64,000 nucleotides of DNA from Betaproteobacteria bacterium (GTDB taxonomy: Bacteria > Pseudomonadota > Gammaproteobacteria > Burkholderiales > Rhodocyclaceae). Below are positions 1 through 64,000 of the stretch, one piece after another (position 1 is the first letter of the stretch; every line of letters starts with the position of its first letter). The notes beneath the pieces are model-generated. The model did not search any database and had not been told where the DNA came from. It saw nothing but the letters and a program-made list of their open reading frames with translations. The translations under genes were made by a program, and so were the position numbers. The stretch spans positions 62,001-126,000 of the forward strand of contig JAHRYW010000004.1 of the NCBI GenBank assembly GCA_020621865.1, given 5' to 3'.

Positions 1-386
1 AAGAAGACCATGATCCCAACCGCAAAATTTCCACCGACCAGGAAATGCCCGAATGCTTCAATTACCTTGCCTGCAGCATCCGGCCCGGTATGCCCTTCGA
101 GCATGACCACCCGGGTTGATGCCACATTCAAAGACAATCGCAGTAGCGTGGTGACTAGCAAAACCGTCGGAAAGACCGAGAATTCCAAGGTTTTCTGGGT
201 GTTGACGGCAACCAGCAGGACGAGAACCGAGATGGCGATATTGAAGGTAAAGAAGACATCCAGCACAAAAGCCGGAAGCGGCAACACCATCATCGCCAGA
301 ATCATCAGGATCAAAATGGGCGCCGCCATCTGACCGAGGTTCATTCGCCCCAGAAAACTCTGCATACCAAGCGAAGAGGCTGCCAT
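1..386 (-). CDS. flhA: FlhA, flagellar type III export gate protein (N-terminal part)
   Basis: The minus strand reads as the N-terminal 128 residues of FlhA, the large membrane component of the flagellar export gate. The visible part starts MAASSLGMQSF, then has hydrophobic segments (PILILMILAMMVLPLPAFVL and onwards) and the conserved stretch LLRLSLNVASTR. The gene continues past the left edge, so the cytoplasmic domain is not seen. The ATG lies directly after the flhB stop with no spacer, which implies translational coupling. The flhB-flhA order is typical of proteobacteria. Confidence 0.95.
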   Translation of the reverse strand, partial: MAASSLGMQSFLGRMNLGQMAAPILILMILAMMVLPLPAFVLDVFFTFNIAISVLVLLVAVNTQKTLEFSVFPTVLLVTTLLRLSLNVASTRVVMLEGHTGPDAAGKVIEAFGHFLVGGNFAVGIMVF

Positions 387-1526
387 TTACACAGCCTCCG
401 GAACGAGTTCAGGCGGAACAGGCAAATCACGAGGGGGAACAGGATACACGCCCCCCGTTTGTCTCCAGTTCGCAAGCTGATAGATATAAGCGAGAAGCTC
501 CGCGACTGCGTTATACAGGGCGGAGGGGATTTCGGCATCGATCTCGGTATGTTTGTACAGCGCTCGCGCCAAAGGTGGCGCTTCCATAATCGGCACCGCG
601 CTTTCGCTGGCAACCTCCCGAATCTTCAGTGCTACTGCCCCTACGCCTTTCGCCACCACCTTGGGAGCCCCCATTCCGGCCTGATAGGAAAGCGCCACTG
701 CATAGTGCGTCGGGTTCGTCACAACCACATTCGCGGTGGGGACGGCAGCCATCATTCGCTTTCGCGCCGCCTGCATCTGCAGACTGCGAATGCGCCCCTT
801 GACATGCGGGTCGCCCATCATTTCCTTCATTTCCTGTTTGACCTCTTCCTTGGTCATTTTCAGCTTATGGAAATACTGCCAAAGCTGAAAAGGAACATCT
901 GCAGCAACAACCAAAACAAGCGTCGCCACCAGGATCAGAAATGAAAAGGAAATGAGATGCCCCGCGTGGGCAATACCAGCCTCCAACGGCTCTCCAAGCA
1001 AACCCAATATCTCCTCACGCTCCTTCCAGACAAGCAGCGCGGCAACACCGCCAACCAGAAGTGCTTTCAGAATCGCCTTGGCCAACTCCATCAAGCTATT
1101 CCATGAAAACAGACGCCCCAAACCGGAGATCGGATCCAAGCGCTTCAAATCGGGAACAAGCGCCTTTGGTGAAAACACCCAGGCATTCAAAAAGAACGGC
1201 GGCAGAATTGCCGCCACCAGCAACACAGCCAACAACGGAGAGAATGCGAGAAGGGCATCACCGGAAATCTCCGCCAGCCGCGGCAACATCAGATCCGGAT
1301 CACGCATGTATTGAGGCTCGACGATAAAACCCTTTTTGACGATGGACATGGAGCGCTCCATGAACCATCTGCCCATCATCCAGAACGCCGCTCCGGCAAC
1401 CACAAGAACCAGAAAAGTAGAAAGTTCGCGGGAATGGGGGACCTGACCCTGCTCACGGGCCTGCTCGATTCGCCTGCCTGTAGGCTCTTCAGTTTTCTCG
1501 AGGTCGCTATCTTCCGCCATAGCCAT
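387..1526 (-). CDS. flhB: FlhB, flagellar export switch protein
   Basis: FlhB is a membrane protein of the flagellar type III export apparatus that switches specificity from rod/hook to filament substrates by cleaving itself. The 379-residue product has the usual start EDSDLEKTEEPT, four hydrophobic segments, the charged linker (KMTKEEVKQEMKEMMGDP) and the autocleavage motif NPTH in VVTNPTHYAVAL. Length is normal. A second in-frame ATG two codons in (1520) could be the true start, because neither has a strong ribosome site. flhA follows immediately. Confidence 0.96.
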   Translation of the reverse strand: MAMAEDSDLEKTEEPTGRRIEQAREQGQVPHSRELSTFLVLVVAGAAFWMMGRWFMERSMSIVKKGFIVEPQYMRDPDLMLPRLAEISGDALLAFSPLLAVLLVAAILPPFFLNAWVFSPKALVPDLKRLDPISGLGRLFSWNSLMELAKAILKALLVGGVAALLVWKEREEILGLLGEPLEAGIAHAGHLISFSFLILVATLVLVVAADVPFQLWQYFHKLKMTKEEVKQEMKEMMGDPHVKGRIRSLQMQAARKRMMAAVPTANVVVTNPTHYAVALSYQAGMGAPKVVAKGVGAVALKIREVASESAVPIMEAPPLARALYKHTEIDAEIPSALYNAVAELLAYIYQLANWRQTGGVYPVPPRDLPVPPELVPEAV

Positions 1527-1546
1527 CTTTGGTAGGTGTTGTGGCT

Positions 1547-1552
1547 ATTATA
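1547..1552 (-). promoter_or_regulatory. Candidate -10 box upstream of flhB
   Basis: The minus strand carries a perfect TATAAT about 20 bases before the flhB ATG. This would give a short leader. No convincing -35 or sigma-28 element was seen, so the assignment is weak. Confidence 0.35.
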
Positions 1553-1644
1553 GGAAAAAACCAAAAAAATTAAAGAGGTACACCAGTTTATTTAGCTGAT
1601 TTCTCAGATGCCAATCGCAAGCACATGACAACAGAGTAAACCTG

Positions 1645-1676
1645 AAAATAAAAAGAGGGGGCCGAAGCCCCCTCTC
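1645..1676 (-). terminator. Rho-independent terminator after cheA(1)
   Basis: On the minus strand an 8-bp perfect stem (GAGGGGGC / GCCCCCTC, loop TTCG) is followed by TTTTTATTTT. It sits between the cheA(1) stop and flhB, so it should end the che transcript and leave flhBA mainly to its own promoter. Confidence 0.85.
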
Positions 1677-1699
1677 AACTCGTTGACTTGGAACGAAAA

Positions 1700-3616
1700 T
1701 CAGGCGAAGTCTAACGACCTCACTGCCGATCCGATGTCCACATGCTGCCCCAAATCGGTCAGCAACTCCTTCATGTCGAGGATCAGCACAATCTGCCCAT
1801 TTGACAGCGTAGTCACACCTGCCACGCCCTTGGGACGAAAATCCTCCAGCGACTTGATCACTGCATCATCACGCCCGGCAAAGCTATCGACCGCCAAGAT
1901 GAAGCTTCGCTCTGCCGTCTGCATGAAGACACCGTACTCGGGTTCGCGTTCCAGCGGCCAGCCAAGCAGACGAGCCAGCGCAATGACCGGCAGAACTTCA
2001 CCACGAACCACGAGCGTTTCCTTGCCGCCGACCTCCTGAATACGGTTCTGCTCGATCGGAAGGATTTCACGAACCAGGGACAGGGGCAGCGCAAACGGCT
2101 GATCTCCAAGCAACACCAACAACACCGGCAGAATTGCCAACGTAAGCGGCAACGAAATGATAAAGACCGACCCCTTCCCTGGCTCCGAGCGAATATCAAT
2201 CGAACCGTTAAGTTTCTGGATGTTAGTCTTGACCACATCCATACCAACACCACGCCCGGACACATCGGAAATCTGCGCCTTGGTCGAGAATCCAGGCAGG
2301 AAAATCAAATTCAAGCTCTGGCGCTCATCGAGCGTATTGGCCTCTTCCTCAGAAATCAGCCCCTTCTCGATGGCTTTGGCGCGTATTCTCTCAGCGCTCA
2401 TCCCCTTGCCGTCATCCGCAATAATCAGGACGATATGATCCCCTTCCTGACGCGCCTCCAGACGAACCAAGCTCTTTATCGGCTTACCTGCCGCTTGGCG
2501 CTCCTCGGGCATTTCGACGCCATGGTCAACGGCATTGCGAATCAAGTGGATCAACGGATCTGCGAGATCCTCGATCATCGTCTTGTCGACTTCAGTTTCT
2601 TCACCGGCCAAAACCAATTCCACATCCTTGCCCAATTGACGAGCAAGGTCCCGAGCAATCCGTGGATACTTCTGGAACAACCGGCCGATCGGTTGCATTC
2701 GGGTTTTCATCACCGAATTTTGCAGATCGGACACCAACAAATCGAGCTGGCTAACGGCCTGATCCAGCGCATGAAGCGTTTCCGAATCGTTTTTTCCAGC
2801 CAGGATATCCGCCCGCAAACTGGTTAACCGGTTCTTGGTCAAGCCGATTTCACCAGACAAGTTCAACACCTGATCGAGACGGGAGGTATCAACTCGAATC
2901 GTATTTTCGCGAACTCGCTCTTCTGCACGCCTGGCTGAAGTCGGCTGACCACCAGGACGATCAGTAGCCCGTCGGCCAAACGCCGAGGGCTGTTGCTCAG
3001 CAGCCACAACAGTTGCCACCATCCCTGGAGCTTTAGCCGCTTCAATCGAGGAGGTCTCTGCCTTGGTAATTAGCTCGCTCGGTACAGCCTGCTTGGAAAC
3101 CTCTCCAGTCACGGCAGAATGCAACTCCGCCCAATTCGGCTCAGCCGAATTAACCCCCGCCCCCGCTGAAGCCTGGGAGGCAGGAGGAGGAGACAAATCT
3201 GCCGGGGCTGCCGCAACATGGGCCTCACCACTCAAGGCCCCCTGCAAGGCAGCAATGACCTCGGGCGCAGCCGGTTGCGGCTGGACCATTTGCCCCAGTT
3301 CTCCAAACATGTCACGAACGCCCTTGGTGGCCGCCATGATGATATCCATCAACTCCGAGGTCAGCTCAAGTTCGCCATTACGCAGGCGATCGAACAAGTT
3401 TTCAGTCAGATGGCACAAAGTGACCAGCTCAGTGGCATTGAGAAAGCCAGCCCCGCCTTTGACCGTATGAAATCCACGGAATATGTCGTTCAACAACCCC
3501 CGGTCGTCGGGCATTTTTTCGAGATCTACCAATTTGTTATCTACGTCAGACAACAAATCATGAGCCTCCTGCAAGAAATCCTGCAGCAGATCTTCCATTC
3601 CGCCAAAGTCACTCAT
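1700..3616 (-). CDS. cheA: CheA(1), chemotaxis histidine kinase grouped with cheZ and cheY
   Basis: This is the receptor-coupled histidine kinase that phosphorylates CheY and CheB. The 638 residues contain an N-terminal Hpt domain (FHTVKGGAGFLN, phospho-His at residue 50), an Ala/Pro-rich linker (about 120-230), the dimerisation domain, the ATPase core (HLIRNAVDHG N-box, DDGKGMS and GRGVGMD G-boxes) and a C-terminal CheW-like domain. It differs clearly from the second CheA at 15.8-18.1 kb. It is the last gene of the run cheV-cheV-cheY-cheZ-cheA and is followed by a terminator. Confidence 0.95.
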   Translation of the reverse strand: MSDFGGMEDLLQDFLQEAHDLLSDVDNKLVDLEKMPDDRGLLNDIFRGFHTVKGGAGFLNATELVTLCHLTENLFDRLRNGELELTSELMDIIMAATKGVRDMFGELGQMVQPQPAAPEVIAALQGALSGEAHVAAAPADLSPPPASQASAGAGVNSAEPNWAELHSAVTGEVSKQAVPSELITKAETSSIEAAKAPGMVATVVAAEQQPSAFGRRATDRPGGQPTSARRAEERVRENTIRVDTSRLDQVLNLSGEIGLTKNRLTSLRADILAGKNDSETLHALDQAVSQLDLLVSDLQNSVMKTRMQPIGRLFQKYPRIARDLARQLGKDVELVLAGEETEVDKTMIEDLADPLIHLIRNAVDHGVEMPEERQAAGKPIKSLVRLEARQEGDHIVLIIADDGKGMSAERIRAKAIEKGLISEEEANTLDERQSLNLIFLPGFSTKAQISDVSGRGVGMDVVKTNIQKLNGSIDIRSEPGKGSVFIISLPLTLAILPVLLVLLGDQPFALPLSLVREILPIEQNRIQEVGGKETLVVRGEVLPVIALARLLGWPLEREPEYGVFMQTAERSFILAVDSFAGRDDAVIKSLEDFRPKGVAGVTTLSNGQIVLILDMKELLTDLGQHVDIGSAVRSLDFA

Positions 3617-3627
3617 TCTCGCCCTCC

Positions 3628-4482
3628 TCAGAACCCGAGGCTATCGAGCAGATCATCAACCTGCTCTTGGTTGACCACCACATCGGTACGCCCTTCGGCA
3701 TTGATCACCGGGCCATTCATCAAACTGGCAACCTCGTCGGTGCGTTTCGTTTCTGGCAGCACTTCTATAAGAACATTCATCAGTCCGGACTCTAGATCCT
3801 GGGCAAGCACAACAATCTTCTTGATAACCTGCCCGGTCAGATCCTGAAAATCCTGAGCCATCATGATTTCTGTCAACTGGGCATGCGTGCCCCGAGTTTT
3901 CTGAGGCAACTGCTCGTTAAGAAATGCACGTGTTTCTTCGGCCAGCGCCTTGAACTCTTCAACCCCCAGCTCATTGGCAAACAATTTGTCCCAGCGCTTA
4001 CCCAACGCGAGGGCACCATTCTCTATGTCGTCCACCAAGGGCGCCGCCACATCGGTAGCATTCAGAACACGGCACGCAGCCTGTTCGGTCAGATTGGCGA
4101 CATACGCCAACCGGTCCTTTGCGTCCGGGAGTGCAGAAACGGTCTTTTCAAGGAGCTTGTCGTAACCTAGCTGCCCCAGCGTGTCATGAAGTGCGCGCGC
4201 CATATGGCCAATGCGGTTAAACACAGCCTCTTGCTGGGGCCATCCATCACCGGCCACCGAAGACGATTGGGTGCCTCCTGACTGCTGAGACGCGCCGTGG
4301 CATACGGCGTGCGTTTCGAGTGAAACACTGTCAAACAAAGCCTGGAGATCATCACTATCGGCACCTGCCGGAGCGGCTGGTGTCGGCACAGGGAAAGAAG
4401 GCGCCGAAGGCTCGGGTACAAAATCTGAAGCAATGGAATCGAAAAGTGCTTCGAGATCAGAAGAATCATTATTGGCTGACAT
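3628..4482 (-). CDS. cheZ: CheZ, CheY-P phosphatase
   Basis: CheZ dephosphorylates CheY-P. The 284-residue protein has a low-complexity N-terminus and then the long helical hairpin. The catalytic region reads MMAQDFQDLTGQVIKKI, with the Gln expected to enter the CheY active site. The C-terminus VDDLLDSLGF is the CheY-tethering helix. It lies between cheY (8 bases away) and cheA(1). Confidence 0.95.
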   Translation of the reverse strand: MSANNDSSDLEALFDSIASDFVPEPSAPSFPVPTPAAPAGADSDDLQALFDSVSLETHAVCHGASQQSGGTQSSSVAGDGWPQQEAVFNRIGHMARALHDTLGQLGYDKLLEKTVSALPDAKDRLAYVANLTEQAACRVLNATDVAAPLVDDIENGALALGKRWDKLFANELGVEEFKALAEETRAFLNEQLPQKTRGTHAQLTEIMMAQDFQDLTGQVIKKIVVLAQDLESGLMNVLIEVLPETKRTDEVASLMNGPVINAEGRTDVVVNQEQVDDLLDSLGF

Positions 4483-4490
4483 GACTCCCC

Positions 4491-4886
4491 CTACGCCAAG
4501 CCCATTTTTTCGAAAATCTTGTTCAACTTTTCCGAAAGTGTCCCCGCCGTGAAAGGCTTGACGATATACCCGCTCGCCCCTGCTTGGGCTGCAGCGATGA
4601 TATTTTCCTTCTTCGCTTCGGCTGTAATCATCAACACCGGGAGATGCTTCAGATTCGGGGTCGAACGTATCGTCTGCAACAGGGTCAGACCATCCATGTT
4701 TGGCATGTTCCAGTCTGTAACCACAAACTCAAACCCGCCAGCCTGAAGCTTCTGCAGGGCGATCGCACCATCCTCTGCTTCGTCGACGTTGGTATACCCG
4801 AGCTCTTTCAGGAGATTGCGAACAATCCTGCGCATCGTGGAGAAATCATCCACCACAAGAAATCTCATTTTTGGATCAGCTGCCAT
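4491..4886 (-). CDS. cheY: CheY, flagellar motor response regulator
   Basis: This is a single-domain receiver of 131 residues. It has the acidic pair in [11 protein letters not shown], the phospho-acceptor Asp in [12 protein letters not shown], Thr in [11 protein letters not shown] and Lys in [12 protein letters not shown]. The sequence is very close to classic CheY. Its place next to cheZ and cheA(1) marks it as the switch-binding CheY, in contrast to the other receiver at 18.2 kb. Confidence 0.96.
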
Positions 4887-4910
4887 GCAGTACTCCGGAA
4901 ACTTTGTTTG

Positions 4911-5846
4911 TTATCGTTCAATTAGCGGGCGCAAGGTATCTGCGAGCGCCTCTGCATCAAATTTTGCGACATAGGCATCTACGCCCACCGACTTGCCCAT
5001 GGCCCTATTGGCTTCTGAAGACAGCGAAGAATGCATGACAACCGGCACCCCCTCAAATCGAGGATCAGATTTGACATTTTTGGTTAGCACATAGCCATCC
5101 ATTTCAGGCATTTCCGCATCCACGAGGATCAGGCGTATATCGTCACGAATATTGCGCCCCATCTGTTGGGCATGCGCCGCTATTCCCTGAAGTCGCGTCC
5201 ACGCCTCCGCGCCATTGGTCGCATGCTTGTGACGCACCCCCAACTTATCTAGGACTTCGGATATTTTCCTGCGTGCAACTATCGAATCATCAACAAAAAA
5301 TACGCTCGTTTCGGGATCAACACGCGCCGGAACGATGTCGACGATCATCGCCTCTCCGAACGCATTTGAGAGGATTTGCTCGACGTCGAGAATTGACACC
5401 AAGCCCCCACCTTCCAGTTCGATAACTGCAGTGATCAACCCTTGATTAGCCGTAAGCACGCTCTCAGGAGCTTTCACACGCTCCCAGTCAACACGAATAA
5501 TCCGGTCCACTTCATCCACCAAAAATCCAAGTGTCCGCTTGGAATACTCTGCGACCATCATGGTTTTACCCAGCCCTGGCTTAGTATCAAGGTGCATGAA
5601 TGGTGCCAGTGAAAGAACTGGAATCACGTTACCGCGCAGTGAAATCAGCCCTTCGACACCTCGCGGCATATTTGGTGTCTTGGTGATATGGGGGGTCCGC
5701 CCAACCTCACGCACCTTGAACACGTTAATACCAAAAATCTCTCGCGTCCCAAGGGAGAACAGGAGAATTTCCATCTTGTTGGAACCTGCCAGACGAGTGC
5801 GTGCATCAACGCTATCCAACAGGTTCTTGTTCTCAACGAGATTCAT
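4911..5846 (-). CDS. cheV: CheV, CheW-receiver coupling protein (first of tandem pair by coordinate)
   Basis: CheV links receptors to CheA through a CheW-like domain and is tuned by phosphorylation of its receiver. The CheW part is about residues 15-165 (FGINVFKVREVGRTPHIT, GLISLRGNVIPV). The receiver follows, with Asp in ILVDAEMPEMDGY and Lys in YVAKFDAEAL. The reading frame is open to a TTG at 5861, but the ATG at 5846 has GGAG at good spacing and gives the usual N-terminus, so it is preferred (311 residues). It lies just downstream of a second cheV. Confidence 0.93.
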   Translation of the reverse strand: MNLVENKNLLDSVDARTRLAGSNKMEILLFSLGTREIFGINVFKVREVGRTPHITKTPNMPRGVEGLISLRGNVIPVLSLAPFMHLDTKPGLGKTMMVAEYSKRTLGFLVDEVDRIIRVDWERVKAPESVLTANQGLITAVIELEGGGLVSILDVEQILSNAFGEAMIVDIVPARVDPETSVFFVDDSIVARRKISEVLDKLGVRHKHATNGAEAWTRLQGIAAHAQQMGRNIRDDIRLILVDAEMPEMDGYVLTKNVKSDPRFEGVPVVMHSSLSSEANRAMGKSVGVDAYVAKFDAEALADTLRPLIER

Positions 5847-5865
5847 CGTTCGCTCCAGCAATATT

Positions 5866-6834
5866 TCAAGCCACGCGCACCGGCGAAGTATCCACTCCCA
5901 GACGCTTCGCCAACGTCTCAGACAAGCGCAATGGCTCGAACTTGGGTACGTATTCGTCCACCCCTACCGACAAACCCAGTTTTTGATTCGACATGCCCGA
6001 CAGTGATGAATGCATGACCACCGAAATTCCGTTGAAACGTGGGTCAGATTTGACTTTTTTGGTGAGAATGTACCCGTCCATTTCGGGCATTTCGATATCT
6101 GTCAGGATCAAGCTTATGATCGATGACGCTGGCTGACCCATGGACTGGGCATAGATCGCCACCTTATCCAATTCATCCCACATTTGCCTGCCATTCACCG
6201 CGGCCACACCCTTCACGCCCATGGCCACGAGCGTACGTTCGATCTGCTTGCGCGCCACGCTGGAGTCATCACAGTAAAAAACCGTGCATTCCGGTTTATC
6301 TACAGTGACCACACCACGGTACATGATCTCGTTATCGATGTTGGTCGTTTCGGAAAGAACCTTTTCGACATCCATCATCATCACTAGACGATTGTCTTCC
6401 AGTTCAGTTACCGCAGTCACCAGCCCGCCGGTTTGCGCCGTCAACATTTCCGGCGGCACGCGCATCTTGCTCCAATCCAAGCGAAGGATGGTATCGACCC
6501 CCTCAACCAAAAACCCCTGAGTATGGCCGTTATATTCCGTCACGATCATGATTTCGCGCGGCGTGTCAGCTGTAATTCCCGAGTATTTCGCAAGATCAAT
6601 CACAGGCACCAGTACGCCACGCAGACTAACCATTCCCTCAATCGAAGGCGGCATATCAGGCGCAGCCGTGATCACAGGGGTACGCATGACCTCGCGGACC
6701 TTGAAAACATTGATGCCATAGGTTTCACGGCGCCCGGTCCGCTGATCTACACCCAAGAAAAAGAGCAATATCTCAAGCTTGTTGGTTCCCGCCAACTTTG
6801 TTCGTGCATCAATATTTCTTAGCAACTCTGACAT
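5866..6834 (-). CDS. cheV: CheV, CheW-receiver coupling protein (upstream member of tandem pair)
   Basis: This second CheV has 322 residues with the same CheW-receiver layout (YGINVFKVREVMRTPVIT, then LILTDIEMPEMDGYILTKKV). It is similar to its neighbour throughout and is best explained as a tandem duplication. It carries a short extra loop (DQRTGRRET) after the first strand. The start has a good ribosome site (GAGGACGACAATG). It is separated from the upstream STAS gene by 141 bases in which no gene was seen. Confidence 0.93.
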   Translation of the reverse strand: MSELLRNIDARTKLAGTNKLEILLFFLGVDQRTGRRETYGINVFKVREVMRTPVITAAPDMPPSIEGMVSLRGVLVPVIDLAKYSGITADTPREIMIVTEYNGHTQGFLVEGVDTILRLDWSKMRVPPEMLTAQTGGLVTAVTELEDNRLVMMMDVEKVLSETTNIDNEIMYRGVVTVDKPECTVFYCDDSSVARKQIERTLVAMGVKGVAAVNGRQMWDELDKVAIYAQSMGQPASSIISLILTDIEMPEMDGYILTKKVKSDPRFNGISVVMHSSLSGMSNQKLGLSVGVDEYVPKFEPLRLSETLAKRLGVDTSPVRVA

Positions 6835-6975
6835 TGTCGTCCTCTCTCATCGCCCATCCTGCCAATCCCTGCCAACACCCCAAACCAGGTAGGCATCCAT
6901 ATCACCGAACGGCAACGACTTACCCAACCTCAGGAATCCACCCCTGCACGCTTAACGGCACCCGAAGCGAAACAT

Positions 6976-7281
6976 TTAGGAAATTTGGAATAATTTACCA
7001 AAATTAGCAATATCTAGCACCTGTTTTACATTACCACGAACCCCGGTAAGCGCGACGTCCTTGTTGGCGCCTCCCAACTTATCCCGCAACATCAGCAACA
7101 TGCCAAGAGCAGAGCTATCAAGATAATCGACGCCGGAAAAATCGACGACTACCGAACGTACCGACGCGTCAGCCACCAGTGGCTCATAGGCGCCGCGAAA
7201 TTCGCGGTGGGTGTTGAAATCAAACCTGCCAGACAACTTGACGACAGCCTTACCGGCCTCATTTTGAATGCTCGCTTGCAT
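6976..7281 (-). CDS. STAS-domain protein (anti-sigma-factor-antagonist type)
   Basis: This is a 101-residue single STAS domain. The signature VVVDFSGVDYLDSSALGMLLMLRDKL includes the phosphorylatable Ser pair of the SpoIIAA family. Such proteins bind partner kinases or phosphatases by phosphorylation state. Here it lies between cheB and cheV, so a role in signal output linked to chemotaxis is an inference from position only. The start has AGGAAA upstream. No cognate kinase gene is in the window. Confidence 0.88.
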   Translation of the reverse strand: MQASIQNEAGKAVVKLSGRFDFNTHREFRGAYEPLVADASVRSVVVDFSGVDYLDSSALGMLLMLRDKLGGANKDVALTGVRGNVKQVLDIANFGKLFQIS

Positions 7282-7360
7282 TTGTTTTCCTATAAATAAA
7301 AATGCAGATTCTGACCTAGTTTAATACTTTACTTGTCGCCGGCAAGCCAAAGCAAGAATG

Positions 7361-8410
7361 TCAGGCGACGACCGCACCAAGCACTCGGCGCGCCATATGA
7401 TCCAACGAACATTGTTCATCGACCGCACCAATCAGAAAAGCTTCACGTGGCATACCGTAGACAACACAGCTTGCCTCGTCTTGGCCAAAGGTTTTGGCAC
7501 CAGCCTGACGCATACGCAAAAGTCCCTGTGCGCCATCCTTTCCCATTCCAGTCAAGATTACTCCGATAGCCTTGTTGCCGATGAGTTCTGCCGCAGAATC
7601 AAATAGCACATCTACGGATGGACGATGTCGATTCACAGGGGGAGTTGACGCCAATTCGGTGACATATCCCGATGCAGCCCGACGAATGAGCATGTGTGAA
7701 TGGCCCGGGGCAATATAAACCGTTCCAGGCTCAAGTTTTTCATTGCCATGCGCCTCAATGACTCTTGGTGCGCAAATTCCATCCAGTCGGCGAGCAAACG
7801 AAGCTGTAAACGTCTCAGGCATGTGTTGCACGACAAGGATCGGCGGACAGTCTGCCGGCACGCCTTGCAGGAATTCCTTGATTGCCTCCGTACCGCCCGT
7901 TGATGCTCCAACGAAGATTATTTTGCCGCCCCCCCCCCCAACTCTAACAGGCATATCAGATGGGCGAAGCGCAGACGAGGTGTGGACCTGCGAGTTCATT
8001 AGGCGACGTAGGCGGGCACCCTTGGCCGCCCGTAGTTTTTCAACAAGTTCTTCTGCATAACTTTCCATGCTCCTTCCGCTGTCTGCGCGGGGCTTGCCGA
8101 TAAAATCGATCGCCCCCAGTTCAAGAGCTTTCAGCGTGATATCCGAGCCAGCCTCGGTAAATGAGGAAACCATGACCACCGGCATCGGTCGCAAACGCAT
8201 CAATCGTTCGAGGAACTCCAGCCCGTCCATTTTTGGCATCTGTACATCCAGAGTCAGAACGTCCGGCGACAGCGCCTTGATCATTTCTCGTGCGCTCTGC
8301 GCATCCGGAGCGGCACCGACAACGTCCATATCTGGAGCCAGGTTGATCATCTGTGTGAGCAATCCACGCATCAGCGCCGAATCATCAACCACAAGGACTC
8401 GAGTTTTCAT
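7361..8410 (-). CDS. cheB: CheB, receptor methylesterase/deamidase
   Basis: CheB removes methyl groups from chemoreceptors during adaptation. The receiver domain ([29 protein letters not shown]) is joined by a linker to the esterase domain. That domain has the catalytic Ser in [12 protein letters not shown], His in [14 protein letters not shown] and Asp in GMGKDGAQG. The ATG at 8410 gives 349 residues and is preferred over an upstream in-frame TTG at 8428. The linker contains a run of 11 G on the coding strand (five Gly in the protein), an obvious slippage site. Confidence 0.94.
7929..7939 (-). repeat. Homopolymer of 11 G (coding strand) in cheB
   Basis: Eleven consecutive C on the plus strand lie inside cheB, in the linker between receiver and methylesterase domains. 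A change of one or two bases would frameshift the esterase domain and leave a free receiver. Confidence 0.9.
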
Positions 8411-8463
8411 CAATACCTGTTCAGACAAATGTGAAAAATAGACATTTTTTTAGGCCGACCGTA

Positions 8464-9069
8464 TCAAATGAACAACTCGACATCCCCTTCCAGCGAAGAA
8501 CTGGACAGCCGGGATTTGTAGTCGCTTTCCCGACTGAACAAGGTATCGTTGTGCACTCGGTGCAACTTCTTCACCAAAACCCGCCCACTATGCGGAAAAT
8601 AGTAAACTTTTCGAGGATATGAATCCAACAAATCCTTAGCAACAATTGGGATTTTTTCGGTCTTCAAAAAATCGAGCACGAACTCCGCATTTCGAGCGCC
8701 AACATTACTACTGGCCAAACTCGCCATCACTGCTCCGCCACCGAAAACCTTGGCCTCCAGGCGATTTCTACGAGCCCCGAGTTTCAGTAGATGATTTATC
8801 AACACCTCCATGGCATAAGTACCATAGCGAGCAGAAGAACCCGCGGAGCTTTTGCCACCATCGTCCGGAAGCATGAAGTGGTTCATGCCGCCAATTCCCG
8901 AGTCGACGTCACGAATGCAGGCCGCCACACACGAACCGAGAACGGTAACCAACAGCGCTTCGTCACCGGAAACGAAATACTCTCCAGGCAATATCTTCGC
9001 TGCCTCGAGTCCAAATTTCCGGTCGAAGTAGCGATTTGTGGCGAGATTTTCATCGTAGGCGTGAGACAC
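8464..9069 (-). CDS. cheD: CheD, chemoreceptor glutamine deamidase
   Basis: CheD deamidates receptor glutamines. The 201 residues contain the catalytic Cys in LVTVLGSCVAACIRD, the His in GGMNHFMLPD and a later Thr-region motif (AKVFGGGAVM). The start is GTG at 9069 with GAAGAAAG upstream, and no ATG fits better. The C-terminus (GDVELFI) resembles that of the MCP-like protein at 18.6-19.8 kb. The gene lies between cheR (12 bases) and cheB. Confidence 0.92.
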   Translation of the reverse strand: MSHAYDENLATNRYFDRKFGLEAAKILPGEYFVSGDEALLVTVLGSCVAACIRDVDSGIGGMNHFMLPDDGGKSSAGSSARYGTYAMEVLINHLLKLGARRNRLEAKVFGGGAVMASLASSNVGARNAEFVLDFLKTEKIPIVAKDLLDSYPRKVYYFPHSGRVLVKKLHRVHNDTLFSRESDYKSRLSSSSLEGDVELFI

Positions 9070-9081
9070 AAATTTCTTTCT

Positions 9082-9984
9082 TCACCGTGCCGATGCCAGG
9101 GCATAGACCGTTTTCCCAAGGGACCTGAATAGATCCGATGCATGCAGAAAACTCTCCGAATGGCCGGCAAACATCAACCCATCCGGTTGCATCATCGGCG
9201 CGAAACGGGAAAGAATCTTGTATTGCGTCGGCTTATCAAAATAGATCATGACATTCCGGCAGAAAATGATATCCAGCGGACCTCTAACCGAATAGGTCGA
9301 ATCAAGCAGGTTGATACGCTGGAAGTCGATCATCCGCCTCAACTCCGGACGAACGGACACATAGCCTTCCTGACTCCCTGTTCCTCGCAGGAAGAATTTC
9401 TGTAGCCGCTCCTGGGAGAGTTTCTCAACCCTTTCAATCGGATAAACCCCCTTCTGGGCAGTCGCCAACACATTGGTATCGAGGTCCGAGGCGGTGATAC
9501 TGATATGGGAGACATTGCTTCCGAAGGTTTCGGCAACCGTCATGGCTATCGAATAAGGTTCTTCTCCTGTCGAAGCGGCAGAACACCAGACTCGAACCGC
9601 TCGCTTGGTGCCCAGTTTGCGCAAATGCTCGGCAAATATTGGGAAATGATGAGGTTCACGAAAAAACGAGGTCAGATTCGTGGTCAATGAATTGACGAAG
9701 CGTTCCCATTCGTCTCCGCCTTTGTTTTCAAGCGCATCCAGATACTGAGCAAAGGACTGCATCCCGGTAGCCCTAAGACGGCGCGCCAGACGGGAATAAA
9801 CCATATCCTGCTTGACCGGCGACAGGGAGATACCAGCGTGTTGATAGATCAGCTTACGAACCCGCTCGAAATCAGCGACCGAAAAACTGAATTCTCGCTC
9901 TCCATTTTCACGTGACTGCAGACTGGCTGAGAGTCCTACCCTAGCCGTAGAGATAGGCGGAATCGATTTTCGATACTCGTCCAT
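9082..9984 (-). CDS. cheR: CheR, receptor methyltransferase
   Basis: CheR transfers methyl groups from S-adenosylmethionine to receptor glutamates. The 300 residues have the N-terminal helical domain (LIYQHAGISLSPVKQDMVYSRL) and the Rossmann domain with the SAM motif VWCSAASTGEEPYS and IIFCRNVMIYF. The ATG at 9984 follows GGAAGAG, which itself lies in the last codons of the upstream mcp, so the two genes are translationally coupled. An upstream in-frame start at 10002 is less likely. Confidence 0.95.
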   Translation of the reverse strand: MDEYRKSIPPISTARVGLSASLQSRENGEREFSFSVADFERVRKLIYQHAGISLSPVKQDMVYSRLARRLRATGMQSFAQYLDALENKGGDEWERFVNSLTTNLTSFFREPHHFPIFAEHLRKLGTKRAVRVWCSAASTGEEPYSIAMTVAETFGSNVSHISITASDLDTNVLATAQKGVYPIERVEKLSQERLQKFFLRGTGSQEGYVSVRPELRRMIDFQRINLLDSTYSVRGPLDIIFCRNVMIYFDKPTQYKILSRFAPMMQPDGLMFAGHSESFLHASDLFRSLGKTVYALASAR

Positions 9985-9986
9985 AA

Positions 9987-12797
9987 TCAAAACTCTTCCC
10001 ATTCATCATCAAGACTAACGGGCAAGGCGGGCGCTTTTTTAGGTGCGACTCGCGGCCGCTGCAGGGTCGATTCACGCGTACTGATCTTAGGGGGCGCCAA
10101 TCTAGGGGTCGAAGTAGCGGAATCAACCCGGAAAACCGATACAGCCTGAGCCAGGTTATGAGCCTGCTCTTCCAGACTTTCGGCTGCCGCCGCGGCTTCT
10201 TCCACCAGCGCCGCATTTTGCTGCGTCACTTCGTCCATCTGGCTTACTGCCAAACTGACTTGTTCGATCCCCGAGCTTTGTTCCCGACTAGCGTCCGAAA
10301 TATCGCCCATGATCCTGGCAACCCGCTTGATGCTGCTAACTACCTCTTCCATCGTTCGGCCTGCCTGATCAACCAATTTGTTGCCTGCTTCGACTTTCTC
10401 AACAGAGTCGGAGATCAGCCCCTTGATTTCTTTGGCAGCCGCTGCGCTACGCTGGGCAAGGTTACGAACTTCGGTGGCCACCACCGCAAACCCTCGCCCT
10501 TGTTCTCCGGCGCGGGCCGCTTCGACGGCGGCATTGAGGGCCAGGATGTTGGTCTGGAAGGCGATACCGTCAATGACGCCAATAATGTCGGCAATCTTGC
10601 TGCTCGACTGGTGGATGGCGCTCATGGTGTCTACTACCTGACCAACGACTTCGCCTCCCCTGACCGCCACCAGTTGAGCATTACCCGCCAGTTCGTTCGC
10701 TTGCCGAGCGTTGTCGGCGTTTTGCTTCACCGTACTGGTCAGTTGTTCCATGCTGGAGGCTGTTTCTTCCAGGCTGCTCGCCTGCTCTTCCGTCCGGCCC
10801 GACAAATCCTGGTTCCCCGACGCAATTTCCTTCGCAGCCGTGTTGATCAGGTCCGTCGCCTCCTTGATCTGGCCAACGATCTCTTTCAGCCGCGCTACTG
10901 TCGTATTCGCATCGTCTTTCAATTGACCAAAGGTACCCTGGTAGTCGGTAGTAATAGATCGCGTCAGGTCACCATCTGCCATGGCACCTAGGACTGCAGC
11001 AATGTCCCCCAATCCAGCCTGCGAATTCTGAAGCAGGCGATTCAGATCATTTGCCAATTTCAAGAAAAACCCGCTCTTTCCATTGGTTTCAACGCGCCTT
11101 GAAAAATCTCCTTCAGCTGCGGCGCCAACTATCGCCCCCAATTCATTCTCGGTAACGATTTCGGCAGTCCGGTCACGCCATTCTCCAATCGTTCCAAGAC
11201 GAAGGCCCCTGTCGTTGACAATCGGATTGGTGGTCACCAGGTAAGTGCGATCACCTATCAACATTTCGGCAGAACGAGTTTCCGAAAGAGTACGCAAGCG
11301 GGCGAGCGCCTCCTCGCGGCCTTCCTTATAGAAAACCCCCAGGTCGCTACCGATCAAGCGATCTGTATTGAAGTCCGGGATGTAGGCACGAAGCGAAGCT
11401 TCCATTTCGCGAACTGCAGACAAGAGGGCCTTGTTCGCATAGATGATGCGGCCTTCGTTATCTGCAATTCTTACCGGAGTACTCACGCAATCAAGCCCGA
11501 CCTTGATACGCAGACTTTCGTCAGCAGCCTGACGAGCCTCGTTGAGATCGAAGCCGGACTTGATCAACAGCGGGCGTGCAGCATCGCAAATCTGCTGGAG
11601 TTCATCCTTGCGGTCGTAATCCAGCACTGCATCTTTCTGCCCTCCCGAAAGTGCCCTGAAGAATTTGACAAGGTCGTTGACCGGGCGACGGATGCCAATG
11701 ACCAAAATGTAGGTGAATAGCGCAGCAAGTGCTCCAAAGAAGGCAAGGAGACCTATGAGCTTCATTCGAAACGCAGCCGCATCAGCCGCTGCACGATCCA
11801 CATCAGACTTGGCGACTGATAGCTGCAGCGAAACCAGTTCGCTTATCTTGTCGGAGATAGGATCAATCGCAGGATATAGGTCCTTCGCGGCAAATGCCGC
11901 CAACCCCTCACTGTCTTTAGCACGCAGGATGACCTTAAGCTTCTCGGTCGCCTGGTTGGCTTTTTTCATCAATACATCAGCCTCGGCAACCAGGCGCCTT
12001 TCGTCGTCAGTCAGGAAAGTATCAACATAAACCTTCCATTGAGCAGCAATGACTTTCTCCGCCTGCTCGACCTTGCCAAGACCAGACTCGAATGTCTCGG
12101 CACCGTCACGCGTCTTGTGCGACAGATCGACTATCGATACCGCATAAGCGTCGGCAACTTCTTTTAGCTGCTTGAGTGGCACAACGCGATCTTGATAGAC
12201 CGTATGCAGTCGGCCGTCGCTTTCTCCAACCGCGGAAACACCGAGCCCCCCAACCAGCAGCATGCCTATAGTAAGAAAGGTGCAAATGGCAAAAATCCGC
12301 TGAGCAATCGTCCTGTTCCGAAGCCAGCGGCCGAAACTGAACCCACTCTTGGCGACCTTCCCGTCACGAATTGTCAGTCCTGCAGCGCGGCCCTCACGGA
12401 ACATTCGGTACGCATTCTCGGCAGCCGCAACCTGGTCACGCGAAGGCATCGAGCGAACTGACATGTAACCCGCCACCTGTCCGTTTTCAAACACCGGCGT
12501 GGCGTTGGCAATGACCCAGTAATAATCACCATTCTTGCAGCGGTTTTTGACCATCCCCGTCCACGGACGCTCCTCCTTGAGCGTTGCCCAGAGATCGGCA
12601 AAAGCCTCAACCGGCATATCCGGATGGCGAACAATATTGTGCGGTTCACCGATCAACTCCGATTCTGCAAAGCCGCTGATTTCGAGGAAATCACGGTTGA
12701 TATAGGTTATCCGCCCCTTGAGATCGGTTTTCGAGACAATCAATGTATCGGGCGACAGGACGATTTCCTTGTCAGTTACCGGCAGATTGCTTCTCAT
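9987..12797 (-). CDS. PAS-containing methyl-accepting chemotaxis protein (Aer-like N-terminus)
   Basis: This is a 936-residue chemoreceptor. An Aer-type PAS domain occupies about residues 15-125 (DLKGRITYINRDFLEISGF, HNIVRHPDMP), suggesting redox or oxygen sensing. It is followed by TM1 (about 166-186), a helical extracytoplasmic region, TM2 (about 345-368), HAMP-like and second PAS-like segments (IRVADNEGRIIYANKALL region), and the signalling hairpin with tip IAFQTNILALNAAVEAARAG. The C-terminus DDEWEEF fits the xWxxF pentapeptide that tethers CheR/CheB. Its last third is apparently identical in DNA to part of the next receptor. Confidence 0.93.
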   Translation of the reverse strand: MRSNLPVTDKEIVLSPDTLIVSKTDLKGRITYINRDFLEISGFAESELIGEPHNIVRHPDMPVEAFADLWATLKEERPWTGMVKNRCKNGDYYWVIANATPVFENGQVAGYMSVRSMPSRDQVAAAENAYRMFREGRAAGLTIRDGKVAKSGFSFGRWLRNRTIAQRIFAICTFLTIGMLLVGGLGVSAVGESDGRLHTVYQDRVVPLKQLKEVADAYAVSIVDLSHKTRDGAETFESGLGKVEQAEKVIAAQWKVYVDTFLTDDERRLVAEADVLMKKANQATEKLKVILRAKDSEGLAAFAAKDLYPAIDPISDKISELVSLQLSVAKSDVDRAAADAAAFRMKLIGLLAFFGALAALFTYILVIGIRRPVNDLVKFFRALSGGQKDAVLDYDRKDELQQICDAARPLLIKSGFDLNEARQAADESLRIKVGLDCVSTPVRIADNEGRIIYANKALLSAVREMEASLRAYIPDFNTDRLIGSDLGVFYKEGREEALARLRTLSETRSAEMLIGDRTYLVTTNPIVNDRGLRLGTIGEWRDRTAEIVTENELGAIVGAAAEGDFSRRVETNGKSGFFLKLANDLNRLLQNSQAGLGDIAAVLGAMADGDLTRSITTDYQGTFGQLKDDANTTVARLKEIVGQIKEATDLINTAAKEIASGNQDLSGRTEEQASSLEETASSMEQLTSTVKQNADNARQANELAGNAQLVAVRGGEVVGQVVDTMSAIHQSSSKIADIIGVIDGIAFQTNILALNAAVEAARAGEQGRGFAVVATEVRNLAQRSAAAAKEIKGLISDSVEKVEAGNKLVDQAGRTMEEVVSSIKRVARIMGDISDASREQSSGIEQVSLAVSQMDEVTQQNAALVEEAAAAAESLEEQAHNLAQAVSVFRVDSATSTPRLAPPKISTRESTLQRPRVAPKKAPALPVSLDDEWEEF
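10144..10869 (-). repeat. 726-bp direct repeat, copy 1 (receptor signalling domain)
   Basis: By eye this DNA is the same as 13020-13745 over 726 bases. A mismatch bounds the left end (10143), and the sequences diverge at once after the right end (10870). It encodes the methylation helices and the hairpin tip of the receptor. Confidence 0.88.
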
Positions 12798-12835
12798 TTT
12801 TTCTCCTCGTCAATTCTTGTAGTTGCTCTGCTGGC

Positions 12836-15229
12836 TTAGAACTCAGTCCATTCGTCCTCATCGTCACCTTGCGGTACACGAATATCGGATTTGGCTGGAG
12901 TATGTCTCAGGCGGACGGGTTCCTTGTGGGGCAATGCCGGCCTAGCCGACTGGCGACGCTCGATTGGCTCTGTCCGTACTTGGCTGGGATTGCCTCGTGC
13001 AAGGGAAAAAACCGATACGGCCTGAGCCAGGTTATGAGCCTGCTCTTCCAGACTTTCGGCTGCCGCCGCGGCTTCTTCCACCAGCGCCGCATTTTGCTGC
13101 GTCACTTCGTCCATCTGGCTTACTGCCAAACTGACTTGTTCGATCCCCGAGCTTTGTTCCCGACTAGCGTCCGAAATATCGCCCATGATCCTGGCAACCC
13201 GCTTGATGCTGCTAACTACCTCTTCCATCGTTCGGCCTGCCTGATCAACCAATTTGTTGCCTGCTTCGACTTTCTCAACAGAGTCGGAGATCAGCCCCTT
13301 GATTTCTTTGGCAGCCGCTGCGCTACGCTGGGCAAGGTTACGAACTTCGGTGGCCACCACCGCAAACCCTCGCCCTTGTTCTCCGGCGCGGGCCGCTTCG
13401 ACGGCGGCATTGAGGGCCAGGATGTTGGTCTGGAAGGCGATACCGTCAATGACGCCAATAATGTCGGCAATCTTGCTGCTCGACTGGTGGATGGCGCTCA
13501 TGGTGTCTACTACCTGACCAACGACTTCGCCTCCCCTGACCGCCACCAGTTGAGCATTACCCGCCAGTTCGTTCGCTTGCCGAGCGTTGTCGGCGTTTTG
13601 CTTCACCGTACTGGTCAGTTGTTCCATGCTGGAGGCTGTTTCTTCCAGGCTGCTCGCCTGCTCTTCCGTCCGGCCCGACAAATCCTGGTTCCCCGACGCA
13701 ATTTCCTTCGCAGCCGTGTTGATCAGGTCCGTCGCCTCCTTGATCGAGAAAATGATCTGCTCAAGGTTATCGACCGTTGCATTCGCATCGTCCTTGAGCA
13801 CGCCGAGCAACCCCTTGTAGTCGCTGTCAATTTTCTCGGTCAGATTACCCTGTGCCAGGCGCGAGAACATGGCACCGACATCATGCAGTGCACGCGTGTT
13901 AGCTTCGAGCAGCTGATTAATACCAACAGAAATTTCCTTGAAGAACCCTGTCATCCTGCTCACATCGAGACGCTTACTGAAATCGCCCGAAGCCGCTGCA
14001 CTGATGATTCCAGAGACCTCGCTCTCGATCTGCACTTCCAGAGTACGGTCACGCCACTCAACCGCCGTTCCAAGTCGCTGCCCCTGGTCATCCACAATCG
14101 GGCAGGCAACCAGAGAAAAGCAACGCCCGCCGACGTTGATCTCGGTGCCATAAAGTCCTTTGAGCGCCGCCAGCATATTGCGCTGATGACTAGGCTGCTT
14201 GTGATAAATGTCGAAGCTGGAACCCAGAATAGTGTCCGCCCGGAAGTTCGGTAGCTGCTTCCGGATATCGCTCTCGGCTCGGCGCATCATCTCCAGCACC
14301 GCCGTATTGCAATACACGATTACCCCGTCGGGGTCTGCGACCATCACGCTATTCGAGGTCACATCCAAAGCCACCTTGATCCGCGTCGTTTCGGCCGCCA
14401 ACTTGCGGTCGGCTTCAATCCGGGATTTGAGCTGAACCTGCATCTTATCCAGGGCCAACATCAATTCGGCGATCTGATCCTTGCCCTTCGCCTCAATCTG
14501 GTTTTCCAGATGCCCAGACGCCACCTCCTCGGCGACCCGCAATGCCCCCGCCAAAGGTGTTGTAATGGAACGCGCAAAAACATACGAAAAAATAGCAACC
14601 AATCCTGTAACCAACGCCGCCAAGCCAAGCATCAACCAAGTCGTTGACTCTTGCGTACGTTGAGCGCCTTCAAAAACCTCACGCCCCGATTCAGCATAGT
14701 ACGTACGTAGCGCATCGGCCGCTGCTCCGGCCTTGGCGTAGGCTGGGCGTAAAACATTTGCGTAAATATCGGCGGCCTGCCCGTAATCCCCCGCTTTCAG
14801 GGCCTCACTAGCCGCCATCAAGCCGTCCTTGACGAATACCGCTCTCGCCTGTTCGTAAGCTTCAGCCAAAAGCCGTTCCCTGTCGTTCAGGGGGCGGTTT
14901 TTGAATTGCTTCCACAACTCGGTGATTGCATCGCGATTTTTTACGATCGTGTCCGTGTGCTGGGTGACGGGATGACCGTGCTTGACGGACTGCGGACCTG
15001 CCGGATCATGCAGCAAACCCGAAGCGACCTGAAGGTTGTTCTCGGACATCAGCGTCTGGATGCGAAGAACAATTGAACCTGGCTCCATCTTGTCGAGATA
15101 AATCGATGCCGTACCACGATTCAGATCGCGCATACTGACGACAGCCACCGCCACCAGGACCACGAACCAGAAGGCCATGCCGACCGCTTGCCAGAATAGG
15201 CGGGTACCGATACGGAAATTGCTCAGCAT
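12836..15229 (-). CDS. Methyl-accepting chemotaxis protein with PAS-like insert
   Basis: This is a 797-residue receptor. TM1 is at about residues 10-30 (FWQAVGMAFWFVVLVAVAVV), then comes a four-helix-bundle-like periplasmic domain, TM2 (TTWLMLGLAALVTGLVAIFSYVF), HAMP, a PAS-like segment (VMVADPDGVIVYCNTAVLEMM), a second HAMP-like stretch and the signalling hairpin. The C-terminus DEDEWTEF again fits the xWxxF tether. The ATG at 15229 with GGAAA upstream is preferred over an in-frame GTG at 15238. The gene lies between cheW and the PAS-receptor gene. Confidence 0.92.
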   Translation of the reverse strand: MLSNFRIGTRLFWQAVGMAFWFVVLVAVAVVSMRDLNRGTASIYLDKMEPGSIVLRIQTLMSENNLQVASGLLHDPAGPQSVKHGHPVTQHTDTIVKNRDAITELWKQFKNRPLNDRERLLAEAYEQARAVFVKDGLMAASEALKAGDYGQAADIYANVLRPAYAKAGAAADALRTYYAESGREVFEGAQRTQESTTWLMLGLAALVTGLVAIFSYVFARSITTPLAGALRVAEEVASGHLENQIEAKGKDQIAELMLALDKMQVQLKSRIEADRKLAAETTRIKVALDVTSNSVMVADPDGVIVYCNTAVLEMMRRAESDIRKQLPNFRADTILGSSFDIYHKQPSHQRNMLAALKGLYGTEINVGGRCFSLVACPIVDDQGQRLGTAVEWRDRTLEVQIESEVSGIISAAASGDFSKRLDVSRMTGFFKEISVGINQLLEANTRALHDVGAMFSRLAQGNLTEKIDSDYKGLLGVLKDDANATVDNLEQIIFSIKEATDLINTAAKEIASGNQDLSGRTEEQASSLEETASSMEQLTSTVKQNADNARQANELAGNAQLVAVRGGEVVGQVVDTMSAIHQSSSKIADIIGVIDGIAFQTNILALNAAVEAARAGEQGRGFAVVATEVRNLAQRSAAAAKEIKGLISDSVEKVEAGNKLVDQAGRTMEEVVSSIKRVARIMGDISDASREQSSGIEQVSLAVSQMDEVTQQNAALVEEAAAAAESLEEQAHNLAQAVSVFSLARGNPSQVRTEPIERRQSARPALPHKEPVRLRHTPAKSDIRVPQGDDEDEWTEF
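13020..13745 (-). repeat. 726-bp direct repeat, copy 2 (receptor signalling domain)
   Basis: This is the partner of 10144-10869, offset by 2876 bases. Outside it the two receptors differ strongly, so it looks like recent gene conversion or a partial duplication. Confidence 0.88.
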
Positions 15230-15247
15230 TTTTTCCACTTTCCGTGT

Positions 15248-15754
15248 TTAGTTGGATGCCGAAGCATCATCTATCAGTTCCATATCGGCACTGGTCATCA
15301 GGCGCTCGATGTCGGTCACAATCATCATGCGCGTATCGATCGTTGCCAGACCGAGGATGTATTTGGTGTCAAATGAACCGGAAAAGTCCGGCGCAGTTCG
15401 AATCTGTGTGCGCGTCAATGAAAAAACGTCGGAAACACTATCCACCACAGCACCGATGACACGCCCCGCCACATTGAGAATGATCACGACTGTAAATGGT
15501 GTGTATTCGACCTTGCCAAGATTGAACTTGATACGCAAATCGACGATCGGGACAATGATCCCGCGTAGGTTGATTACCCCCTTGATGAACCGCGGAGCGT
15601 TCGCAATCAAGGTCGGCTGTTCGTAGCCGCGAATTTCCTGCACTTTGAGAATATCGATAGCATACTCTTCGCTGCCAAGCGTAAATGTCAGGTACTCGCT
15701 AGGCACCTGATCTTCGTCGCCAGCGACAGTTCCACCGTGCGTCATCGCTTCCAT
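15248..15754 (-). CDS. cheW: CheW, receptor-kinase coupling protein
   Basis: CheW joins receptors to CheA. The 168 residues form one CheW domain ([48 protein letters not shown]). The start has a strong ribosome site (GAGGAGCAAGAGATG). It is directly downstream of cheA(2) and upstream of the two receptor genes, so it most likely serves that kinase. Confidence 0.96.
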
Positions 15755-15776
15755 CTCTTGCTCCTCGGTTCAGCCG

Positions 15777-18128
15777 TCAGCCGGCTTTCTGCATAGTTGT
15801 CTTGGCCATCCCGGCTATCGCCGACACATCGAGAATCAGTGCCACATGCCCATCCCCCATGATGGTTGCTCCAGAAATCCCCTGCACTCGCCGATAGTTG
15901 GCTTCCAGACTCTTGATCACCACCTGATGCTGCCCGACCAATGCATCGACAAACAATGCAGCCTTTACCCCATCGGCATCAACAACCACCATGATGCCCT
16001 GCGTAAAATCGCTAGAAATCGGCTTGAGATTGAACAACTCATGCAGGACGATCACCGGCAGGTATTCCCCTCTTACCTGAATGACACGAGCCTGATTGGA
16101 AAGTGTTTTCATGTCGCCGACCTGCGGCTGGAAAGATTCCATAACGTAAGAGAGCGGCAGGATATAGGTCTGGCTGCCAACAGCGACCGACATCCCGTCC
16201 AGGATGGCCAGCGTCAGCGGCAGGCGAACCGTCATCCGCGTGCCAACGCCAAGCATCGACTCGATTTCGACCCGCCCACCCATCGATTGGATATTCCGGC
16301 GAACCACATCCATCCCGACACCGCGCCCAGAAACGTCAGTGACCTGATCCGCAGTCGAGAAACCGGCTTCGAAAATCAGGTTAAAAACCTCCTGGTCAGT
16401 CATCTGATCGGATACCGGCAAACCACGTTCCCGAGCCTTGGCCAGAATCTTGTTACGGGGCAACCCCGCTCCGTCGTCACCGACCTCTATGACAATATTG
16501 CCGCCCTGGTGATAAGCCTTGAGGGTGATCGTGCCAACCGGATTCTTACCAGCTGCCACGCGCTTTTCAGGCAACTCGATACCATGATCGAGACTGTTGC
16601 GAATCAGGTGGGTCAGGGGATCGACGATGCGTTCGATCAGCCCCTTGTCCAGTTCGGTGGTTTCGCCAGAGGTCTTCAACTCGACCTGTTTTCCCAGCTT
16701 ACCGGAAAGATCGCGGACAACGCGGGGGAAACGTGAGAACACGAAGGATATCGGCATCATCCGGATAGACATCACCGACTCCTGCAAATCACGGGTATTT
16801 CTTTCCAGTTGCGCCAAGCCATTGGCCAGCCGCTCAGGCACTGCCTCCTGCATCTGGGTCGCCGTTTGCAACAGCATCGCCTGGGTTATGACCAATTCGC
16901 CAACCAGATTAATTAGCTGATCGACCTTTTCGATGCTGACGCGAATCGAGGAATCTCCATTGGCTACAGGAGTAGCGGCCTTGGCTGCACGACCAGCGCG
17001 AGATCCGTGAGCCGACGGCGCCTCATGATCTACATTTGTCGAAGCGGATAGCACAGGTGAGGCAGAAACTTCAGCCTTTGGTGTCTCGACCACTTGAACT
17101 GCGGCAGGCGTTGGCAACGGAGCAAAAAAACCGAAGCCATCACCCTCTTCGATTACAGGAGCCGCGGAGGTGTCTGGTAGTGGCTCGAAGAAACCATACC
17201 CATCCCCTTCGCTCGCATCAGCCGGCGAAGTTTTTAACCCGGGAGCATCTGGCAGAGACTCGAAAAAGCCATAAGCGTCTTCCGACGGCTTGTCCTCTGC
17301 TTCGCATTTCTTCGCACTTTCCTCAAGCGGAGCAAAAAAACCATACCCACGATCTTCGTCAGGCACACCGGGCGAATCATCGAAGAACCCGAAAGCCGAA
17401 GCGCCATCGGCGCTAGCCGACTTGTCTTCAACGATCCGCCATGCGCCGTTTTCAGCGATGAAATCGATTTGATCCGCAAAGGCCTCCTGTCCTAGTCCAG
17501 TTGCCAGACGAAGTTGCCAATAACCTACCTTACCGGTTTCTGCGTTGGGCTGACTCAGGATGGTCAACTGTCCCAGAGAAGCCAATTCCTCCAGAAGATT
17601 GGCGACGCCTTCACCGCTAGCCGAAATCTCTGTCGGCACAAACTGGATATCGAATACACGCATCGCGCCGATTGCGTCCGGCGAGGCTGCTTCTGTTGCA
17701 GCAAGGTTCGGCGATGAGTCTGATCCGGTCTGCTGAAGCGGATCGGAGGATAGTTGACGCAGCCGAGAGCAAATCGCCTCGACTGCACGCTGATCAACCT
17801 CACCCCTACCCTGGTGTCCTTCAAGCATATCGCGCAGCAAATCGCCGCACTCCAGGAACGCATCAACCATATCCGGACGCAAGCCAAGCTCTTGCTTGCG
17901 AATGCGATCGAGCAGGTTTTCCAGGATATGCGTGGTTTCAGCCAGATCGGTGAATCCGAAGGTGCCGGCACTCCCCTTGATAGAGTGGGCTGCGCGAAAA
18001 ATGGCATTAAGCTGCTCGGAATCGGGATTTTCGATATCCAGATCAAGCAGAAGCCCTTCCATTGCAGCCAGATGCTCTGCCGATTCCTCGAAGAACACCT
18101 GGTAGAACTGACTCATGTCGATAGCCAT
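15777..18128 (-). CDS. cheA: CheA(2), chemotaxis histidine kinase with GFF repeats in linker
   Basis: This is a histidine kinase of 783 residues. It has Hpt (AAHSIKGSAGTFGF, His48), a middle region (about 155-235) that may be a response-regulator-docking domain, a linker (about 245-340), the dimerisation and ATPase core (HLIRNSLDHG, GDDGAGLP, GRGVGMDVV) and a CheW-like C-terminus. The linker has five copies of a short motif around (Y/F)GFFxPL at residues 246, 262, 286, 311 and 332. The start follows GGGGGG. It is cotranscribed with cheW and probably with the upstream response regulator. Confidence 0.94.
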   Translation of the reverse strand: MAIDMSQFYQVFFEESAEHLAAMEGLLLDLDIENPDSEQLNAIFRAAHSIKGSAGTFGFTDLAETTHILENLLDRIRKQELGLRPDMVDAFLECGDLLRDMLEGHQGRGEVDQRAVEAICSRLRQLSSDPLQQTGSDSSPNLAATEAASPDAIGAMRVFDIQFVPTEISASGEGVANLLEELASLGQLTILSQPNAETGKVGYWQLRLATGLGQEAFADQIDFIAENGAWRIVEDKSASADGASAFGFFDDSPGVPDEDRGYGFFAPLEESAKKCEAEDKPSEDAYGFFESLPDAPGLKTSPADASEGDGYGFFEPLPDTSAAPVIEEGDGFGFFAPLPTPAAVQVVETPKAEVSASPVLSASTNVDHEAPSAHGSRAGRAAKAATPVANGDSSIRVSIEKVDQLINLVGELVITQAMLLQTATQMQEAVPERLANGLAQLERNTRDLQESVMSIRMMPISFVFSRFPRVVRDLSGKLGKQVELKTSGETTELDKGLIERIVDPLTHLIRNSLDHGIELPEKRVAAGKNPVGTITLKAYHQGGNIVIEVGDDGAGLPRNKILAKARERGLPVSDQMTDQEVFNLIFEAGFSTADQVTDVSGRGVGMDVVRRNIQSMGGRVEIESMLGVGTRMTVRLPLTLAILDGMSVAVGSQTYILPLSYVMESFQPQVGDMKTLSNQARVIQVRGEYLPVIVLHELFNLKPISSDFTQGIMVVVDADGVKAALFVDALVGQHQVVIKSLEANYRRVQGISGATIMGDGHVALILDVSAIAGMAKTTMQKAG
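17115..17393 (-). repeat. Five-copy GYGFF motif array in CheA(2) linker
   Basis: The coding strand gives FGFFD, YGFFAPL, YGFFESL, YGFFEPL and FGFFAPL, spaced 16 to 25 residues apart and separated by acidic, Pro-rich sequence. Regular aromatic motifs in a disordered linker suggest repeated docking sites. Confidence 0.85.
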
Positions 18129-18215
18129 GCTACCCCCCGAGCACGACCGTCAAAGATTTGACAGCCAGAAATGGAATGCAAAAAAACCCGTCACCCAACG
18201 GGCTGCCGGCCTTGA

Positions 18216-18581
18216 TCAGCCGATCACCTTGCGCACCACTTCAATCAGCTTCTGCGGGTCGAAGGGCTTGACCAGCCAGCCGGTCGCACCAGCAGCCCGC
18301 CCCTGGGACTTCATGGCATCCGAAGATTCCGTGGTCAGCATGAGAATGGGGGTCGTCGCGTATTGCGGCATCGCGCGCAAACTTTTGATCAGGGTCAGCC
18401 CGTCCATGCGCGGCATATTCTGGTCGGTCAGGATCAAATTGACACCCTTGGCCTTGGCCTTTTCCAGACCATCCATTCCGTCGACGGCCTCAACTACGTC
18501 GTAACCTGCACTTTTCAGGGTAAACGACACCATTTGACGGATGGATGCAGAATCGTCAACTGCAAGAACGGTTTTCGCCAT
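18216..18581 (-). CDS. CheY-like response regulator (single receiver)
   Basis: This 121-residue receiver starts MAKTVLAVDDSASIRQM, with the phospho-acceptor in LILTDQNMPRMDG, Thr in LMLTTESSDA and Lys in GWLVKPFDPQKL. The ATG at 18581 has GAGGAAAAA directly upstream. An open frame to 18641 lacks a ribosome site. Its sequence is of the PilH/Tsr adaptation-type subgroup more than of motor-type CheY. It may act as a phosphate sink or adaptation regulator for CheA(2), which is the next gene. Confidence 0.92.
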   Translation of the reverse strand: MAKTVLAVDDSASIRQMVSFTLKSAGYDVVEAVDGMDGLEKAKAKGVNLILTDQNMPRMDGLTLIKSLRAMPQYATTPILMLTTESSDAMKSQGRAAGATGWLVKPFDPQKLIEVVRKVIG

Positions 18582-18597
18582 TTTTTCCTCGTGATAT

Positions 18598-19815
18598 TCA
18601 GAACAACTCGACTTCGCCACTGGCAAACCCGGTTTGTGCAACAGGACTATTATGTGTTTTTTGTGATATTACACTGATTTTTTGAGAAATATGGTCAACG
18701 TGAGAGCGGATAGCTGCCAATGCGTGCAGTGTCTCAGCCGGACTTCCATTCCCATGAAGCAGGCTGCCCATCTGTCGTTCATCCGCGTTGATTTCCTCCA
18801 ATACGTCCAAACGCGCTGAGACATGCCCAAGAAGTTGCGTGACCATATCCTGAAACTGCAGCGACAAAATGGCCTGATTGACCGCTGCCTCGACATGTTC
18901 GCCTATCGTATTCAGTTCAAGGACCGTCTCACCGGTTCGGCGGTTCATTTCGTTGATTCCGGCCATTGCCTGTTCAACATCGCTTTTCGAAGTCAGCGCA
19001 AAGGTCATGTCCTGCGCCGCCATCTGGTTGATGGCCTGCTCGGTAGCTTCGATTGTCGTCTGCATCTTGGCCAGGGACTCGCGAATCTGCTGACTGAAAT
19101 GGCTGGTTCGCCCCGACAGATCCCGGACCTCGTCAGCCACCACGGCAAACCCTCGCCCCGCCTCACCAGCCCTTGCCGCCTCAATGGCAGCATTGAGGGC
19201 CAGCAGATTGGTCTGCTTGGAAATTCCCTCAATCTCTCCCAGCATCCCCCGCACTTCGCTCATCTGCGAGATTATTCGGTCCGTCATTTCAACAAGCGAC
19301 ATCGCCAGACGTGAATTCTCGATCACGCTATCCACAAATTGTCGGAGTGTTTCAGAAGTCTTGTTAGCAAAATGGTGGAATTCCGAAACCGATCCCCCTT
19401 CCGTACTGCCAGCTACGACCTGCATTCCCAGTTGCTGCTGTCGCTGAATCTGGGCATTCATCTCTTGAAAGCTACTGACCAGTTTGCTGATGGCTTCGCC
19501 AAATATCATCTGTGTACGCGCCACTTCGTCGCGCATCTCACCGACTTGCCGGGACACCTCCCCTGAAACATGAACGATGGCTTCACCACTTTTTTCGATC
19601 ACATCCCGATTGAAAGAAGTGGCCGGAGCGACATCCTGACAATCGCCTGACGGCGCGCGAAGCACACTCCCCGCCACAAGCCATCCAACGGTGAGGATCA
19701 GCATGGCAATAAGTACTGCAGGCGTGCGTGCCGCCGGATCAATTACCAGCAGGGAGCCCACGACCAGAACGGTTAGCGTGAGGCCGACAAGCGCAAACCT
19801 GCCATTACCGGCCAT
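18598..19815 (-). CDS. MCP-like signalling protein without HAMP
   Basis: This 405-residue protein has two N-terminal hydrophobic segments ([19 protein letters not shown] and [20 protein letters not shown]) with almost no loop between them. A coiled-coil MCP signalling domain follows, with tip [25 protein letters not shown]. There is no periplasmic sensor and no HAMP, so it probably senses inside the cell or membrane, or modulates the array. It ends GEVELF. It sits between motB and the response regulator. Confidence 0.88.
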
Positions 19816-19848
19816 TGGGTGCCTCAGAATCTTGCAAAAAAATCTCCA

Positions 19849-20796
19849 TCAGCCTGCTGTCCCTTTTCCTGTCCCCGGCAGCTTCAAGCCCTCAGGCAAG
19901 ACCTCGTCGCCACCAGCCTCGGACTCCGGCCCCTCCTCCTGGAGAATGGCGGATTCGGTTCGTTTGTTCAGGACCACGATGCTGATCCGTCGGTTCACCG
20001 AATTGAGCGGATCGTTCTTGTCGAAGAGAACAGTCGAGGCCAAGCCGACCACGCGCAGTATCTTGCTGTCATCCATCCCGCCGGCAACCAGTTCGCGACG
20101 CGAGGCATTCGCTCGGTTCGCTGAGAGCTCCCAATTCGAGAAGCCCTTTTCGCCACCTGCAAACTGAGCCGCGTCGGTATGCCCGGCCAAACTGATCCGA
20201 TTGGAAACACCGTTCAAGGCCTTGCCGATCTGACGCAGGATATCTCGTGTATAGGGCTTGAGGTCTGCACTGCTCGAGTCAAACATTGGGCGGTTTTGTT
20301 CGTCAACGATCTGGATGCGCAAGCCTTCCGAGGTGATATCAAGCAACATCTGCCGCTTGAACTGGGCCAGTTGTGGGCTTTGCTCGATCATCTTCTCGAT
20401 GTCCGCCTTCAGGGACTCCAGACGCTCCTGCTCCTTGCGGCGAAACTCGGCCTGAGCCTCCTTGGAGAAGGTTGTAGACTTTTTCGTCTCGATATCCCCA
20501 CGCTTGACCTGCCCTGACTGGCGAGTGAGATCCTTGCCGCCCCCCTGCAGAACGCTGGTCGCATCCCCGGAGCCGCTTCCCCCTTCGTTGGCAACCTTCA
20601 GGGGATTCTGGAAAAATTCGGCGATCCCCTGAAGATCCCCTTTGGCGGTAGAGCCAAGCAACCACATCAACAGGAAGAAGGCCATCATCGCCGTGACGAA
20701 GTCGGCATAGGCGATTTTCCAGGCACCACCATGTGCGCCGCCGGCAACAACCTTCTTGCGCTTGATAATTATCGGGCGGGTGGAATCGTCGCTCAT
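19849..20796 (-). CDS. motB: MotB, flagellar stator protein
   Basis: MotB anchors the proton-driven stator to peptidoglycan. The 315 residues contain the single TM with the proton-carrying Asp (AYADFVTAMMAFFLLMWLLG), a plug/linker region, and the OmpA-like domain (GHTDAAQF, NWELSANRANASRR). Length and arrangement are normal. It follows motA by 29 bases. Confidence 0.97.
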   Translation of the reverse strand: MSDDSTRPIIIKRKKVVAGGAHGGAWKIAYADFVTAMMAFFLLMWLLGSTAKGDLQGIAEFFQNPLKVANEGGSGSGDATSVLQGGGKDLTRQSGQVKRGDIETKKSTTFSKEAQAEFRRKEQERLESLKADIEKMIEQSPQLAQFKRQMLLDITSEGLRIQIVDEQNRPMFDSSSADLKPYTRDILRQIGKALNGVSNRISLAGHTDAAQFAGGEKGFSNWELSANRANASRRELVAGGMDDSKILRVVGLASTVLFDKNDPLNSVNRRISIVVLNKRTESAILQEEGPESEAGGDEVLPEGLKLPGTGKGTAG

Positions 20797-20825
20797 CGTC
20801 TTGAATTAAATGGTGGGAGATGGGC

Positions 20826-21683
20826 TTACTTGCCCTTACGCGCCTTCAGCTCTTCTTCGAGTTCTGTGAAACTCGGACGCTCATGCCCCCCCAGGGTCTT
20901 ACGCCCGAATTCGATAGCGACCTGCGGCGCATAACCAGACATCGAGGCTAGCAGAACCATCTTGATAGTCTTGTAGATCGTCGCCTCCTCGTTGGCCTTT
21001 TGTTCCAACAGTTTGGCGACCGGCTCGACGAAGCCGTAGGAAATCAGGATACCGAGGAAGGTACCGACCAGCGCCCCCCCGATCATCTTGCCAAGCACAG
21101 CAGGAGGACTACCCACCGACCCCATCACGTTAACAACCCCCATCACGGCCACCACGATACCGAAGGCCGGCACGGCGCCGGCGATATTCGAGACGACGTG
21201 ACCCGGTTCGGCAGCCTCGTGATGATGCGTTTCCAACTCGACATCCATCAGGCTTTCGATTTCAACGGTATTCAGATTGCCGCCAACCATCATCCGAAGA
21301 TAGTCGCAGGTGAACTCCATCACATGATGGTCATGCACGAGATTAGGATATTTGCTGAAAATCGGGCTGGCATCCGGATTTTCGATATCGCCCTCAATGG
21401 ACATCAGACCTTCTTTGCGAACCTTGCCCAAAACCTCAAAAAGCATGGCCAAGGCATCCACATAGAAGGCCTTGTTGTATTTTGACCCCTTGAGAATTCC
21501 GGGAACAGCGCCGACGGTAGCCTTGATGACCTTGATGTTGTTAGCGGCCAGGAAGTAACCAATAGTCAGGCCGACAATCGCGACATATTCGGTCGGCACC
21601 CAAAGTGCGAGCAGACTGCCGTGAATGGCATAGGTGCCAAGCGCGGAAGCCAGAATAACGACGTAACCGATAATCAGAAACAT
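20826..21683 (-). CDS. motA: MotA, flagellar stator proton channel
   Basis: MotA has four TM helices (for example MFLIIGYVVILASALGTYAI and the C-terminal pair AFGIVVAVMGVVNVMG, GTFLGILISYGFV) and a cytoplasmic loop with the charged patch that meets FliG. The 285-residue length is normal. It heads the motility cluster and has a promoter-like sequence upstream. Confidence 0.97.
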   Translation of the reverse strand: MFLIIGYVVILASALGTYAIHGSLLALWVPTEYVAIVGLTIGYFLAANNIKVIKATVGAVPGILKGSKYNKAFYVDALAMLFEVLGKVRKEGLMSIEGDIENPDASPIFSKYPNLVHDHHVMEFTCDYLRMMVGGNLNTVEIESLMDVELETHHHEAAEPGHVVSNIAGAVPAFGIVVAVMGVVNVMGSVGSPPAVLGKMIGGALVGTFLGILISYGFVEPVAKLLEQKANEEATIYKTIKMVLLASMSGYAPQVAIEFGRKTLGGHERPSFTELEEELKARKGK

Positions 21684-21745
21684 GCAAAGCCCCCCAATGC
21701 GACAGCATGAAGCGCCGCAGATCCGCCCGGTAATATGTTTTCGCT

Positions 21746-21775
21746 ATTGTAGCCACAGGCGTTATCCGAGTGCAA
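21746..21775 (-). promoter_or_regulatory. Candidate sigma-70 promoter of motA
   Basis: The minus strand shows TTGCAC, an 18-base spacer, then TACAAT, about 63 bases before the motA ATG. It would start the long mot-che transcript. No sigma-28 consensus was recognised. Confidence 0.5.
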
Positions 21776-21865
21776 AGAAAGAACCCGGCCAAATGGCCCT
21801 GTTAGCGGGTGAAAACGCAAATGGCAGTGATACACTGGGTTCGATCTCATTCTGTATTTACTATC

Positions 21866-22399
21866 GTGATTGAACACTGCAACCGCTGCGGATCGAAGGT
21901 TGACTTTGTCACCCCGCCCGGGGATTCCCTGCCCCGGCATGTCTGCAGTGCGTGCGGACATATTCAGTACGAAAATCCAAGACTGGTCGTCGGTTGCGTT
22001 GCCGAATGGGACGGCCGAATCTTGTTGTGCCGGCGCGCCATCGAACCGCGCTACGGTTACTGGACGCTGCCAGCCGGTTTCATGGAAAACGGAGAATCGA
22101 CCGCCCAAGGAGCGATTCGCGAAACCCACGAAGAAGCGGGGGCGAAGGTAGCCATCGATGCGCCGTTCGCCCTGATCAGCATTCCTCATATCAATCAGGT
22201 GCACCTGTTCTATCGCGGGCGTTTGGAAAGCCCTGAATATGCCGCAGGCGATGAAAGCCTCGCCGTGGCCCTTGTTGCCCCCGACGAAATCCCCTGGGGC
22301 GAACTTGCCTTTCGCAGCGTCACCTTATGCCTTGAGCGCTACCTGGACGATCGCAGCGCTGGGCAGTTCGAATTTCACGAGACCTTCCTCAACCCCTAG
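21866..22399 (+). CDS. Nudix hydrolase with N-terminal zinc ribbon
   Basis: The Nudix box is complete: GFMENGESTAQGAIRETHEEAGA, with the REXXEE-type core as RETHEEAG. It is preceded by a Cys4 zinc ribbon (CNRCG and CSACG). The family hydrolyses nucleoside-diphosphate-linked compounds such as NADH or ADP-ribose, and the exact substrate cannot be told. The GTG at 21866 gives 177 residues and an N-terminus VIEHCNRCG matching relatives. An ATG at 21809 is also open. Its stop overlaps the stop of the convergent TonB-family gene (shared CTAG). Confidence 0.85.
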   Translation: MIEHCNRCGSKVDFVTPPGDSLPRHVCSACGHIQYENPRLVVGCVAEWDGRILLCRRAIEPRYGYWTLPAGFMENGESTAQGAIRETHEEAGAKVAIDAPFALISIPHINQVHLFYRGRLESPEYAAGDESLAVALVAPDEIPWGELAFRSVTLCLERYLDDRSAGQFEFHETFLNP

Positions 22400-23052
22400 T
22401 CGCCTGCCAGCCGGTATTCGACTGGCACCGCAATCCGGAATCGTCTCCCCTGCAATTCCTGCGGGATTGAGGCCACATTGGCCGCCCGCTCCATCATTTC
22501 CAAAGCAGCCAGGTCCAGCGCCTCGTCACCGCTCGATTGCTGCAAGCGAATTGCCGGACGATGGGCAACAAGCTGCACAGAAACCGATACGACAACCACA
22601 CCCTCAGCACTGCGACCGCCGACGCCAGCAGGATAGCGTTTGTACCGACGAGCCTCACGCGCCAGGTTCAGGCGATACTCGCGCTCACCATCTCCCGCCG
22701 GCAAAAACACATCCGGAGCATCCTCCCCCCCGGCCTGCCGGCCGGCATTTTGGCCATGCTTGGCAAATGCTACGGTCGGCCCGGAAAAAGAGGCAATTTT
22801 TGAATAATCCGCCGCCTTGGCCGGCGCAATACTCTTTGTCTTTCCGGAGCCAGCCAAGGATTTTTGGCTTTGCTTTTCAATCGCATTCGCAACGGACCCC
22901 GCGTCTCGAACGGCTCCCGCCCCAGGTAGGACCGCAACAATCCCCCGACGCCCTCCCTGATCACTCTCTTTGCTGCCCGGCAACTCAGGAGCCCCCGAGA
23001 CCAGGATGGCAAGATGTAGCACAAGCGAGACAAACAGGGCACGAACAATCAT
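22396..23052 (-). CDS. TonB-family protein (energy transducer C-terminal domain)
   Basis: The protein has an N-terminal TM anchor (IVRALFVSLVLHLAILVSG), a linker without a strong Pro repeat, and a C-terminal TonB-like fold (RYPAGVGGRSAEGVVVVSVSV, DEALDLAALEMMERA). It could transmit proton-motive force to an outer-membrane receptor, but no exbBD or receptor gene is nearby. ATGs at 23064 and 23052 are possible, and 23052 fits the membrane anchor better. A terminator ends almost at the start codon. One copy of the dispersed AATGCTACGGTC motif lies in the linker (SGPTVAF). Confidence 0.8.
   Translation of the reverse strand: MIVRALFVSLVLHLAILVSGAPELPGSKESDQGGRRGIVAVLPGAGAVRDAGSVANAIEKQSQKSLAGSGKTKSIAPAKAADYSKIASFSGPTVAFAKHGQNAGRQAGGEDAPDVFLPAGDGEREYRLNLAREARRYKRYPAGVGGRSAEGVVVVSVSVQLVAHRPAIRLQQSSGDEALDLAALEMMERAANVASIPQELQGRRFRIAVPVEYRLAGD
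22766..22804 (+). repeat. Dispersed uptake-signal-like motif, copy 1
   Basis: The exact core AATGCTACGGTC is followed by GGC and then A/T tracts (AAAAAG and AATTTTT). It lies inside the TonB-family gene, on the strand opposite to its coding strand. Confidence 0.75.
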
Positions 23053-23067
23053 GCGGCATATCATCTC

Positions 23068-23106
23068 AAAAAAAACCCCTGCCGGTATTTCCGCACAGGG
23101 GTTGAT
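23068..23106 (-). terminator. Rho-independent terminator after the DUF3149 gene
   Basis: On the minus strand AACCCCTG, a 12-base loop region and CAGGGGTT are followed by a T run. It lies directly before the TonB-family start codon. Confidence 0.75.
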
Positions 23107-23147
23107 GCCATCAGCGCCGTTCTATGAACGGCGGGACAAAGCAGCGA

Positions 23148-23288
23148 TTACTTGCCCAGCTTGCGAGTTTCCTCGTCGATTTTGTTCGAGTACATCTTGC
23201 CCATGACGGCGCCGATCACCAGAACACCAACGATCACGACCAGGCTCATCAAACCGATATCGCTAGTCAACAACAGATTCCATGCCAT
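23148..23288 (-). CDS. Small DUF3149-type membrane protein
   Basis: The 46-residue product starts MAWNLLLTSDIGLMSL and has one TM helix (LMSLVVIVGVLVIGAVMGKMY) followed by a charged tail. This matches the short DUF3149 family found in betaproteobacteria; its function is unknown. The ATG at 23288 has GGGAGGTGG upstream. It follows ccoH in the same direction, so it may be cotranscribed with ccoGH. Confidence 0.8.
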   Translation of the reverse strand: MAWNLLLTSDIGLMSLVVIVGVLVIGAVMGKMYSNKIDEETRKLGK

Positions 23289-23317
23289 AAGCCACCTCCC
23301 AATAACAAATAAAGAAA

Positions 23318-23839
23318 CTACTTCCCCGCCTTTGCCGCCAACTTCAGCGGCTCCTCCGAGTCGGCCTGCCACTCTCCCTGAAGCCGCCATTGCCCGGCGG
23401 GATCCTCAATGGAAACAAGCCAACGCCCCGAGACTTCTTCTGCCAGCTTGCCGCTGTAGAAGCCCTGCCCTTCAGAAACCATCTGAACGGATTGATCCTG
23501 CCCGGCCCTCGTGGGATGGGACAACTTGAGTGTCAATGCCTGCGCCAGTTTGACGTCTCCCTCGGAACGAAGAAGAAGACGGACGTTGGCACCGGCACGC
23601 ATCACGTCTGCATGCAACCCCAAAATACCGGCCTGAGAATCACGATGCAGTTGCTGGTTTACGGCCAGCCCTTGCTTGTAATAGTCGTCCGAGACCAGGC
23701 CATCGTTGCTGATCACGGCCAGCCAGACTGTAATCACACCGGCCACAATCACGACTGCGGGGCCGGCCATCAAAAGCCAAGGCCAGCGCTCCTTGTACCA
23801 GGGTCGATTATTACTACGCATAGTCATGGCATGGCTCAT
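23318..23839 (-). CDS. ccoH: CcoH/FixH, cbb3 oxidase assembly protein
   Basis: CcoH is a membrane protein needed for stable cbb3 oxidase assembly. The 173 residues show one TM (WPWLLMAGPAVVIVAGVITVWLAV), the FixH motif SDDYYKQGLAVNQ and a periplasmic domain ending in a WRLQGEWQ-type strand. It starts one base after the ccoG stop, so the two are coupled. Confidence 0.92.
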   Translation of the reverse strand: MSHAMTMRSNNRPWYKERWPWLLMAGPAVVIVAGVITVWLAVISNDGLVSDDYYKQGLAVNQQLHRDSQAGILGLHADVMRAGANVRLLLRSEGDVKLAQALTLKLSHPTRAGQDQSVQMVSEGQGFYSGKLAEEVSGRWLVSIEDPAGQWRLQGEWQADSEEPLKLAAKAGK

Positions 23840-23840
23840 A

Positions 23841-25259
23841 TCAGGGCATCAGGAAAGAGGCTTTTTCATGAACCGCGATCTTGTCGTGATTCTCGGCCTT
23901 GACGTCAAAATAAATGGTGTTGGCACCCGTTTTACCCGACTCGGGCGGAACGCGTACAACAACGGTAATTTCATGGTTTTCGGCGCTACCCACCTCAACG
24001 CCGTTCTCACCAACCAGCTCAATCCCTTCCATACCCTGGACGGAAAGTAGGTAACGCTTCGGTTCTTCGGTGGTATTCATGATTTTGAGGTTGTAAACAT
24101 TCTCAATACGACCATCGTCTGCCTCACGGGCCAGGATCGAACGGTCGCGGATCACATCCACCTTGAGCGGGACGCGGGTTGCCAGCGACCAAACAGACGC
24201 ACCGATAATGGCGACAAGGATGACGGTATAGAGAATGATGCGCGGGCGCAGAATGTGCGCCATCACTTCCTTCGGACCAAAGTGTTGGGCCAGGGCATTC
24301 TCTGTCGTATAGCGAATCAGACCACGGGGCAAACCCACCTTGTCCATGACCGGATCGCAGGCATCAATACAGGCGCCGCAACCGATGCACTCATACTGCT
24401 GCCCCTTGCGAATATCTATCCCCGTCGGGCAAACAGCGACGCACAGGCCGCAATCAACGCAATCGCCCAGAGCGGACGCCTTGGCATCCATATTCTTCTT
24501 GCGCGCGCCACGCGGCTCGCCGCGCTCCGGATCGTAAGTAATGACCAGCGTATCAGGATCGAACATCACCCCCTGAAAGCGAGCATAAGGACACATGTAC
24601 TTGCAGACTTGTTCACGCAGGAAGCCGGCCTGCATATAACAAAAACCGCCGTAGAAAAATGTCCAGAACAACTCCCAGCCAGAAAGGTTGAACGGCAAGG
24701 CAGCCAGCAGCTCATCGACCGGGGTGAAATAAGCAACCAGCGTAAAGCCCGTCCACAGGGAGATCAACAGCCAGATTGCATGCTTGATCGCCTTGAGGCG
24801 GAGCTTTCTGGGCGTCATCGGCCCCTTGTCGAGCTTCATGCGCGCAGCACGATCACCCTCGATCCGGTTCTCCACCCACATGAAGATTTCCGTATATACC
24901 GTCTGCGGGCAGGCGTAACCACAGAACAGACGCCCGGCGACAGCGGTGAACAGGAACAAGGCATATGCCGAAATAATCAGCAACAGCGCGAGATAAAAGA
25001 CATCCTGTGGCCATAGCACCAGGCCAAACAGATAGAACTTGCGCTCGACCAGATGCAGCAGCACGGCCTGCCGTCCATTCCATTCCAGCCAGGGCGCACC
25101 GTAAAACAGAATCTGGGTAAAAAACACCAGGATCCAGCGCCAGTTATTCCACCATCCCTTGACGTCGCGGATATAGACCTTCTTGTGTTTCTCGTAAAAA
25201 GAAACTGGGGCTACCGCAGCTGCAGCCTTGGGAGAATTTGTGTTGTCGTTTGGGTCCAT
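23841..25259 (-). CDS. ccoG: CcoG/RdxA, ferredoxin-like cbb3 oxidase accessory protein
   Basis: This is a polytopic protein of 472 residues with two [4Fe-4S] motifs (CVDCGLCVAVCPTG and CIGCGACIDACDP). It also has the NapH-like CGYACPQTVYTEIFMW stretch and a C-terminal Ig-like domain. CcoG takes part in copper reduction and maturation of the oxidase. It heads the ccoGH unit, separated from ccoP by a terminator and an FNR-like site. Confidence 0.95.
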   Translation of the reverse strand: MDPNDNTNSPKAAAAVAPVSFYEKHKKVYIRDVKGWWNNWRWILVFFTQILFYGAPWLEWNGRQAVLLHLVERKFYLFGLVLWPQDVFYLALLLIISAYALFLFTAVAGRLFCGYACPQTVYTEIFMWVENRIEGDRAARMKLDKGPMTPRKLRLKAIKHAIWLLISLWTGFTLVAYFTPVDELLAALPFNLSGWELFWTFFYGGFCYMQAGFLREQVCKYMCPYARFQGVMFDPDTLVITYDPERGEPRGARKKNMDAKASALGDCVDCGLCVAVCPTGIDIRKGQQYECIGCGACIDACDPVMDKVGLPRGLIRYTTENALAQHFGPKEVMAHILRPRIILYTVILVAIIGASVWSLATRVPLKVDVIRDRSILAREADDGRIENVYNLKIMNTTEEPKRYLLSVQGMEGIELVGENGVEVGSAENHEITVVVRVPPESGKTGANTIYFDVKAENHDKIAVHEKASFLMP

Positions 25260-25324
25260 GAAAATCTTATCCGTATCAAAATCACGCTAAATGCATATTG
25301 TTGAGCAGGCAGCCTAACGCAATT

Positions 25325-25338
25325 TTGATACCGATCAG
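25325..25338 (-). promoter_or_regulatory. FNR-like site upstream of ccoGH
   Basis: TTGAT-ACCG-ATCAG matches TTGAT-N4-ATCAA except for the last base. A CAATAT -10-like box on the minus strand at 25295-25300 places the site near -43, suitable for activation under low oxygen. Confidence 0.65.
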
Positions 25339-25353
25339 CGATTGCTTATATAA

Positions 25354-25383
25354 AAGAAAAACGGGGCGGCATTGCCGCCCCGC
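25354..25383 (-). terminator. Terminator of the ccoNOQP operon
   Basis: A 10-bp perfect stem (CGGGGCGGCA / TGCCGCCCCG) is followed on the minus strand by TTTTTCTTTT, just after the ccoP stop. Confidence 0.9.
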
Positions 25384-25392
25384 TTGGAACAA

Positions 25393-26292
25393 TTACTTCG
25401 CGCCCTGGCTCAGACTGAATACGTAAGCAGACAGCAGATGAACCTTGGCATCACCCAGAAACTCCTTCCAGGCCGGCATCTGGTTCTGACGCCCCTTGGT
25501 GATCGTCTCGGTGATGGTGGCTTCGGAAGAACCATAGAGCCAAACCTTGTCGGTCAGGTTCGGAGCACCAACCGCATGCATACCGGTGGCTTCCGGACCA
25601 TGGCAGCCGACGCAACCAGCAGAGGTGAAGGCTTCCTTGCCCTTGCCGGCACGAACGGAGTCGTTAGGCAGACCGGACAGCGAACGAACGTAGTTGGCCA
25701 GATCCTTGATGGTATCGGCGCCGAGTTGCTCGTGCGGGGGCATGACACCCATGCGACCGCTGGCAATGGTTTCCTTGATCTGATCCGGTTCGCCGCCATA
25801 CAGCCAGTCAGCGTCGGTCAGATTCGGGAAGCCCTTGGCCCCGCGGGCATCAGCACCATGACATTGCATGCAGTAGGTCAGATACAGGCGCTTGCCCATT
25901 TCCATGGCCTGCTTGTCGGCAGCAACGGCCTTGACATCCATGGCCATGTACTTGTCGAACAGCGGCTTGACCGCAGCATCAACCTTGTCAACTTCGGCCT
26001 TGTGCTGACCAACTGCCGTCCACCCCAGCATGCCCTTGAAGTTACCCAGGCCCGGATACATGGCCAGATAAACGAAGGCAAAAACAACGGTGATGACAAA
26101 CAACCAGCTCCACCACTTGGGCATCGGGTTGTTGTACTCCTCCAGGGTTTCATCCCAAACGTGCCCCATGGTCTTGCCCGGGGTAAACGTCGCCTTGCCC
26201 TGAACGATCAGCAATACGGCGCAGGCGAGAATACTGCCCACGACGATCACAATCACGTACAGGTTCCAAAAATCGCTAACGAAATCGCTCAT
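25393..26292 (-). CDS. ccoP: CcoP, diheme cytochrome c subunit of cbb3 oxidase
   Basis: This 299-residue subunit has N-terminal membrane segments (NLYVIVIVVGSILACAVLLIV and WWSWLFVITVVFAFVYLAMY) and two heme-binding motifs, CMQCH and CVGCH. It passes electrons to the catalytic subunit. The start has AGGAAAG upstream, and it follows ccoQ in the operon. Confidence 0.96.
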   Translation of the reverse strand: MSDFVSDFWNLYVIVIVVGSILACAVLLIVQGKATFTPGKTMGHVWDETLEEYNNPMPKWWSWLFVITVVFAFVYLAMYPGLGNFKGMLGWTAVGQHKAEVDKVDAAVKPLFDKYMAMDVKAVAADKQAMEMGKRLYLTYCMQCHGADARGAKGFPNLTDADWLYGGEPDQIKETIASGRMGVMPPHEQLGADTIKDLANYVRSLSGLPNDSVRAGKGKEAFTSAGCVGCHGPEATGMHAVGAPNLTDKVWLYGSSEATITETITKGRQNQMPAWKEFLGDAKVHLLSAYVFSLSQGAK

Positions 26293-26307
26293 TTGCTTTC
26301 CTTTATA

Positions 26308-26484
26308 TCAGCGCGGGTGCGACGCTTTGGACGCCGCACCGTCGTCATCATGTTCTGCGAACGGCAAGTTGGCAGCCTCGTCAAACCCCTTCTTGCTGCT
26401 CTTGCCGTAAGCCCAGCCGACAATCCCGAGGAAGCAGAGCAACCCCAGTACCGTCGTGATGGAACGCAGATCGTTGATGTCCAT
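26308..26484 (-). CDS. ccoQ: CcoQ/FixQ, small cbb3 oxidase subunit
   Basis: This 58-residue protein starts MDINDLRSITTVLGLL and has one TM helix (TTVLGLLCFLGIVGWAYG) and a charged tail rich in Asp and Lys. Size, topology and position between ccoO and ccoP identify it. Confidence 0.9.
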   Translation of the reverse strand: MDINDLRSITTVLGLLCFLGIVGWAYGKSSKKGFDEAANLPFAEHDDDGAASKASHPR

Positions 26485-26489
26485 GGCTA

Positions 26490-27125
26490 TTACTTGACGT
26501 TCTTCAGTGCCGTACCCATACCCTGCAGGTAGGCGATCAGCACATCCAGTTCGGTCTTGTCGCCAATGGCAGCCTTGGCACCCTTGATTTCCTCATCCGT
26601 ATAGGTCGGGATACCGCGGGCGTTAGCGTAACCACGCATAACCTGCATCTTTTTCTCGATGTCGACACCGACCGAATCCTTGGCCTTGGTGTTCGCCAGG
26701 AAGGCGAATGCCGGCATGTTGGACTCGGGAACCACGTCGCGCGGATTCATCAGGTGGGCGCGCTGCCACTCATCGGAATAGCGACCGCCAACGCGGGCCA
26801 GATCCGGACCGGTACGCTTGGAACCCCACTGGAACGGGTGATCGTAGACATACTCACCGGCTACAGAGTAGTGGCCATAACGCTCGGTCTCGGCGCGGAA
26901 CGGGCGAATCATCTGCGAGTGGCACAGGAAACAGCCTTCGCGGATGTAAATGTCGCGCCCGACCAGACGAACTGCGTCGTAGGGCTTGACACCTTCAACC
27001 GGCGTCGTCGTCGACTTCTGGAAGAACAGTGGAACGATTTCGAGCAGGCCGCCCCAAATCACGGTAAGCAGCGTCAGCACAATCAGCAGGCCTACGCTCT
27101 TTTCAATTTGCTCATGCTTAAGCAT
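26490..27125 (-). CDS. ccoO: CcoO, monoheme cytochrome c subunit of cbb3 oxidase
   Basis: The 211 residues have an N-terminal TM ([20 protein letters not shown]), the heme motif in [16 protein letters not shown] and a distal Met axial-ligand region ([10 protein letters not shown]). Length and sequence are standard. It lies between ccoN and ccoQ. Confidence 0.97.
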
Positions 27126-27141
27126 TGTTATCTCTCCCTAA

Positions 27142-28569
27142 TCAGGCGTGATGACCAGCCGGAGCAACCACCGGCATATCCTGAGTCTTGCCACCAGCCA
27201 TGGTCTTGAACATGTTGTAAGCCATGATCAGCATACCCGTCAGGAACAGGACACCACCCAGCCAACGAATCGCCCAGAACGGGTAAGAGCCCTTGACCGA
27301 TTCGACGAAGCTGTAAGCCAGCGTACCGTCGGCATTGACAGCGCGCCACATCAGACCCTGCATGACGCCGGCGATCCACATGGAGGCGATGTAAAGAACG
27401 GTACCGATGGTGGCGATCCAGAAGTGGGTCGTAACCAGCTTGGTGCTGTACATCTCGGTCTTGCCGAAAAGCTTCGGCAGCAGGTAGTAGATGGAGCCGA
27501 TGGAAACCATGGCCACCCAGCCCAAGGCGCCTGAGTGCACGTGGCCGACCGTCCAGTCGGTGTAGTGCGACAGCGCATTGACCGTCTTGATGGACATCAT
27601 CGGGCCTTCGAACGTAGACATACCGTAGAAGGACAGCGAGGTGATCAGGAACTTCAGGACTGGATCGTCGCGCAGCTTATGCCAGGCACCGGACAGGGTC
27701 ATGATGCCGTTGATCATGCCCCCCCAGGACGGAGCCAACAGGATCAGCGAGAAGATCATACCGACCGACTGAGTCCAATCAGGCAGTGCGGTGTAGTGCA
27801 GGTGGTGCGGACCCGCCCACATGTACGTGAAGATCAGCGCCCAGAAGTGAACCACAGACAGACGATAGGAATAAACAGGACGGCCAGCCTGCTTCGGCAC
27901 GAAGTAGTACATCATGCCCAGGAAGCCGGCGGTCAGGAAGAAGCCCACAGCGTTGTGGCCATACCACCACTGGATCATGGCATCCTGCACGCCAGAATAC
28001 ATGGAGTAGGACTTGGTCAGCGTAATCGGCATTTCCATGCTATTGACGATGTGCAGAAGCGCAACGGCAATGATGAAGGCACCGAAGAACCAGTTGGCCA
28101 CGTAGATGTGCGAGACCTTGCGAACGGCAATGGTGCCGAAGAAGACCAGTGCGTAGGCCACCCAGACCAGGGTGATCAGGATATCAACCGGCCATTCCAA
28201 CTCGGCGTATTCCTTGCCGGTGGTAATACCCAGCGGCAGGGTAACAGCAGCCAGAAGGATGATGATTTGCCAACCCCAGAAGGTAAAAGGAATCAGCGGC
28301 CCGCCCCAAAGGCGGGTGTGGCTGGTACGTTGAACGCACCAGTAAGACGTAGCAAACAAAGCACAGCCACCAAACGCAAAGATAACCGCGTTGGTATGCA
28401 ACGGACGCAGGCGCCCGAAGTGCAACCAGGGACCGAAATTAAGCTCCGGCCAGACCAGTTGAGCTGCAATGATGACACCGACAAGCATGCCGACGATGCC
28501 CCAGATGACAGTCATGACGGCGAATTGCCGTACGACCTTATCGTTGTATGTGGTTTGCGTTCCAGACAT
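27142..28569 (-). CDS. ccoN: CcoN, catalytic subunit I of cbb3 oxidase
   Basis: This is the heme-copper oxidase subunit that reduces oxygen with high affinity. It has 475 residues and twelve or so TM helices. Visible ligand histidines lie in [24 protein letters not shown] and [14 protein letters not shown]. The ATG at 28569 with GAGAGGTGGG upstream is preferred over the longer open frame to 28629. It is the first gene of ccoNOQP, with an FNR-like site about 100 bases upstream. Confidence 0.97.
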
Positions 28570-28639
28570 GAACCCACCTCTCGTTAATAAAAAACGGAAT
28601 GCCAACCCCCCTTTAACCCGAGGAGGCACGTAGAAAGCG

Positions 28640-28680
28640 ATGGTATTCTAGATTAACGGAGGCGTTTTGACCTAGATCAA
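28640..28680 (-). promoter_or_regulatory. FNR-dependent promoter of ccoNOQP
   Basis: TTGAC-CTAG-ATCAA at 28667-28680 is close to the FNR consensus. On the minus strand a -10-like TAGAAT or overlapping TACCAT lies at 28640-28650, putting the site about 36-41 bases before the start of transcription, typical of class II activation. The stretch 28570-28862 otherwise holds the terminator of ccoIS and no gene. Confidence 0.8.
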
Positions 28681-28748
28681 CCTACCGATTATCTAAGTCA
28701 GATTAGTCCGAAATGGGTATCCCGGCTGTCAAGCGACAGTTTCGTGAA

Positions 28749-28776
28749 CAAAAAAAGGGTGCGTCGTAACGCACCC
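28749..28776 (-). terminator. Terminator of the ccoIS unit
   Basis: A 7-bp perfect stem (GGGTGCG / CGCACCC, 6-base loop) is followed on the minus strand by seven T. It separates ccoS from the ccoN promoter. Confidence 0.9.
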
Positions 28777-28852
28777 CAACCCCAACAGAGAATTACTGCA
28801 AAGTTCGCACTTCACATGGCGAGCATAATGCCCGCAGAGGCTAATTCGAGCG

Positions 28853-28866
28853 TTGACGCAGGTCAA
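28853..28866. promoter_or_regulatory. FNR-like palindrome overlapping the ccoS stop codon
   Basis: TTGAC-GCAG-GTCAA is a perfect inverted repeat of FNR half-site type. It is about 280 bases from ccoN and beyond a terminator, so its role, if any, is unclear. Confidence 0.35.
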
Positions 28867-29054
28867 ACTTTCTCTGATTTATTGGAGTCGCCATTAACCA
28901 CCGGGGGCTTTGGCTGATCATCATCCATCAGGATTCGGAATCCCGGCCCTTCCAGATCGTCAAATTGCCCACTGCGGACCGACCACCAGAAGGCGACAGC
29001 GATACCAAAAACCAAAATGACCGAAACGGGAATCAGCAGGTAGACGCTTTCCAT
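28863..29054 (-). CDS. ccoS: CcoS, cbb3 oxidase maturation protein
   Basis: This 63-residue protein has one TM (LLIPVSVILVFGIAVAFWWSV) and the CcoS signature WWSVRSGQFDDLEGP. It is required for cofactor insertion into the oxidase. The ATG at 29054 overlaps the ccoI stop by one base (TGATG), showing coupling. Confidence 0.92.
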   Translation of the reverse strand: MESVYLLIPVSVILVFGIAVAFWWSVRSGQFDDLEGPGFRILMDDDQPKPPVVNGDSNKSEKV

Positions 29055-31492
29055 CAATCCTTCTCCTGGCGCTGGATACGCAGCGAATTAAGGACGACCA
29101 GCAAGGAACTGGCCGACATGCCGATGCCGGCAATCCACGGTGTCACATAACCGGCAATTGCCAACGGTAGCGCCACGAAATTGTACGCGAAGGACCACCA
29201 GAGATTCTGACGAATTACCTGTAGCGTTCTGCGAGCCCGCCGCAAACCGTGGCGCAGATGGTTCAAGTTTTCGGAAAGAAGGACGAAGTCGGACTGTGTG
29301 CGCGCCAATTGCGCTCCGCCGCCCATGGCCACCGAGACCTGAGCCTGGGCCAGCACCGGCGCATCGTTGACGCCGTCGCCGACCATCGCAACCACGCCAC
29401 CAGCCGCTTGCAGGGCCGTGACACAGTCATGCTTGCCCTGCGGCGTCACCCCCGCCCGTACATCGTCGATGCCAAGCGCCGCCGCCACTCGACGGGCTAC
29501 ATTTTCGGCATCGCCGGAAAGCAGCACGACATGCTTGCCGGCCGCGCGCAGTTCAGCAACCAAGGCCGCCGACTCCGGGCGGATCTCGTCGCCGATCCTG
29601 AACAGCGCCAGGCAATGCTGCGCGTCGCCGAGAACGACGACCGTATCGCCGCTCTCCAGCCAGCTTGCCGCCTCATTCGGCAACGTCGCCGACCCCAAAC
29701 CGAGCGCATAGCCGGGGCGCCCGATCCGGCAGCGCCGGCCAGCGACGACCGCTTCAATGCCCTGCCCGGGTTCGCTCAAGACGTCGGATATTTCCGGCAG
29801 TTGCTCACCAGCGGCGCGCCGCAAGGCATGGGCCACCGGATGCTCCGAGGAGTGTTCCAGCGCCGCGGCCATGGCCAGGCAATCATCCCGGCTCAGATTC
29901 GCCGTCGGCAGGACGTCAATGAGATGCATGCGTCCGGTGGTCAGCGTTCCGGTTTTATCAAAGACGAAATGTGTCGCCCTGGCCAGCGTTTCGATGGCAT
30001 GCCCGCGCGTCACCAGCAGACCGTCCTTGGCCAGCGCACCGGCCGATACCGTCAGGGCGATCGGGGTGGCCAGAGAGAGCGCGCATGGGCAGGTGACCAC
30101 CAGTACCGAAACAGTGATCCACAACACTTTGGACGGATCGACAAAATACCAGCCAACGGCAACCAGCACGGCCACCGCAAGCAGTGCCGCGACAAAGTAG
30201 CTGGCGATTCGATCGGCCAGTTCGACAATCTTCGGCTTTTCTGCCGCGGCACGCTCCATCAGCTGGATGATGGCCGACAAGCGCGTGCCTTCGCCCACCT
30301 GGTCGACCTGCACGACGAGCGGGCTTTCGGCATTGATCGAACCGCCCGTCACCGCATCTCCGATTTTTTTCGAAACCGGCTTGCTCTCGCCGGTCAGCAG
30401 CGATTCATCGGCGCAACTGACGCCTTCGATAATCCGGCCGTCGGCCGGCACGATATCGCCAGCGCGAACCAGCACATAGTCCCCCAAATGCAGGTCAGCC
30501 ACGACACACTGCTCAATGCTACGGTCGGCCGGAAATTTCGGCATTTTTTGAGCAAAGGCCGGCAGCAACTTGGCCAACGCCTCGGTCACGCTGAGCGCCT
30601 TCTGGCGTGCAGTCATTTCCAGATAGCGGCCGCCGAGCAGGAAGAAGATGAACATTGTCACCGAGTCGAAATACACCTCACCCGCTTGCGCCAATGTTGC
30701 CCAGCAACTGGCAACGAAGGCCGCCCCAACGCCCAGCGCCACCGGAACATCCATGCCGACCCGGCGCAACTTGATATCACGCCAGGCATTGCGAAAAAAC
30801 GGGGCCGACGAATAGAAAATGACCGGCAAGGTCAGCAACAGGCTAGCCCAGCGCATCAGGCTCTCGATATCGGGCGCCATGTCGCCATCGGCGATGTAGA
30901 CCGGGTAGGCGTACATCATCACCTGCATCATGCCGAAACCGGCCACCCACAGACGCCACAGCGCATCGCGGCGTTCCTTGCGGGAAATTTCCTCGTTCTT
31001 GGCGGCATCGTAGGGATAGGCCCGGTAGCCGATCGCCGCGATCGCGCCAAGGATGTCCGACAATTTGACCCGAGTATCGTCCCAGCGGACCCGCGCCCTG
31101 CGGGTCGCGTAATTGATATCGACTGCCGTGACCCCGGACAGGCGGCCAACATGCTGCTCGTTCAACCAGATGCACGCAGCGCAGGTAATCCCTTCGAGGA
31201 GAAGCGAGGCCTCCCGTTCGTTTTCGCCCAATTCGCGAACGAAACTTTTCTGGAATTCGGCATGATCGAACAAAGCCAGTTGATCGAGAATCGCTGGCCG
31301 CGCCTCGCGCGGTGACTCGGGCAGCGCGTCGCGGCTGCGATAGTAATCATCCAAGCCATTATCGACGATAGACTGCGCCACCGCCTGGCAGCCAAAGCAA
31401 CACATCGCGCGTGGCTCGCCGGCCACCGTCACCGACAGATCGACATCATCGGGAACAGGCAAACCGCAGTGATAGCAGGAATCGTGGGACAT
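29054..31492 (-). CDS. ccoI: CcoI, copper-exporting P-type ATPase for cbb3 assembly
   Basis: CcoI supplies copper to the oxidase. The 812 residues start with a Cys-rich region (CYHCGLPVP and CCFGCQ), then a heavy-metal domain (GITCAACIWL) and TM helices. The metal channel motif is CPC (VTCPCALSLATPIAL), with phosphorylation motif DKTGTLT and hinge GDGVNDAPV. The ATG at 31492 fits the family N-terminus; the longer frame does not. One copy of the dispersed motif is in the region before the actuator domain, encoding PADRSI. Confidence 0.93.
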   Translation of the reverse strand: MSHDSCYHCGLPVPDDVDLSVTVAGEPRAMCCFGCQAVAQSIVDNGLDDYYRSRDALPESPREARPAILDQLALFDHAEFQKSFVRELGENEREASLLLEGITCAACIWLNEQHVGRLSGVTAVDINYATRRARVRWDDTRVKLSDILGAIAAIGYRAYPYDAAKNEEISRKERRDALWRLWVAGFGMMQVMMYAYPVYIADGDMAPDIESLMRWASLLLTLPVIFYSSAPFFRNAWRDIKLRRVGMDVPVALGVGAAFVASCWATLAQAGEVYFDSVTMFIFFLLGGRYLEMTARQKALSVTEALAKLLPAFAQKMPKFPADRSIEQCVVADLHLGDYVLVRAGDIVPADGRIIEGVSCADESLLTGESKPVSKKIGDAVTGGSINAESPLVVQVDQVGEGTRLSAIIQLMERAAAEKPKIVELADRIASYFVAALLAVAVLVAVGWYFVDPSKVLWITVSVLVVTCPCALSLATPIALTVSAGALAKDGLLVTRGHAIETLARATHFVFDKTGTLTTGRMHLIDVLPTANLSRDDCLAMAAALEHSSEHPVAHALRRAAGEQLPEISDVLSEPGQGIEAVVAGRRCRIGRPGYALGLGSATLPNEAASWLESGDTVVVLGDAQHCLALFRIGDEIRPESAALVAELRAAGKHVVLLSGDAENVARRVAAALGIDDVRAGVTPQGKHDCVTALQAAGGVVAMVGDGVNDAPVLAQAQVSVAMGGGAQLARTQSDFVLLSENLNHLRHGLRRARRTLQVIRQNLWWSFAYNFVALPLAIAGYVTPWIAGIGMSASSLLVVLNSLRIQRQEKD
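30515..30549 (+). repeat. Dispersed uptake-signal-like motif, copy 2
   Basis: The exact core AATGCTACGGTC is followed by GGCC and A/T tracts (AAATTT and ATTTTTT). It lies within ccoI, antisense to the gene. Confidence 0.75.
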
Positions 31493-31498
31493 ACAAAT

Positions 31499-31522
31499 AA
31501 AAAGGCACCGTGGTACCTTTTT
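31499..31522. repeat. Inverted repeat just upstream of ccoI
   Basis: Arms AAAAAGGCACC and GGTACCTTTTT (one mismatch) are almost without a loop. Lying 7 bases before the ccoI start, it could be an operator or a leader hairpin that affects ccoIS expression. Confidence 0.5.
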
Positions 31523-31651
31523 GATCAACGGTGGGGCCGAAGTATAGTTGATTTCGCTTCCCCGCCCCGGAATGCCCCCCCCTTTGAGCCCAGATCGGCA
31601 AGGCAAGACTCGCGCAAGCCCATTGACCTTCGAGGGAATCGAGCCGATATT

Positions 31652-32659
31652 ATGAAAATCGGGATCGATCAACCAAGCCTACCAGACATGCCGGACCCCC
31701 TGCTGCGCGACTATCAAGAGCCGAAGGTACTGGTTGTCGACCAGTCGTCGGAAAATCGCGCCTTGATCTGCGAATGCCTGAGACAACTGCCCAACATCCG
31801 CGCCATCGCGACCGGTGACAGCGAACAGGCATTGCGGATATTCCGCGAATCGCAGCCGAGCCTCGTGTTGCTCGATACCACGCTGGCTGGCACGGACGGC
31901 ATAGCGCTCACCAGAAAAATTCGCGCCTGGGAACAAGGAAACAATGACAACGGCGTGTCACCATGGACCCCGATCGTATTTCTCTCGTCGGTCACTGACG
32001 AGCACCTCTTGGCCGAAGGCATAGTTGCCGGAGGCGACGACTTTCTGTGCAAACCCGTATCTGAAGTCGTCCTGCTCGCCAAGGTCCGCGCCATGCTGCG
32101 CATCTCCACCCGCCAGCAGGAAATCTGGAAGGTACATCGGCAACTCAAAGACATCGCCATCCTCGACAGCCTGACCGGGATTCCCAATCGCCGTCACTTC
32201 GACGACACCCTCGCCGCCGAATGGAAGCGCTGCCTCAGGACCGAAACCCCTCTCAGCATCGTCATCAGCGATGTCGACTTTTTCAAGCAATTCAATGACA
32301 TCTACGGCCACCAGGCCGGCGACGTCTGCCTGAAGGCAGTCGCTGCCTCGCTCAGCGAATCCCTGTTTCGGATTGAGGATACCGTTGCACGCTACGGGGG
32401 CGAGGAGTTCGTCGCCATCCTGCCCGGCACCGATGCCAGCGGCGCCTACGCGGTCGCCGAACGCATGCGCCAGTCGGCGCGGGACCTTCACATCCCTCAC
32501 GAGCGCGGCATAGACGGCCGCGTTTCCTGCAGCTTCGGTGTAGCCAGCACGCGGCCCAGCGTCGACAAGGCACCACTACAGTTGCTGCGCACAGCAGATG
32601 CCGGCCTCTATGCCGCCAAGCGTGCCGGCCGCAATCGCGTAGCACTCGAGTCGGAATAA
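31652..32659 (+). CDS. Diguanylate cyclase with receiver domain
   Basis: The receiver (KVLVVDQSSENR, phospho-acceptor in LVLLDTTLAGTDG, Lys in DFLCKPVSEV) is followed by a GGDEF domain (LTGIPNRRHFD, then RYGGEEFVAILPG). The active-site form is GGEEF, so c-di-GMP synthesis is expected. This is the PleD/WspR-like layout with one receiver and 335 residues. The partner histidine kinase is not adjacent. The ATG at 31652 is chosen because the longer frame has no family similarity. A strong terminator follows. Confidence 0.88.
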   Translation: MKIGIDQPSLPDMPDPLLRDYQEPKVLVVDQSSENRALICECLRQLPNIRAIATGDSEQALRIFRESQPSLVLLDTTLAGTDGIALTRKIRAWEQGNNDNGVSPWTPIVFLSSVTDEHLLAEGIVAGGDDFLCKPVSEVVLLAKVRAMLRISTRQQEIWKVHRQLKDIAILDSLTGIPNRRHFDDTLAAEWKRCLRTETPLSIVISDVDFFKQFNDIYGHQAGDVCLKAVAASLSESLFRIEDTVARYGGEEFVAILPGTDASGAYAVAERMRQSARDLHIPHERGIDGRVSCSFGVASTRPSVDKAPLQLLRTADAGLYAAKRAGRNRVALESE

Positions 32660-32666
32660 TCGAGGC

Positions 32667-32706
32667 AAAAAAATTGGCCCATTCCAAAGAATGGGCCAAT
32701 TTTTTC
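32667..32706. terminator. Bidirectional rho-independent terminator
   Basis: An 11-bp stem (ATTGGCCCATT / AATGGGCCAAT) is flanked by an A run and a T run, so it works for the diguanylate cyclase gene and for the tRNA on the other strand. Confidence 0.9.
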
Positions 32707-32713
32707 AAACCAC

Positions 32714-32789
<76 letters not shown>

Positions 32790-32890
32790 ACGCTTTTCGA
32801 AAGACGGTATTTCCGGCTTTCGCTGCTCCAGAAGAAGCAGAGCGTAGAATTATAGCTTTTTCGTTCCTTCTCAGGCAACGCCAAGACCCA

Positions 32891-34441
32891 ATGAATCTGC
32901 TGCGCGCGCTAGCCACGGTTAGCGGAATGACCCTTCTATCAAGAATTCTCGGCTTTGTTCGCGACTTCGTGATTGCCCGCGCCTTTGGTGCCGGGCTAGC
33001 CACCGACGCTTTTTTCGTCGCTTTCAAGCTACCCAATCTGCTGCGCCGCTTGTTCGCGGAAGGAGCGTTTTCGCAGGCTTTCGTGCCGATTCTTGGCGAA
33101 TACAAAAACAAGCGCAGCGAAGAAGATACGCGGACGCTGGTCGACCATGTTGCCAGTCTGCTCTCGCTGGTTCTGTTTGGCGTCACGGCCATCGGCATTG
33201 CCGCAGCTCCCGTGCTGGTCTGGATTTCCGCCCCGGGCTTTGCCGCGGACACCGAAAAATTCCAATTGACGGTCGCCCTGACCAGAATCACTTTCCCTTA
33301 CATATTCTTCATGTCTTTGGTCGCACTGGCCGGCGGCTTGCTCAATAGCTGGAGCCGCTTTGCCCTGCCGGCCTTTACCCCGGTCCTGCTCAATCTGGCT
33401 TTTATCGGCATGGCCTTGTTCGCCGCCCCCTATTTCGACCCGCCTGCCCTGGCACTAGGCTGGGCAGTATTTTTGGGGGGCGCCCTGCAGCTTGCGATCC
33501 AGATTCCTGCCCTCAGGAAAATCTCGATGCTGCCGCGGCTGTCGATTAACTGGCGAGCGGCCTGGGCCGACCCAGGCGTTCGGCGCATCCTGACATTAAT
33601 GGGCCCGGCCGTCATCGGTGTGTCGGTATCTCAGGTCAGTCTGCTGATCAACACGATATTCGCCTCCTTCCTGAAGACCGGCAGCGTTTCCTGGCTTTAT
33701 TACGCCGACCGCCTGATGGAGTTTCCATCCGGACTACTGGGGGCTGCGCTGGGTACGATCCTGCTCCCCTCGTTGTCGCGTTACCACGCCAGCGACAATC
33801 ATCTCGAATACTCCCGGCTGCTCGACTGGGGTCTACGCCTGACTTTGCTTCTCGCCGCACCGGCTGCGCTGGCCCTGGCCATCCTCGCCGTACCGCTGAT
33901 CGCCACCCTGTTTTTCCATGGCGCCTTCTCGGCCGACGACGTTTTCCACACGCGCCAGGCCCTGGTCGCCTATACCGTCGGGCTGACCGGCATGATCCTG
34001 GTCAAGGTCCTCGCGCCCGGCTTCTACGCCCGCCAGAATGTCCGGACACCGGTACGCATTGCGCTGATATCCCTGGCCGCCACACAAGCCATGAATCTCG
34101 CCTTCATTGGCTGGATCGGCCATGCCGGCCTGGCGCTGTCGATCGGGCTGGCCGCCTGCCTGAACGCCGTTTTGCTCTATCGCGGCCTACGCCGCTTGAA
34201 CATCTACGATCCCCTGCCTGGCTGGAGCATGTTTGTCGGCAAACTTCTGGTGGCAATGATCGTCATGGGCAGCCTGCTGTGGTTCGGCATGGGTACGGAA
34301 AGCAGTTGGCTGCAGAGGCACTTCAACGATCGCGCCATGCATCTTGCCTGGCTCGTTCCCCTTGGCGCCACGGCCTATTTCGCTACACTATGGATGCTTG
34401 GCTTCCGGCTCGATGACTTCAAGCGCCGGGCAGCAACATAA
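32891..34441 (+). CDS. murJ: MurJ, lipid II flippase
   Basis: MurJ moves lipid II across the cytoplasmic membrane for peptidoglycan synthesis. The 516 residues contain about 14 TM helices and the conserved N-terminus ([41 protein letters not shown] region). Length is normal. It stands alone after the tRNA gene, with the PEBP gene 15 bases downstream. Confidence 0.96.
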
Positions 34442-34456
34442 CCAGGAGACACAACG

Positions 34457-35086
34457 ATGAAACTGACCAGCGCGGGCTTTATCGACGGACAGAAAATCCC
34501 CGGCGTTTATTCTTTTTGCATCCCGGACCCGGCCCATCATGTCTGCCTGGGCCAGAACAAGAATCCGCAACTTGCCTGGACCGACACACCGGCGGGGACA
34601 AAATCCTTCGCCCTGATCTGTCACGATCCGGATGTTCCGAGCCAGGGCGACGATGTCAATCAGGAAGGCAGGAGCATTCCCGCCTCGCTACCGCGAGTCG
34701 ATTTTTTTCACTGGGTGCTGATTGACCTGCCGGCGACCGTGACGTCTCTCCAAGAAGGCGAATTCAGTTCCGATGTAACGCCTCGCGGCAAACCCGGTCC
34801 GCAGGCCGCCCATGGCAGCCGGCAGGGCATCAACAACTACACCGACTGGTTTGCCGGTGACAACGACATGCGCGGCGACTACTACGGCTACGACGGTCCC
34901 TGCCCGCCATGGAACGACGAAATCATCCATCGCTACGTCTTTACCGTTTACGCCCTCGATATCGAGACATTGCCGCTGGAAGGCCGGTTTGGCGGCCCCG
35001 AAGTCCGCGCGGCCATCCAGGGACATATCCTGGCCGAAGCCAGCCTGACCGGCACCTATACGCTAAACGCCAAGCTGCAGGCTTAA
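34457..35086 (+). CDS. PEBP-family protein (YbhB/YbcL type)
   Basis: This 209-residue phosphatidylethanolamine-binding-protein fold contains the signature around LICHDPDVPSQG and the ligand-pocket His motifs (FFHWVLIDLPA and YYGYDGPCPPWND). The bacterial role is unknown; relatives are thought to bind small anionic ligands or act as inhibitors. No signal peptide was seen. It is closely downstream of murJ and followed by a hairpin terminator. Confidence 0.9.
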   Translation: MKLTSAGFIDGQKIPGVYSFCIPDPAHHVCLGQNKNPQLAWTDTPAGTKSFALICHDPDVPSQGDDVNQEGRSIPASLPRVDFFHWVLIDLPATVTSLQEGEFSSDVTPRGKPGPQAAHGSRQGINNYTDWFAGDNDMRGDYYGYDGPCPPWNDEIIHRYVFTVYALDIETLPLEGRFGGPEVRAAIQGHILAEASLTGTYTLNAKLQA

Positions 35087-35104
35087 GCGTCGCCCAAAAA
35101 GCAC

Positions 35105-35140
35105 AAAGGCCATGCCTGTCGGCATGGCCTTTGTCTTTGG
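35105..35140 (+). terminator. Terminator after the PEBP gene
   Basis: The stem AAAGGCCATGCC / GGCATGGCCTTT with loop TGTC is followed by a T-rich stretch. It also lies at the end of the convergent TolC-like gene. Confidence 0.8.
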
Positions 35141-35155
35141 CGGGTTACCCGACAC

Positions 35156-37006
35156 TTAGCGGGCAATCCCCTTGCACCCGCCCACGGTATTCCCGGCGCA
35201 AGGCACCGAGCTCTCCCGGTTGATCAGCCACTTGCCGCCGACCCGAATCAGTTCCAGCGTCTTCTGCGTCGTGTCGCTGTAAGCCTTCGATTGATAGACC
35301 TGGCGGAATTCGGCAAAGGCCCGGTCTGCTCCGTCCAACCGGATTTTCAGGTCCTGAATCTCGACGCTGATCGCCTCACGCGGGGCGATCCGGCTGCGCC
35401 GCAGTTGCGCCCAGTCTTCGCGGGAGAGTCCGCCGTCCGGGGTGAAGGTCGGGGCGTAGAAGCCGGTGTAGGCCGCGTAGTCGCGGGCCGACCAAGCGGC
35501 AGCCCAGGATTTGATCCGGGTCTCGAGCTCGACTTCCGGCCCGACGACGGCAACCGGGGCCGGCAGCGGCTGGGCCTTGGCAGCATTGAGGGCGGCGGCC
35601 TTGGCGTTGAGGGCGTCGCGGTCTGCCTGCTCGAGGGCGATCGGGTCGTTCGGGCAGAGTTGGACCGGATCGACCTGGGCGAGTTCGCCTTGCCCCGGGG
35701 TTTCGGCGTCGAGGCGTTGCAGGCCGAGGATTTCGAGCAGGGTACCCATGCCGGCGTAGGTGCGCAGGTAGGCGAGGTTGAGGTCAGTCTCGGCGTTGAC
35801 GGCGGAGCGGCGGGCGGCGAGGAGTTCGTTTTCGGTGTCGAGCAGGTCGAGCAGCGTGCGTTGGCCGACGTTGAATTGGTCGCGGTAAGCGTTCCGGGTC
35901 TTTTCCAGCAGGACGACTTGTTTGGCGTGGAAGACGCTTTGTTCTTTGAGGCGCAGGACGTCGTTGTAGGCGATCAGCAGGGTCTGCCGGGTATCGCGGC
36001 AGGCTTTTTCGCGGAGATCGAAGGCGAGGTTCTTTTTCTCAATGGTCTGTTTTTCGCGGGCACGGTCGGAGCCGCCGTTGAAGAGGTTCCAGCTGACGAC
36101 AAGCTCGGCGACGTTGTAGTCACGGTTGCCGGGGGTGCCGAGGTAGTTGTCGGTCTGGTCGGTGCGGGCCCGGAAGTCGAGGCGGGGGGAGTAGGCGGCA
36201 CGCCGGGTGTGGATTTCGTATTGGGCGGCTTCGATGTTTTCGGTGGCGGCGAGCAGCGCGGGGTTCTTTTGGTGCAGGGTGTCGAGGGCGACCTTGGCCT
36301 GGCCAGGGAAAGCAGTACCGACTTGGCCGGGTGGTGTGATGGCGGTGACGGGCTGGCTGCCGACGAGGCGTTGGTAGCGAGCGCTGACGTCGTGGAGGTT
36401 GGCGGTTTCGGTGATCAGGTTGATTTCGGCCAGCGCCAGGCGGCTGCCGGCTTGTTCGAAGTCGACGCGGCGGCCGACGCCGCTTTGGGTGCGCTTTTCA
36501 ATCTGATCGTAGGTGGCTTTGTGCTGGATGTAGTTGTCTTTGGCAAGGTCCACGAGCTGACGATAGCGCAGGACGTCGAGAGCGGCTCGGCTGGCTTCAA
36601 GGGCGACGGTTTCGGAAGCATCGAGGAGCTCGTAGTAGCGAACGAGCTTGGCTTTGTCGAGGCGGCGGACTTCGTTCCGGGTGGCGAAGCCGTCGAAGAT
36701 CATCTGGTTGAGGCTGAGCAGGACGCCGCTGCGTGTGTAGTCGTTGCGGCTGCTGACCGGGGGTTGTTTGAGGCTTTCGCGGCCACTGCCGGCGGTGAGA
36801 TCAACGCGCGGGAAGTAGCCACCGCGGGCAACGCCGATTTCTTCGTCGGCCGCCCGGTAGGCATGCCATTTGGAGGTCACTTCAGGGCTGTTCAGAACGG
36901 CGCGCTGGGCGACTTCTTTTAGGGTGGCGGGGGGGGTGCTTTGAGCCTGCACCAGCACGGGAAGCGCCGAGAGCAGCAACAGGGAAGATATTTTTTTCAT
37001 TCTCAT
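35156..37006 (-). CDS. TolC-family outer-membrane exporter with extra C-terminal NTF2-like domain
   Basis: A signal peptide (KKISSLLLLSALPVLVQAQ) precedes about 430 residues of TolC/LapE-type barrel and coiled-coil repeats (ARAALDVLRYRQLVDLAKDNY and FNVGQRTLLDLLDTENELLAARR). After an Ala-rich spacer, the last 110 residues (IKSWAAAWSARDYAAYTGFYAPTF region) look like an SnoaL/NTF2-like domain such as the C-terminus of Cds6-type proteins. Divergent lapG and lapD suggest it is the LapE channel of a type I adhesin exporter. The start is 37006 or 37000. Confidence 0.85.
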   Translation of the reverse strand: MRMKKISSLLLLSALPVLVQAQSTPPATLKEVAQRAVLNSPEVTSKWHAYRAADEEIGVARGGYFPRVDLTAGSGRESLKQPPVSSRNDYTRSGVLLSLNQMIFDGFATRNEVRRLDKAKLVRYYELLDASETVALEASRAALDVLRYRQLVDLAKDNYIQHKATYDQIEKRTQSGVGRRVDFEQAGSRLALAEINLITETANLHDVSARYQRLVGSQPVTAITPPGQVGTAFPGQAKVALDTLHQKNPALLAATENIEAAQYEIHTRRAAYSPRLDFRARTDQTDNYLGTPGNRDYNVAELVVSWNLFNGGSDRAREKQTIEKKNLAFDLREKACRDTRQTLLIAYNDVLRLKEQSVFHAKQVVLLEKTRNAYRDQFNVGQRTLLDLLDTENELLAARRSAVNAETDLNLAYLRTYAGMGTLLEILGLQRLDAETPGQGELAQVDPVQLCPNDPIALEQADRDALNAKAAALNAAKAQPLPAPVAVVGPEVELETRIKSWAAAWSARDYAAYTGFYAPTFTPDGGLSREDWAQLRRSRIAPREAISVEIQDLKIRLDGADRAFAEFRQVYQSKAYSDTTQKTLELIRVGGKWLINRESSVPCAGNTVGGCKGIAR

Positions 37007-37097
37007 GGGGGATAATCCGCAAAATTTTTGGCGCATTGTAGCCGCTGCGTCATGCTGCTGTTGTGTAATATCCCACGTTTGTCACACGATAACGCCC

Positions 37098-37772
37098 TTG
37101 CGTAACCGAGCCTCCCTGCTTCGTTTGCTGACTATTGCGGCCACGCTGGGCACGCTTTGCGTCAGTGGATTGCCGCATGCGCTGGGCTGGGATCTGGAGC
37201 GCCTGCAGCAATTGATCACGACCCGCTTTGGCACCAGCCAGGTGCCGCTGCTGCTTGACTGGCAACGCCTGCTTGGCGAAGGCCGCAGCACCACGGAGGC
37301 AGATCGGCTACGCCGGGTCAATGATTTCTTCAATCGCCGCATCGCTTTCGACGACGATATGTCGGTCTGGGGCCTGAGCGACTACTGGGCGACACCCGCT
37401 GAACTGATCGGCCAGGGGCGGGGTGACTGCGAAGACTTCTCCATCGCCAAATATTATTCGCTGATCGAACTCGGCATCCCGGTCAGCAAACTGCGTCTGG
37501 TCTACGTCAAAGCCGCACAGAGCGGCCCTGACGGTGTTTTCTTGCAAGCCCACATGGTACTTGCCTATTACGCTACCCCGAATGCCGACCCACTTGTCCT
37601 CGACAACCTGAACCCCTTGATTTTGCCCGCTTCCCGGCGCAGCGATCTGTCACCGATTTTCAGTTTCAACAGTGCGGGCCTGTGGCAAGGCACCGGCAAC
37701 CAGTCCAGCAAGAGCAATCTCTCCCGCTGGCAGGATTTGCTGGCCAGGGCGCGCGCCGAAGGCTTCCAGTGA
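37098..37772 (+). CDS. lapG: LapG, periplasmic cysteine protease for a surface adhesin
   Basis: This belongs to the bacterial transglutaminase-like cysteine protease family. The catalytic Cys is in GRGDCEDFSIAKYY, the His in LQAHMVLAYY and the Asp in PLVLDNLNPL. A signal-like segment (LLRLLTIAATLGTLCVSGLPHALG) supports the TTG start at 37098 (224 residues). The open frame reaches an ATG at 37005, which would overlap the divergent exporter. LapG cleaves LapA-type adhesins when c-di-GMP is low. lapD follows after 10 bases. Confidence 0.9.
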   Translation: MRNRASLLRLLTIAATLGTLCVSGLPHALGWDLERLQQLITTRFGTSQVPLLLDWQRLLGEGRSTTEADRLRRVNDFFNRRIAFDDDMSVWGLSDYWATPAELIGQGRGDCEDFSIAKYYSLIELGIPVSKLRLVYVKAAQSGPDGVFLQAHMVLAYYATPNADPLVLDNLNPLILPASRRSDLSPIFSFNSAGLWQGTGNQSSKSNLSRWQDLLARARAEGFQ

Positions 37773-37782
37773 GATAACCGAC

Positions 37783-39696
37783 ATGTCCTTATTCCGACAA
37801 CTCTGGCTCGCAGTGATTGCGAGCACCGTGATCGCCTTTGCAGGCAGCTTCGTGGTCAGCATGTTTACGGCCCGCCACTATTTGGAAGAACAACTGGCGA
37901 TCAAGAATAGCGACAACGCCTCGGCCCTGGCGCTCTCGATGTCGCAAATGGACAAGGACCCGGTGACCATGGAATTGCAGGTCGCCGCCGTTTTCGACAG
38001 CGGGCAATACGCCAGCGTTCGCCTGATCGACCCGAACGGCAAGGCGATGGTCGAGAAGAGCGGCCCGCCGGTCCCTGGCGATGCGCCCGAGTGGTTCATC
38101 GGTCTCTTTCCGATCGCCTCGCAGCCCGGCCACGCCCAGGTTTCGACCGGCTGGAACCAGTTCGGCACCCTCGAACTGGTCAGCCACAGCCATTTCGCTT
38201 ACGAGGAGCTCTGGCAGGGCGCGGTCAAGCTGCTGGCCTGGTTTGCCCTCGGCGGCAGCCTGATGGGGCTGCTCGGCATGCAACTGCTGCGCCGGATCAA
38301 ACGGCCGCTCGACGCCGTGGTCGGGCAGGCGCAGGCGATCAGCGAACGCCGCTTCATCGGCATTCCGGTACCCGCCACGCCAGAACTGAAAAGCCTGGCC
38401 AGCGCCATGAACGCGATGGTCGACCGGCTCAAGGCGATGTTTGCCGAGGAAGCGGCCCGCCTGGAGCAGGTGCGCCGCGAAGCCAACCTCGACAACCTGA
38501 CCGGCCTTTCCAACCGAAATTTCTTCATGAACCAACTGGCCGCTGCGCTCAGCGACGATGACGCCGTTCCTGCCGGCAGCCTGATCATGCTGCGCCTGGC
38601 CGATCTGGCCGGGATCAACCGTCGCGCCGGACGCGAAACCGCCGACGAACTCCTGCGCCGGGTCGGACTGGCGCTCAACGAACAGGCGAAGGACAAGCCG
38701 AATGCCGTAGCCGCCCGACTCAACGGCGCAGATTTTGCACTGCTTCTGCCAGGCATCAATGATCCAGCCCCCACGGCCGAGAAACTCTTGCACGCACTTA
38801 ACGATCTGGCCGCCGCCGGTCTGATCGATGGCGATCGCATCGGCCATCTGGCCAGCGGCGGCTATCTGCACGGTAACTCCGTCGCCAACCTGCTGTCCCG
38901 TCTCGATGCAGCCCTCGCCGCGGCGGAAACCCAGAGCGGCCTGGCCTGGTGCCGAGCCGAGAGCCACGATGACCAGCGCGCCAACTCCAACGCCGATTGG
39001 AAAAAACTGCTCGATGGCGCCATCCAGACTCAGCGCCTGCGCTTGATCGACTTCCCTGTTGCCGGCAATGCCGGGCAGTTGCTGCATCTCGAATGCCCGC
39101 TCCGCCTGCAGGCGGCTGAGGACGGCGAATGGCTGGCGGCCGGCAGCTTCATGCCGATGGCCTCGCGGCTGTCGATGACCGCCGAACTCGACCTGGCCGC
39201 TACCCGCCTCGCGCTTGAGCGCATTGCTGCCGGCGCGCCCGCCGTGGCGGTCAACCTGTCCGGTGAATCGATTGTCGATGCGGCCTTCCGCGCTCGCCTC
39301 TATGCCCAGATTGCCAGTCGCAAGGACCTGGCACCGCGTCTTTGGCTGGAAGTATCCGAAATAGGGGCGTTCCAGCACTTCGATGAATTCCATGCCTTCT
39401 GCGATGCCCTGCGGCCGCTCGGCTGCCGCCTCGGCATTGAGCACTTCGGGCGGCAGTTCAGTGAAATCGGCCGCCTGCACGGAATCGGCCTCGACTACCT
39501 GAAGGTCGACGGCAGCTTCATCCGCGCCATCGATAGCCAATCCGGCAACCAGGCTTTCCTCAAGGGCCTGTGCAGCATCGCCCACAACATCGGCCTGACC
39601 GTCATCGCCGAGGCCGTGCAAACTGCCGAAGAACTCGCCATCCTGCCCGAACTCGGTTTCGATGGCGCCACCGGCCCCGCTGTGCCAAGGAATTGA
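37783..39696 (+). CDS. lapD: LapD, c-di-GMP receptor controlling LapG
   Basis: This is a 637-residue inside-out signalling protein. It has TM1 (LWLAVIASTVIAFAGSFVV), a periplasmic domain (about 30-150), TM2 (LLAWFALGGSLMGLLGMQLL), HAMP, a degenerate GGDEF (NGADF in place of GGDEF) and a degenerate EAL (ECPLRL in place of EALxR). Loss of both catalytic motifs fits a receptor that binds c-di-GMP and sequesters LapG. Together with the exporter this forms a Lap switch, but no lapA adhesin or lapBC genes are in the window. Confidence 0.92.
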   Translation: MSLFRQLWLAVIASTVIAFAGSFVVSMFTARHYLEEQLAIKNSDNASALALSMSQMDKDPVTMELQVAAVFDSGQYASVRLIDPNGKAMVEKSGPPVPGDAPEWFIGLFPIASQPGHAQVSTGWNQFGTLELVSHSHFAYEELWQGAVKLLAWFALGGSLMGLLGMQLLRRIKRPLDAVVGQAQAISERRFIGIPVPATPELKSLASAMNAMVDRLKAMFAEEAARLEQVRREANLDNLTGLSNRNFFMNQLAAALSDDDAVPAGSLIMLRLADLAGINRRAGRETADELLRRVGLALNEQAKDKPNAVAARLNGADFALLLPGINDPAPTAEKLLHALNDLAAAGLIDGDRIGHLASGGYLHGNSVANLLSRLDAALAAAETQSGLAWCRAESHDDQRANSNADWKKLLDGAIQTQRLRLIDFPVAGNAGQLLHLECPLRLQAAEDGEWLAAGSFMPMASRLSMTAELDLAATRLALERIAAGAPAVAVNLSGESIVDAAFRARLYAQIASRKDLAPRLWLEVSEIGAFQHFDEFHAFCDALRPLGCRLGIEHFGRQFSEIGRLHGIGLDYLKVDGSFIRAIDSQSGNQAFLKGLCSIAHNIGLTVIAEAVQTAEELAILPELGFDGATGPAVPRN

Positions 39697-39701
39697 GCAT
39701 C

Positions 39702-41171
39702 ATGGCCACCGAAATCGAACTCAAGCTACAACTCAGCCCGAAAGCCGCGCGGAAGCTCTGCGGTCACCCGCTGCTCGAAGGCATCCCGTCGCAAAAGCAG
39801 CACCTGCTGAACACCTATTTCGACACGCCAACGCTGGAACTGCACGCCCGCCGCGTTGCTGTCCGCTTCCGCAAGAAAGGCTGGCAGTGGCTATGCACCG
39901 TCAAATCCGCCGAGCCGGCAAGCGGCGGACTGGCCATGCGCAGCGAATGGGAAACGCCGGCAACCCCCGGTACCTTCGATTTCAGCCATGTCGATGCCGA
40001 CGATTTTCGCAACTTTCTCGAACAGCGAAGCGAGCGTTTCGAACCCATTTTTACCACCGATTTCCACCGCCAGATCTGGCATGTGCCGTATGGCGAATCG
40101 CAGATTGAACTGGCCATTGACCGCGGCCAGATTGAAAGCCGCGGCCTGCACACGTCTATCTGTGAAATCGAACTTGAACTGCTCTCCGGCAAGGTCGAGG
40201 ACATATTCGGTCTGACCCGCCGACTGCAGGACGACATCGACCTTAACCCAGCCATCGCCAGCAAGGCCGAGCGTGGCTACAAACTCTTTCTTGACGAACC
40301 GCTCAGCCCATTCAAGGCCCGGCTGGTCGCCATTGACGCCAGCCAGACGCCGATCGAGGCCTTTAGAAACATCGCGCTCGGTTGCCTGGAACAATTCCAG
40401 CGCAACGAACCTGGACTACTGGCCGGCGGCGAGCCGGAATTCATCCACCAGGCCCGCGTCGCCCTACGCCGCCTACGTTCGGCCATCAAGCTGTTCGCTC
40501 CGGTGCTACCGCCTGAATTCGTCGCCGCCTATGGCCAGACCTGGCAAACGCTAGCCGGAGCTTTGGGTGACGCGCGCAACTGGGACGTTTTCCTGGAAGA
40601 AACCCTGCCGCCGATCGCTGCGGCCTTTCCCGACCACAAGGACGTCAAGCGTCTACGCAAGGCGGCGCAAGCCCGCGCCAAAAGCGCCCGCAAATCGGTA
40701 ATCGGCCTACTCGCAGTCCGCGAATACCCGCGCCTGTTGCTCGAATTCACGGCCGCCATCTACACGCTAGGCGACACGCTGCCAATACCGCTCGACGATT
40801 TTGCCCGGCAACAGATCGACGGCCACATCAAGAAAGCTAGAAAACTGGCGACCAAACACGCCGAACTCAGCCTGACCGAACGGCACAAGATGCGCATCGC
40901 CTTCAAAAAGCTGCGCTACACACTAGAGTTCTTTGCCCCATTGCTCCCCCCAAAGCGCCTGAAGCCCTATCTCGCCACGCTGGCAAAACTCCAGAACGAG
41001 CTCGGCCTGATCAACGACCACGTCACGGCCGAAACGCTGATTAGAGAAGCGTTGAAGGAAAAACTTGCCGGTCCGGTCCACGGCTGGATTTCCGGACGGC
41101 ATGCGCTGCTAATCAGCGAATTGCCGGAGGTGCTGCAGAATTGGTTGACTCAGCAACAGCCGCGGCAATAA
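39702..41171 (+). CDS. CYTH-CHAD protein (inorganic triphosphatase type)
   Basis: The N-terminal CYTH domain begins MATEIELKLQL with the ExExK metal-binding motif and later TVKS, AIDRGQIE and EIELEL strands. The C-terminal CHAD domain (about 235-489) is helical with conserved His (FIHQARVALRRLRSAIKLF and HKMRIAFKKLRYTLEFF). E. coli YgiF with this layout hydrolyses tripolyphosphate, and CHAD domains bind polyphosphate. The ATG at 39702 is 5 bases after the lapD stop, so it may be cotranscribed. Confidence 0.92.
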   Translation: MATEIELKLQLSPKAARKLCGHPLLEGIPSQKQHLLNTYFDTPTLELHARRVAVRFRKKGWQWLCTVKSAEPASGGLAMRSEWETPATPGTFDFSHVDADDFRNFLEQRSERFEPIFTTDFHRQIWHVPYGESQIELAIDRGQIESRGLHTSICEIELELLSGKVEDIFGLTRRLQDDIDLNPAIASKAERGYKLFLDEPLSPFKARLVAIDASQTPIEAFRNIALGCLEQFQRNEPGLLAGGEPEFIHQARVALRRLRSAIKLFAPVLPPEFVAAYGQTWQTLAGALGDARNWDVFLEETLPPIAAAFPDHKDVKRLRKAAQARAKSARKSVIGLLAVREYPRLLLEFTAAIYTLGDTLPIPLDDFARQQIDGHIKKARKLATKHAELSLTERHKMRIAFKKLRYTLEFFAPLLPPKRLKPYLATLAKLQNELGLINDHVTAETLIREALKEKLAGPVHGWISGRHALLISELPEVLQNWLTQQQPRQ

Positions 41172-41266
41172 CACAATAAAGAATCTGAGCATTTGCCCAA
41201 GTTGCTTTTGATAGGGGCTAGCTGCTAACGACATGCAGCTTGATTAGCAAGTAACAGATTCTTAAT

Positions 41267-41611
41267 TCACTGCAGATTACAAGTCGCCGTGGTGTAGTTG
41301 CAATGAACCGTCTTTAAGCCACGGTTGGAACTGAATGTTGCATCAACATTTTGAGCCTCAACCAGAGTCGCCGGCAGCGAGCCAGTGGTGCATGATGTAA
41401 GCGCCGAAAGCGCCAGAAAACCAATATCGTTGTTGGCAACGGCAACAGCAGCACCGCGAGCGACTGCTGCAGCCTCGTCCAAACAAGCTGCGTCTGCCGA
41501 ATGTTGGATGAACACCCGGTATTGCGGTAGCGCGATGGAAGCCAAAATACCGATGATCGCGACGACAATCATCAGTTCGATCAGGGTGAAACCGTTCTGT
41601 ATCGACTTCAT
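41267..41611 (-). CDS. Type IV pilin-like protein (second, divergent copy)
   Basis: The prepilin start [20 protein letters not shown] has the PilD cleavage site G/FTLIE and the hydrophobic helix. The mature body is short (114 residues in all) with Cys residues near the C-terminus (HCNYTTATC) for a disulfide loop. It is less typical than the neighbouring pilin and has Val/Phe in place of the usual YRDY. It lies after a terminator, so it needs its own promoter or readthrough. It may be a minor or variant pilin. Confidence 0.88.
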
Positions 41612-41675
41612 GGAATATCCCAAGGAGAGACCAAATTGCGATCCATTACCAGGCCACATGAAAGCCCAGCCCCCA

Positions 41676-41705
41676 ATAAAAAGCCGGAGCTGGCGCCCCG
41701 GCTTC
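41676..41705 (-). terminator. Terminator between the two pilin genes
   Basis: On the minus strand AAGCCGG, a 10-base loop and CCGGCTT are followed by TTTTTATT. It should end the major pilin transcript. Confidence 0.8.
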
Positions 41706-41745
41706 TCACATCAGGGGTCACCCCCTATGATCGATAATTATCCGA

Positions 41746-42102
41746 TTACGGCAGAGCGCAGCGACCGGTACCGGCATTACATGCCGGGTCAAGCTTAACG
41801 GCAGCGTTGCCACGGGTTTGGGTCGTAAAGGTAACGGCAGTGTTAGCACCGTAATCAGCCACGGCCAGCGCAGCGGAGATAGCAGTACATGCACTACCAA
41901 CAAAGGCAGCCGGGTCACGATTGTTAGCCATTTCAGAAACCGCAGTAGACATGTATGACTTTGCTTCAGCCAGGCATGCGCCATTAGCGGAACGCTGAGT
42001 GTAGTCACGATACTGCGGCAGAGCGATAGCAGCCAGAATGCCGATGATGGCGACGACGATCATCAGTTCGATCAGGGTGAAACCTTTTTGCACGTTCTTC
42101 AT
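41746..42102 (-). CDS. Major type IV pilin (PilA/PilE type)
   Basis: This 118-residue prepilin starts [20 protein letters not shown]. It has the G/FTLIE processing site with Glu5, the N-terminal helix ending [12 protein letters not shown], and a C-terminal disulfide loop (ACNAGTGRC). The ribosome site AAAGGAG is strong. A sigma-54-like promoter lies about 50 bases upstream, as expected for a main pilin. Type IV pili would also serve DNA uptake. Confidence 0.93.
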
Positions 42103-42148
42103 TTGAATCTCCTTTTGAAGTAAGGCGGGAAAGCCGCTGGGTTACCTT

Positions 42149-42165
42149 TAACAGGTTCCGTGCCA
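42149..42165 (-). promoter_or_regulatory. Candidate sigma-54 promoter of the major pilin
   Basis: On the minus strand TGGCACGGAACCTGTTA has a perfect -24 element (TGGCACG) and a -12 element with GT where GC is usual. The rest of 42166-42382 is A/T-rich with no gene and may hold activator (PilR-type) sites. Confidence 0.5.
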
Positions 42166-42382
42166 GCTTTTCGAGGGTCGTCATCATACACACAAAAACT
42201 CAAAAAATACTTTTTATTCATTAACTTAAAAAGTATTCACCGCCCTTAAACAGCAACACAACGAAGAATCGGGCCGGTCAGTCTGACAATTTACGGCACT
42301 CACCTTGACGCGATGCGTCAGACATATCGCCCAGCCTCACAAAATATGGCAAATTCATCACCCGCCATTCGCCATGCGGGAA

Positions 42383-43966
42383 TCAACAATCGATCTGTTT
42401 GGGCTTCAGAAAAACCTCGGCGTAGCGCCGATAAACCTCGCACTTGACAAAGATCGCGTGCAGGTCGGGGTCGATGTGGCCGTTCCGGCTGAATTTTTCG
42501 AGCACGCCCAGCGCTTGGGAGAGGGCCATGCCCTCCTTGTACGGCCGGTCCTTGGCGGTCAGGGCTTCGAAAATGTCGGCGATGCCCATGATCCGCGCCT
42601 GCCAGCTCATCTGTTCGCGCTTCAGGCCGCGCGGGTAGCCTTTGCCGTCCATGCGCTCGTGGTGGCCGCCGGCGTATTCGGGGACGTTTTTCAGGTGCCG
42701 CGGCCAGGGGAGCTGTTCCAGCATCCGGATGGTCGCGACGATGTGGTGGTTGATGATGTCGCGCTCGGCGGCCGTTAGCGTGCCGAAGGGGATGGTGAGG
42801 TTTTCGAGTTCGTCGGCACTGAGGAAAGGCTGCTCTACGCCTTCCGGGTTGCGCCAGCGGTAGATTTCGGCGATCCGCCGGACCTGTGCAATATCCTCGG
42901 CGGCCATTTTCTCGCTGCCAATATTGGCCTGGCGCAGAATGCTACGGTCAGCGGCAATTTTTTGGCAAAAATCGAAAAATTTCGCTTCGGCTTCGACCCG
43001 GTCGGCGCCTTCGGCGATGCTGCGCCATTTGCGCACTTCGGCATCGCGCCGGATGACTTCAAAACGGGTGTCGATCAGGTCGATGCGGTCGTAGATGGTT
43101 TGCAGCTTGGTGGCCTTGTCGACGACATGCACCGGCGTCGTGACCTTGCCGCAGTCGTGCAGCAGCGCGGCGATGCGCAGTTCGTAGCGGTCCTTGTCGG
43201 TCAGCTGAAAATCGGCAAGCGGTCCTTCGCTGGCGGCGTCGGCAGCTTCGGCCAGCATCATGGTCAGTTCCGGCACGCGCTGGCAGTGGCCGCCGGTGTA
43301 GGGCGACTTCTCGTCGATGGCGAGGTTGATCAGCTTGATGAAGGATTCGAACAGCGCTTCAAGCTGCTGCACCAGCTGCCGGTTGCTCAAGGCGACGGCG
43401 GCCTGCGAGGCGAGCGATTCAGCCAGGCGCTGGTCGGCTGGCGAAAATTCGACGACTTGGCCGCTCTCGGCGATGGCGTTGATCAGCTGCAAAACGCCGA
43501 TGACTTCGCCCTCGTGGTCCTTCATCGGCACGGTCAGGAAGGATTGCGAGCGGTAGCCGGTGCGGGCGTCGAACTGGCGGGTACCGGAAAAGTCGAAGCC
43601 CTGTGCCGCGTAGGCGTCGGCAATGTTGATTGTCTGGCCGGTCATGGCTGCGGCAACGGCGACCATGCTGTCGTTGGCCGAGCCATCTTCACGATAGAGC
43701 GGCAGGTTGGAAAACTTGCCCGAGGTCGGCTGATTGCTGCTGCCGCCGAAAGCAATGCCCAGCGAGTCGGTGCGGACGATTTCAAAATGCAGCTGGCGCC
43801 TGTCTTCCGAAACCAGGTAGAGGGTGCCGCCATCGGCGCGGGTGATCTGCTTGGCGGCAAGGATGATCTTTTCGAGCAGCCGTTCGAGATTACGCTCGTC
43901 GGACAGCGATGCCCCGATGTCGTTGAGCTGATCGAGACGTTGGAAAAGGTCGTCCGGGGTTTCCAT
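42383..43966 (-). CDS. GAF-HD-GYP c-di-GMP phosphodiesterase
   Basis: The N-terminal GAF domain (about 20-190, LEKIILAAKQITRADGGTLY) is followed by an HD-GYP domain. Its metal-binding motifs are HCQRVPELTM, LLHDCGKVTTP, HH and HHERMDGKGYPRGL, with the late GIADIFEALTAKDRPYK stretch. It should hydrolyse c-di-GMP. The 527-residue length includes an insert between HDCGK and the GYP loop. That insert contains a copy of the dispersed motif, encoding AADRSI. Confidence 0.92.
   Translation of the reverse strand: METPDDLFQRLDQLNDIGASLSDERNLERLLEKIILAAKQITRADGGTLYLVSEDRRQLHFEIVRTDSLGIAFGGSSNQPTSGKFSNLPLYREDGSANDSMVAVAAAMTGQTINIADAYAAQGFDFSGTRQFDARTGYRSQSFLTVPMKDHEGEVIGVLQLINAIAESGQVVEFSPADQRLAESLASQAAVALSNRQLVQQLEALFESFIKLINLAIDEKSPYTGGHCQRVPELTMMLAEAADAASEGPLADFQLTDKDRYELRIAALLHDCGKVTTPVHVVDKATKLQTIYDRIDLIDTRFEVIRRDAEVRKWRSIAEGADRVEAEAKFFDFCQKIAADRSILRQANIGSEKMAAEDIAQVRRIAEIYRWRNPEGVEQPFLSADELENLTIPFGTLTAAERDIINHHIVATIRMLEQLPWPRHLKNVPEYAGGHHERMDGKGYPRGLKREQMSWQARIMGIADIFEALTAKDRPYKEGMALSQALGVLEKFSRNGHIDPDLHAIFVKCEVYRRYAEVFLKPKQIDC
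42938..42972 (+). repeat. Dispersed uptake-signal-like motif, copy 3
   Basis: The exact core AATGCTACGGTC is followed by AGCGGC and A/T tracts (AATTTTTT and AAAAAT). It lies within the HD-GYP gene, antisense to it. Confidence 0.75.
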
Positions 43967-44005
43967 GAAGACTAGATGCCGACAATGGAGAGGACTGGTG
44001 CCATC

Positions 44006-44773
44006 TCAGAACTCGAAAATGTCGTTGTTCTGCAACATGTTCGGGCCATAGTCGCCGAGGCAGGCTTCGATTTCAGACATCGTCGCTTCGATCTGCCCGG
44101 GTTTGAGATGGGTGATGTGCAGCTGGCAGCCCCGCTGCAGCTTGGCCAGTTCCGCGGCCAGCAGATCGGGGCAGAGATGACGGGATAGCTTCGCGAGTTG
44201 CTGCTCACGGTTGGAGAAGGCGCATTCGATGATCAGGTGGCGCAGGTTGCCGATGCCGTTCACCGCTTGCCAGAAAGCATCGCACGGCCCGGTATCACCT
44301 GAATAGACCAGACTGGCGATGCCGGAATCGAGCTGGTAGGCGACGGCAGGCACGGTATGGTCGACCGGCAACGCGGTGATCTGGCGCCCGTCGAGGACAA
44401 TGGCCTTGCCCGTGTCGATTGGCTGGTAGCGCATGAACGGCGCCGAGGCGTCCGGCACGCTGGTGAAGTCGGGCCAGATCGCCCAGTTGAAAATGTGCTG
44501 GCGCAGGCTGTCGAGCACGGCCGGAATACCGTAAATGGTCAGCGGCTTGCTCCGCAGTTCGGCGACGGTATCGATCATCAGCGGGAGCGAGGCGATGTGA
44601 TCGAGGTGGGCATGGGTCAGGAACACATGGTCAATGGCCGCCAGTTCGGCCACCGACAATTCGGCAACCCCGGTGCCGGCATCGATCAGGATGTCGTGAT
44701 CGACCAGAAACGACGAGGTACGCAAGTGCCGGCCGCCGATGCCGCCGCTGCAGCCGAGAACGCGTAGCTTCAT
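44006..44773 (-). CDS. Metallo-beta-lactamase-fold cyclic-nucleotide phosphodiesterase (class II type)
   Basis: This 255-residue protein has the metal motif THAHLDHIASLPLMID, an early GxGG strand (VLGCSGGIGGRHLRTSSFLVD), Asp in VYSGDTGPCD and a late His in QLHITHLKPGQ. The TSSFLVD and HLDHI...LPLMID signatures match class II 3',5'-cyclic-nucleotide phosphodiesterases. Lowering of cAMP is likely but not shown. The next gene upstream encodes an FHA protein. Confidence 0.8.
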   Translation of the reverse strand: MKLRVLGCSGGIGGRHLRTSSFLVDHDILIDAGTGVAELSVAELAAIDHVFLTHAHLDHIASLPLMIDTVAELRSKPLTIYGIPAVLDSLRQHIFNWAIWPDFTSVPDASAPFMRYQPIDTGKAIVLDGRQITALPVDHTVPAVAYQLDSGIASLVYSGDTGPCDAFWQAVNGIGNLRHLIIECAFSNREQQLAKLSRHLCPDLLAAELAKLQRGCQLHITHLKPGQIEATMSEIEACLGDYGPNMLQNNDIFEF

Positions 44774-44785
44774 GGCGGCCCGATG

Positions 44786-45490
44786 TCAGCCCTTGAGAAA
44801 AAACGCCATCTTGATGCCGGCGATTTCGATCACGTCATGATCGGCCAGCGGATGGGCCTGGGCATCAAGGGATTTACCGTTGAGCAGCGGGAACTGCGCG
44901 CCCTCGACATGGGTGATGAAGTAACCATGCGGCCGGCGGGCGATCACGGCCACCTGCATGCCCGGCTTGCCCAGCGTCGTCAGCGTCTTGGTCAGGTCGA
45001 GTTCCTTGCCGGCGTTCGGCCCGTTGAGCAACTGGACGGCCGCCATCATGCCCGGCGCCGGCGGCTTGGGTTGCGAAGCGACACCGACGCTCGACCGCGT
45101 CAGGCGGTCGGTCGGCTCCAGTTGCAGTTCCGACGGCATGCGCAGCGAACCGGAACGAATCGCCGCATTTTTCTCGAAATCACTGGCCGCCGCCCCGGCC
45201 TGCAGGTCGGCCATGTACTTCATCTTGTACTTGCCGAGTTCGATCACGTCGTTGTTACGCAGGAAATGCTTCTTGATCGGCTGGCCATTGACCAGCGTGC
45301 CGTTGGTACTGTTCAGATCCTCAAGGAAAGAATCGGCCAGGATGGTGACGACCACGGCATGCTCGCCGGAAATGGCCAGATTGTCGATCTGGATGTCGTT
45401 GTGCGGTTTGCGGCCGATGGTCAGACGTTCCTTGTTGAGAGGAATCTCCTTCAACACTAGGCCATCCATCGAAAGGATCAGTTTTGCCAT
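44786..45490 (-). CDS. FHA-domain protein (two FHA modules)
   Basis: The first FHA domain (LTIGRKPHNDIQIDNLAISGEHA, DLNSTNGTLVNG) has the phospho-Thr-binding Arg, Ser and Asn residues. A second, weaker module lies at the C-terminus (TLGKPGMQVAVIARRPHGYF, LLNGKSL). It should recognise phosphothreonine. Its gene neighbours a PP2C phosphatase, a usual pairing in Ser/Thr phosphorylation circuits, but no Ser/Thr kinase gene is in the window. Confidence 0.88.
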   Translation of the reverse strand: MAKLILSMDGLVLKEIPLNKERLTIGRKPHNDIQIDNLAISGEHAVVVTILADSFLEDLNSTNGTLVNGQPIKKHFLRNNDVIELGKYKMKYMADLQAGAAASDFEKNAAIRSGSLRMPSELQLEPTDRLTRSSVGVASQPKPPAPGMMAAVQLLNGPNAGKELDLTKTLTTLGKPGMQVAVIARRPHGYFITHVEGAQFPLLNGKSLDAQAHPLADHDVIEIAGIKMAFFLKG

Positions 45491-45505
45491 CTTGCCTTCC
45501 TCATT

Positions 45506-46330
45506 TCACTTCAATCGTGCCAGCAAACGCTGCCACCAGCCTCGCCGAGAGGCAAAGTCACCCCGCACCTTGACCAGGATGACCGAAATATTGTCCCGAC
45601 CGCCGTTCTCGTTGGCCATTTGTACCAGATGATCGGCCGCCAGCTGCAGATTGCCGCCCAGCGCCTGCAAGGCAAGGCCGATTTCGTGATCGTCGACCAT
45701 GTCGTTAAGGCCGTCCGAACAGAGCAGGACGATATCTCCCGGCGCCACGGCGAAATCGTGGATTTCGACATCGACCACCGGCTCCACGCCGAGCGCCCGG
45801 GTCACCAGATTCCGGTTCCCCGAGAAGCGGGCTTCTTCCGGGGTAATCATGCCATTATCAAGCTGTTCCTGTAAGAGGGAATGGTCCCGGGTCAACTGCT
45901 CCAATTGGTCGCCGCGCAAGCGGTACAGCCGGGAATCGCCGACGTGCCCGACACTCATCCGGTTGTCGTAAAACCAGGCGACGACCAGCGTCGTACCCAT
46001 TCCGGCATAGGCCGGCTCGCTCCGCGAGGCGTTGAAAATGGAGAAATTGGCCGCCTCGACCTCATTGACGATATGCTGCTCAACCTCGCCCGGGTCGAAA
46101 ACACCTCGGCCATCGCGCGCCACGGCGGTCGCGATGACCCGGCTCAGGTCGGCAGCCAGTCGGGTAGTCGCCATGCCGCTGGCCACCTCACCGGCGTTGT
46201 AGCCCCCCATGCCGTCGGCCAGAATGGCCACGCCCAGAGCGGCATCGGCAAAGACGGCATCTTCGTTGTGCGAACGGACGGCCCCCGGATCGGTGCACAA
46301 GGCCATTTCGAGGTACGGGGCGAGACTCAT
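45506..46330 (-). CDS. PP2C-family Ser/Thr protein phosphatase (Stp1 type)
   Basis: This 274-residue phosphatase has the PP2C metal motifs RSHNEDAVF, ILADGMGGYNAGEVAS, LLCSDGLND and DNISVILVKV. Stp1-like enzymes dephosphorylate targets of Hanks-type kinases. It overlaps the stop of the cyclodeaminase-like gene by four bases (ATGA) and is followed by the FHA gene, so the three are probably one operon. Confidence 0.93.
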   Translation of the reverse strand: MSLAPYLEMALCTDPGAVRSHNEDAVFADAALGVAILADGMGGYNAGEVASGMATTRLAADLSRVIATAVARDGRGVFDPGEVEQHIVNEVEAANFSIFNASRSEPAYAGMGTTLVVAWFYDNRMSVGHVGDSRLYRLRGDQLEQLTRDHSLLQEQLDNGMITPEEARFSGNRNLVTRALGVEPVVDVEIHDFAVAPGDIVLLCSDGLNDMVDDHEIGLALQALGGNLQLAADHLVQMANENGGRDNISVILVKVRGDFASRRGWWQRLLARLK

Positions 46331-47283
46331 TGGAGGGGCAACTCGCGGCCCAGGCCGCGCTCCTCCGCCAACTGGACCACCCGCAAGGCGACCGCCAGAT
46401 CCTGGATCGCCATGCCCTGCGACTCGAACAGCGTGATCTGCCCGGCGTCGGTTCGGCCGCCATGGCGGCCGACGATCACCTCGCCCAACTCGACCAGTTG
46501 CCGCGCGTGCAGACGCCCCTTTTCGAGCAGCGGCAGCAGATCGCCGGCCTCGGCCAGCGCGGTCGGCACGGAATCGACGCTAATCAGGTCGCAACGGCGC
46601 ACCGCCGCCTCCGACAGCTCCTGACGGATCAGCGCATTGGACCCCGCCGCGTTGATATGGACGCCGGGTTCAAGCCAGTCGGCGTCGAACAGCGGTTGCG
46701 CCGCCGTCGTCACCGTACCGACGATATCGCTCCCGCGCACCGTTTCCTCGGCGCTCGCCGCCGGAACGACAGCCACCCCGGTCATCTCGCTCAAACGCTG
46801 GCAGAAAGCCTGCAACTTGTCGGCCTTGCGGCTGAAGACCTTGACCTGCTCCAGCGGCAAGGCGGCGCAGATGGCACGGACATGCCCTTCGGCCTGCCAG
46901 CCGGCGCCGAACACGCCGGCCACCGTTGCATCCGGCCGGGCCAGCCACTTGGCGGCAACGCCGCTGGCCGCGCCGGTGCGGATCATGCCGAGATAGTCGG
47001 CTTCAAGAACCGCGCGCAACTGCCCAGAGGCCGCGTCGAACAGATGAACCAGGAAGCGGTTGCCGGAGCGATTGCTGGTGTAGGCCTTGTAGCCGAGCAC
47101 GCCCTGGGCCGGCAGCCCGCCCTGCAGGATGTGGAGCATCGTTTGCGGCAGGCGGGTGCGGGCGCGCGGCGTATCCTGCGCCTGACCGAGCGCCAGGTCG
47201 CGATGCGCCGATTCGACGGCCTCCATGGCCAATGCTACGGTCAGCAGGTTTTTTACGTCATTTTCCGAGAGAAACAAGGCCAT
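46327..47283 (-). CDS. Ornithine cyclodeaminase / mu-crystallin family protein
   Basis: This 318-residue NAD(P)-dependent enzyme family member has a Rossmann motif (VAGVFGAGWQAEGHVRAI) and upstream substrate-site motifs (GYKAYTSN and RTGAASGVAAKWLA). Possible substrates include ornithine, alanine or cyclic imino acids. A copy of the dispersed motif near the N-terminus encodes LLTVALAMEAVE. It is the first gene of the PP2C-FHA group. Confidence 0.85.
   Translation of the reverse strand: MALFLSENDVKNLLTVALAMEAVESAHRDLALGQAQDTPRARTRLPQTMLHILQGGLPAQGVLGYKAYTSNRSGNRFLVHLFDAASGQLRAVLEADYLGMIRTGAASGVAAKWLARPDATVAGVFGAGWQAEGHVRAICAALPLEQVKVFSRKADKLQAFCQRLSEMTGVAVVPAASAEETVRGSDIVGTVTTAAQPLFDADWLEPGVHINAAGSNALIRQELSEAAVRRCDLISVDSVPTALAEAGDLLPLLEKGRLHARQLVELGEVIVGRHGGRTDAGQITLFESQGMAIQDLAVALRVVQLAEERGLGRELPLQ
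47231..47264 (+). repeat. Dispersed uptake-signal-like motif, copy 4
   Basis: The exact core AATGCTACGGTC is followed by AGCAGG and tracts TTTTTT and ATTTT. It lies within the cyclodeaminase-like gene, antisense to it. Confidence 0.75.
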
Positions 47284-47407
47284 GCCCGCATGCTCCTGAG
47301 TTTTCCCTGCCCGCCGGATTTCCGCACGCGCAACAATCCATCAAACGCCTGATTTTACGTTGAGACACAACGCGCAAAACGACGACTATTTCACGAACTC
47401 CGGAATT

Positions 47408-48109
47408 TTAGACGACCGTAACGTCCTGGCGAGCCAGAATCCGCTGCTCCAACCAGCGCCCAACTGCCACAACCAGTACGGCGCCGACCACGCCGGCCGC
47501 CTTGCTCGACCAGGCCGGCAGCGGCGGCAGCAGGCCGAGCACCCCCGGATCGGTGAAGATCATCTGCCCGGCCACATAGCCGAGCAGGCCGGCGCCGAAC
47601 AGCACGATGGACGGAAAACGCTCCATCCAGTGCAGGATCAGCTGGCTGGACCAGACGATCAGCGGAATGCTGACGGCCAGCCCGAAGAGCAGCAGCGCCA
47701 GGCTGCCGTGTGCGGCGCCGGCGACGGCGATGACGTTATCCAGGCTCATCACGAAGTCGGCGACGACGATGGTCTTGACCGCCCCCCACAGATGCGCCGA
47801 CGGCTCGATGTCATGCCCCTCCTCGTCCTCCGGCAGCATCAGCTTGACGGCGATCCACACCAGCAGCAGGCCACCGACCAGCTTCAGCCAGGGCAGATTC
47901 ATGACCAGCGCGGCAAACACGGTCAGCACGACGCGCAGGCTGACGGCGCCGGCAACGCCCCACAGAATGCCCTTGCGGCGCTGTTCGGGAGAGAGGTTGC
48001 GGCAGGCCAGCGCGATGACGACCGCGTTGTCGCCGGACAGCACGATATCGATCAGGATGATCTGGCCGACGGCGATCCAGAAGGCGGCGGAGGTGAGGTC
48101 GAGTTCCAT
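47408..48109 (-). CDS. TerC-family membrane protein (YjbE type)
   Basis: This 233-residue protein of about seven TM helices has two internally related halves, each with an acidic motif (LSGDNAVVIALAC and MSLDNVIAVAGAA). TerC-family proteins are linked to metal (manganese) efflux or metal loading of secreted enzymes. The ATG at 48109 is chosen over the adjacent 48112. The 124 bases between it and the cyclodeaminase-like gene hold no gene that I can see. Confidence 0.9.
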   Translation of the reverse strand: MELDLTSAAFWIAVGQIILIDIVLSGDNAVVIALACRNLSPEQRRKGILWGVAGAVSLRVVLTVFAALVMNLPWLKLVGGLLLVWIAVKLMLPEDEEGHDIEPSAHLWGAVKTIVVADFVMSLDNVIAVAGAAHGSLALLLFGLAVSIPLIVWSSQLILHWMERFPSIVLFGAGLLGYVAGQMIFTDPGVLGLLPPLPAWSSKAAGVVGAVLVVAVGRWLEQRILARQDVTVV

Positions 48110-48125
48110 CAAATTTCAGGCAAAT

Positions 48126-48152
48126 AAAAAGGCGGGCACACGGCCCGCCTTT
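48126..48152. terminator. Terminator after sucD
   Basis: The stem AGGCGGGC / GCCCGCCT with a short loop is followed on the minus strand by TTTTTATTT. It ends sucCD and lies before terC. Confidence 0.88.
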
Positions 48153-48175
48153 CTGGGTTGAGCTAGGCTCGAATT

Positions 48176-49069
48176 TTACAGCATGGCCTTCAGCAGCTTG
48201 GCCATTTCGGACGGATTGCGCGTCACCTTGAAGCCACACTCTTCCATGATGGCGAGCTTGGCATCGGCGGTATCGGCACCGCCGGAGATCAGGGCGCCAG
48301 CGTGGCCCATGCGCTTGCCGGCCGGCGCGGTAACACCGGCGATGAAGCCGACGATCGGCTTCTTCATGTTTTCCTTGCACCACTGGGCGGCTTCGGCTTC
48401 GTCCGGACCGCCGATTTCGCCGATCATGATGACGGCGTCGGTATCCGGATCGTCGTTGAAGGCCTTCATGACGTCGATGTGCTTCAGACCGTTGATCGGG
48501 TCACCACCGATACCGACGGCCGACGACTGGCCGAGACCGATTTCGGTCAGTTGGCCGACCGCTTCGTAGGTCAGGGTGCCGGAACGGGAAACGACGCCGA
48601 TGCGACCCTTGCGGTGAATGTGACCCGGCATGATGCCGATCTTCACTTCGTCCGGGGTGATCAGGCCGGGGCAGTTCGGGCCGAGCAGCAGGGTCTTCTT
48701 GCCGCCAGCGGCTTCCTTGGCCTTCATCTTGTTGCGCAGGATCAGCATGTCGCGGACCGGGATGCCTTCGGTGATGCAGATGGCCAGGTCGAGGTCGGCT
48801 TCGACGGCTTCCCAGATCGCGGCGGCAGCACCCGGGGGCGGCACGTAGATCACGGAAACGGTGGCGCCGGTTTCGGCAGCGGCTTCCTTGACGGAGGCGT
48901 AGATGGGGATGTTGAAGATCGACTCACCGGCCTTCTTCGGGTTCACGCCGGCAACGAAGCATTCCTTGCCGTTGGCGTATTCCTGGCACTTTTCCGTGTG
49001 GAACTGACCGGTCTTGCCGGTGATGCCCTGGGTGATGATGCGGGTGTTCTTGTTGATGAAAATGGACAT
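48176..49069 (-). CDS. sucD: SucD, succinyl-CoA ligase alpha subunit
   Basis: This is the ADP- or GDP-forming succinyl-CoA synthetase alpha chain of the TCA cycle. The 297 residues show the CoA-binding Rossmann part (ITQGITGKTGQFHTEKC), the conserved LLLGPNCPGLI and the phospho-His region MGHAGALISGG. It follows sucC by 11 bases. Confidence 0.98.
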   Translation of the reverse strand: MSIFINKNTRIITQGITGKTGQFHTEKCQEYANGKECFVAGVNPKKAGESIFNIPIYASVKEAAAETGATVSVIYVPPPGAAAAIWEAVEADLDLAICITEGIPVRDMLILRNKMKAKEAAGGKKTLLLGPNCPGLITPDEVKIGIMPGHIHRKGRIGVVSRSGTLTYEAVGQLTEIGLGQSSAVGIGGDPINGLKHIDVMKAFNDDPDTDAVIMIGEIGGPDEAEAAQWCKENMKKPIVGFIAGVTAPAGKRMGHAGALISGGADTADAKLAIMEECGFKVTRNPSEMAKLLKAML

Positions 49070-49080
49070 TCAATAGCTCC

Positions 49081-50241
<1,161 letters not shown>

Positions 50242-50369
50242 GCGCTTTCCTTGCGTTTAGTTGAGTTGCGAGCGAATGGGCAGCCGGTCTTCCGTTGCCC
50301 GGTTATTGTGTCAGCCAACCGAGAATACTAGCACAACCTTGCACGAAGCTTTCATTTCAAAATTCATAA

Positions 50370-51728
50370 TTACGCGCTCAAATCGGCATCGGCGACCGCC
50401 TTGCGAAGCAGGCCGGAGAGCATGATCGCGGCAAGCACCAGGCTGGCCACGGCCGCCAACCAGAAGCCGGCGACGCCCATGGGAGGTTGTGCGCGATAGC
50501 AAAGCCAGGCGCCGCCAAGCAGGCCGACGCCCCAGAAGCAGGCGGTCTGGACCAGCATCGGCAGGAAAGTCACCCGGTAGGCGCGCAGGCAATGACCGGC
50601 GACCGTCTGCAGGGCATCAAAAAACTGATAGAGGGCGATGTAGCCGATCAGTCCACGAGCAACCACGCGCACAGCTGGATCGTCGGTATAGGCGGCAATC
50701 AGCGGCGCGGCGCCGAGCCAGAGCAGCAAGCCCATCAGCGACGACAGGCCGGCCGACAACACCAGCCCGGCCCGAATAGTGGCCTTGGCCCGCCGCCGGT
50801 CGCGGGCGCCAATCGCCTGGCCGAGCGCCACCATGGTGGCAATGGCCAGCGACAGCGGCAGCATGTAGACCAGCGCCGACAGGTTGGCGACAACGCGATG
50901 CCCGGCGACAACGGGCGCGCCGAGTGAGGCGATGAACAGCGCGATCAAGGTGAAGGAAGTGATTTCGACCAGGTTGGAGAAGCCCATCGGCAGGCCGATG
51001 CGCAGCAGTTCGCGCCAGGCCGGCCAGCGTGGGCGCTGCCAGTCGGCAAACGGGCGGTACGGCGCACGCAGCGGCCCCCAGGCCAGATAGGCGGCACCGC
51101 TCAGGCACGCCACCCAGCCGATCAGCACGTTCGACAGCGCACAACCGGCGACCCCCAGGGGCTCGCCGAGCCAGCCCTCGAGCGCCAGGCCGCGGGCCAG
51201 CACGGCATGGACGCCGAGGCTGGCGAGGCCGATCGCCATCAGCACCCGTGGCTTGCCCAGCGCGTTGCAGAAAGCGTAGAAAGTCCGGTAAACGAGCGCC
51301 GCCGGCAGGCTCCAGGCGAGTATCGCCAGATACTGGCGGACCTTGGCGTCGACTGCCGCATCCATGTCGGCCAAGCCGAGCAGCGCATCCGGGTGAATCA
51401 GGAACAGGACGCCGGGTACCGAGAGCAGCATGGCCAGCCAGAAACCCTGGTGCAGGATGCCGGCCACTTCGCCGTCGCGCCGGGCGCCATGCAGATGCGC
51501 GACCACCGGCCCGACCGCCTGCAGTACGCCGGCCAGCGCGAAAACCAGCGCGACGTGAATACCGCCGCCGATGGCCACGGCCGCCAGGTCGAGCGCACTG
51601 ACATGGCCGAGCACGGCGGTGTCGATGACCATCATGCCGATCGACGCCAACTGGGCGATCAGGATGGGAAAGGCATGGGCAATCAGCCCGCGGGCTGCGG
51701 TCAGGAACATGGCGGCGGATTGTCGCAT
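50370..51728 (-). CDS. MATE-family multidrug efflux transporter
   Basis: This 452-residue protein with 12 TM helices in two repeats shows MATE features (FPILIAQLASIGMMVIDTAVLGHVSALDLAAVAIG, and GLPMGFSNLVEITSF at the start of the second half). It exports cationic compounds using an ion gradient. A start at the second Met (MFLTAARG) is also possible. One of the intergenic motif copies lies just upstream. Confidence 0.92.
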   Translation of the reverse strand: MRQSAAMFLTAARGLIAHAFPILIAQLASIGMMVIDTAVLGHVSALDLAAVAIGGGIHVALVFALAGVLQAVGPVVAHLHGARRDGEVAGILHQGFWLAMLLSVPGVLFLIHPDALLGLADMDAAVDAKVRQYLAILAWSLPAALVYRTFYAFCNALGKPRVLMAIGLASLGVHAVLARGLALEGWLGEPLGVAGCALSNVLIGWVACLSGAAYLAWGPLRAPYRPFADWQRPRWPAWRELLRIGLPMGFSNLVEITSFTLIALFIASLGAPVVAGHRVVANLSALVYMLPLSLAIATMVALGQAIGARDRRRAKATIRAGLVLSAGLSSLMGLLLWLGAAPLIAAYTDDPAVRVVARGLIGYIALYQFFDALQTVAGHCLRAYRVTFLPMLVQTACFWGVGLLGGAWLCYRAQPPMGVAGFWLAAVASLVLAAIMLSGLLRKAVADADLSA

Positions 51729-51770
51729 GCCGACAGCACCGGGGACGGCTTGGCGCGGCCAGCCCGGTCA

Positions 51771-51804
51771 AATGCTACGGTCGGCGGCAAAAAACGGCCA
51801 AAAT
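51771..51804 (+). repeat. Dispersed uptake-signal-like motif, copy 5 (intergenic, full-length)
   Basis: The exact core AATGCTACGGTC is followed by GGCGGC, AAAAAA, CGGCC and AAAAT. It lies between the MATE and FAH-family genes and is almost the same over 34 bases as the copy at 63101. Confidence 0.85.
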
Positions 51805-51827
51805 CGGAATTTGTTGCCCGCTCGCAA

Positions 51828-52529
51828 TCAGACGATCCTCGCCCGCAAACTGCCGACCCCGTCGACACCGCCTTCCAGCAAGTCGCCCGGGCGCACCGGC
51901 CCAACGCCGGCCGGCGTGCCGGTGTAGATCAGGTCGCCGGCTTCCAGCCTGACCATCGTCGACAGGTTGGCGATGATGTCGGCCACTTTCCACATCATGT
52001 CGGCCAGGTCGCCATCCTGACGCAGTTCGCCATTAACCTTCAGCCAGATGCGACCGCCGGCCGGGTGGCCGCTTGCCGCCACCGGGTTGATCGCACCGGC
52101 CACCGCCGACTGGTCGAAGCCCTTGCCCATGTCCCAGGGATGGCCCTTTTCCTTGGCCTTCGCCTGGATGTCGCGGCGGGTCAGGTCGAGGCCGACGGCG
52201 TAGCCGAAAATCAGGCCGGGCGCCGCAGCGACTGTCAGATTTTCGCCACCGGCACCGAGCGCGACGACCATCTCGACCTCGTGATGCAGGTTGTTGGTCA
52301 GCGGCGGATAGTTGACCGCCACCTCGCCCTCGCCACCAACCACGGCATCGCCCGGCTTGGTGAAGAAAAACGGCGGCTCGCGCCCCTCGGCCTGGGCGGT
52401 CGCCCCCATCTCACGGGCGTGATCGGCATAGTTGCGGCCGACGCAAAAGACGCGGCGAACCGGAAAACGCAATTCGCTGCCAAGGACCGGCAGGCTGGAA
52501 ACGGGATGCGGGGCGAAGACGAAATCCAT
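51828..52529 (-). CDS. Fumarylacetoacetate hydrolase family protein
   Basis: This 233-residue FAH-fold enzyme starts MDFVFAPHPVSSLPVLG and has the motif VFCVGRNYADHAREMG, the metal ligands in HHEVEMVVALG and GLDLTRRD, and the C-terminal TGTPAGVGPV. Relatives hydrolyse fumarylpyruvate or acylpyruvates. The substrate is not known here, because no gentisate-pathway genes are nearby. The ATG at 52529 is preferred over an upstream frame. Confidence 0.9.
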   Translation of the reverse strand: MDFVFAPHPVSSLPVLGSELRFPVRRVFCVGRNYADHAREMGATAQAEGREPPFFFTKPGDAVVGGEGEVAVNYPPLTNNLHHEVEMVVALGAGGENLTVAAAPGLIFGYAVGLDLTRRDIQAKAKEKGHPWDMGKGFDQSAVAGAINPVAASGHPAGGRIWLKVNGELRQDGDLADMMWKVADIIANLSTMVRLEAGDLIYTGTPAGVGPVRPGDLLEGGVDGVGSLRARIV

Positions 52530-52641
52530 GGCAGGCCTTTGGCGAGAGGACAAAGATGGAAGTTTGCAATAATTCACGGAAGCGCGGCCAGCCCGATGTT
52601 AAAGTTTCCTCCACATCAATTCGCCCGACACAAGACACGGC

Positions 52642-53655
52642 ATGATCGCATCACGATCGCTGCGCATTCTCTCCTGGTGCGCCGCCCTCATCTCCGGCCA
52701 GGCCACCGCCTTTGGATTGGGAGAGATCAACCTCCACTCCCGCATCGGCGAACCGCTCCGGGCCGAAATCCCGCTTTTCTCGGCTGGTGAACGACTGGAC
52801 TCCGGCTGCTTCTCGCTGGCCACCATCCCCGGCAGCGACATCCCGGTCGTCACGGGCGGACGCATCCAGGCGATGCGCGGCAGCCACGGCGACTATCTGC
52901 TGGTTACCGGGCGGACTCCGATCGCCGAACCGATCTTCATGATCAACGTGAAAATCGCCTGCAACGTCGACCTGCAACGCGAATACACCCTGCTGCCATT
53001 GGCGCCGGAACCCCAGGCGGTGGCGGTCAGCGAGACGGCAGCCGCCATGCCCGAACCGATGCCGAAAAAAGCGCGACGGGTGCGCGAAATGCCCCCGATC
53101 GAGGCGGGCAACGAAGCGCCCGGGAAAAACGCCGACACCCGGCAGCCGACCAGGGAACAGACAACCGCCGCTCCACCGGCCGCCACGAAGCCCCGCCCTG
53201 CCGTCGCCCGCACGACCGGCAAGGACAAGCTCGTTCTCGGCGCCGCCCTCGACGAACTGCCGCCACCGGCAGCCGGCGATCCGCTGGCACCAGTCAGCGC
53301 CCTCGAAGAGCGCATGCTGAAGATGGAAACGACGCTGCACCTGATTACCGCGCAGGTCGACAAACTGGATGCCGCACTGGCCCTGAACGCCGAAGCCCGC
53401 GCCGTGCGCCAGAAGCTGCAGGACATGCAGTCCAGGCAGGGCGCCGCCATCCTGCCTCTTGCCGAAGCCGCACCACCGCCACAGGCGCCGCCCCGCAACG
53501 ACAGCAGCCACGACGGCTGGGTCGAACTGGTTCTCGGGATACTGCTCGGCGGCAGCGTTTCGGCCACTGTCGCCCATCTGGTCAGCAGCCGTCAGGACAA
53601 CTCACGCCCCTTCGACATCCCGCCGCCGCACATCGCCAGGCCGCGGCAAGCCTGA
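52642..53655 (+). CDS. Short FimV-like protein (polar/type IV pilus related)
   Basis: The N-terminus has a signal peptide (RSLRILSWCAALISGQATA) and the FimV N-terminal signature GLGEINLHSRIGEPLRAEIPL. A Pro/Ala-rich linker, a predicted coiled coil (EERMLKMETTLHLITAQVDKLDAALAL) and one TM (LVLGILLGGSVSATVAHLV) follow. At 337 residues it is much shorter than FimV/HubP and lacks a clear LysM and TPR part. It may organise a cell pole or pilus, which is inferred from family only. Confidence 0.78.
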   Translation: MIASRSLRILSWCAALISGQATAFGLGEINLHSRIGEPLRAEIPLFSAGERLDSGCFSLATIPGSDIPVVTGGRIQAMRGSHGDYLLVTGRTPIAEPIFMINVKIACNVDLQREYTLLPLAPEPQAVAVSETAAAMPEPMPKKARRVREMPPIEAGNEAPGKNADTRQPTREQTTAAPPAATKPRPAVARTTGKDKLVLGAALDELPPPAAGDPLAPVSALEERMLKMETTLHLITAQVDKLDAALALNAEARAVRQKLQDMQSRQGAAILPLAEAAPPPQAPPRNDSSHDGWVELVLGILLGGSVSATVAHLVSSRQDNSRPFDIPPPHIARPRQA

Positions 53656-53659
53656 GGCG

Positions 53660-54406
53660 TCAAACCGGGTTGTCGAGATCGACGAACTCGCAGGCAATGC
53701 CGAACTGCTGCGCCAGATGTCCGGCCAGCGCCTGCACACCGTAACGCTCGGTCGCATGGTGACCGGCGGCCAGATAGGCGACGCCGCTCTCGCGGGCCAG
53801 ATGCACCGTCTGCTCCGATATTTCACCGGACAGGTAGGCATCGACGCCGAGCGCGATAGCCTGCTCGAAATACCCCTGCGCACCGCCCGAACACCAGCCG
53901 ATACGGCGAACCGGCCGGCCGTCGCCGGCCACCACCAGCGGGGCTCGACCAAGCACGGCCGCCACCCGGGCGGTCAGCGCGGGCAATTCGCAAGGCTCGG
54001 CCAGCGTGCCATGCCAGGCGATATCCTGCTCGCCGAAACGCCCCTCCGCCAGCCAACCCAGACGGGCGGCCAGTTGCGCGTTGTTGCCCAGTTCCGGATG
54101 GGCGTCGAGCGGCAGGTGGTAGGCGAGCAGATTGATGTCGCTGGCCAGCAGGCGGCCAAGCCGTTTGCGGCGGATACCGGTAACCCGGCCATCTTCGCCC
54201 TTCCAGAACCAGCCGTGATGAACCAGGATGGCATCGGCATCGCGTTCTACAGCTGCCTCAAGCAACGCCTGGCTGGCCGTGACGCCAGCCACCAGCCGGA
54301 CGATCTCGGGACGTCCTTCCACTTGCAGACCATTTGGGCAATAATCCCTGAACTTTTCGGGCTGCAACAGCCCGCCCAGATAGCTCACCAATTCTTCGCG
54401 CTTCAT
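53660..54406 (-). CDS. NIF3-like dinuclear-metal protein (YbgI family)
   Basis: This 248-residue protein has NIF3 motifs: [21 protein letters not shown] and the late [14 protein letters not shown], whose His and Glu bind metal. The family forms hexameric rings; its function is uncertain (GTP cyclohydrolase I type 2 is a doubtful label). The ATG at 54406 is chosen because the longer frame lacks similarity. It is divergent from the protease gene with only 14 bases between. Confidence 0.92.
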
Positions 54407-54420
54407 CGAGACAATTTTCC

Positions 54421-55572
54421 ATGCACAGGTTGTGGCTGATTTTTGCACAAACGGTGACCGTTGCGCTGGCCATTCTGTTCGTCGTCTCGACGCTCAAACC
54501 CGAATGGCTGCCGCAGCGGCAGGCCGTCGTCGCCCTCCAGGAGGCCCCGGCCACCGACGACGACAGCAAGGCGCCGGCCGGCTCCTACCGTGACGCCGCG
54601 CGGGCCGCCCTGCCCTCGGTCGTGCACATCTACACGACGCAGGAGGTCAAACAGCCGCGCCACCCGCTGTTCAACGACCCGATTTTCCGCCATTTCTTCG
54701 GCGACCGCCTCGAAGGCCAGCCGCAGCGCAATTCCGGCCTCGGTTCCGGCGTCATCGTTAGCGCCAGCGGCTACATCCTGACCAACTATCACGTCATCGA
54801 ACGGGCCGACGATATCCAGGTCGCACTGAACGACGGCAAGACCTACAAGGCCAGGATCGTCGGCAGCGACCCCGAATCCGACCTCGCCATCCTGCAGATC
54901 AAGGCCGACAAATTGCCGGCGATCACCTTCGGCCAGGCCGAAAGCCTGCATGTCGGCGACGTCGTGCTGGCCATCGGCAACCCGTTCGGCGTCGGCCAGA
55001 CGGTGACCATGGGCATCGTCTCGGCGCTCGGCCGCTCGCACCTCGGCATCAATACCTTCGAGAACTTCATCCAGACCGATGCGGCAATCAACCCCGGCAA
55101 TTCCGGCGGCGCGCTGATCGACGTCAACGGCAATCTGGTCGGCATCAATTCGGCCATCTATTCGCGCACCGGCGGCTCGCTCGGCATCGGCTTCGCCATC
55201 CCGGTCTCCAGTGCGCGCAGCATCATGGAGCAGATCATCCGCACCGGCACCGTGACGCGCGGCTGGATCGGCGTCGAAGCCCAGGAAATCACCCCCGAAC
55301 TGGCCGAATCCTTCGGCCTGCCCGACAACGAAGGCGCCCTGATCGCCGGCGTCGTTCGAGGCAGCCCGGCCGACAGCGCCGGCATCCGCCCGGGCGACGT
55401 GCTGCTCTCGGTCAACAGCAAGGCCGTCAAGGACCCGCAGGTCATGCTTGACCTGATCGCCGCGCTCAAACCCGACGAGCGCTCGGCCTTCCGCCTGCGC
55501 CGCGACAAGAGCATCGTCGAGGTCCAGGTCAAGATCGGCAAGCGCCCCGCCATGCGGGCCGAACAGGAGTAG
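54421..55572 (+). CDS. DegS/AlgW-like membrane-anchored serine protease
   Basis: This 383-residue HtrA-family protease has one N-terminal TM ([19 protein letters not shown]), the catalytic triad His ([10 protein letters not shown]), Asp ([12 protein letters not shown]) and Ser ([11 protein letters not shown]), and a single PDZ domain ([17 protein letters not shown] onwards). One PDZ plus a membrane anchor fits DegS or AlgW, which start sigma-E-type envelope stress signalling. It is upstream of the amidotransferase gene in the same direction. Confidence 0.93.
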
Positions 55573-55578
55573 ACCGCG

Positions 55579-56382
55579 ATGTGCCAGTTGCTCGGCATGA
55601 ACTGCAACGTGCCGACCGACATCTGTTTTTCGTTCAGCGGCTTTCAGGCTCGCGGCGGTGCCACCGACGTCCATTCCGACGGCTGGGGCATCGCCTTCTT
55701 CGAAGGCAAGGGCACCCGGCTCTTTCTCGATCCGCAACCGTCGAGCACCTCGCCGGTCGCCGAACTCGTGCGCCGCTACCCGATCCGCTCGAAAAACGTC
55801 ATCGCCCACATCCGCAAGGCGACGCAGGGCGCCGTCGGACTCGAGAACACCCATCCCTTCATGCGCGAGCTGTGGGGACGTTACTGGATCTTCGCCCACA
55901 ACGGCAACCTGTTCGACTTCATGCCGCAGCTCGACGGCAGTTTCGTGCCGGTCGGCCTGACCGACAGCGAACGTGCCTTCTGCTGGCTGCTGCAGGAACT
56001 GCGCCGCCGCTTCGGCAGCCATGTGCCGCCCCGTAGCGCGCTGTTCGACGCCCTGCAGGCTCTGACCCTGGAGATAGCGCAGCACGGCGAGTTCAATTTC
56101 CTGCTCTCGAATGGGGACTGCCTGTTCGCGCACGCCTCGACCAAACTGAGCCATATCGTACGCCAGGCGCCATTCGCCCAGGCACACCTTAAGGATCAGG
56201 ACCTGACCGTCGATTTCAGCGACGTCACCTCACCCGACGACCGGGTGGCAGTGATCGCCACGCTGCCGCTCACTGACAACGAAGTGTGGACCGAGATGCC
56301 GCCGGGAACGCTGTGGTGGTTCGAGGACGGGGCGCCGGTAAAAACCCTGCCGACGCGCCCCGGGCCGGTCAAAAAGCCCTGA
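55579..56382 (+). CDS. Class II glutamine amidotransferase (YafJ type)
   Basis: The N-terminal nucleophile Cys2 is in MCQLLGMNCN. Supporting motifs are HSDGWGIAFF, AHIRKATQG, NTHPF and WIFAHNGNL. The product is a stand-alone glutaminase domain of 267 residues. The partner synthase is unknown. It starts 6 bases after the protease stop and is probably cotranscribed. Confidence 0.92.
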   Translation: MCQLLGMNCNVPTDICFSFSGFQARGGATDVHSDGWGIAFFEGKGTRLFLDPQPSSTSPVAELVRRYPIRSKNVIAHIRKATQGAVGLENTHPFMRELWGRYWIFAHNGNLFDFMPQLDGSFVPVGLTDSERAFCWLLQELRRRFGSHVPPRSALFDALQALTLEIAQHGEFNFLLSNGDCLFAHASTKLSHIVRQAPFAQAHLKDQDLTVDFSDVTSPDDRVAVIATLPLTDNEVWTEMPPGTLWWFEDGAPVKTLPTRPGPVKKP

Positions 56383-57204
56383 TCAGGACAGCTTGCGGAA
56401 CTCTTCTTCCGCCTGGTCCATCTCCGAATTCATTTTTGCCGAATTTTCCGGGCTTACCGTAGCATTCTCGACGGCAGGAGCCGGCCGCGACACGAAGCGA
56501 GAGGCCAGGATACCCAGCTCGTAGAGCAGGCACATCGGTATAGCCAAAGCCAGTTGCGAGACGACATCCGGCGGTGTCACCACCGCGGCAATGACGAAGG
56601 CGCCGACGATAAAATAGGAACGCCATTCCTTCAATTTTTCGACAGTCACCACGCCAAGCTTGACCAGCACGACCAGTGCCACCGGGACCTCGAAGGCGAT
56701 ACCGAAGGCGAGGAACATGGTCATCACGAAGGACAGGTAGGCTTCGATATCCGGCGCCGGCGTGATGCTCTTCGGGGCGAAGCTGGCGATGAAGCTGAAC
56801 ACCTGCCCGAAAACGAAGAAATAGCAGAACGACATGCCGGCCACGAAGAGCAGCGTGCTGGACACGATCAGCGGGATGCCCAGGCGCTTTTCATGAGCAT
56901 AGAGGCCCGGAGCGACGAATCCCCAAGCCTGGAAAAGTATGAACGGCAGCGCCAGCACGAAGGCGACCATGGCCGTGACCTTGAGCGGCACCATAAAGGG
57001 CGTGATGACGCCGATGGCAACCATCTTGGTGCCTTCGGGCAGCGCCTTGGTCAGCGGCGCGGCGAGGATGTCGTAGATTTCGCCCGGCCCCGGATAGATG
57101 CACAGGATGCCAAGCAGCACGGCGATGGCGATCAGGCTGCGCAACAGGCGGTCGCGCAGCTCCACCAGATGCGAAATAAAGGAGTCTTCCTGGTTTTCGC
57201 TCAT
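56383..57204 (-). CDS. tatC: TatC, twin-arginine translocase core subunit
   Basis: TatC binds the twin-arginine signal. The 273 residues have six TM helices and the N-terminus [17 protein letters not shown]. The late [17 protein letters not shown] is typical. The C-terminal tail (about 25 residues longer than the shortest homologues) carries a one-base variant of the dispersed motif, encoding ENATVSPEN. It overlaps tatB by four bases. Confidence 0.97.
56432..56466 (-). repeat. Dispersed uptake-signal-like motif, copy 6 (one mismatch)
   Basis: On the minus strand AATGCTACGGTA (last base changed) is followed by AGCCCGG, AAAATT, CGGC and AAAAAT. It is the only copy on the minus strand, inside the tail of tatC and in the sense direction. 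Confidence 0.65.
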
Positions 57205-57572
57205 GCCGCAGGCTTGCTAGTAGTCGTTTCGGAGACGGCGGCGGGTAAGCCTTCAGCCAGTTTGACGGTTTCGTTCAGCGCTGCGCTAGCTTCCTGGGCC
57301 GGCGCCTCGATGGCGCTGCGTGCCGTCTCGTATTCCTTGCGCACAGAACTTTCCAGCTCACGCGCCGAATCGGTGACCTGCGACTGCAGCTTCTTCAGCT
57401 CGTCGAGCTGAATTTCTCGATTGATATCGGACTTGACGTCATGAACGTAGCGCTGGGCGCGGCCGAGCAGGTGCCCGAGCGTGCGCGCCACCTTGGGCAG
57501 CCGCTCGGGGCCGATGACGATCAGCGCCACGATGCCAATTACCATCAATTCGGAAAAGCCGATATCGAACAT
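57201..57572 (-). CDS. tatB: TatB, twin-arginine translocase subunit
   Basis: The 123 residues show the TatB N-terminus [31 protein letters not shown] with Glu8 and Pro, then an amphipathic helix and a charged, variable tail. It is coupled to tatC by overlap. Confidence 0.95.
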
Positions 57573-57587
57573 AGTTGTCAGTAGTCA

Positions 57588-57624
57588 GTTGCTGGTTTTT
57601 AGCCAAAGGCTAACAACCAGCAAC
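57588..57624. repeat. Nested inverted repeat between tatA and tatB
   Basis: The outer arms GTTGCTGGTT / AACCAGCAAC enclose inner arms TTAGCC / GGCTAA with loop AAA. The RNA could form a long hairpin between tatA and tatB, possibly to set the tatA to tatBC ratio. Confidence 0.75.
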
Positions 57625-57630
57625 TTGTAA

Positions 57631-57861
57631 CTAGCTTTTCGTCTTTTCCTTGACTTCGACGTCGATGGTCTGGCCACCCACCTGCTGGGTTGGCTTGGCT
57701 TCCTCGGCCGGCCTGTCGGGGTTGGCTTCCTTCATGCCGTCCTTGAAACCCTTGACCGCGCCACCGAGATCCTGACCAACATTACGCAGCTTCTTGGTGC
57801 CGAAAATGAGCATCACGATGACCAGAACGATCAACCAGTGCCAAATGGAAAAACTGCCCAT
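57631..57861 (-). CDS. tatA: TatA, twin-arginine translocase pore subunit
   Basis: This 76-residue protein starts [40 protein letters not shown], the standard TatA TM, FGTKKL hinge and amphipathic helix, followed by an acidic tail. The ATG at 57861 is chosen over a longer, dissimilar frame. It is 10 bases after the HIT gene. Confidence 0.96.
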
Positions 57862-57871
57862 GATGTGTCTC

Positions 57872-58222
57872 CTAGAGTCGCTTGAGCATGGGCCCGACCG
57901 GATCGGGACCGCCCACGATATGCGCGTGCAGGTGCGGCACTTCCTGCTGCCCCACACGACCGGTGTTGATGATCACCCGGAAACCGTCCGGGCTGCCTTG
58001 AGCTACCGCAATCTCGTTGGCCTTGGCCAGCATCTTGCCGAGCACCGACGCATCCTCGGCGACCACGGTCGCCAGCGAGGTAATGTGCTTTTTCGGGATG
58101 ACCAGCACGTGCACCGGACGAGCCGGATTGATGTCCTTGAAGGCGAGGATGTCCTCGTCCTCAAAGACCTTGCTAGCCGGAATCTTGCCGTCAACGATCT
58201 TGCAGAAAATGCAGTCGCTCAC
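57872..58222 (-). CDS. hinT: HIT-family protein (HinT type)
   Basis: This 116-residue histidine-triad hydrolase has the active-site motif HLHAHIVGG and an N-terminal zinc-type CIFCKIV. HinT enzymes hydrolyse AMP-lysine-like adducts. It lies between hisE and tatA in a long minus-strand run, an order common in betaproteobacteria. It overlaps hisE by four bases. Confidence 0.95.
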
Positions 58223-58545
58223 TTTGCCCCCCGCGCCGCCTTCTCGTCAATCCCGGAAATACCCTCACGCCGCCGCATTTCCTGCGACACGTCCTCGATG
58301 CTCAAGCCGTAGAAGGCGAGCAGAACCAGCACGTGGTAAATGACGTCGGTCGATTCCCAGACGATGTTCAGCTTCTTGCCATCCTTGGCCGCCATGATCA
58401 GCTCGGCACACTCTTCGCCGATTTTCTTCAGGATCGAATCCGGGCCTTCGGAGAACAGCTTGGCGGTGTAGGACTTTTCCGGATCGGCGTGACGACGGGA
58501 GGCCAGCGTCTCGGAGAGACGGTGCAGGATGTCATGGGTGCTCAT
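58219..58545 (-). CDS. hisE: HisE, phosphoribosyl-ATP pyrophosphatase
   Basis: This 108-residue MazG-like helical enzyme acts at the second step of histidine synthesis. Metal-binding residues are in [16 protein letters not shown] and [14 protein letters not shown]. It overlaps hisI and hinT by four bases each. Confidence 0.96.
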
Positions 58546-58940
58546 TGATAAATTTCCTTCGGGTCTTTCAGAACCGGATCAGCGGGAACCCAGCGTTCCC
58601 CGTTCAATTCGTTGAAAAAGCAGCTCTCGCGCCCGGTGTGACAGGCGATGCCGCCGACTTGTTCAATGCTCAGCAGCAGCACGTCGCCATCGCAATCGGT
58701 GCGGATCGAGCGGATTTTCTGGAAATGCCCCGATTCCTCGCCCTTGCGCCACAGACGCTTTCTCGAACGCGACCAGTATACCGCGTTGCCACAGCGTACC
58801 GTTTCCTGCAGCGACTCGCGGTTCATGTAGGCGAACATCACGACGCGGCCGTTTTCGTCCTGGGCGATGGCCGGGATCATGCCGTCGGCGTCCCATTTCA
58901 AGGCCGCCAGCCAATCGAGAGAGTTGTCGAGATCGCTCAC
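58542..58940 (-). CDS. hisI: HisI, phosphoribosyl-AMP cyclohydrolase
   Basis: This 132-residue zinc enzyme has the motifs [30 protein letters not shown], the Cys-containing RTDCDGD and [15 protein letters not shown]. HisI and HisE are separate genes here, the normal case in betaproteobacteria. It overlaps hisF by four bases. Confidence 0.97.
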
Positions 58941-59695
58941 AGGCGCACTTCGATGCCGCGCGCTGCCATGTATTCCTTGGCCTGACGGACGGTGTACTCG
59001 CCGAAATGGAAGATCGAGGCGGCCAGCACGGCGTCGGCGCGGCCTTCGGAAACGCCATCGGCGAGATGCTGCAGATTGCCGACGCCGCCCGAGGCGATGA
59101 CCGGAATCGACACGGCATCGGAAACCGCACGCGTCAGCGCCAGGTCGAAACCATTCTTGGTGCCGTCGCGGTCCATGCTGGTCAGCAGGACTTCACCGGC
59201 GCCCAAGGCCGCAACCTTCTTCGCCCATTCGATGGTATCGAGCCCGGTATCGTTGCGGCCACCGTGGGTAAACACGTGCCACTTGCCAGGCGCGACCTGC
59301 TTGGCGTCGATGGCAACGACGATGCATTGCGAGCCGACCTTGCTCGACGCGTCGAACACCAGGTCGGGATTCTGCACCGCAGCGGTATTCATCGACACCT
59401 TGTCGGCCCCGGCGTTGAGCAGGCGGCGGACGTCCTCGACCTTGCGCACGCCGCCACCGACGGTCAGCGGGATGAAGACCTGCTCGGCGCAGGCTTCGAC
59501 GATATGCAGGATGATGTCGCGCTGGTCGCTGGAAGCCGTGATGTCGAGAAAAGTGACTTCGTCGGCCCCCTGCTCGTTGTAGCGGCGGGCAATCTCGATC
59601 GGATCGCCGGCATCGCGCAAGCCGACGAAATTGGTCCCTTTGACGACCCGGCCAGCCGTGACGTCGAGGCAGGGAATGATCCGCTTGGCGAGCAT
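58937..59695 (-). CDS. hisF: HisF, cyclase subunit of imidazole glycerol phosphate synthase
   Basis: This 252-residue beta/alpha barrel starts [20 protein letters not shown]. The catalytic Asp are in CLDV and [15 protein letters not shown]. It works with HisH. The ATG at 59695 overlaps the hisA stop by one base. Confidence 0.97.
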
Positions 59696-60435
59696 CAGGC
59701 GCCCAACTGGTCGGCGAGTTCCTGGGCCGCCTTGAAGTCGAGAGAACCGTCGTACACTGCCCGGCCGGCAATGGTGCCGACGACGCCTTCGCGTTCGACG
59801 GCGCACAGCGCCTTGATGTCGTCGAGATTGGACAAGCCGCCGGAAGCGATGACCGGAATGGTCAGCGCCTGGGCCAGACGCACGGTGGCGTCGATATTCA
59901 GGCCGGACAGCATGCCGTCGCGGCCGATGTCGGTGTAGATGATCGACTCGACGCCGTAATCCTCGTATTTCTTGCCGAGGTCGACGACATCGTGGCCGGT
60001 CAGCTTGGACCAGCCATCGGTCGCCACCTTGCCGTCCTTGGCGTCGAGGCCGACGATGATGTGACCGGGGAAGGCGACGCAGGCATCGTGCAGGAAGCCG
60101 GGGTTCTTGACCGCGGCGGTACCGATGATCACGTAGGACAGGCCGCCGTCGAGGCAGGCCTCGATGGTATCGAGGTCACGGATGCCGCCACCGAGCTGGA
60201 CGGGAATCTCGTCGCCGACTTCGGCCAGGATGGCCTTGATCGCCGCAGCGTTCTTCGGCTTGCCAGCAAAGGCGCCGTTCAGGTCGACCAGGTGCAGGCG
60301 CCTGGCGCCCTGATCCAGCCAGTGGCGGGCCTGTTCGGCCGGGCTGTCGGAAAAAATGGTGGCCTGTTCCATCAGGCCCTGCTTGAGGCGGACGCATTGT
60401 CCGTCCTTCAGGTCAATCGCAGGAATAATCAGCAT
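59695..60435 (-). CDS. hisA: HisA, ProFAR isomerase
   Basis: This 246-residue barrel starts [20 protein letters not shown], with the catalytic Asp pair at AIDLKDG and [12 protein letters not shown]. It is related to HisF by ancient duplication. It follows hisH by 34 bases. Confidence 0.97.
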
Positions 60436-60469
60436 GGGAGTCTAAGAGAATAAATTCGGCAGAAGCGAA

Positions 60470-61114
60470 TCAGGGGTGCCATTCAACGAAATTCTTCAGC
60501 AGTTGCAGACCGTCGCGAGCACTCTTCTCGGGGTGGAATTGAACCGCGAAGATATTATCCCGCCCCACCGCACAGGTAAAGGGCACACCGTACTCGCAAG
60601 TGCCCGTCACCAGCGCCGGATCGGCCGGTTCGACGAAATAGCTGTGCACGAAATAGAAGCGCGAACCGTCGGCGATGCCCTGCCACAGCGCATGTGGCTG
60701 CTGGCGCACCTCGTTCCAGCCCATGTGCGGGACTTTCAGGCGCTCGCCGGTCGGCAGCATCATTTTTTCGTCGGGAAAGTGCTTGACGTTGCCGGCGAAG
60801 ACGCCGAGCGCCGGCACATCGCCTTCATCGCTATGCTCGAACAGCATCTGTTCGCCAACGCAGATACCGAGGAAAGGTTTGTCCTTGGCGGCGGCCAACA
60901 CGGCAGCGCGCAGGCCACGGGCGTCGAGTTCGGCCATGCAGTCCGGCATCGCGCCCTGACCGGGAAAGACGACGCGTTCAGCTGCCGCAACGACGGCCGG
61001 GTCAGCGGTGACAACCACCGTCTTGCCGCCGGCGACATGCTCCAGCGCCTTGGACACCGAGCGCAGGTTGCCCATGCCGTAATCGATGACGGCGATTGTG
61101 CCAGCAGCGCTCAC
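60470..61114 (-). CDS. hisH: HisH, glutamine amidotransferase subunit of IGP synthase
   Basis: This 214-residue class I amidotransferase has the nucleophile Cys in [12 protein letters not shown] and the His-Glu of FHPEKS. The GTG at 61114, overlapping the hisB stop, gives the N-terminus [16 protein letters not shown] that matches the family. The long open frame upstream is the shadow of hisB. Confidence 0.96.
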
Positions 61115-61698
61115 AGCATGCCTTTCGTCGACGGCATGGCACCAGCCATGCGCGGATCGGGCGTCACCGCCATGCGTAGGGCGCGACCAAAGGCCTTGAA
61201 GATGGTCTCGGCCTGATGGTGGGCATTCTTGCCGCGCAGATTGTCGATGTGCAGGGTCATGCCGGCGTGGTTGACCAGGCCGTGGAAGAATTCGGACACC
61301 AGATCGACGTCGAAGGTGCCAATCATCGCCCGGGTGAACTCGACGTTCAGTTCCAGCCCCGGCCGCCCGGACAGGTCGATGACCACCCGCGACAGGGCTT
61401 CGTCGAGCGGCACGTAGCTGTGGCCGTAGCGGGTCAGGCCCTTCTTGTCGCCCCAGGCCTTGGCCAGCGCCTGGCCGAAGGTGATGCCGATGTCCTCGAC
61501 GGTGTGGTGCGCATCGATGTGCAGGTCGCCCTTGGCATCGACGTCGAGGTCGATCAGGCCATGACGGGCGATCTGGTCGAGCATGTGGTCGAGGAAGGGG
61601 ACGCCGGTGGCAAACTTGCCCTGGCCGGTGCCATCGAGATTGAGACGCACGGTGATCTGCGTCTCCAGCGTGTTGCGAGTAATTTCGGCTTGCCGCAT
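61111..61698 (-). CDS. hisB: HisB, imidazoleglycerol-phosphate dehydratase
   Basis: This 195-residue dehydratase (no phosphatase domain) has the two metal-binding repeats [17 protein letters not shown] plus [11 protein letters not shown], and [14 protein letters not shown] plus [14 protein letters not shown]. The ATG at 61698 is chosen. It is divergent from hisC with 78 bases between, which must contain promoters for both. Confidence 0.97.
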
Positions 61699-61776
61699 GG
61701 TTGAAGGCTGCAAAAGGCTTTTGATGGAGGGCCATGATACCATTTCGGCCTACTTTTACGCCTTTCGTGAATCCCC

Positions 61777-62862
61777 ATGAGTCGATTCTGGAGCCAGGTC
61801 GCCCGCGACCTCACCCCCTACGTGCCGGGCGAGCAGCCCAAGATCGCCAAGCTGATCAAGCTCAATACCAACGAGAACCCCTACCCGCCCTCGCCCAAGG
61901 TGCTGGCGGCGATCCAGGCGGAACTCGGCGACGATGCCGCGCGCCTGCGTCTCTACCCGGACCCCAACGCCGATCTGCTCAAGGCCGCCGTGGCCAAGCG
62001 CCACGGCGTGACGCCGCAGCAAGTCTTCGTCGGCAATGGCTCGGATGAGGTGCTCGGCCACGCCTTCATGGCGCTGCTCAAGCACGAGGCGCCGATCCTG
62101 TTCCCGGACATCACCTACAGCTTCTACCCGGTCTATTGCGGACTGTACGGCGTCGATTTCATCCGCGTGCCGCTGGCCGACGATTTCACGATCAACCCGG
62201 ACGATTATTGCGGCCAGACGTGGAACGGCGAGCAGTGCGGCGGCATCATCTTCCCCAACCCGAACGCGCCAACCGGCTGTCTGCTGGCCCTCGACGCCAT
62301 CGAGCGCATCCTGCAGGGCAATCCGGATTCGGTCGTCGTCGTCGATGAAGCCTATGTAGATTTCGGCGGCGCCACGGCAATCCCGTTGGTCGACCGTTAC
62401 GACAACCTGCTGGTCGTCCATACGTTGTCAAAATCCCGCTCGCTGGCCGGCCTGCGCGTCGGCTTCGCGGTCGGCCACCCGGCGCTGATCGAGGCGCTTG
62501 AGCGGGTCAAGAACAGTTTCAACTCCTATCCGCTGGATCGCCTGGCGATCGCCGGCGCTGTCGCCGCGATCGAAGATGAGGCGCACTTCGTCGAGTGTTG
62601 CAGCAAGGTCATCACCAGCCGCGAGCAACTCTCGACTGATCTTGCCGGCCTAGGCTTCGAAGTCCTGCCCTCGGCTGCCAATTTCATCTTCGGCCGCCAC
62701 CCGCGCCACGATGCCGGGGAACTGGCCAAGGCGCTGCGTGATCGAAGCATTATCGTCCGCCACTTCAAGCAACCGCGCATTGATCAGTTCCTGCGCATTA
62801 CCGTCGGTACCGACGGCGAATGCCAGGCCCTGGTCGACGCATTGCGCGAAATCACCGCCTAA
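61777..62862 (+). CDS. hisC: HisC, histidinol-phosphate aminotransferase
   Basis: This 361-residue PLP fold type I enzyme has the substrate loop [15 protein letters not shown], the PLP Lys in [16 protein letters not shown] and the Asp/Tyr region [12 protein letters not shown]. It is divergently oriented from hisB. Confidence 0.97.
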
Positions 62863-62867
62863 ACAGC

Positions 62868-63074
62868 ATGGAAACCATCTGGAAACGCCCCGACGGCAGC
62901 ATCGTCGCCTGCACCGAGAAGATCAAGGTGCTGCGCGAAAACCTCGAAGAACTGCGCCAGATGGCGCAGGACGCCTTCGAGGATGCGCTGCTGATGGAGT
63001 GCGAGGAAAGCCAGATCCGTGCGGTGTTCCAGGACATGATCGCCAAGCTGGAAAATCCGTACAACAAGCTCTAG
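62868..63074 (+). CDS. Small conserved-looking protein of unknown function
   Basis: This 68-residue acidic helical protein starts METIWKRPDGSIVACTEKIKV and is rich in Glu and Leu, with a possible coiled coil (LRENLEELRQMAQDAFEDALL). It follows hisC by 5 bases, so it is probably cotranslated. I do not recognise the family. There is no signal peptide or TM segment. Confidence 0.7.
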   Translation: METIWKRPDGSIVACTEKIKVLRENLEELRQMAQDAFEDALLMECEESQIRAVFQDMIAKLENPYNKL

Positions 63075-63100
63075 CGCAGCTCTTGGGCCTGCCTGCGGCA

Positions 63101-63134
63101 AATGCTACGGTCAGCGGCAAAAAATGGCCAAAAT
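63101..63134 (+). repeat. Dispersed uptake-signal-like motif, copy 7 (intergenic, full-length)
   Basis: The exact core AATGCTACGGTC is followed by AGCGGC, AAAAAA, TGGCC and AAAAT. It lies between two convergent genes and its last base touches the chrA stop. It differs from the copy at 51771 at two positions. Confidence 0.85.
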
Positions 63135-63652
63135 CAAACCAGCCCGCTCAAACCGAGCAATGCGCCCACCCCGATGAACCACAGCGGATGTAGTTTCGTC
63201 CGCAGGTTGGCGACCACCGAGGCCAGCACCAGCCCCCATGCCGCCCAGCCGAAAGCCGCCGCCTGCGCGATCAAGGTCGCGCCGGAAAAGACCAGGCCGA
63301 CGGCGAGCGGTGTCACGCCGAGGCTGACCGCCTTCTGCCAGCGTTTGCCGGCAAAGCCCTCCCAGCGATCGATCAGCAGGTAGATCAGCACGCTCATCGG
63401 CAGGCACATGGCCAGCGTCGCGGCCAGCGCGCCGGCCAGCCCGGCGATTTCCCAGCCGATCAGCGTGACGACCAGCACGTTCGGCCCAGGCGCCGCCTGG
63501 GCGATGGCGTAGAGGTGGGTAAAGGTGGTGTCGTCCAGCCAGTGGTGGTTTTCGACGACGACGCGATGCATTTCGGGCAGCAGGGCCGTGGCGCCGCCGA
63601 AGGCGACGAGCGCGAGCAGCGCGAATTCGAGGAACAGATCGACGACGATCAT
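63134..63652 (-). CDS. chrA: ChrA chromate transporter, C-terminal half protein
   Basis: This 172-residue membrane protein has the chromate-transporter signature VAFGGATALLPEMHRV and QAAPGPNVLVVTLIGWEIAG. In this split (short-chain) form the two halves are made as separate proteins. It overlaps the upstream half by four bases (ATGA), as expected for an obligate pair. Confidence 0.9.
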   Translation of the reverse strand: MIVVDLFLEFALLALVAFGGATALLPEMHRVVVENHHWLDDTTFTHLYAIAQAAPGPNVLVVTLIGWEIAGLAGALAATLAMCLPMSVLIYLLIDRWEGFAGKRWQKAVSLGVTPLAVGLVFSGATLIAQAAAFGWAAWGLVLASVVANLRTKLHPLWFIGVGALLGLSGLV

Positions 63653-64000
63653 TTTCGCCCCAGCTTCCAGTATGCCAAGCCACCGGACAGCAGCAGGCCG
63701 CCGAGCATGACGGCGGGCATCGGCCAGCGCAGCCAGGCGATGGCGGCGATGACAGCCAGCGTAAACGGCAGGAAGGCCGCCTTGTCCTTGAGCGCCATGC
63801 CCATCCGCCAGGCCATTGCGAACAGCAAGCCGACGCCGACCGCGGCAACACCGCGCAGCATGCCCTGGGCGAGCGGCAAGTTACCCCAGGTGTCGTAAGC
63901 CAGGCCAAGCAGCAAGACGATCAACAGCGGAAACAGGAGCAGCCCGAGCGGGGCCACGATGGCACCGGCGACGCCCTGGTAGCGCTTGCCGACGACGACA
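63649..64000 (-). CDS. chrA: ChrA chromate transporter, first half protein (partial at right edge)
   Basis: The reading frame is open to the window edge on the minus strand. Visible are the C-terminal 116 or so residues with TM helices (LGLLLFPLLIVLLLGLAYDTW, VAAVGVGLLFAMAW, AVMLGGLLLSGGLAYW). The stretch VVVGKRYQGVAGAIVA matches the loop after the ChrA signature. The N-terminus, with its own FGG motif, is outside the window. Confidence 0.85.
   Translation of the reverse strand, partial: VVVGKRYQGVAGAIVAPLGLLLFPLLIVLLLGLAYDTWGNLPLAQGMLRGVAAVGVGLLFAMAWRMGMALKDKAAFLPFTLAVIAAIAWLRWPMPAVMLGGLLLSGGLAYWKLGRK

Follow-up and report, generated by a model that had tools for sequence, protein, structure and literature searches.

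The account of PMC7811141 names two families in connection with uptake sequences, the Pasteurellaceae and the Neisseriaceae. Both use such signals to tell DNA of their own kind from other DNA and to import it. The Pasteurellaceae uptake signal sequence (USS) occurs as the Hin type, AAGTGCGGT, and the Apl type, ACAAGCGGT (PMC1626085), and the DNA uptake sequence (DUS) of the Neisseriaceae, GCCGTCTGAA, has dialects (PMC3630211, PMC1626085). ComN (PpdA) is the predicted USS receptor, and PMC12616744 describes the Pasteurellaceae receptor as so far a prediction only. A literature search found no earlier report of an uptake sequence like the Dechloromonas/Azonexus motif described below, and no uptake or transformation work on these bacteria.

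We analysed a 64-kb stretch of DNA (the window) from a bacterium whose placement in the Rhodocyclales by the first-pass annotation fits, its nearest named relatives being Dechloromonas/Azonexus. By pattern search we recovered the six exact copies of the 12-mer core AATGCTACGGTC reported there (22766, 30515, 42938, 47231, 51771 and 63101), all on the plus strand, and the seventh match (minus strand, 56455-56466), one change from AATGCTACGGTC. Six copies are indeed beyond chance, as had been argued: the order-3 Markov expectation is 0.0058 in 64 kb (P for at least six, ~5e-17). At up to two mismatches to AATGCTACGGTC the window holds 12 matches, compared with a shuffled mean of 3.79. A second one-mismatch match (13772, minus strand) is without A/T tracts and looks like a chance match; a weight matrix (PWM) added an eighth, degenerate site. 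The type IV pilin genes mentioned at first pass correspond to two tandem frames with a pilin N-terminal motif. The features of the window are as follows.

8428..8468, minus strand: degenerate weak copy, core 8457-8468 TTTGATACGGTC; PWM 20.6
22766..22806, plus strand: uptake-sequence-like copy, exact 12-mer core with A/T tracts, intergenic by our own gene finder; PWM 44.6
30515..30555, plus strand: motif copy, antisense within an E1-E2 (metal) ATPase gene (29054-31381, minus strand); PWM 34.1
41267-41710 and 41746-42141, minus strand: tandem type IV pilin-like open frames, N-terminal motif match only; context, with no demonstrated tie to the motif
42938..42978, plus strand: motif copy, antisense within a GAF/HD-domain gene (42383-43966, minus strand); PWM 49.4
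47231..47271, plus strand: motif copy, antisense at the start of an ornithine cyclodeaminase/mu-crystallin gene (46327-47283, minus strand); PWM 29.1
51771..51811, plus strand: motif copy between a MatE gene (50370-51710, minus strand) and an FAA hydrolase gene (51828-52529, minus strand); PWM 56.4
56426..56466, minus strand: motif copy with one core change, AATGCTACGGTA, within tatC (56383-57204, minus strand); PWM 45.5
63101..63141, plus strand: motif copy at the junction of convergent genes, 62868-63074 (plus strand) and a chromate transporter gene, 63134-63652 (minus strand); PWM 57.9

The position orthologous to the 42938 copy is also read in further species of the genus. No motif was found at the place orthologous to 8428..8468 in G300, the sole relative aligned there.

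The source genome contains 310 exact copies of AATGCTACGGTC in 2,901,865 bases (140 and 170 by strand), far from the near-expectation count that the first-pass annotation had named as evidence against its reading; the reversed pattern, used as a control, has none. Allowing one mismatch gives 403 matches, so that 310 perfect copies compare with 93 one-mismatch copies in the source genome's own dialect, to which this comparison applies. The logo, built from 46 own sites in C3:1-400000 and the window, and the spacing analysis, made on C3:1-400000, cover ~16% of the genome. In the logo the motif extends over ~41 bp and not the 34 bp claimed earlier. Of the R-G-C read after the core, R is strict (A or G in 46 of 46 sites), but G (61%) and C (59%) are loose. 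The first two A/T tracts are centred ~10.5 bp apart, as had been noted, but the tracts number three, not two (+18..23, +29..33 and +36..40, counted from the first A). A and T interchange freely at tract positions, and there is little conservation upstream of the core past position -1. Phasing of the A/T flanks is conserved, as anticipated, both in this logo and in the weight matrices of relatives.

The likeness to the Pasteurellaceae USS layout proposed at first pass holds in part. The core is followed on its 3' side by A/T-rich segments spaced by about one turn, and the CGGTC end is present, the USS core ending in GCGGT(C) and that of Dechloromonas/Azonexus in RCGGTC. However, tract positions are shifted, the first tract beginning ~8 bp after GGT in the source genome versus ~2 bp in the USS, and the core is different (AATGCTACGGTC, which does not match the Pasteurellaceae ANNNGCGGT). 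The source-genome motif also has G/C (GGCC) separating the tracts and a third tract, and tracts are weak in some dialects. Further likenesses are the excess of perfect over one-mismatch copies, unbiased orientation, a noncoding preference together with many genic copies, an apparent point-mutational origin and subclade types. Unlike the USS, the motif sits in a genome of ~60% G+C from another class, and several dialects and repeated presence/absence changes occur within one genus. Exact cores number 107 per Mb in the source genome versus 337-817 in the Pasteurellaceae tabulated in PMC1626085. Counted by weight matrix, however, six of the sampled relatives reach 250-812 sites per Mb.

The Neisseriaceae are classically also Betaproteobacteria. 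Their DUS resembles the motif in having dialects around a short invariant nucleus, and a minor pilin with a ComP_DUS domain is present in both cases. It differs in sequence (GCCGTCTGAA is unrelated by eye) and is without flanking A/T motifs, and the ComP_DUS pilin of Dechloromonas/Azonexus is not specific to motif bearers.

We found the motif enriched, in several dialects, in at least 39 of 76 Dechloromonas/Azonexus genomes; it is absent or sparse in about half of the species of the genus. The dialects have an RCGGTCR nucleus in common, lying within ~12-13 bp whose 5' half is dialect-dependent; those of G306, G340, G349 and G334 contain GCGGTC, but four places ahead of it stands T instead of A. 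Counts of TGCYRCGGTCRRC are at least 88 in 38 of the 76 genomes and 4-55 in the other 38. This pattern is an imperfect yardstick, because G343, one of the low genomes, has 44 copies yet 453 tract-bearing sites; in the tree, from which L237 (too short) and L279 had been left out and where 48 rows remain, G343 is labelled motif-poor. A family sample of 241 genomes from other genera gave 0-29 copies of TGCYRCGGTCRRC each, all background. Some genera (g175, g195) exceed the reversed control for this pattern. The 31-bp form occurs 135 times in the source genome and once across the 297 non-genus genomes of an order sample. Over-representation is thus confined to relatives within the samples searched, which agrees with that part of the earlier proposal. 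Among viral contigs, the own-type pattern was seen in six stretches from four contigs and the second dialect in none.

Of 12 relatives, each sampled over 80-100 kb for its logo, 10 yielded dialects by k-mers and weight matrices. In G218 and G300 (100 kb each), treated in the same way, the weight matrices drifted to codon periodicity, which we take as absence of a motif; the whole G218 genome has seven full-length copies. A/T tracts are strong in part of the dialects and weak in several: 16 of the 38 nucleus-rich genomes have at least 100 tract-bearing sites and 11 have 28 or fewer. Tract-bearing counts are also low (17-30) in G218, G303, G304 and G307, where they look like relics.

We propose that in the genus Dechloromonas/Azonexus the motif most probably serves as a DNA uptake sequence (DUS/USS), with a probability of roughly 0.87, since dispersed copies, dialects, change in place, no detected strand polarity, an excess of perfect copies, a preference for non-coding DNA, even spacing outside three long gaps (two of them defence/mobile islands) and restriction to a genus are hallmarks of such sequences. 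This points to natural transformation in members of the genus. The nucleus would be read by a receptor at the cell surface that belongs to the type IV competence pilus, a minor pilin being the likeliest kind, and the A/T tracts, being stiff and bent, may aid the folding of DNA into the secretin. DNA bearing the motif would be taken up preferentially, and its recombination would spread the motif through the population. Such uptake drive would create sites in place and keep consensus and dialect matched to the receptor, and species that no longer take up DNA would keep decaying relics.

A minor-pilin operon is present, and in the source genome it includes a minor pilin with a GspH domain (FimT-like); ComN is of this class (PMC12616744). 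Two minor pilins, one of the ComP_DUS/PilE and one of the GspH/FimT type, lie beside rpsT. By its class the GspH-domain pilin is a candidate reader, but a GspH-like pilin also occurs in the motif-poor D. hankyongensis (weak NCBIfam matches). The Pfam DUS-receptor domain ComP_DUS (PF16732) was found in 70 of 76 genomes of the genus irrespective of the motif and in none of 14 control genomes. Outside the genus it is carried by 55 of 60 genomes, whose genera all lie at motif background, and it was rejected as a diagnostic receptor; the name ComP is missing from the 25 listed PDB sequences, which comprise general pilins and a PilE. No receptor was identified, because ComP_DUS occurs in motif-free genera and similar dialects pair with dissimilar pilins (G312 versus G347/G348).

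A sub-case compatible with the uptake reading is that the motif is a fossil in the source lineage, transformation having been lost. We consider this rather unlikely, although comEC is interrupted in several genomes of the genus, the source genome among them, and therefore the strain may be unable to transform. The relic-like counts in G218, G303, G304 and G307 point the same way. Against it, the consensus is still strong (310 perfect versus 93 one-mismatch copies) and comEC is uninterrupted in the motif-bearing relatives G366 and G341. In some Pasteurellaceae a recent loss of competence is reported to have left the USS in place (PMC1626085). The gene is present in 71 of 76 genomes of the genus and intact in some motif-poor species (G218); its presence was rejected as a correlate, all 51 near-complete genomes having it, with the motif or without, so that the restriction to competent relatives proposed at first pass could not be shown. 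Dechloromonas sp. H13 has 237 copies and matches G327, in which the comEC frame runs over 820 aa uninterrupted by stops.

It is improbable that the motif is instead recognised by a protein that organises the chromosome or acts in recombination (chi-, KOPS- or matS-like, or for nucleoid occlusion) and whose recognition changes between species. Such a protein would suit a motif that is long and not palindromic, carries phased A/T tracts, occurs genome-wide, is regularly spaced outside gaps and is missing from two islands. Over 400 kb, with three long gaps excluded after inspection, the coefficient of variation (CV) of spacing is 0.71, versus 0.94 at random (P 0.004); with the gaps kept, the sites are clumped (CV 1.41). 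The smallest distance between sites is 758 bp. Two of the gaps are defence/mobile islands with type I restriction, SIR2, recombinase and transposase genes, and the third contains the ATP synthase operon; the Pfam comparison covered 8 of 71 predicted genes in the island gaps, together with dnaA and one ATP synthase gene (margins or third gap). However, no strand polarity was detected around dnaA (14 plus and 17 minus on one side, 11 and 18 on the other), and the 51 sites of the single-contig G301 chromosome are not polar, their best half-split agreement (0.67) being matched by 195 of 1000 shuffles. With the strands mixed, strand-polar chromosome signals (chi, KOPS) are unsupported. The sparseness or absence of the motif in about half of the species of the same genus also argues against a chromosomal protein, and more perfect than one-mismatch copies would be anomalous for an intracellular binding site (PMC1626085).

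A regulatory element or intrinsic terminator is very unlikely. The sites do favour non-coding DNA, 22 of 46 exact sites being intergenic where our own gene finder leaves 8-12% of the DNA non-coding (of 60 matrix sites, 27 are not entirely within a gene), and a few overlapping inverted pairs with a 16 bp offset occur in other species among the matches listed. Yet many copies are genic: 24 of the 46 exact sites lie within predicted genes (9 sense, 15 antisense), and the window genes that carry copies are unrelated to each other.

In different species the in-gene sites sit at orthologous places, with the sequence changed to the respective dialect and no DNA inserted. Where own sites have orthologues, 60 of 65 alignments to motif-bearing species retain CGGTC (control 5-mers, 36%), as do 15 of 27 to motif-poor species (control 5-mers, 39%), counts that use 92 of the 93 spanning alignments and leave out those of L154. 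Gaps of 20 or more were found in none of the 93. Transposon-like flanks, which the first-pass annotation had listed as evidence against its reading, are therefore not seen in the spanning alignments, but one intergenic site is insertion-like: at C3 ~11352, between convergent genes, two locus pairs (two relatives) have a query gap of 80-82 and a subject gap of 5-7, both relatives being without ~75-80 bp. We also sought broken alignments flanking the motif, because BLAST may fail to bridge a 40-bp gap; in 31 other site-locus pairs the alignment breaks off close to the motif at one end or at both, which leaves insertion versus change in place undecided. The sites thus appear to originate through point change, with one insertion-like intergenic exception. 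A small mobile repeat (MITE/REP-like) spread through insertion, for which hundreds of near-identical copies and that one exception would speak, is rejected as extremely improbable, since the in-gene orthologous positions, kept while the dialect changes in place, already contradict insertion and the tract positions accept A or T freely.

Returning to the DNA uptake sequence, we suggest tentatively that it could form a third system, independent of those of the Pasteurellaceae and Neisseriaceae, which either converged on the Haemophilus RCGGTC nucleus with phased A/T tracts or inherited its reader. Environmental bacteria would then supply the third case, with a single genus in which no fewer than 39 of 76 genomes carry the motif and the rest are without it, or nearly so. 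If true, the genus would offer natural examples of the motif being gained, lost or switched in dialect, and it would make testable the origin of uptake specificity, the co-change of motif and receptor and the question whether species are isolated by dialect. Closely related species that do or do not carry the motif provide material for the receptor search. If a FimT/ComN-class minor pilin reads the motif, one pilin fold would underlie a general self-DNA code in beta- and gammaproteobacteria. Natural transformation in Dechloromonas/Azonexus, if true, would open the genus to genetics.

The first-pass annotation had placed six exact copies of a 12-mer core, and a further copy with one change, in the window; all seven positions were confirmed, against an expectation of 0.0058 exact copies under an order-3 Markov model. 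The window belongs to contig C9 of the source assembly (17 contigs, 2.90 Mb, completeness 74.65%). This assembly contains the exact 12-mer 310 times, 140 and 170 by strand, and its reversed pattern, which served as the control, not once. Allowing up to one mismatch raises the count to 403, so perfect copies exceed one-mismatch copies by 310 to 93. A logo was built from 46 exact copies taken from the window and from 400 kb of contig C3 of the same genome. It shows a purine 3' of the core, next to it a less strongly conserved G and C, and further on three A/T tracts (+18..23, +29..33 and +36..40), within which A and T are interchangeable and between which lies G/C (GGCC). Upstream of the core there is little conservation past position -1. 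Over 400 kb a weight matrix detects 60 sites, or 150 per Mb; at the same threshold it detects none in one Markov-3 sequence.

Identity over ornithine carbamoyltransferase places Dechloromonas hankyongensis (97%), Dechloromonas sp. H13 (95%) and D. agitata (90%) closest among named relatives, and we therefore take the genus to be Dechloromonas/Azonexus (76 genomes). Across the order sample, copies of the exact 12-mer are about as frequent as chance predicts, with any copy in 30 of 300 genomes and more than two in the source genome only; a longer form of 31 bp has 135 copies in the source genome and a single one among the 297 non-genus genomes. Within the genus, copies with up to one mismatch range from 1 to 550 per genome. 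The nucleus in its general form, TGCYRCGGTCRRC, separates 38 genomes with 88-566 copies from 38 with 4-55 (reversed control 2-17 in the genomes checked). One genome of the low group, G343, is a 39th bearer, as it has 453 tract-bearing sites; its single aligned site reads ATTTGACGGTCAACC. The tracts are not general, because 11 of the 38 nucleus-rich genomes have at most 28 tract-bearing sites, while 16 have 100-524; the reversed control gave 5 over all 76 genomes. Counts of 17-64 in G345, G307, G303, G218 and G304 are read as low-level or relic. In the family sample (249 genomes), the 241 of other genera have 0-29 nucleus copies, and some of these genera exceed the reversed control. In the motif-poor G218, two full-length copies of identical sequence lie 239 bp from each other (G218:C1:640237 and 640476), perhaps a tandem duplication. 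Own-type motifs also occur in six stretches from four viral contigs (L320-L325), which may include host flanks or proviruses.

The variants listed at up to one mismatch suggest dialects, which were sought by k-mer enrichment and weight matrices in 12 relatives, with 80-100 kb sampled per genome. This search found no motif in G218 and G300.

Dialects recovered from k-mers and weight matrices
G312: CCACGGTCAACCGGAAAAA
G347 and G348: TGCTACGGTCAACCGGAAAA with CCACGGTCAACC
G369: GCTGCGGTCAAC
G340 and G306: TGCTGCGGTCGACC
G301: CACGGTCGACC
G349: TGCGGTCGAC
G334: TGCGGTCGAC, often TGTTGCGGTC
G335: TGCGGTCGAC, weak

Two other repeats were seen in these relatives. G301 (L285-L289) has a second abundant repeat, TCCGGGGCTTCC, unrelated to the motif (21 in 100 kb, 0.02 expected), and G312 (L111-L115) has long poly-G runs, in which GGGGGGGGGGGG, overlaps included, is found 16 times per 100 kb sampled (about 0 expected).

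Site 42938 of the window lies antisense within a GAF/HD-domain gene whose genus orthologues align mostly gapless, with small indels in some. Several bearers show their own dialect at this position (G366, AATGCTACGGTCGAT; G336, AATGCTGCGGTCGAC; G312 and G317, AATCCCACGGTCAACCGG), followed in all four by similar A/T tracts. In motif-poor species the tracts are mostly missing and CGGTC is retained in some; the alignment revealed no full motif here in distant bearers such as G301 and G331. On a tree of this gene from 48 species the motif label requires 8 changes, versus a shuffled mean of 14.3, and none of 500 shuffles gave as few; the motif is clustered but patchy.

The same comparison was made in place for 90 own sites against 164 loci (1.73 Mb). 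Spanning alignments were obtained for 18 of the 90, giving 93 site-species pairs, 46 gapless and 47 with gaps of fewer than 20 bases; a few of the latter (for example in G308, G300, G326 and G335) leave 10-14 motif bases unmatched. Bearers retain CGGTC in 60 of 65 pairs, where other 5-mers of these alignments are retained at 36%; for motif-poor species the figures are 15 of 27 pairs and 39%. With the heavily sampled site 42938 excluded, CGGTC is retained in 29 of 33 pairs from bearers and in 4 of 11 from motif-poor species. One intergenic site is insertion-like in two relatives, and beyond it 31 site-locus pairs are undecided.

By our own gene finder, 22 of the 46 exact sites are intergenic, versus 8-12% non-coding DNA, and the 24 in genes comprise 9 sense and 15 antisense. 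Over the 400 kb as a whole the sites are clumped (CV of spacing 1.41), an effect of three long gaps with G+C of 0.52-0.56 versus 0.61. Outside them, a split chosen after the gaps had been seen, the CV is 0.71 versus 0.94 for random placement (P 0.004) and the minimum spacing is 758 bp. Of the three gaps, one carries ATP synthase genes. Type I restriction genes, a recombinase, transposases and a SIR2-domain protein are encoded in the other two.

The two restriction/transposase gaps: lower-G+C stretches of contig C3 free of uptake-like sites (L067-L077)
G000:C3:150243-204051: more than 50 kb
G000:C3:302591-354744: more than 50 kb

dnaA lies near the start of one of the two restriction/transposase gaps. 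No strand polarity was found on either side of it, nor over the single contig of G301 when all 51 tract-bearing sites were taken. Among the sites listed, G301 and G307 have overlapping inverted pairs with a 16-bp offset.

The competence gene comEC was found in 71 of the 76 genus genomes, including all 51 near-complete ones, and its presence is therefore no guide to that of the motif. In the source genome the gene is interrupted, with about 2.3 kb separating residues 1-237 from residues 234-663, and inserts of about 32-34 kb break it in the motif-rich G333 and the motif-poor G353. Among other motif-poor genomes, D. hankyongensis shows only residues 253-475 in the 8-kb stretch read, G320 has the gene split across two frames, and only a piece was found in G313. 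It is split between contigs in the bearers G311 and G356, and uninterrupted in the bearers G366, G341 and G335 and the motif-poor G218. comEC is a recurrent insertion target (L309/L310 in G333, L311/L312 in G353, L314 in D. hankyongensis G308, L308 in the source genome). The G333 and G353 elements each encode a large serine recombinase immediately within their left end and hit the same codons (HLMSISGLHV region), where the G308 remnant also begins; the source-genome insert, about 2.3 kb at residue 237, is different. Mobile elements that interrupt com genes are reported elsewhere.

The minor-pilin operon adjoining rpsT-argD in the source genome encodes a ComP_DUS-domain pilin and a GspH-domain pilin. 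Between genus species this operon varies in gene order and pilin class (L110, L150, L080, L083, L103, L104), as if by cassette exchange, with rpsT-argD adjoining it in most cases read. We leave the receptor unnamed, because ComP_DUS is carried by 55 of 60 genomes from other genera as well as by 70 of 76 of the genus, and because dissimilar pilins accompany similar dialects; our best guess is a minor pilin. Two tandem open frames with a type IV pilin N-terminal motif were also noted in the window:

41267-42141, minus strand: two tandem open frames, type IV pilin N-terminal motif

Among open-access matches viewed in part, we found no report of uptake sequences in Rhodocyclales, Rhodocyclaceae, Dechloromonas, Accumulibacter, Thauera, Azonexus or Betaproteobacteria, nor, among matches judged from title and start of abstract, of transformation in Dechloromonas. 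According to excerpts from PMC1626085, the uptake sequences of Pasteurellaceae (USS) and Neisseriaceae (DUS) show no orientation bias, are somewhat regularly spaced, prefer noncoding DNA yet have many genic copies, form oppositely oriented pairs at close spacing and have fewer one-mismatch than perfect copies; in USS, which arose by mutation, not insertion, the core is followed on its 3' side by two A/T-rich segments. The genus motif shares the traits described there, regular spacing only outside the three gaps set aside post hoc, and close inverted pairs only in other genus species, not the source genome. Unlike USS as excerpted, it has a third A/T tract and a different 5' half of the core, and its first tract begins about 8 bp after GGT rather than about 2. 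In Haemophilus, according to PMC7811141, GCGG is crucial for uptake and rigid, bent A/T tracts are apparently helpful; the nucleus of the genus motif is RCGGTC. DUS, as described in PMC3630211, comprise eight dialects with a common three-base core. Judging from sequence, the anatomy and evolution of the Dechloromonas/Azonexus motif are those of an uptake sequence.
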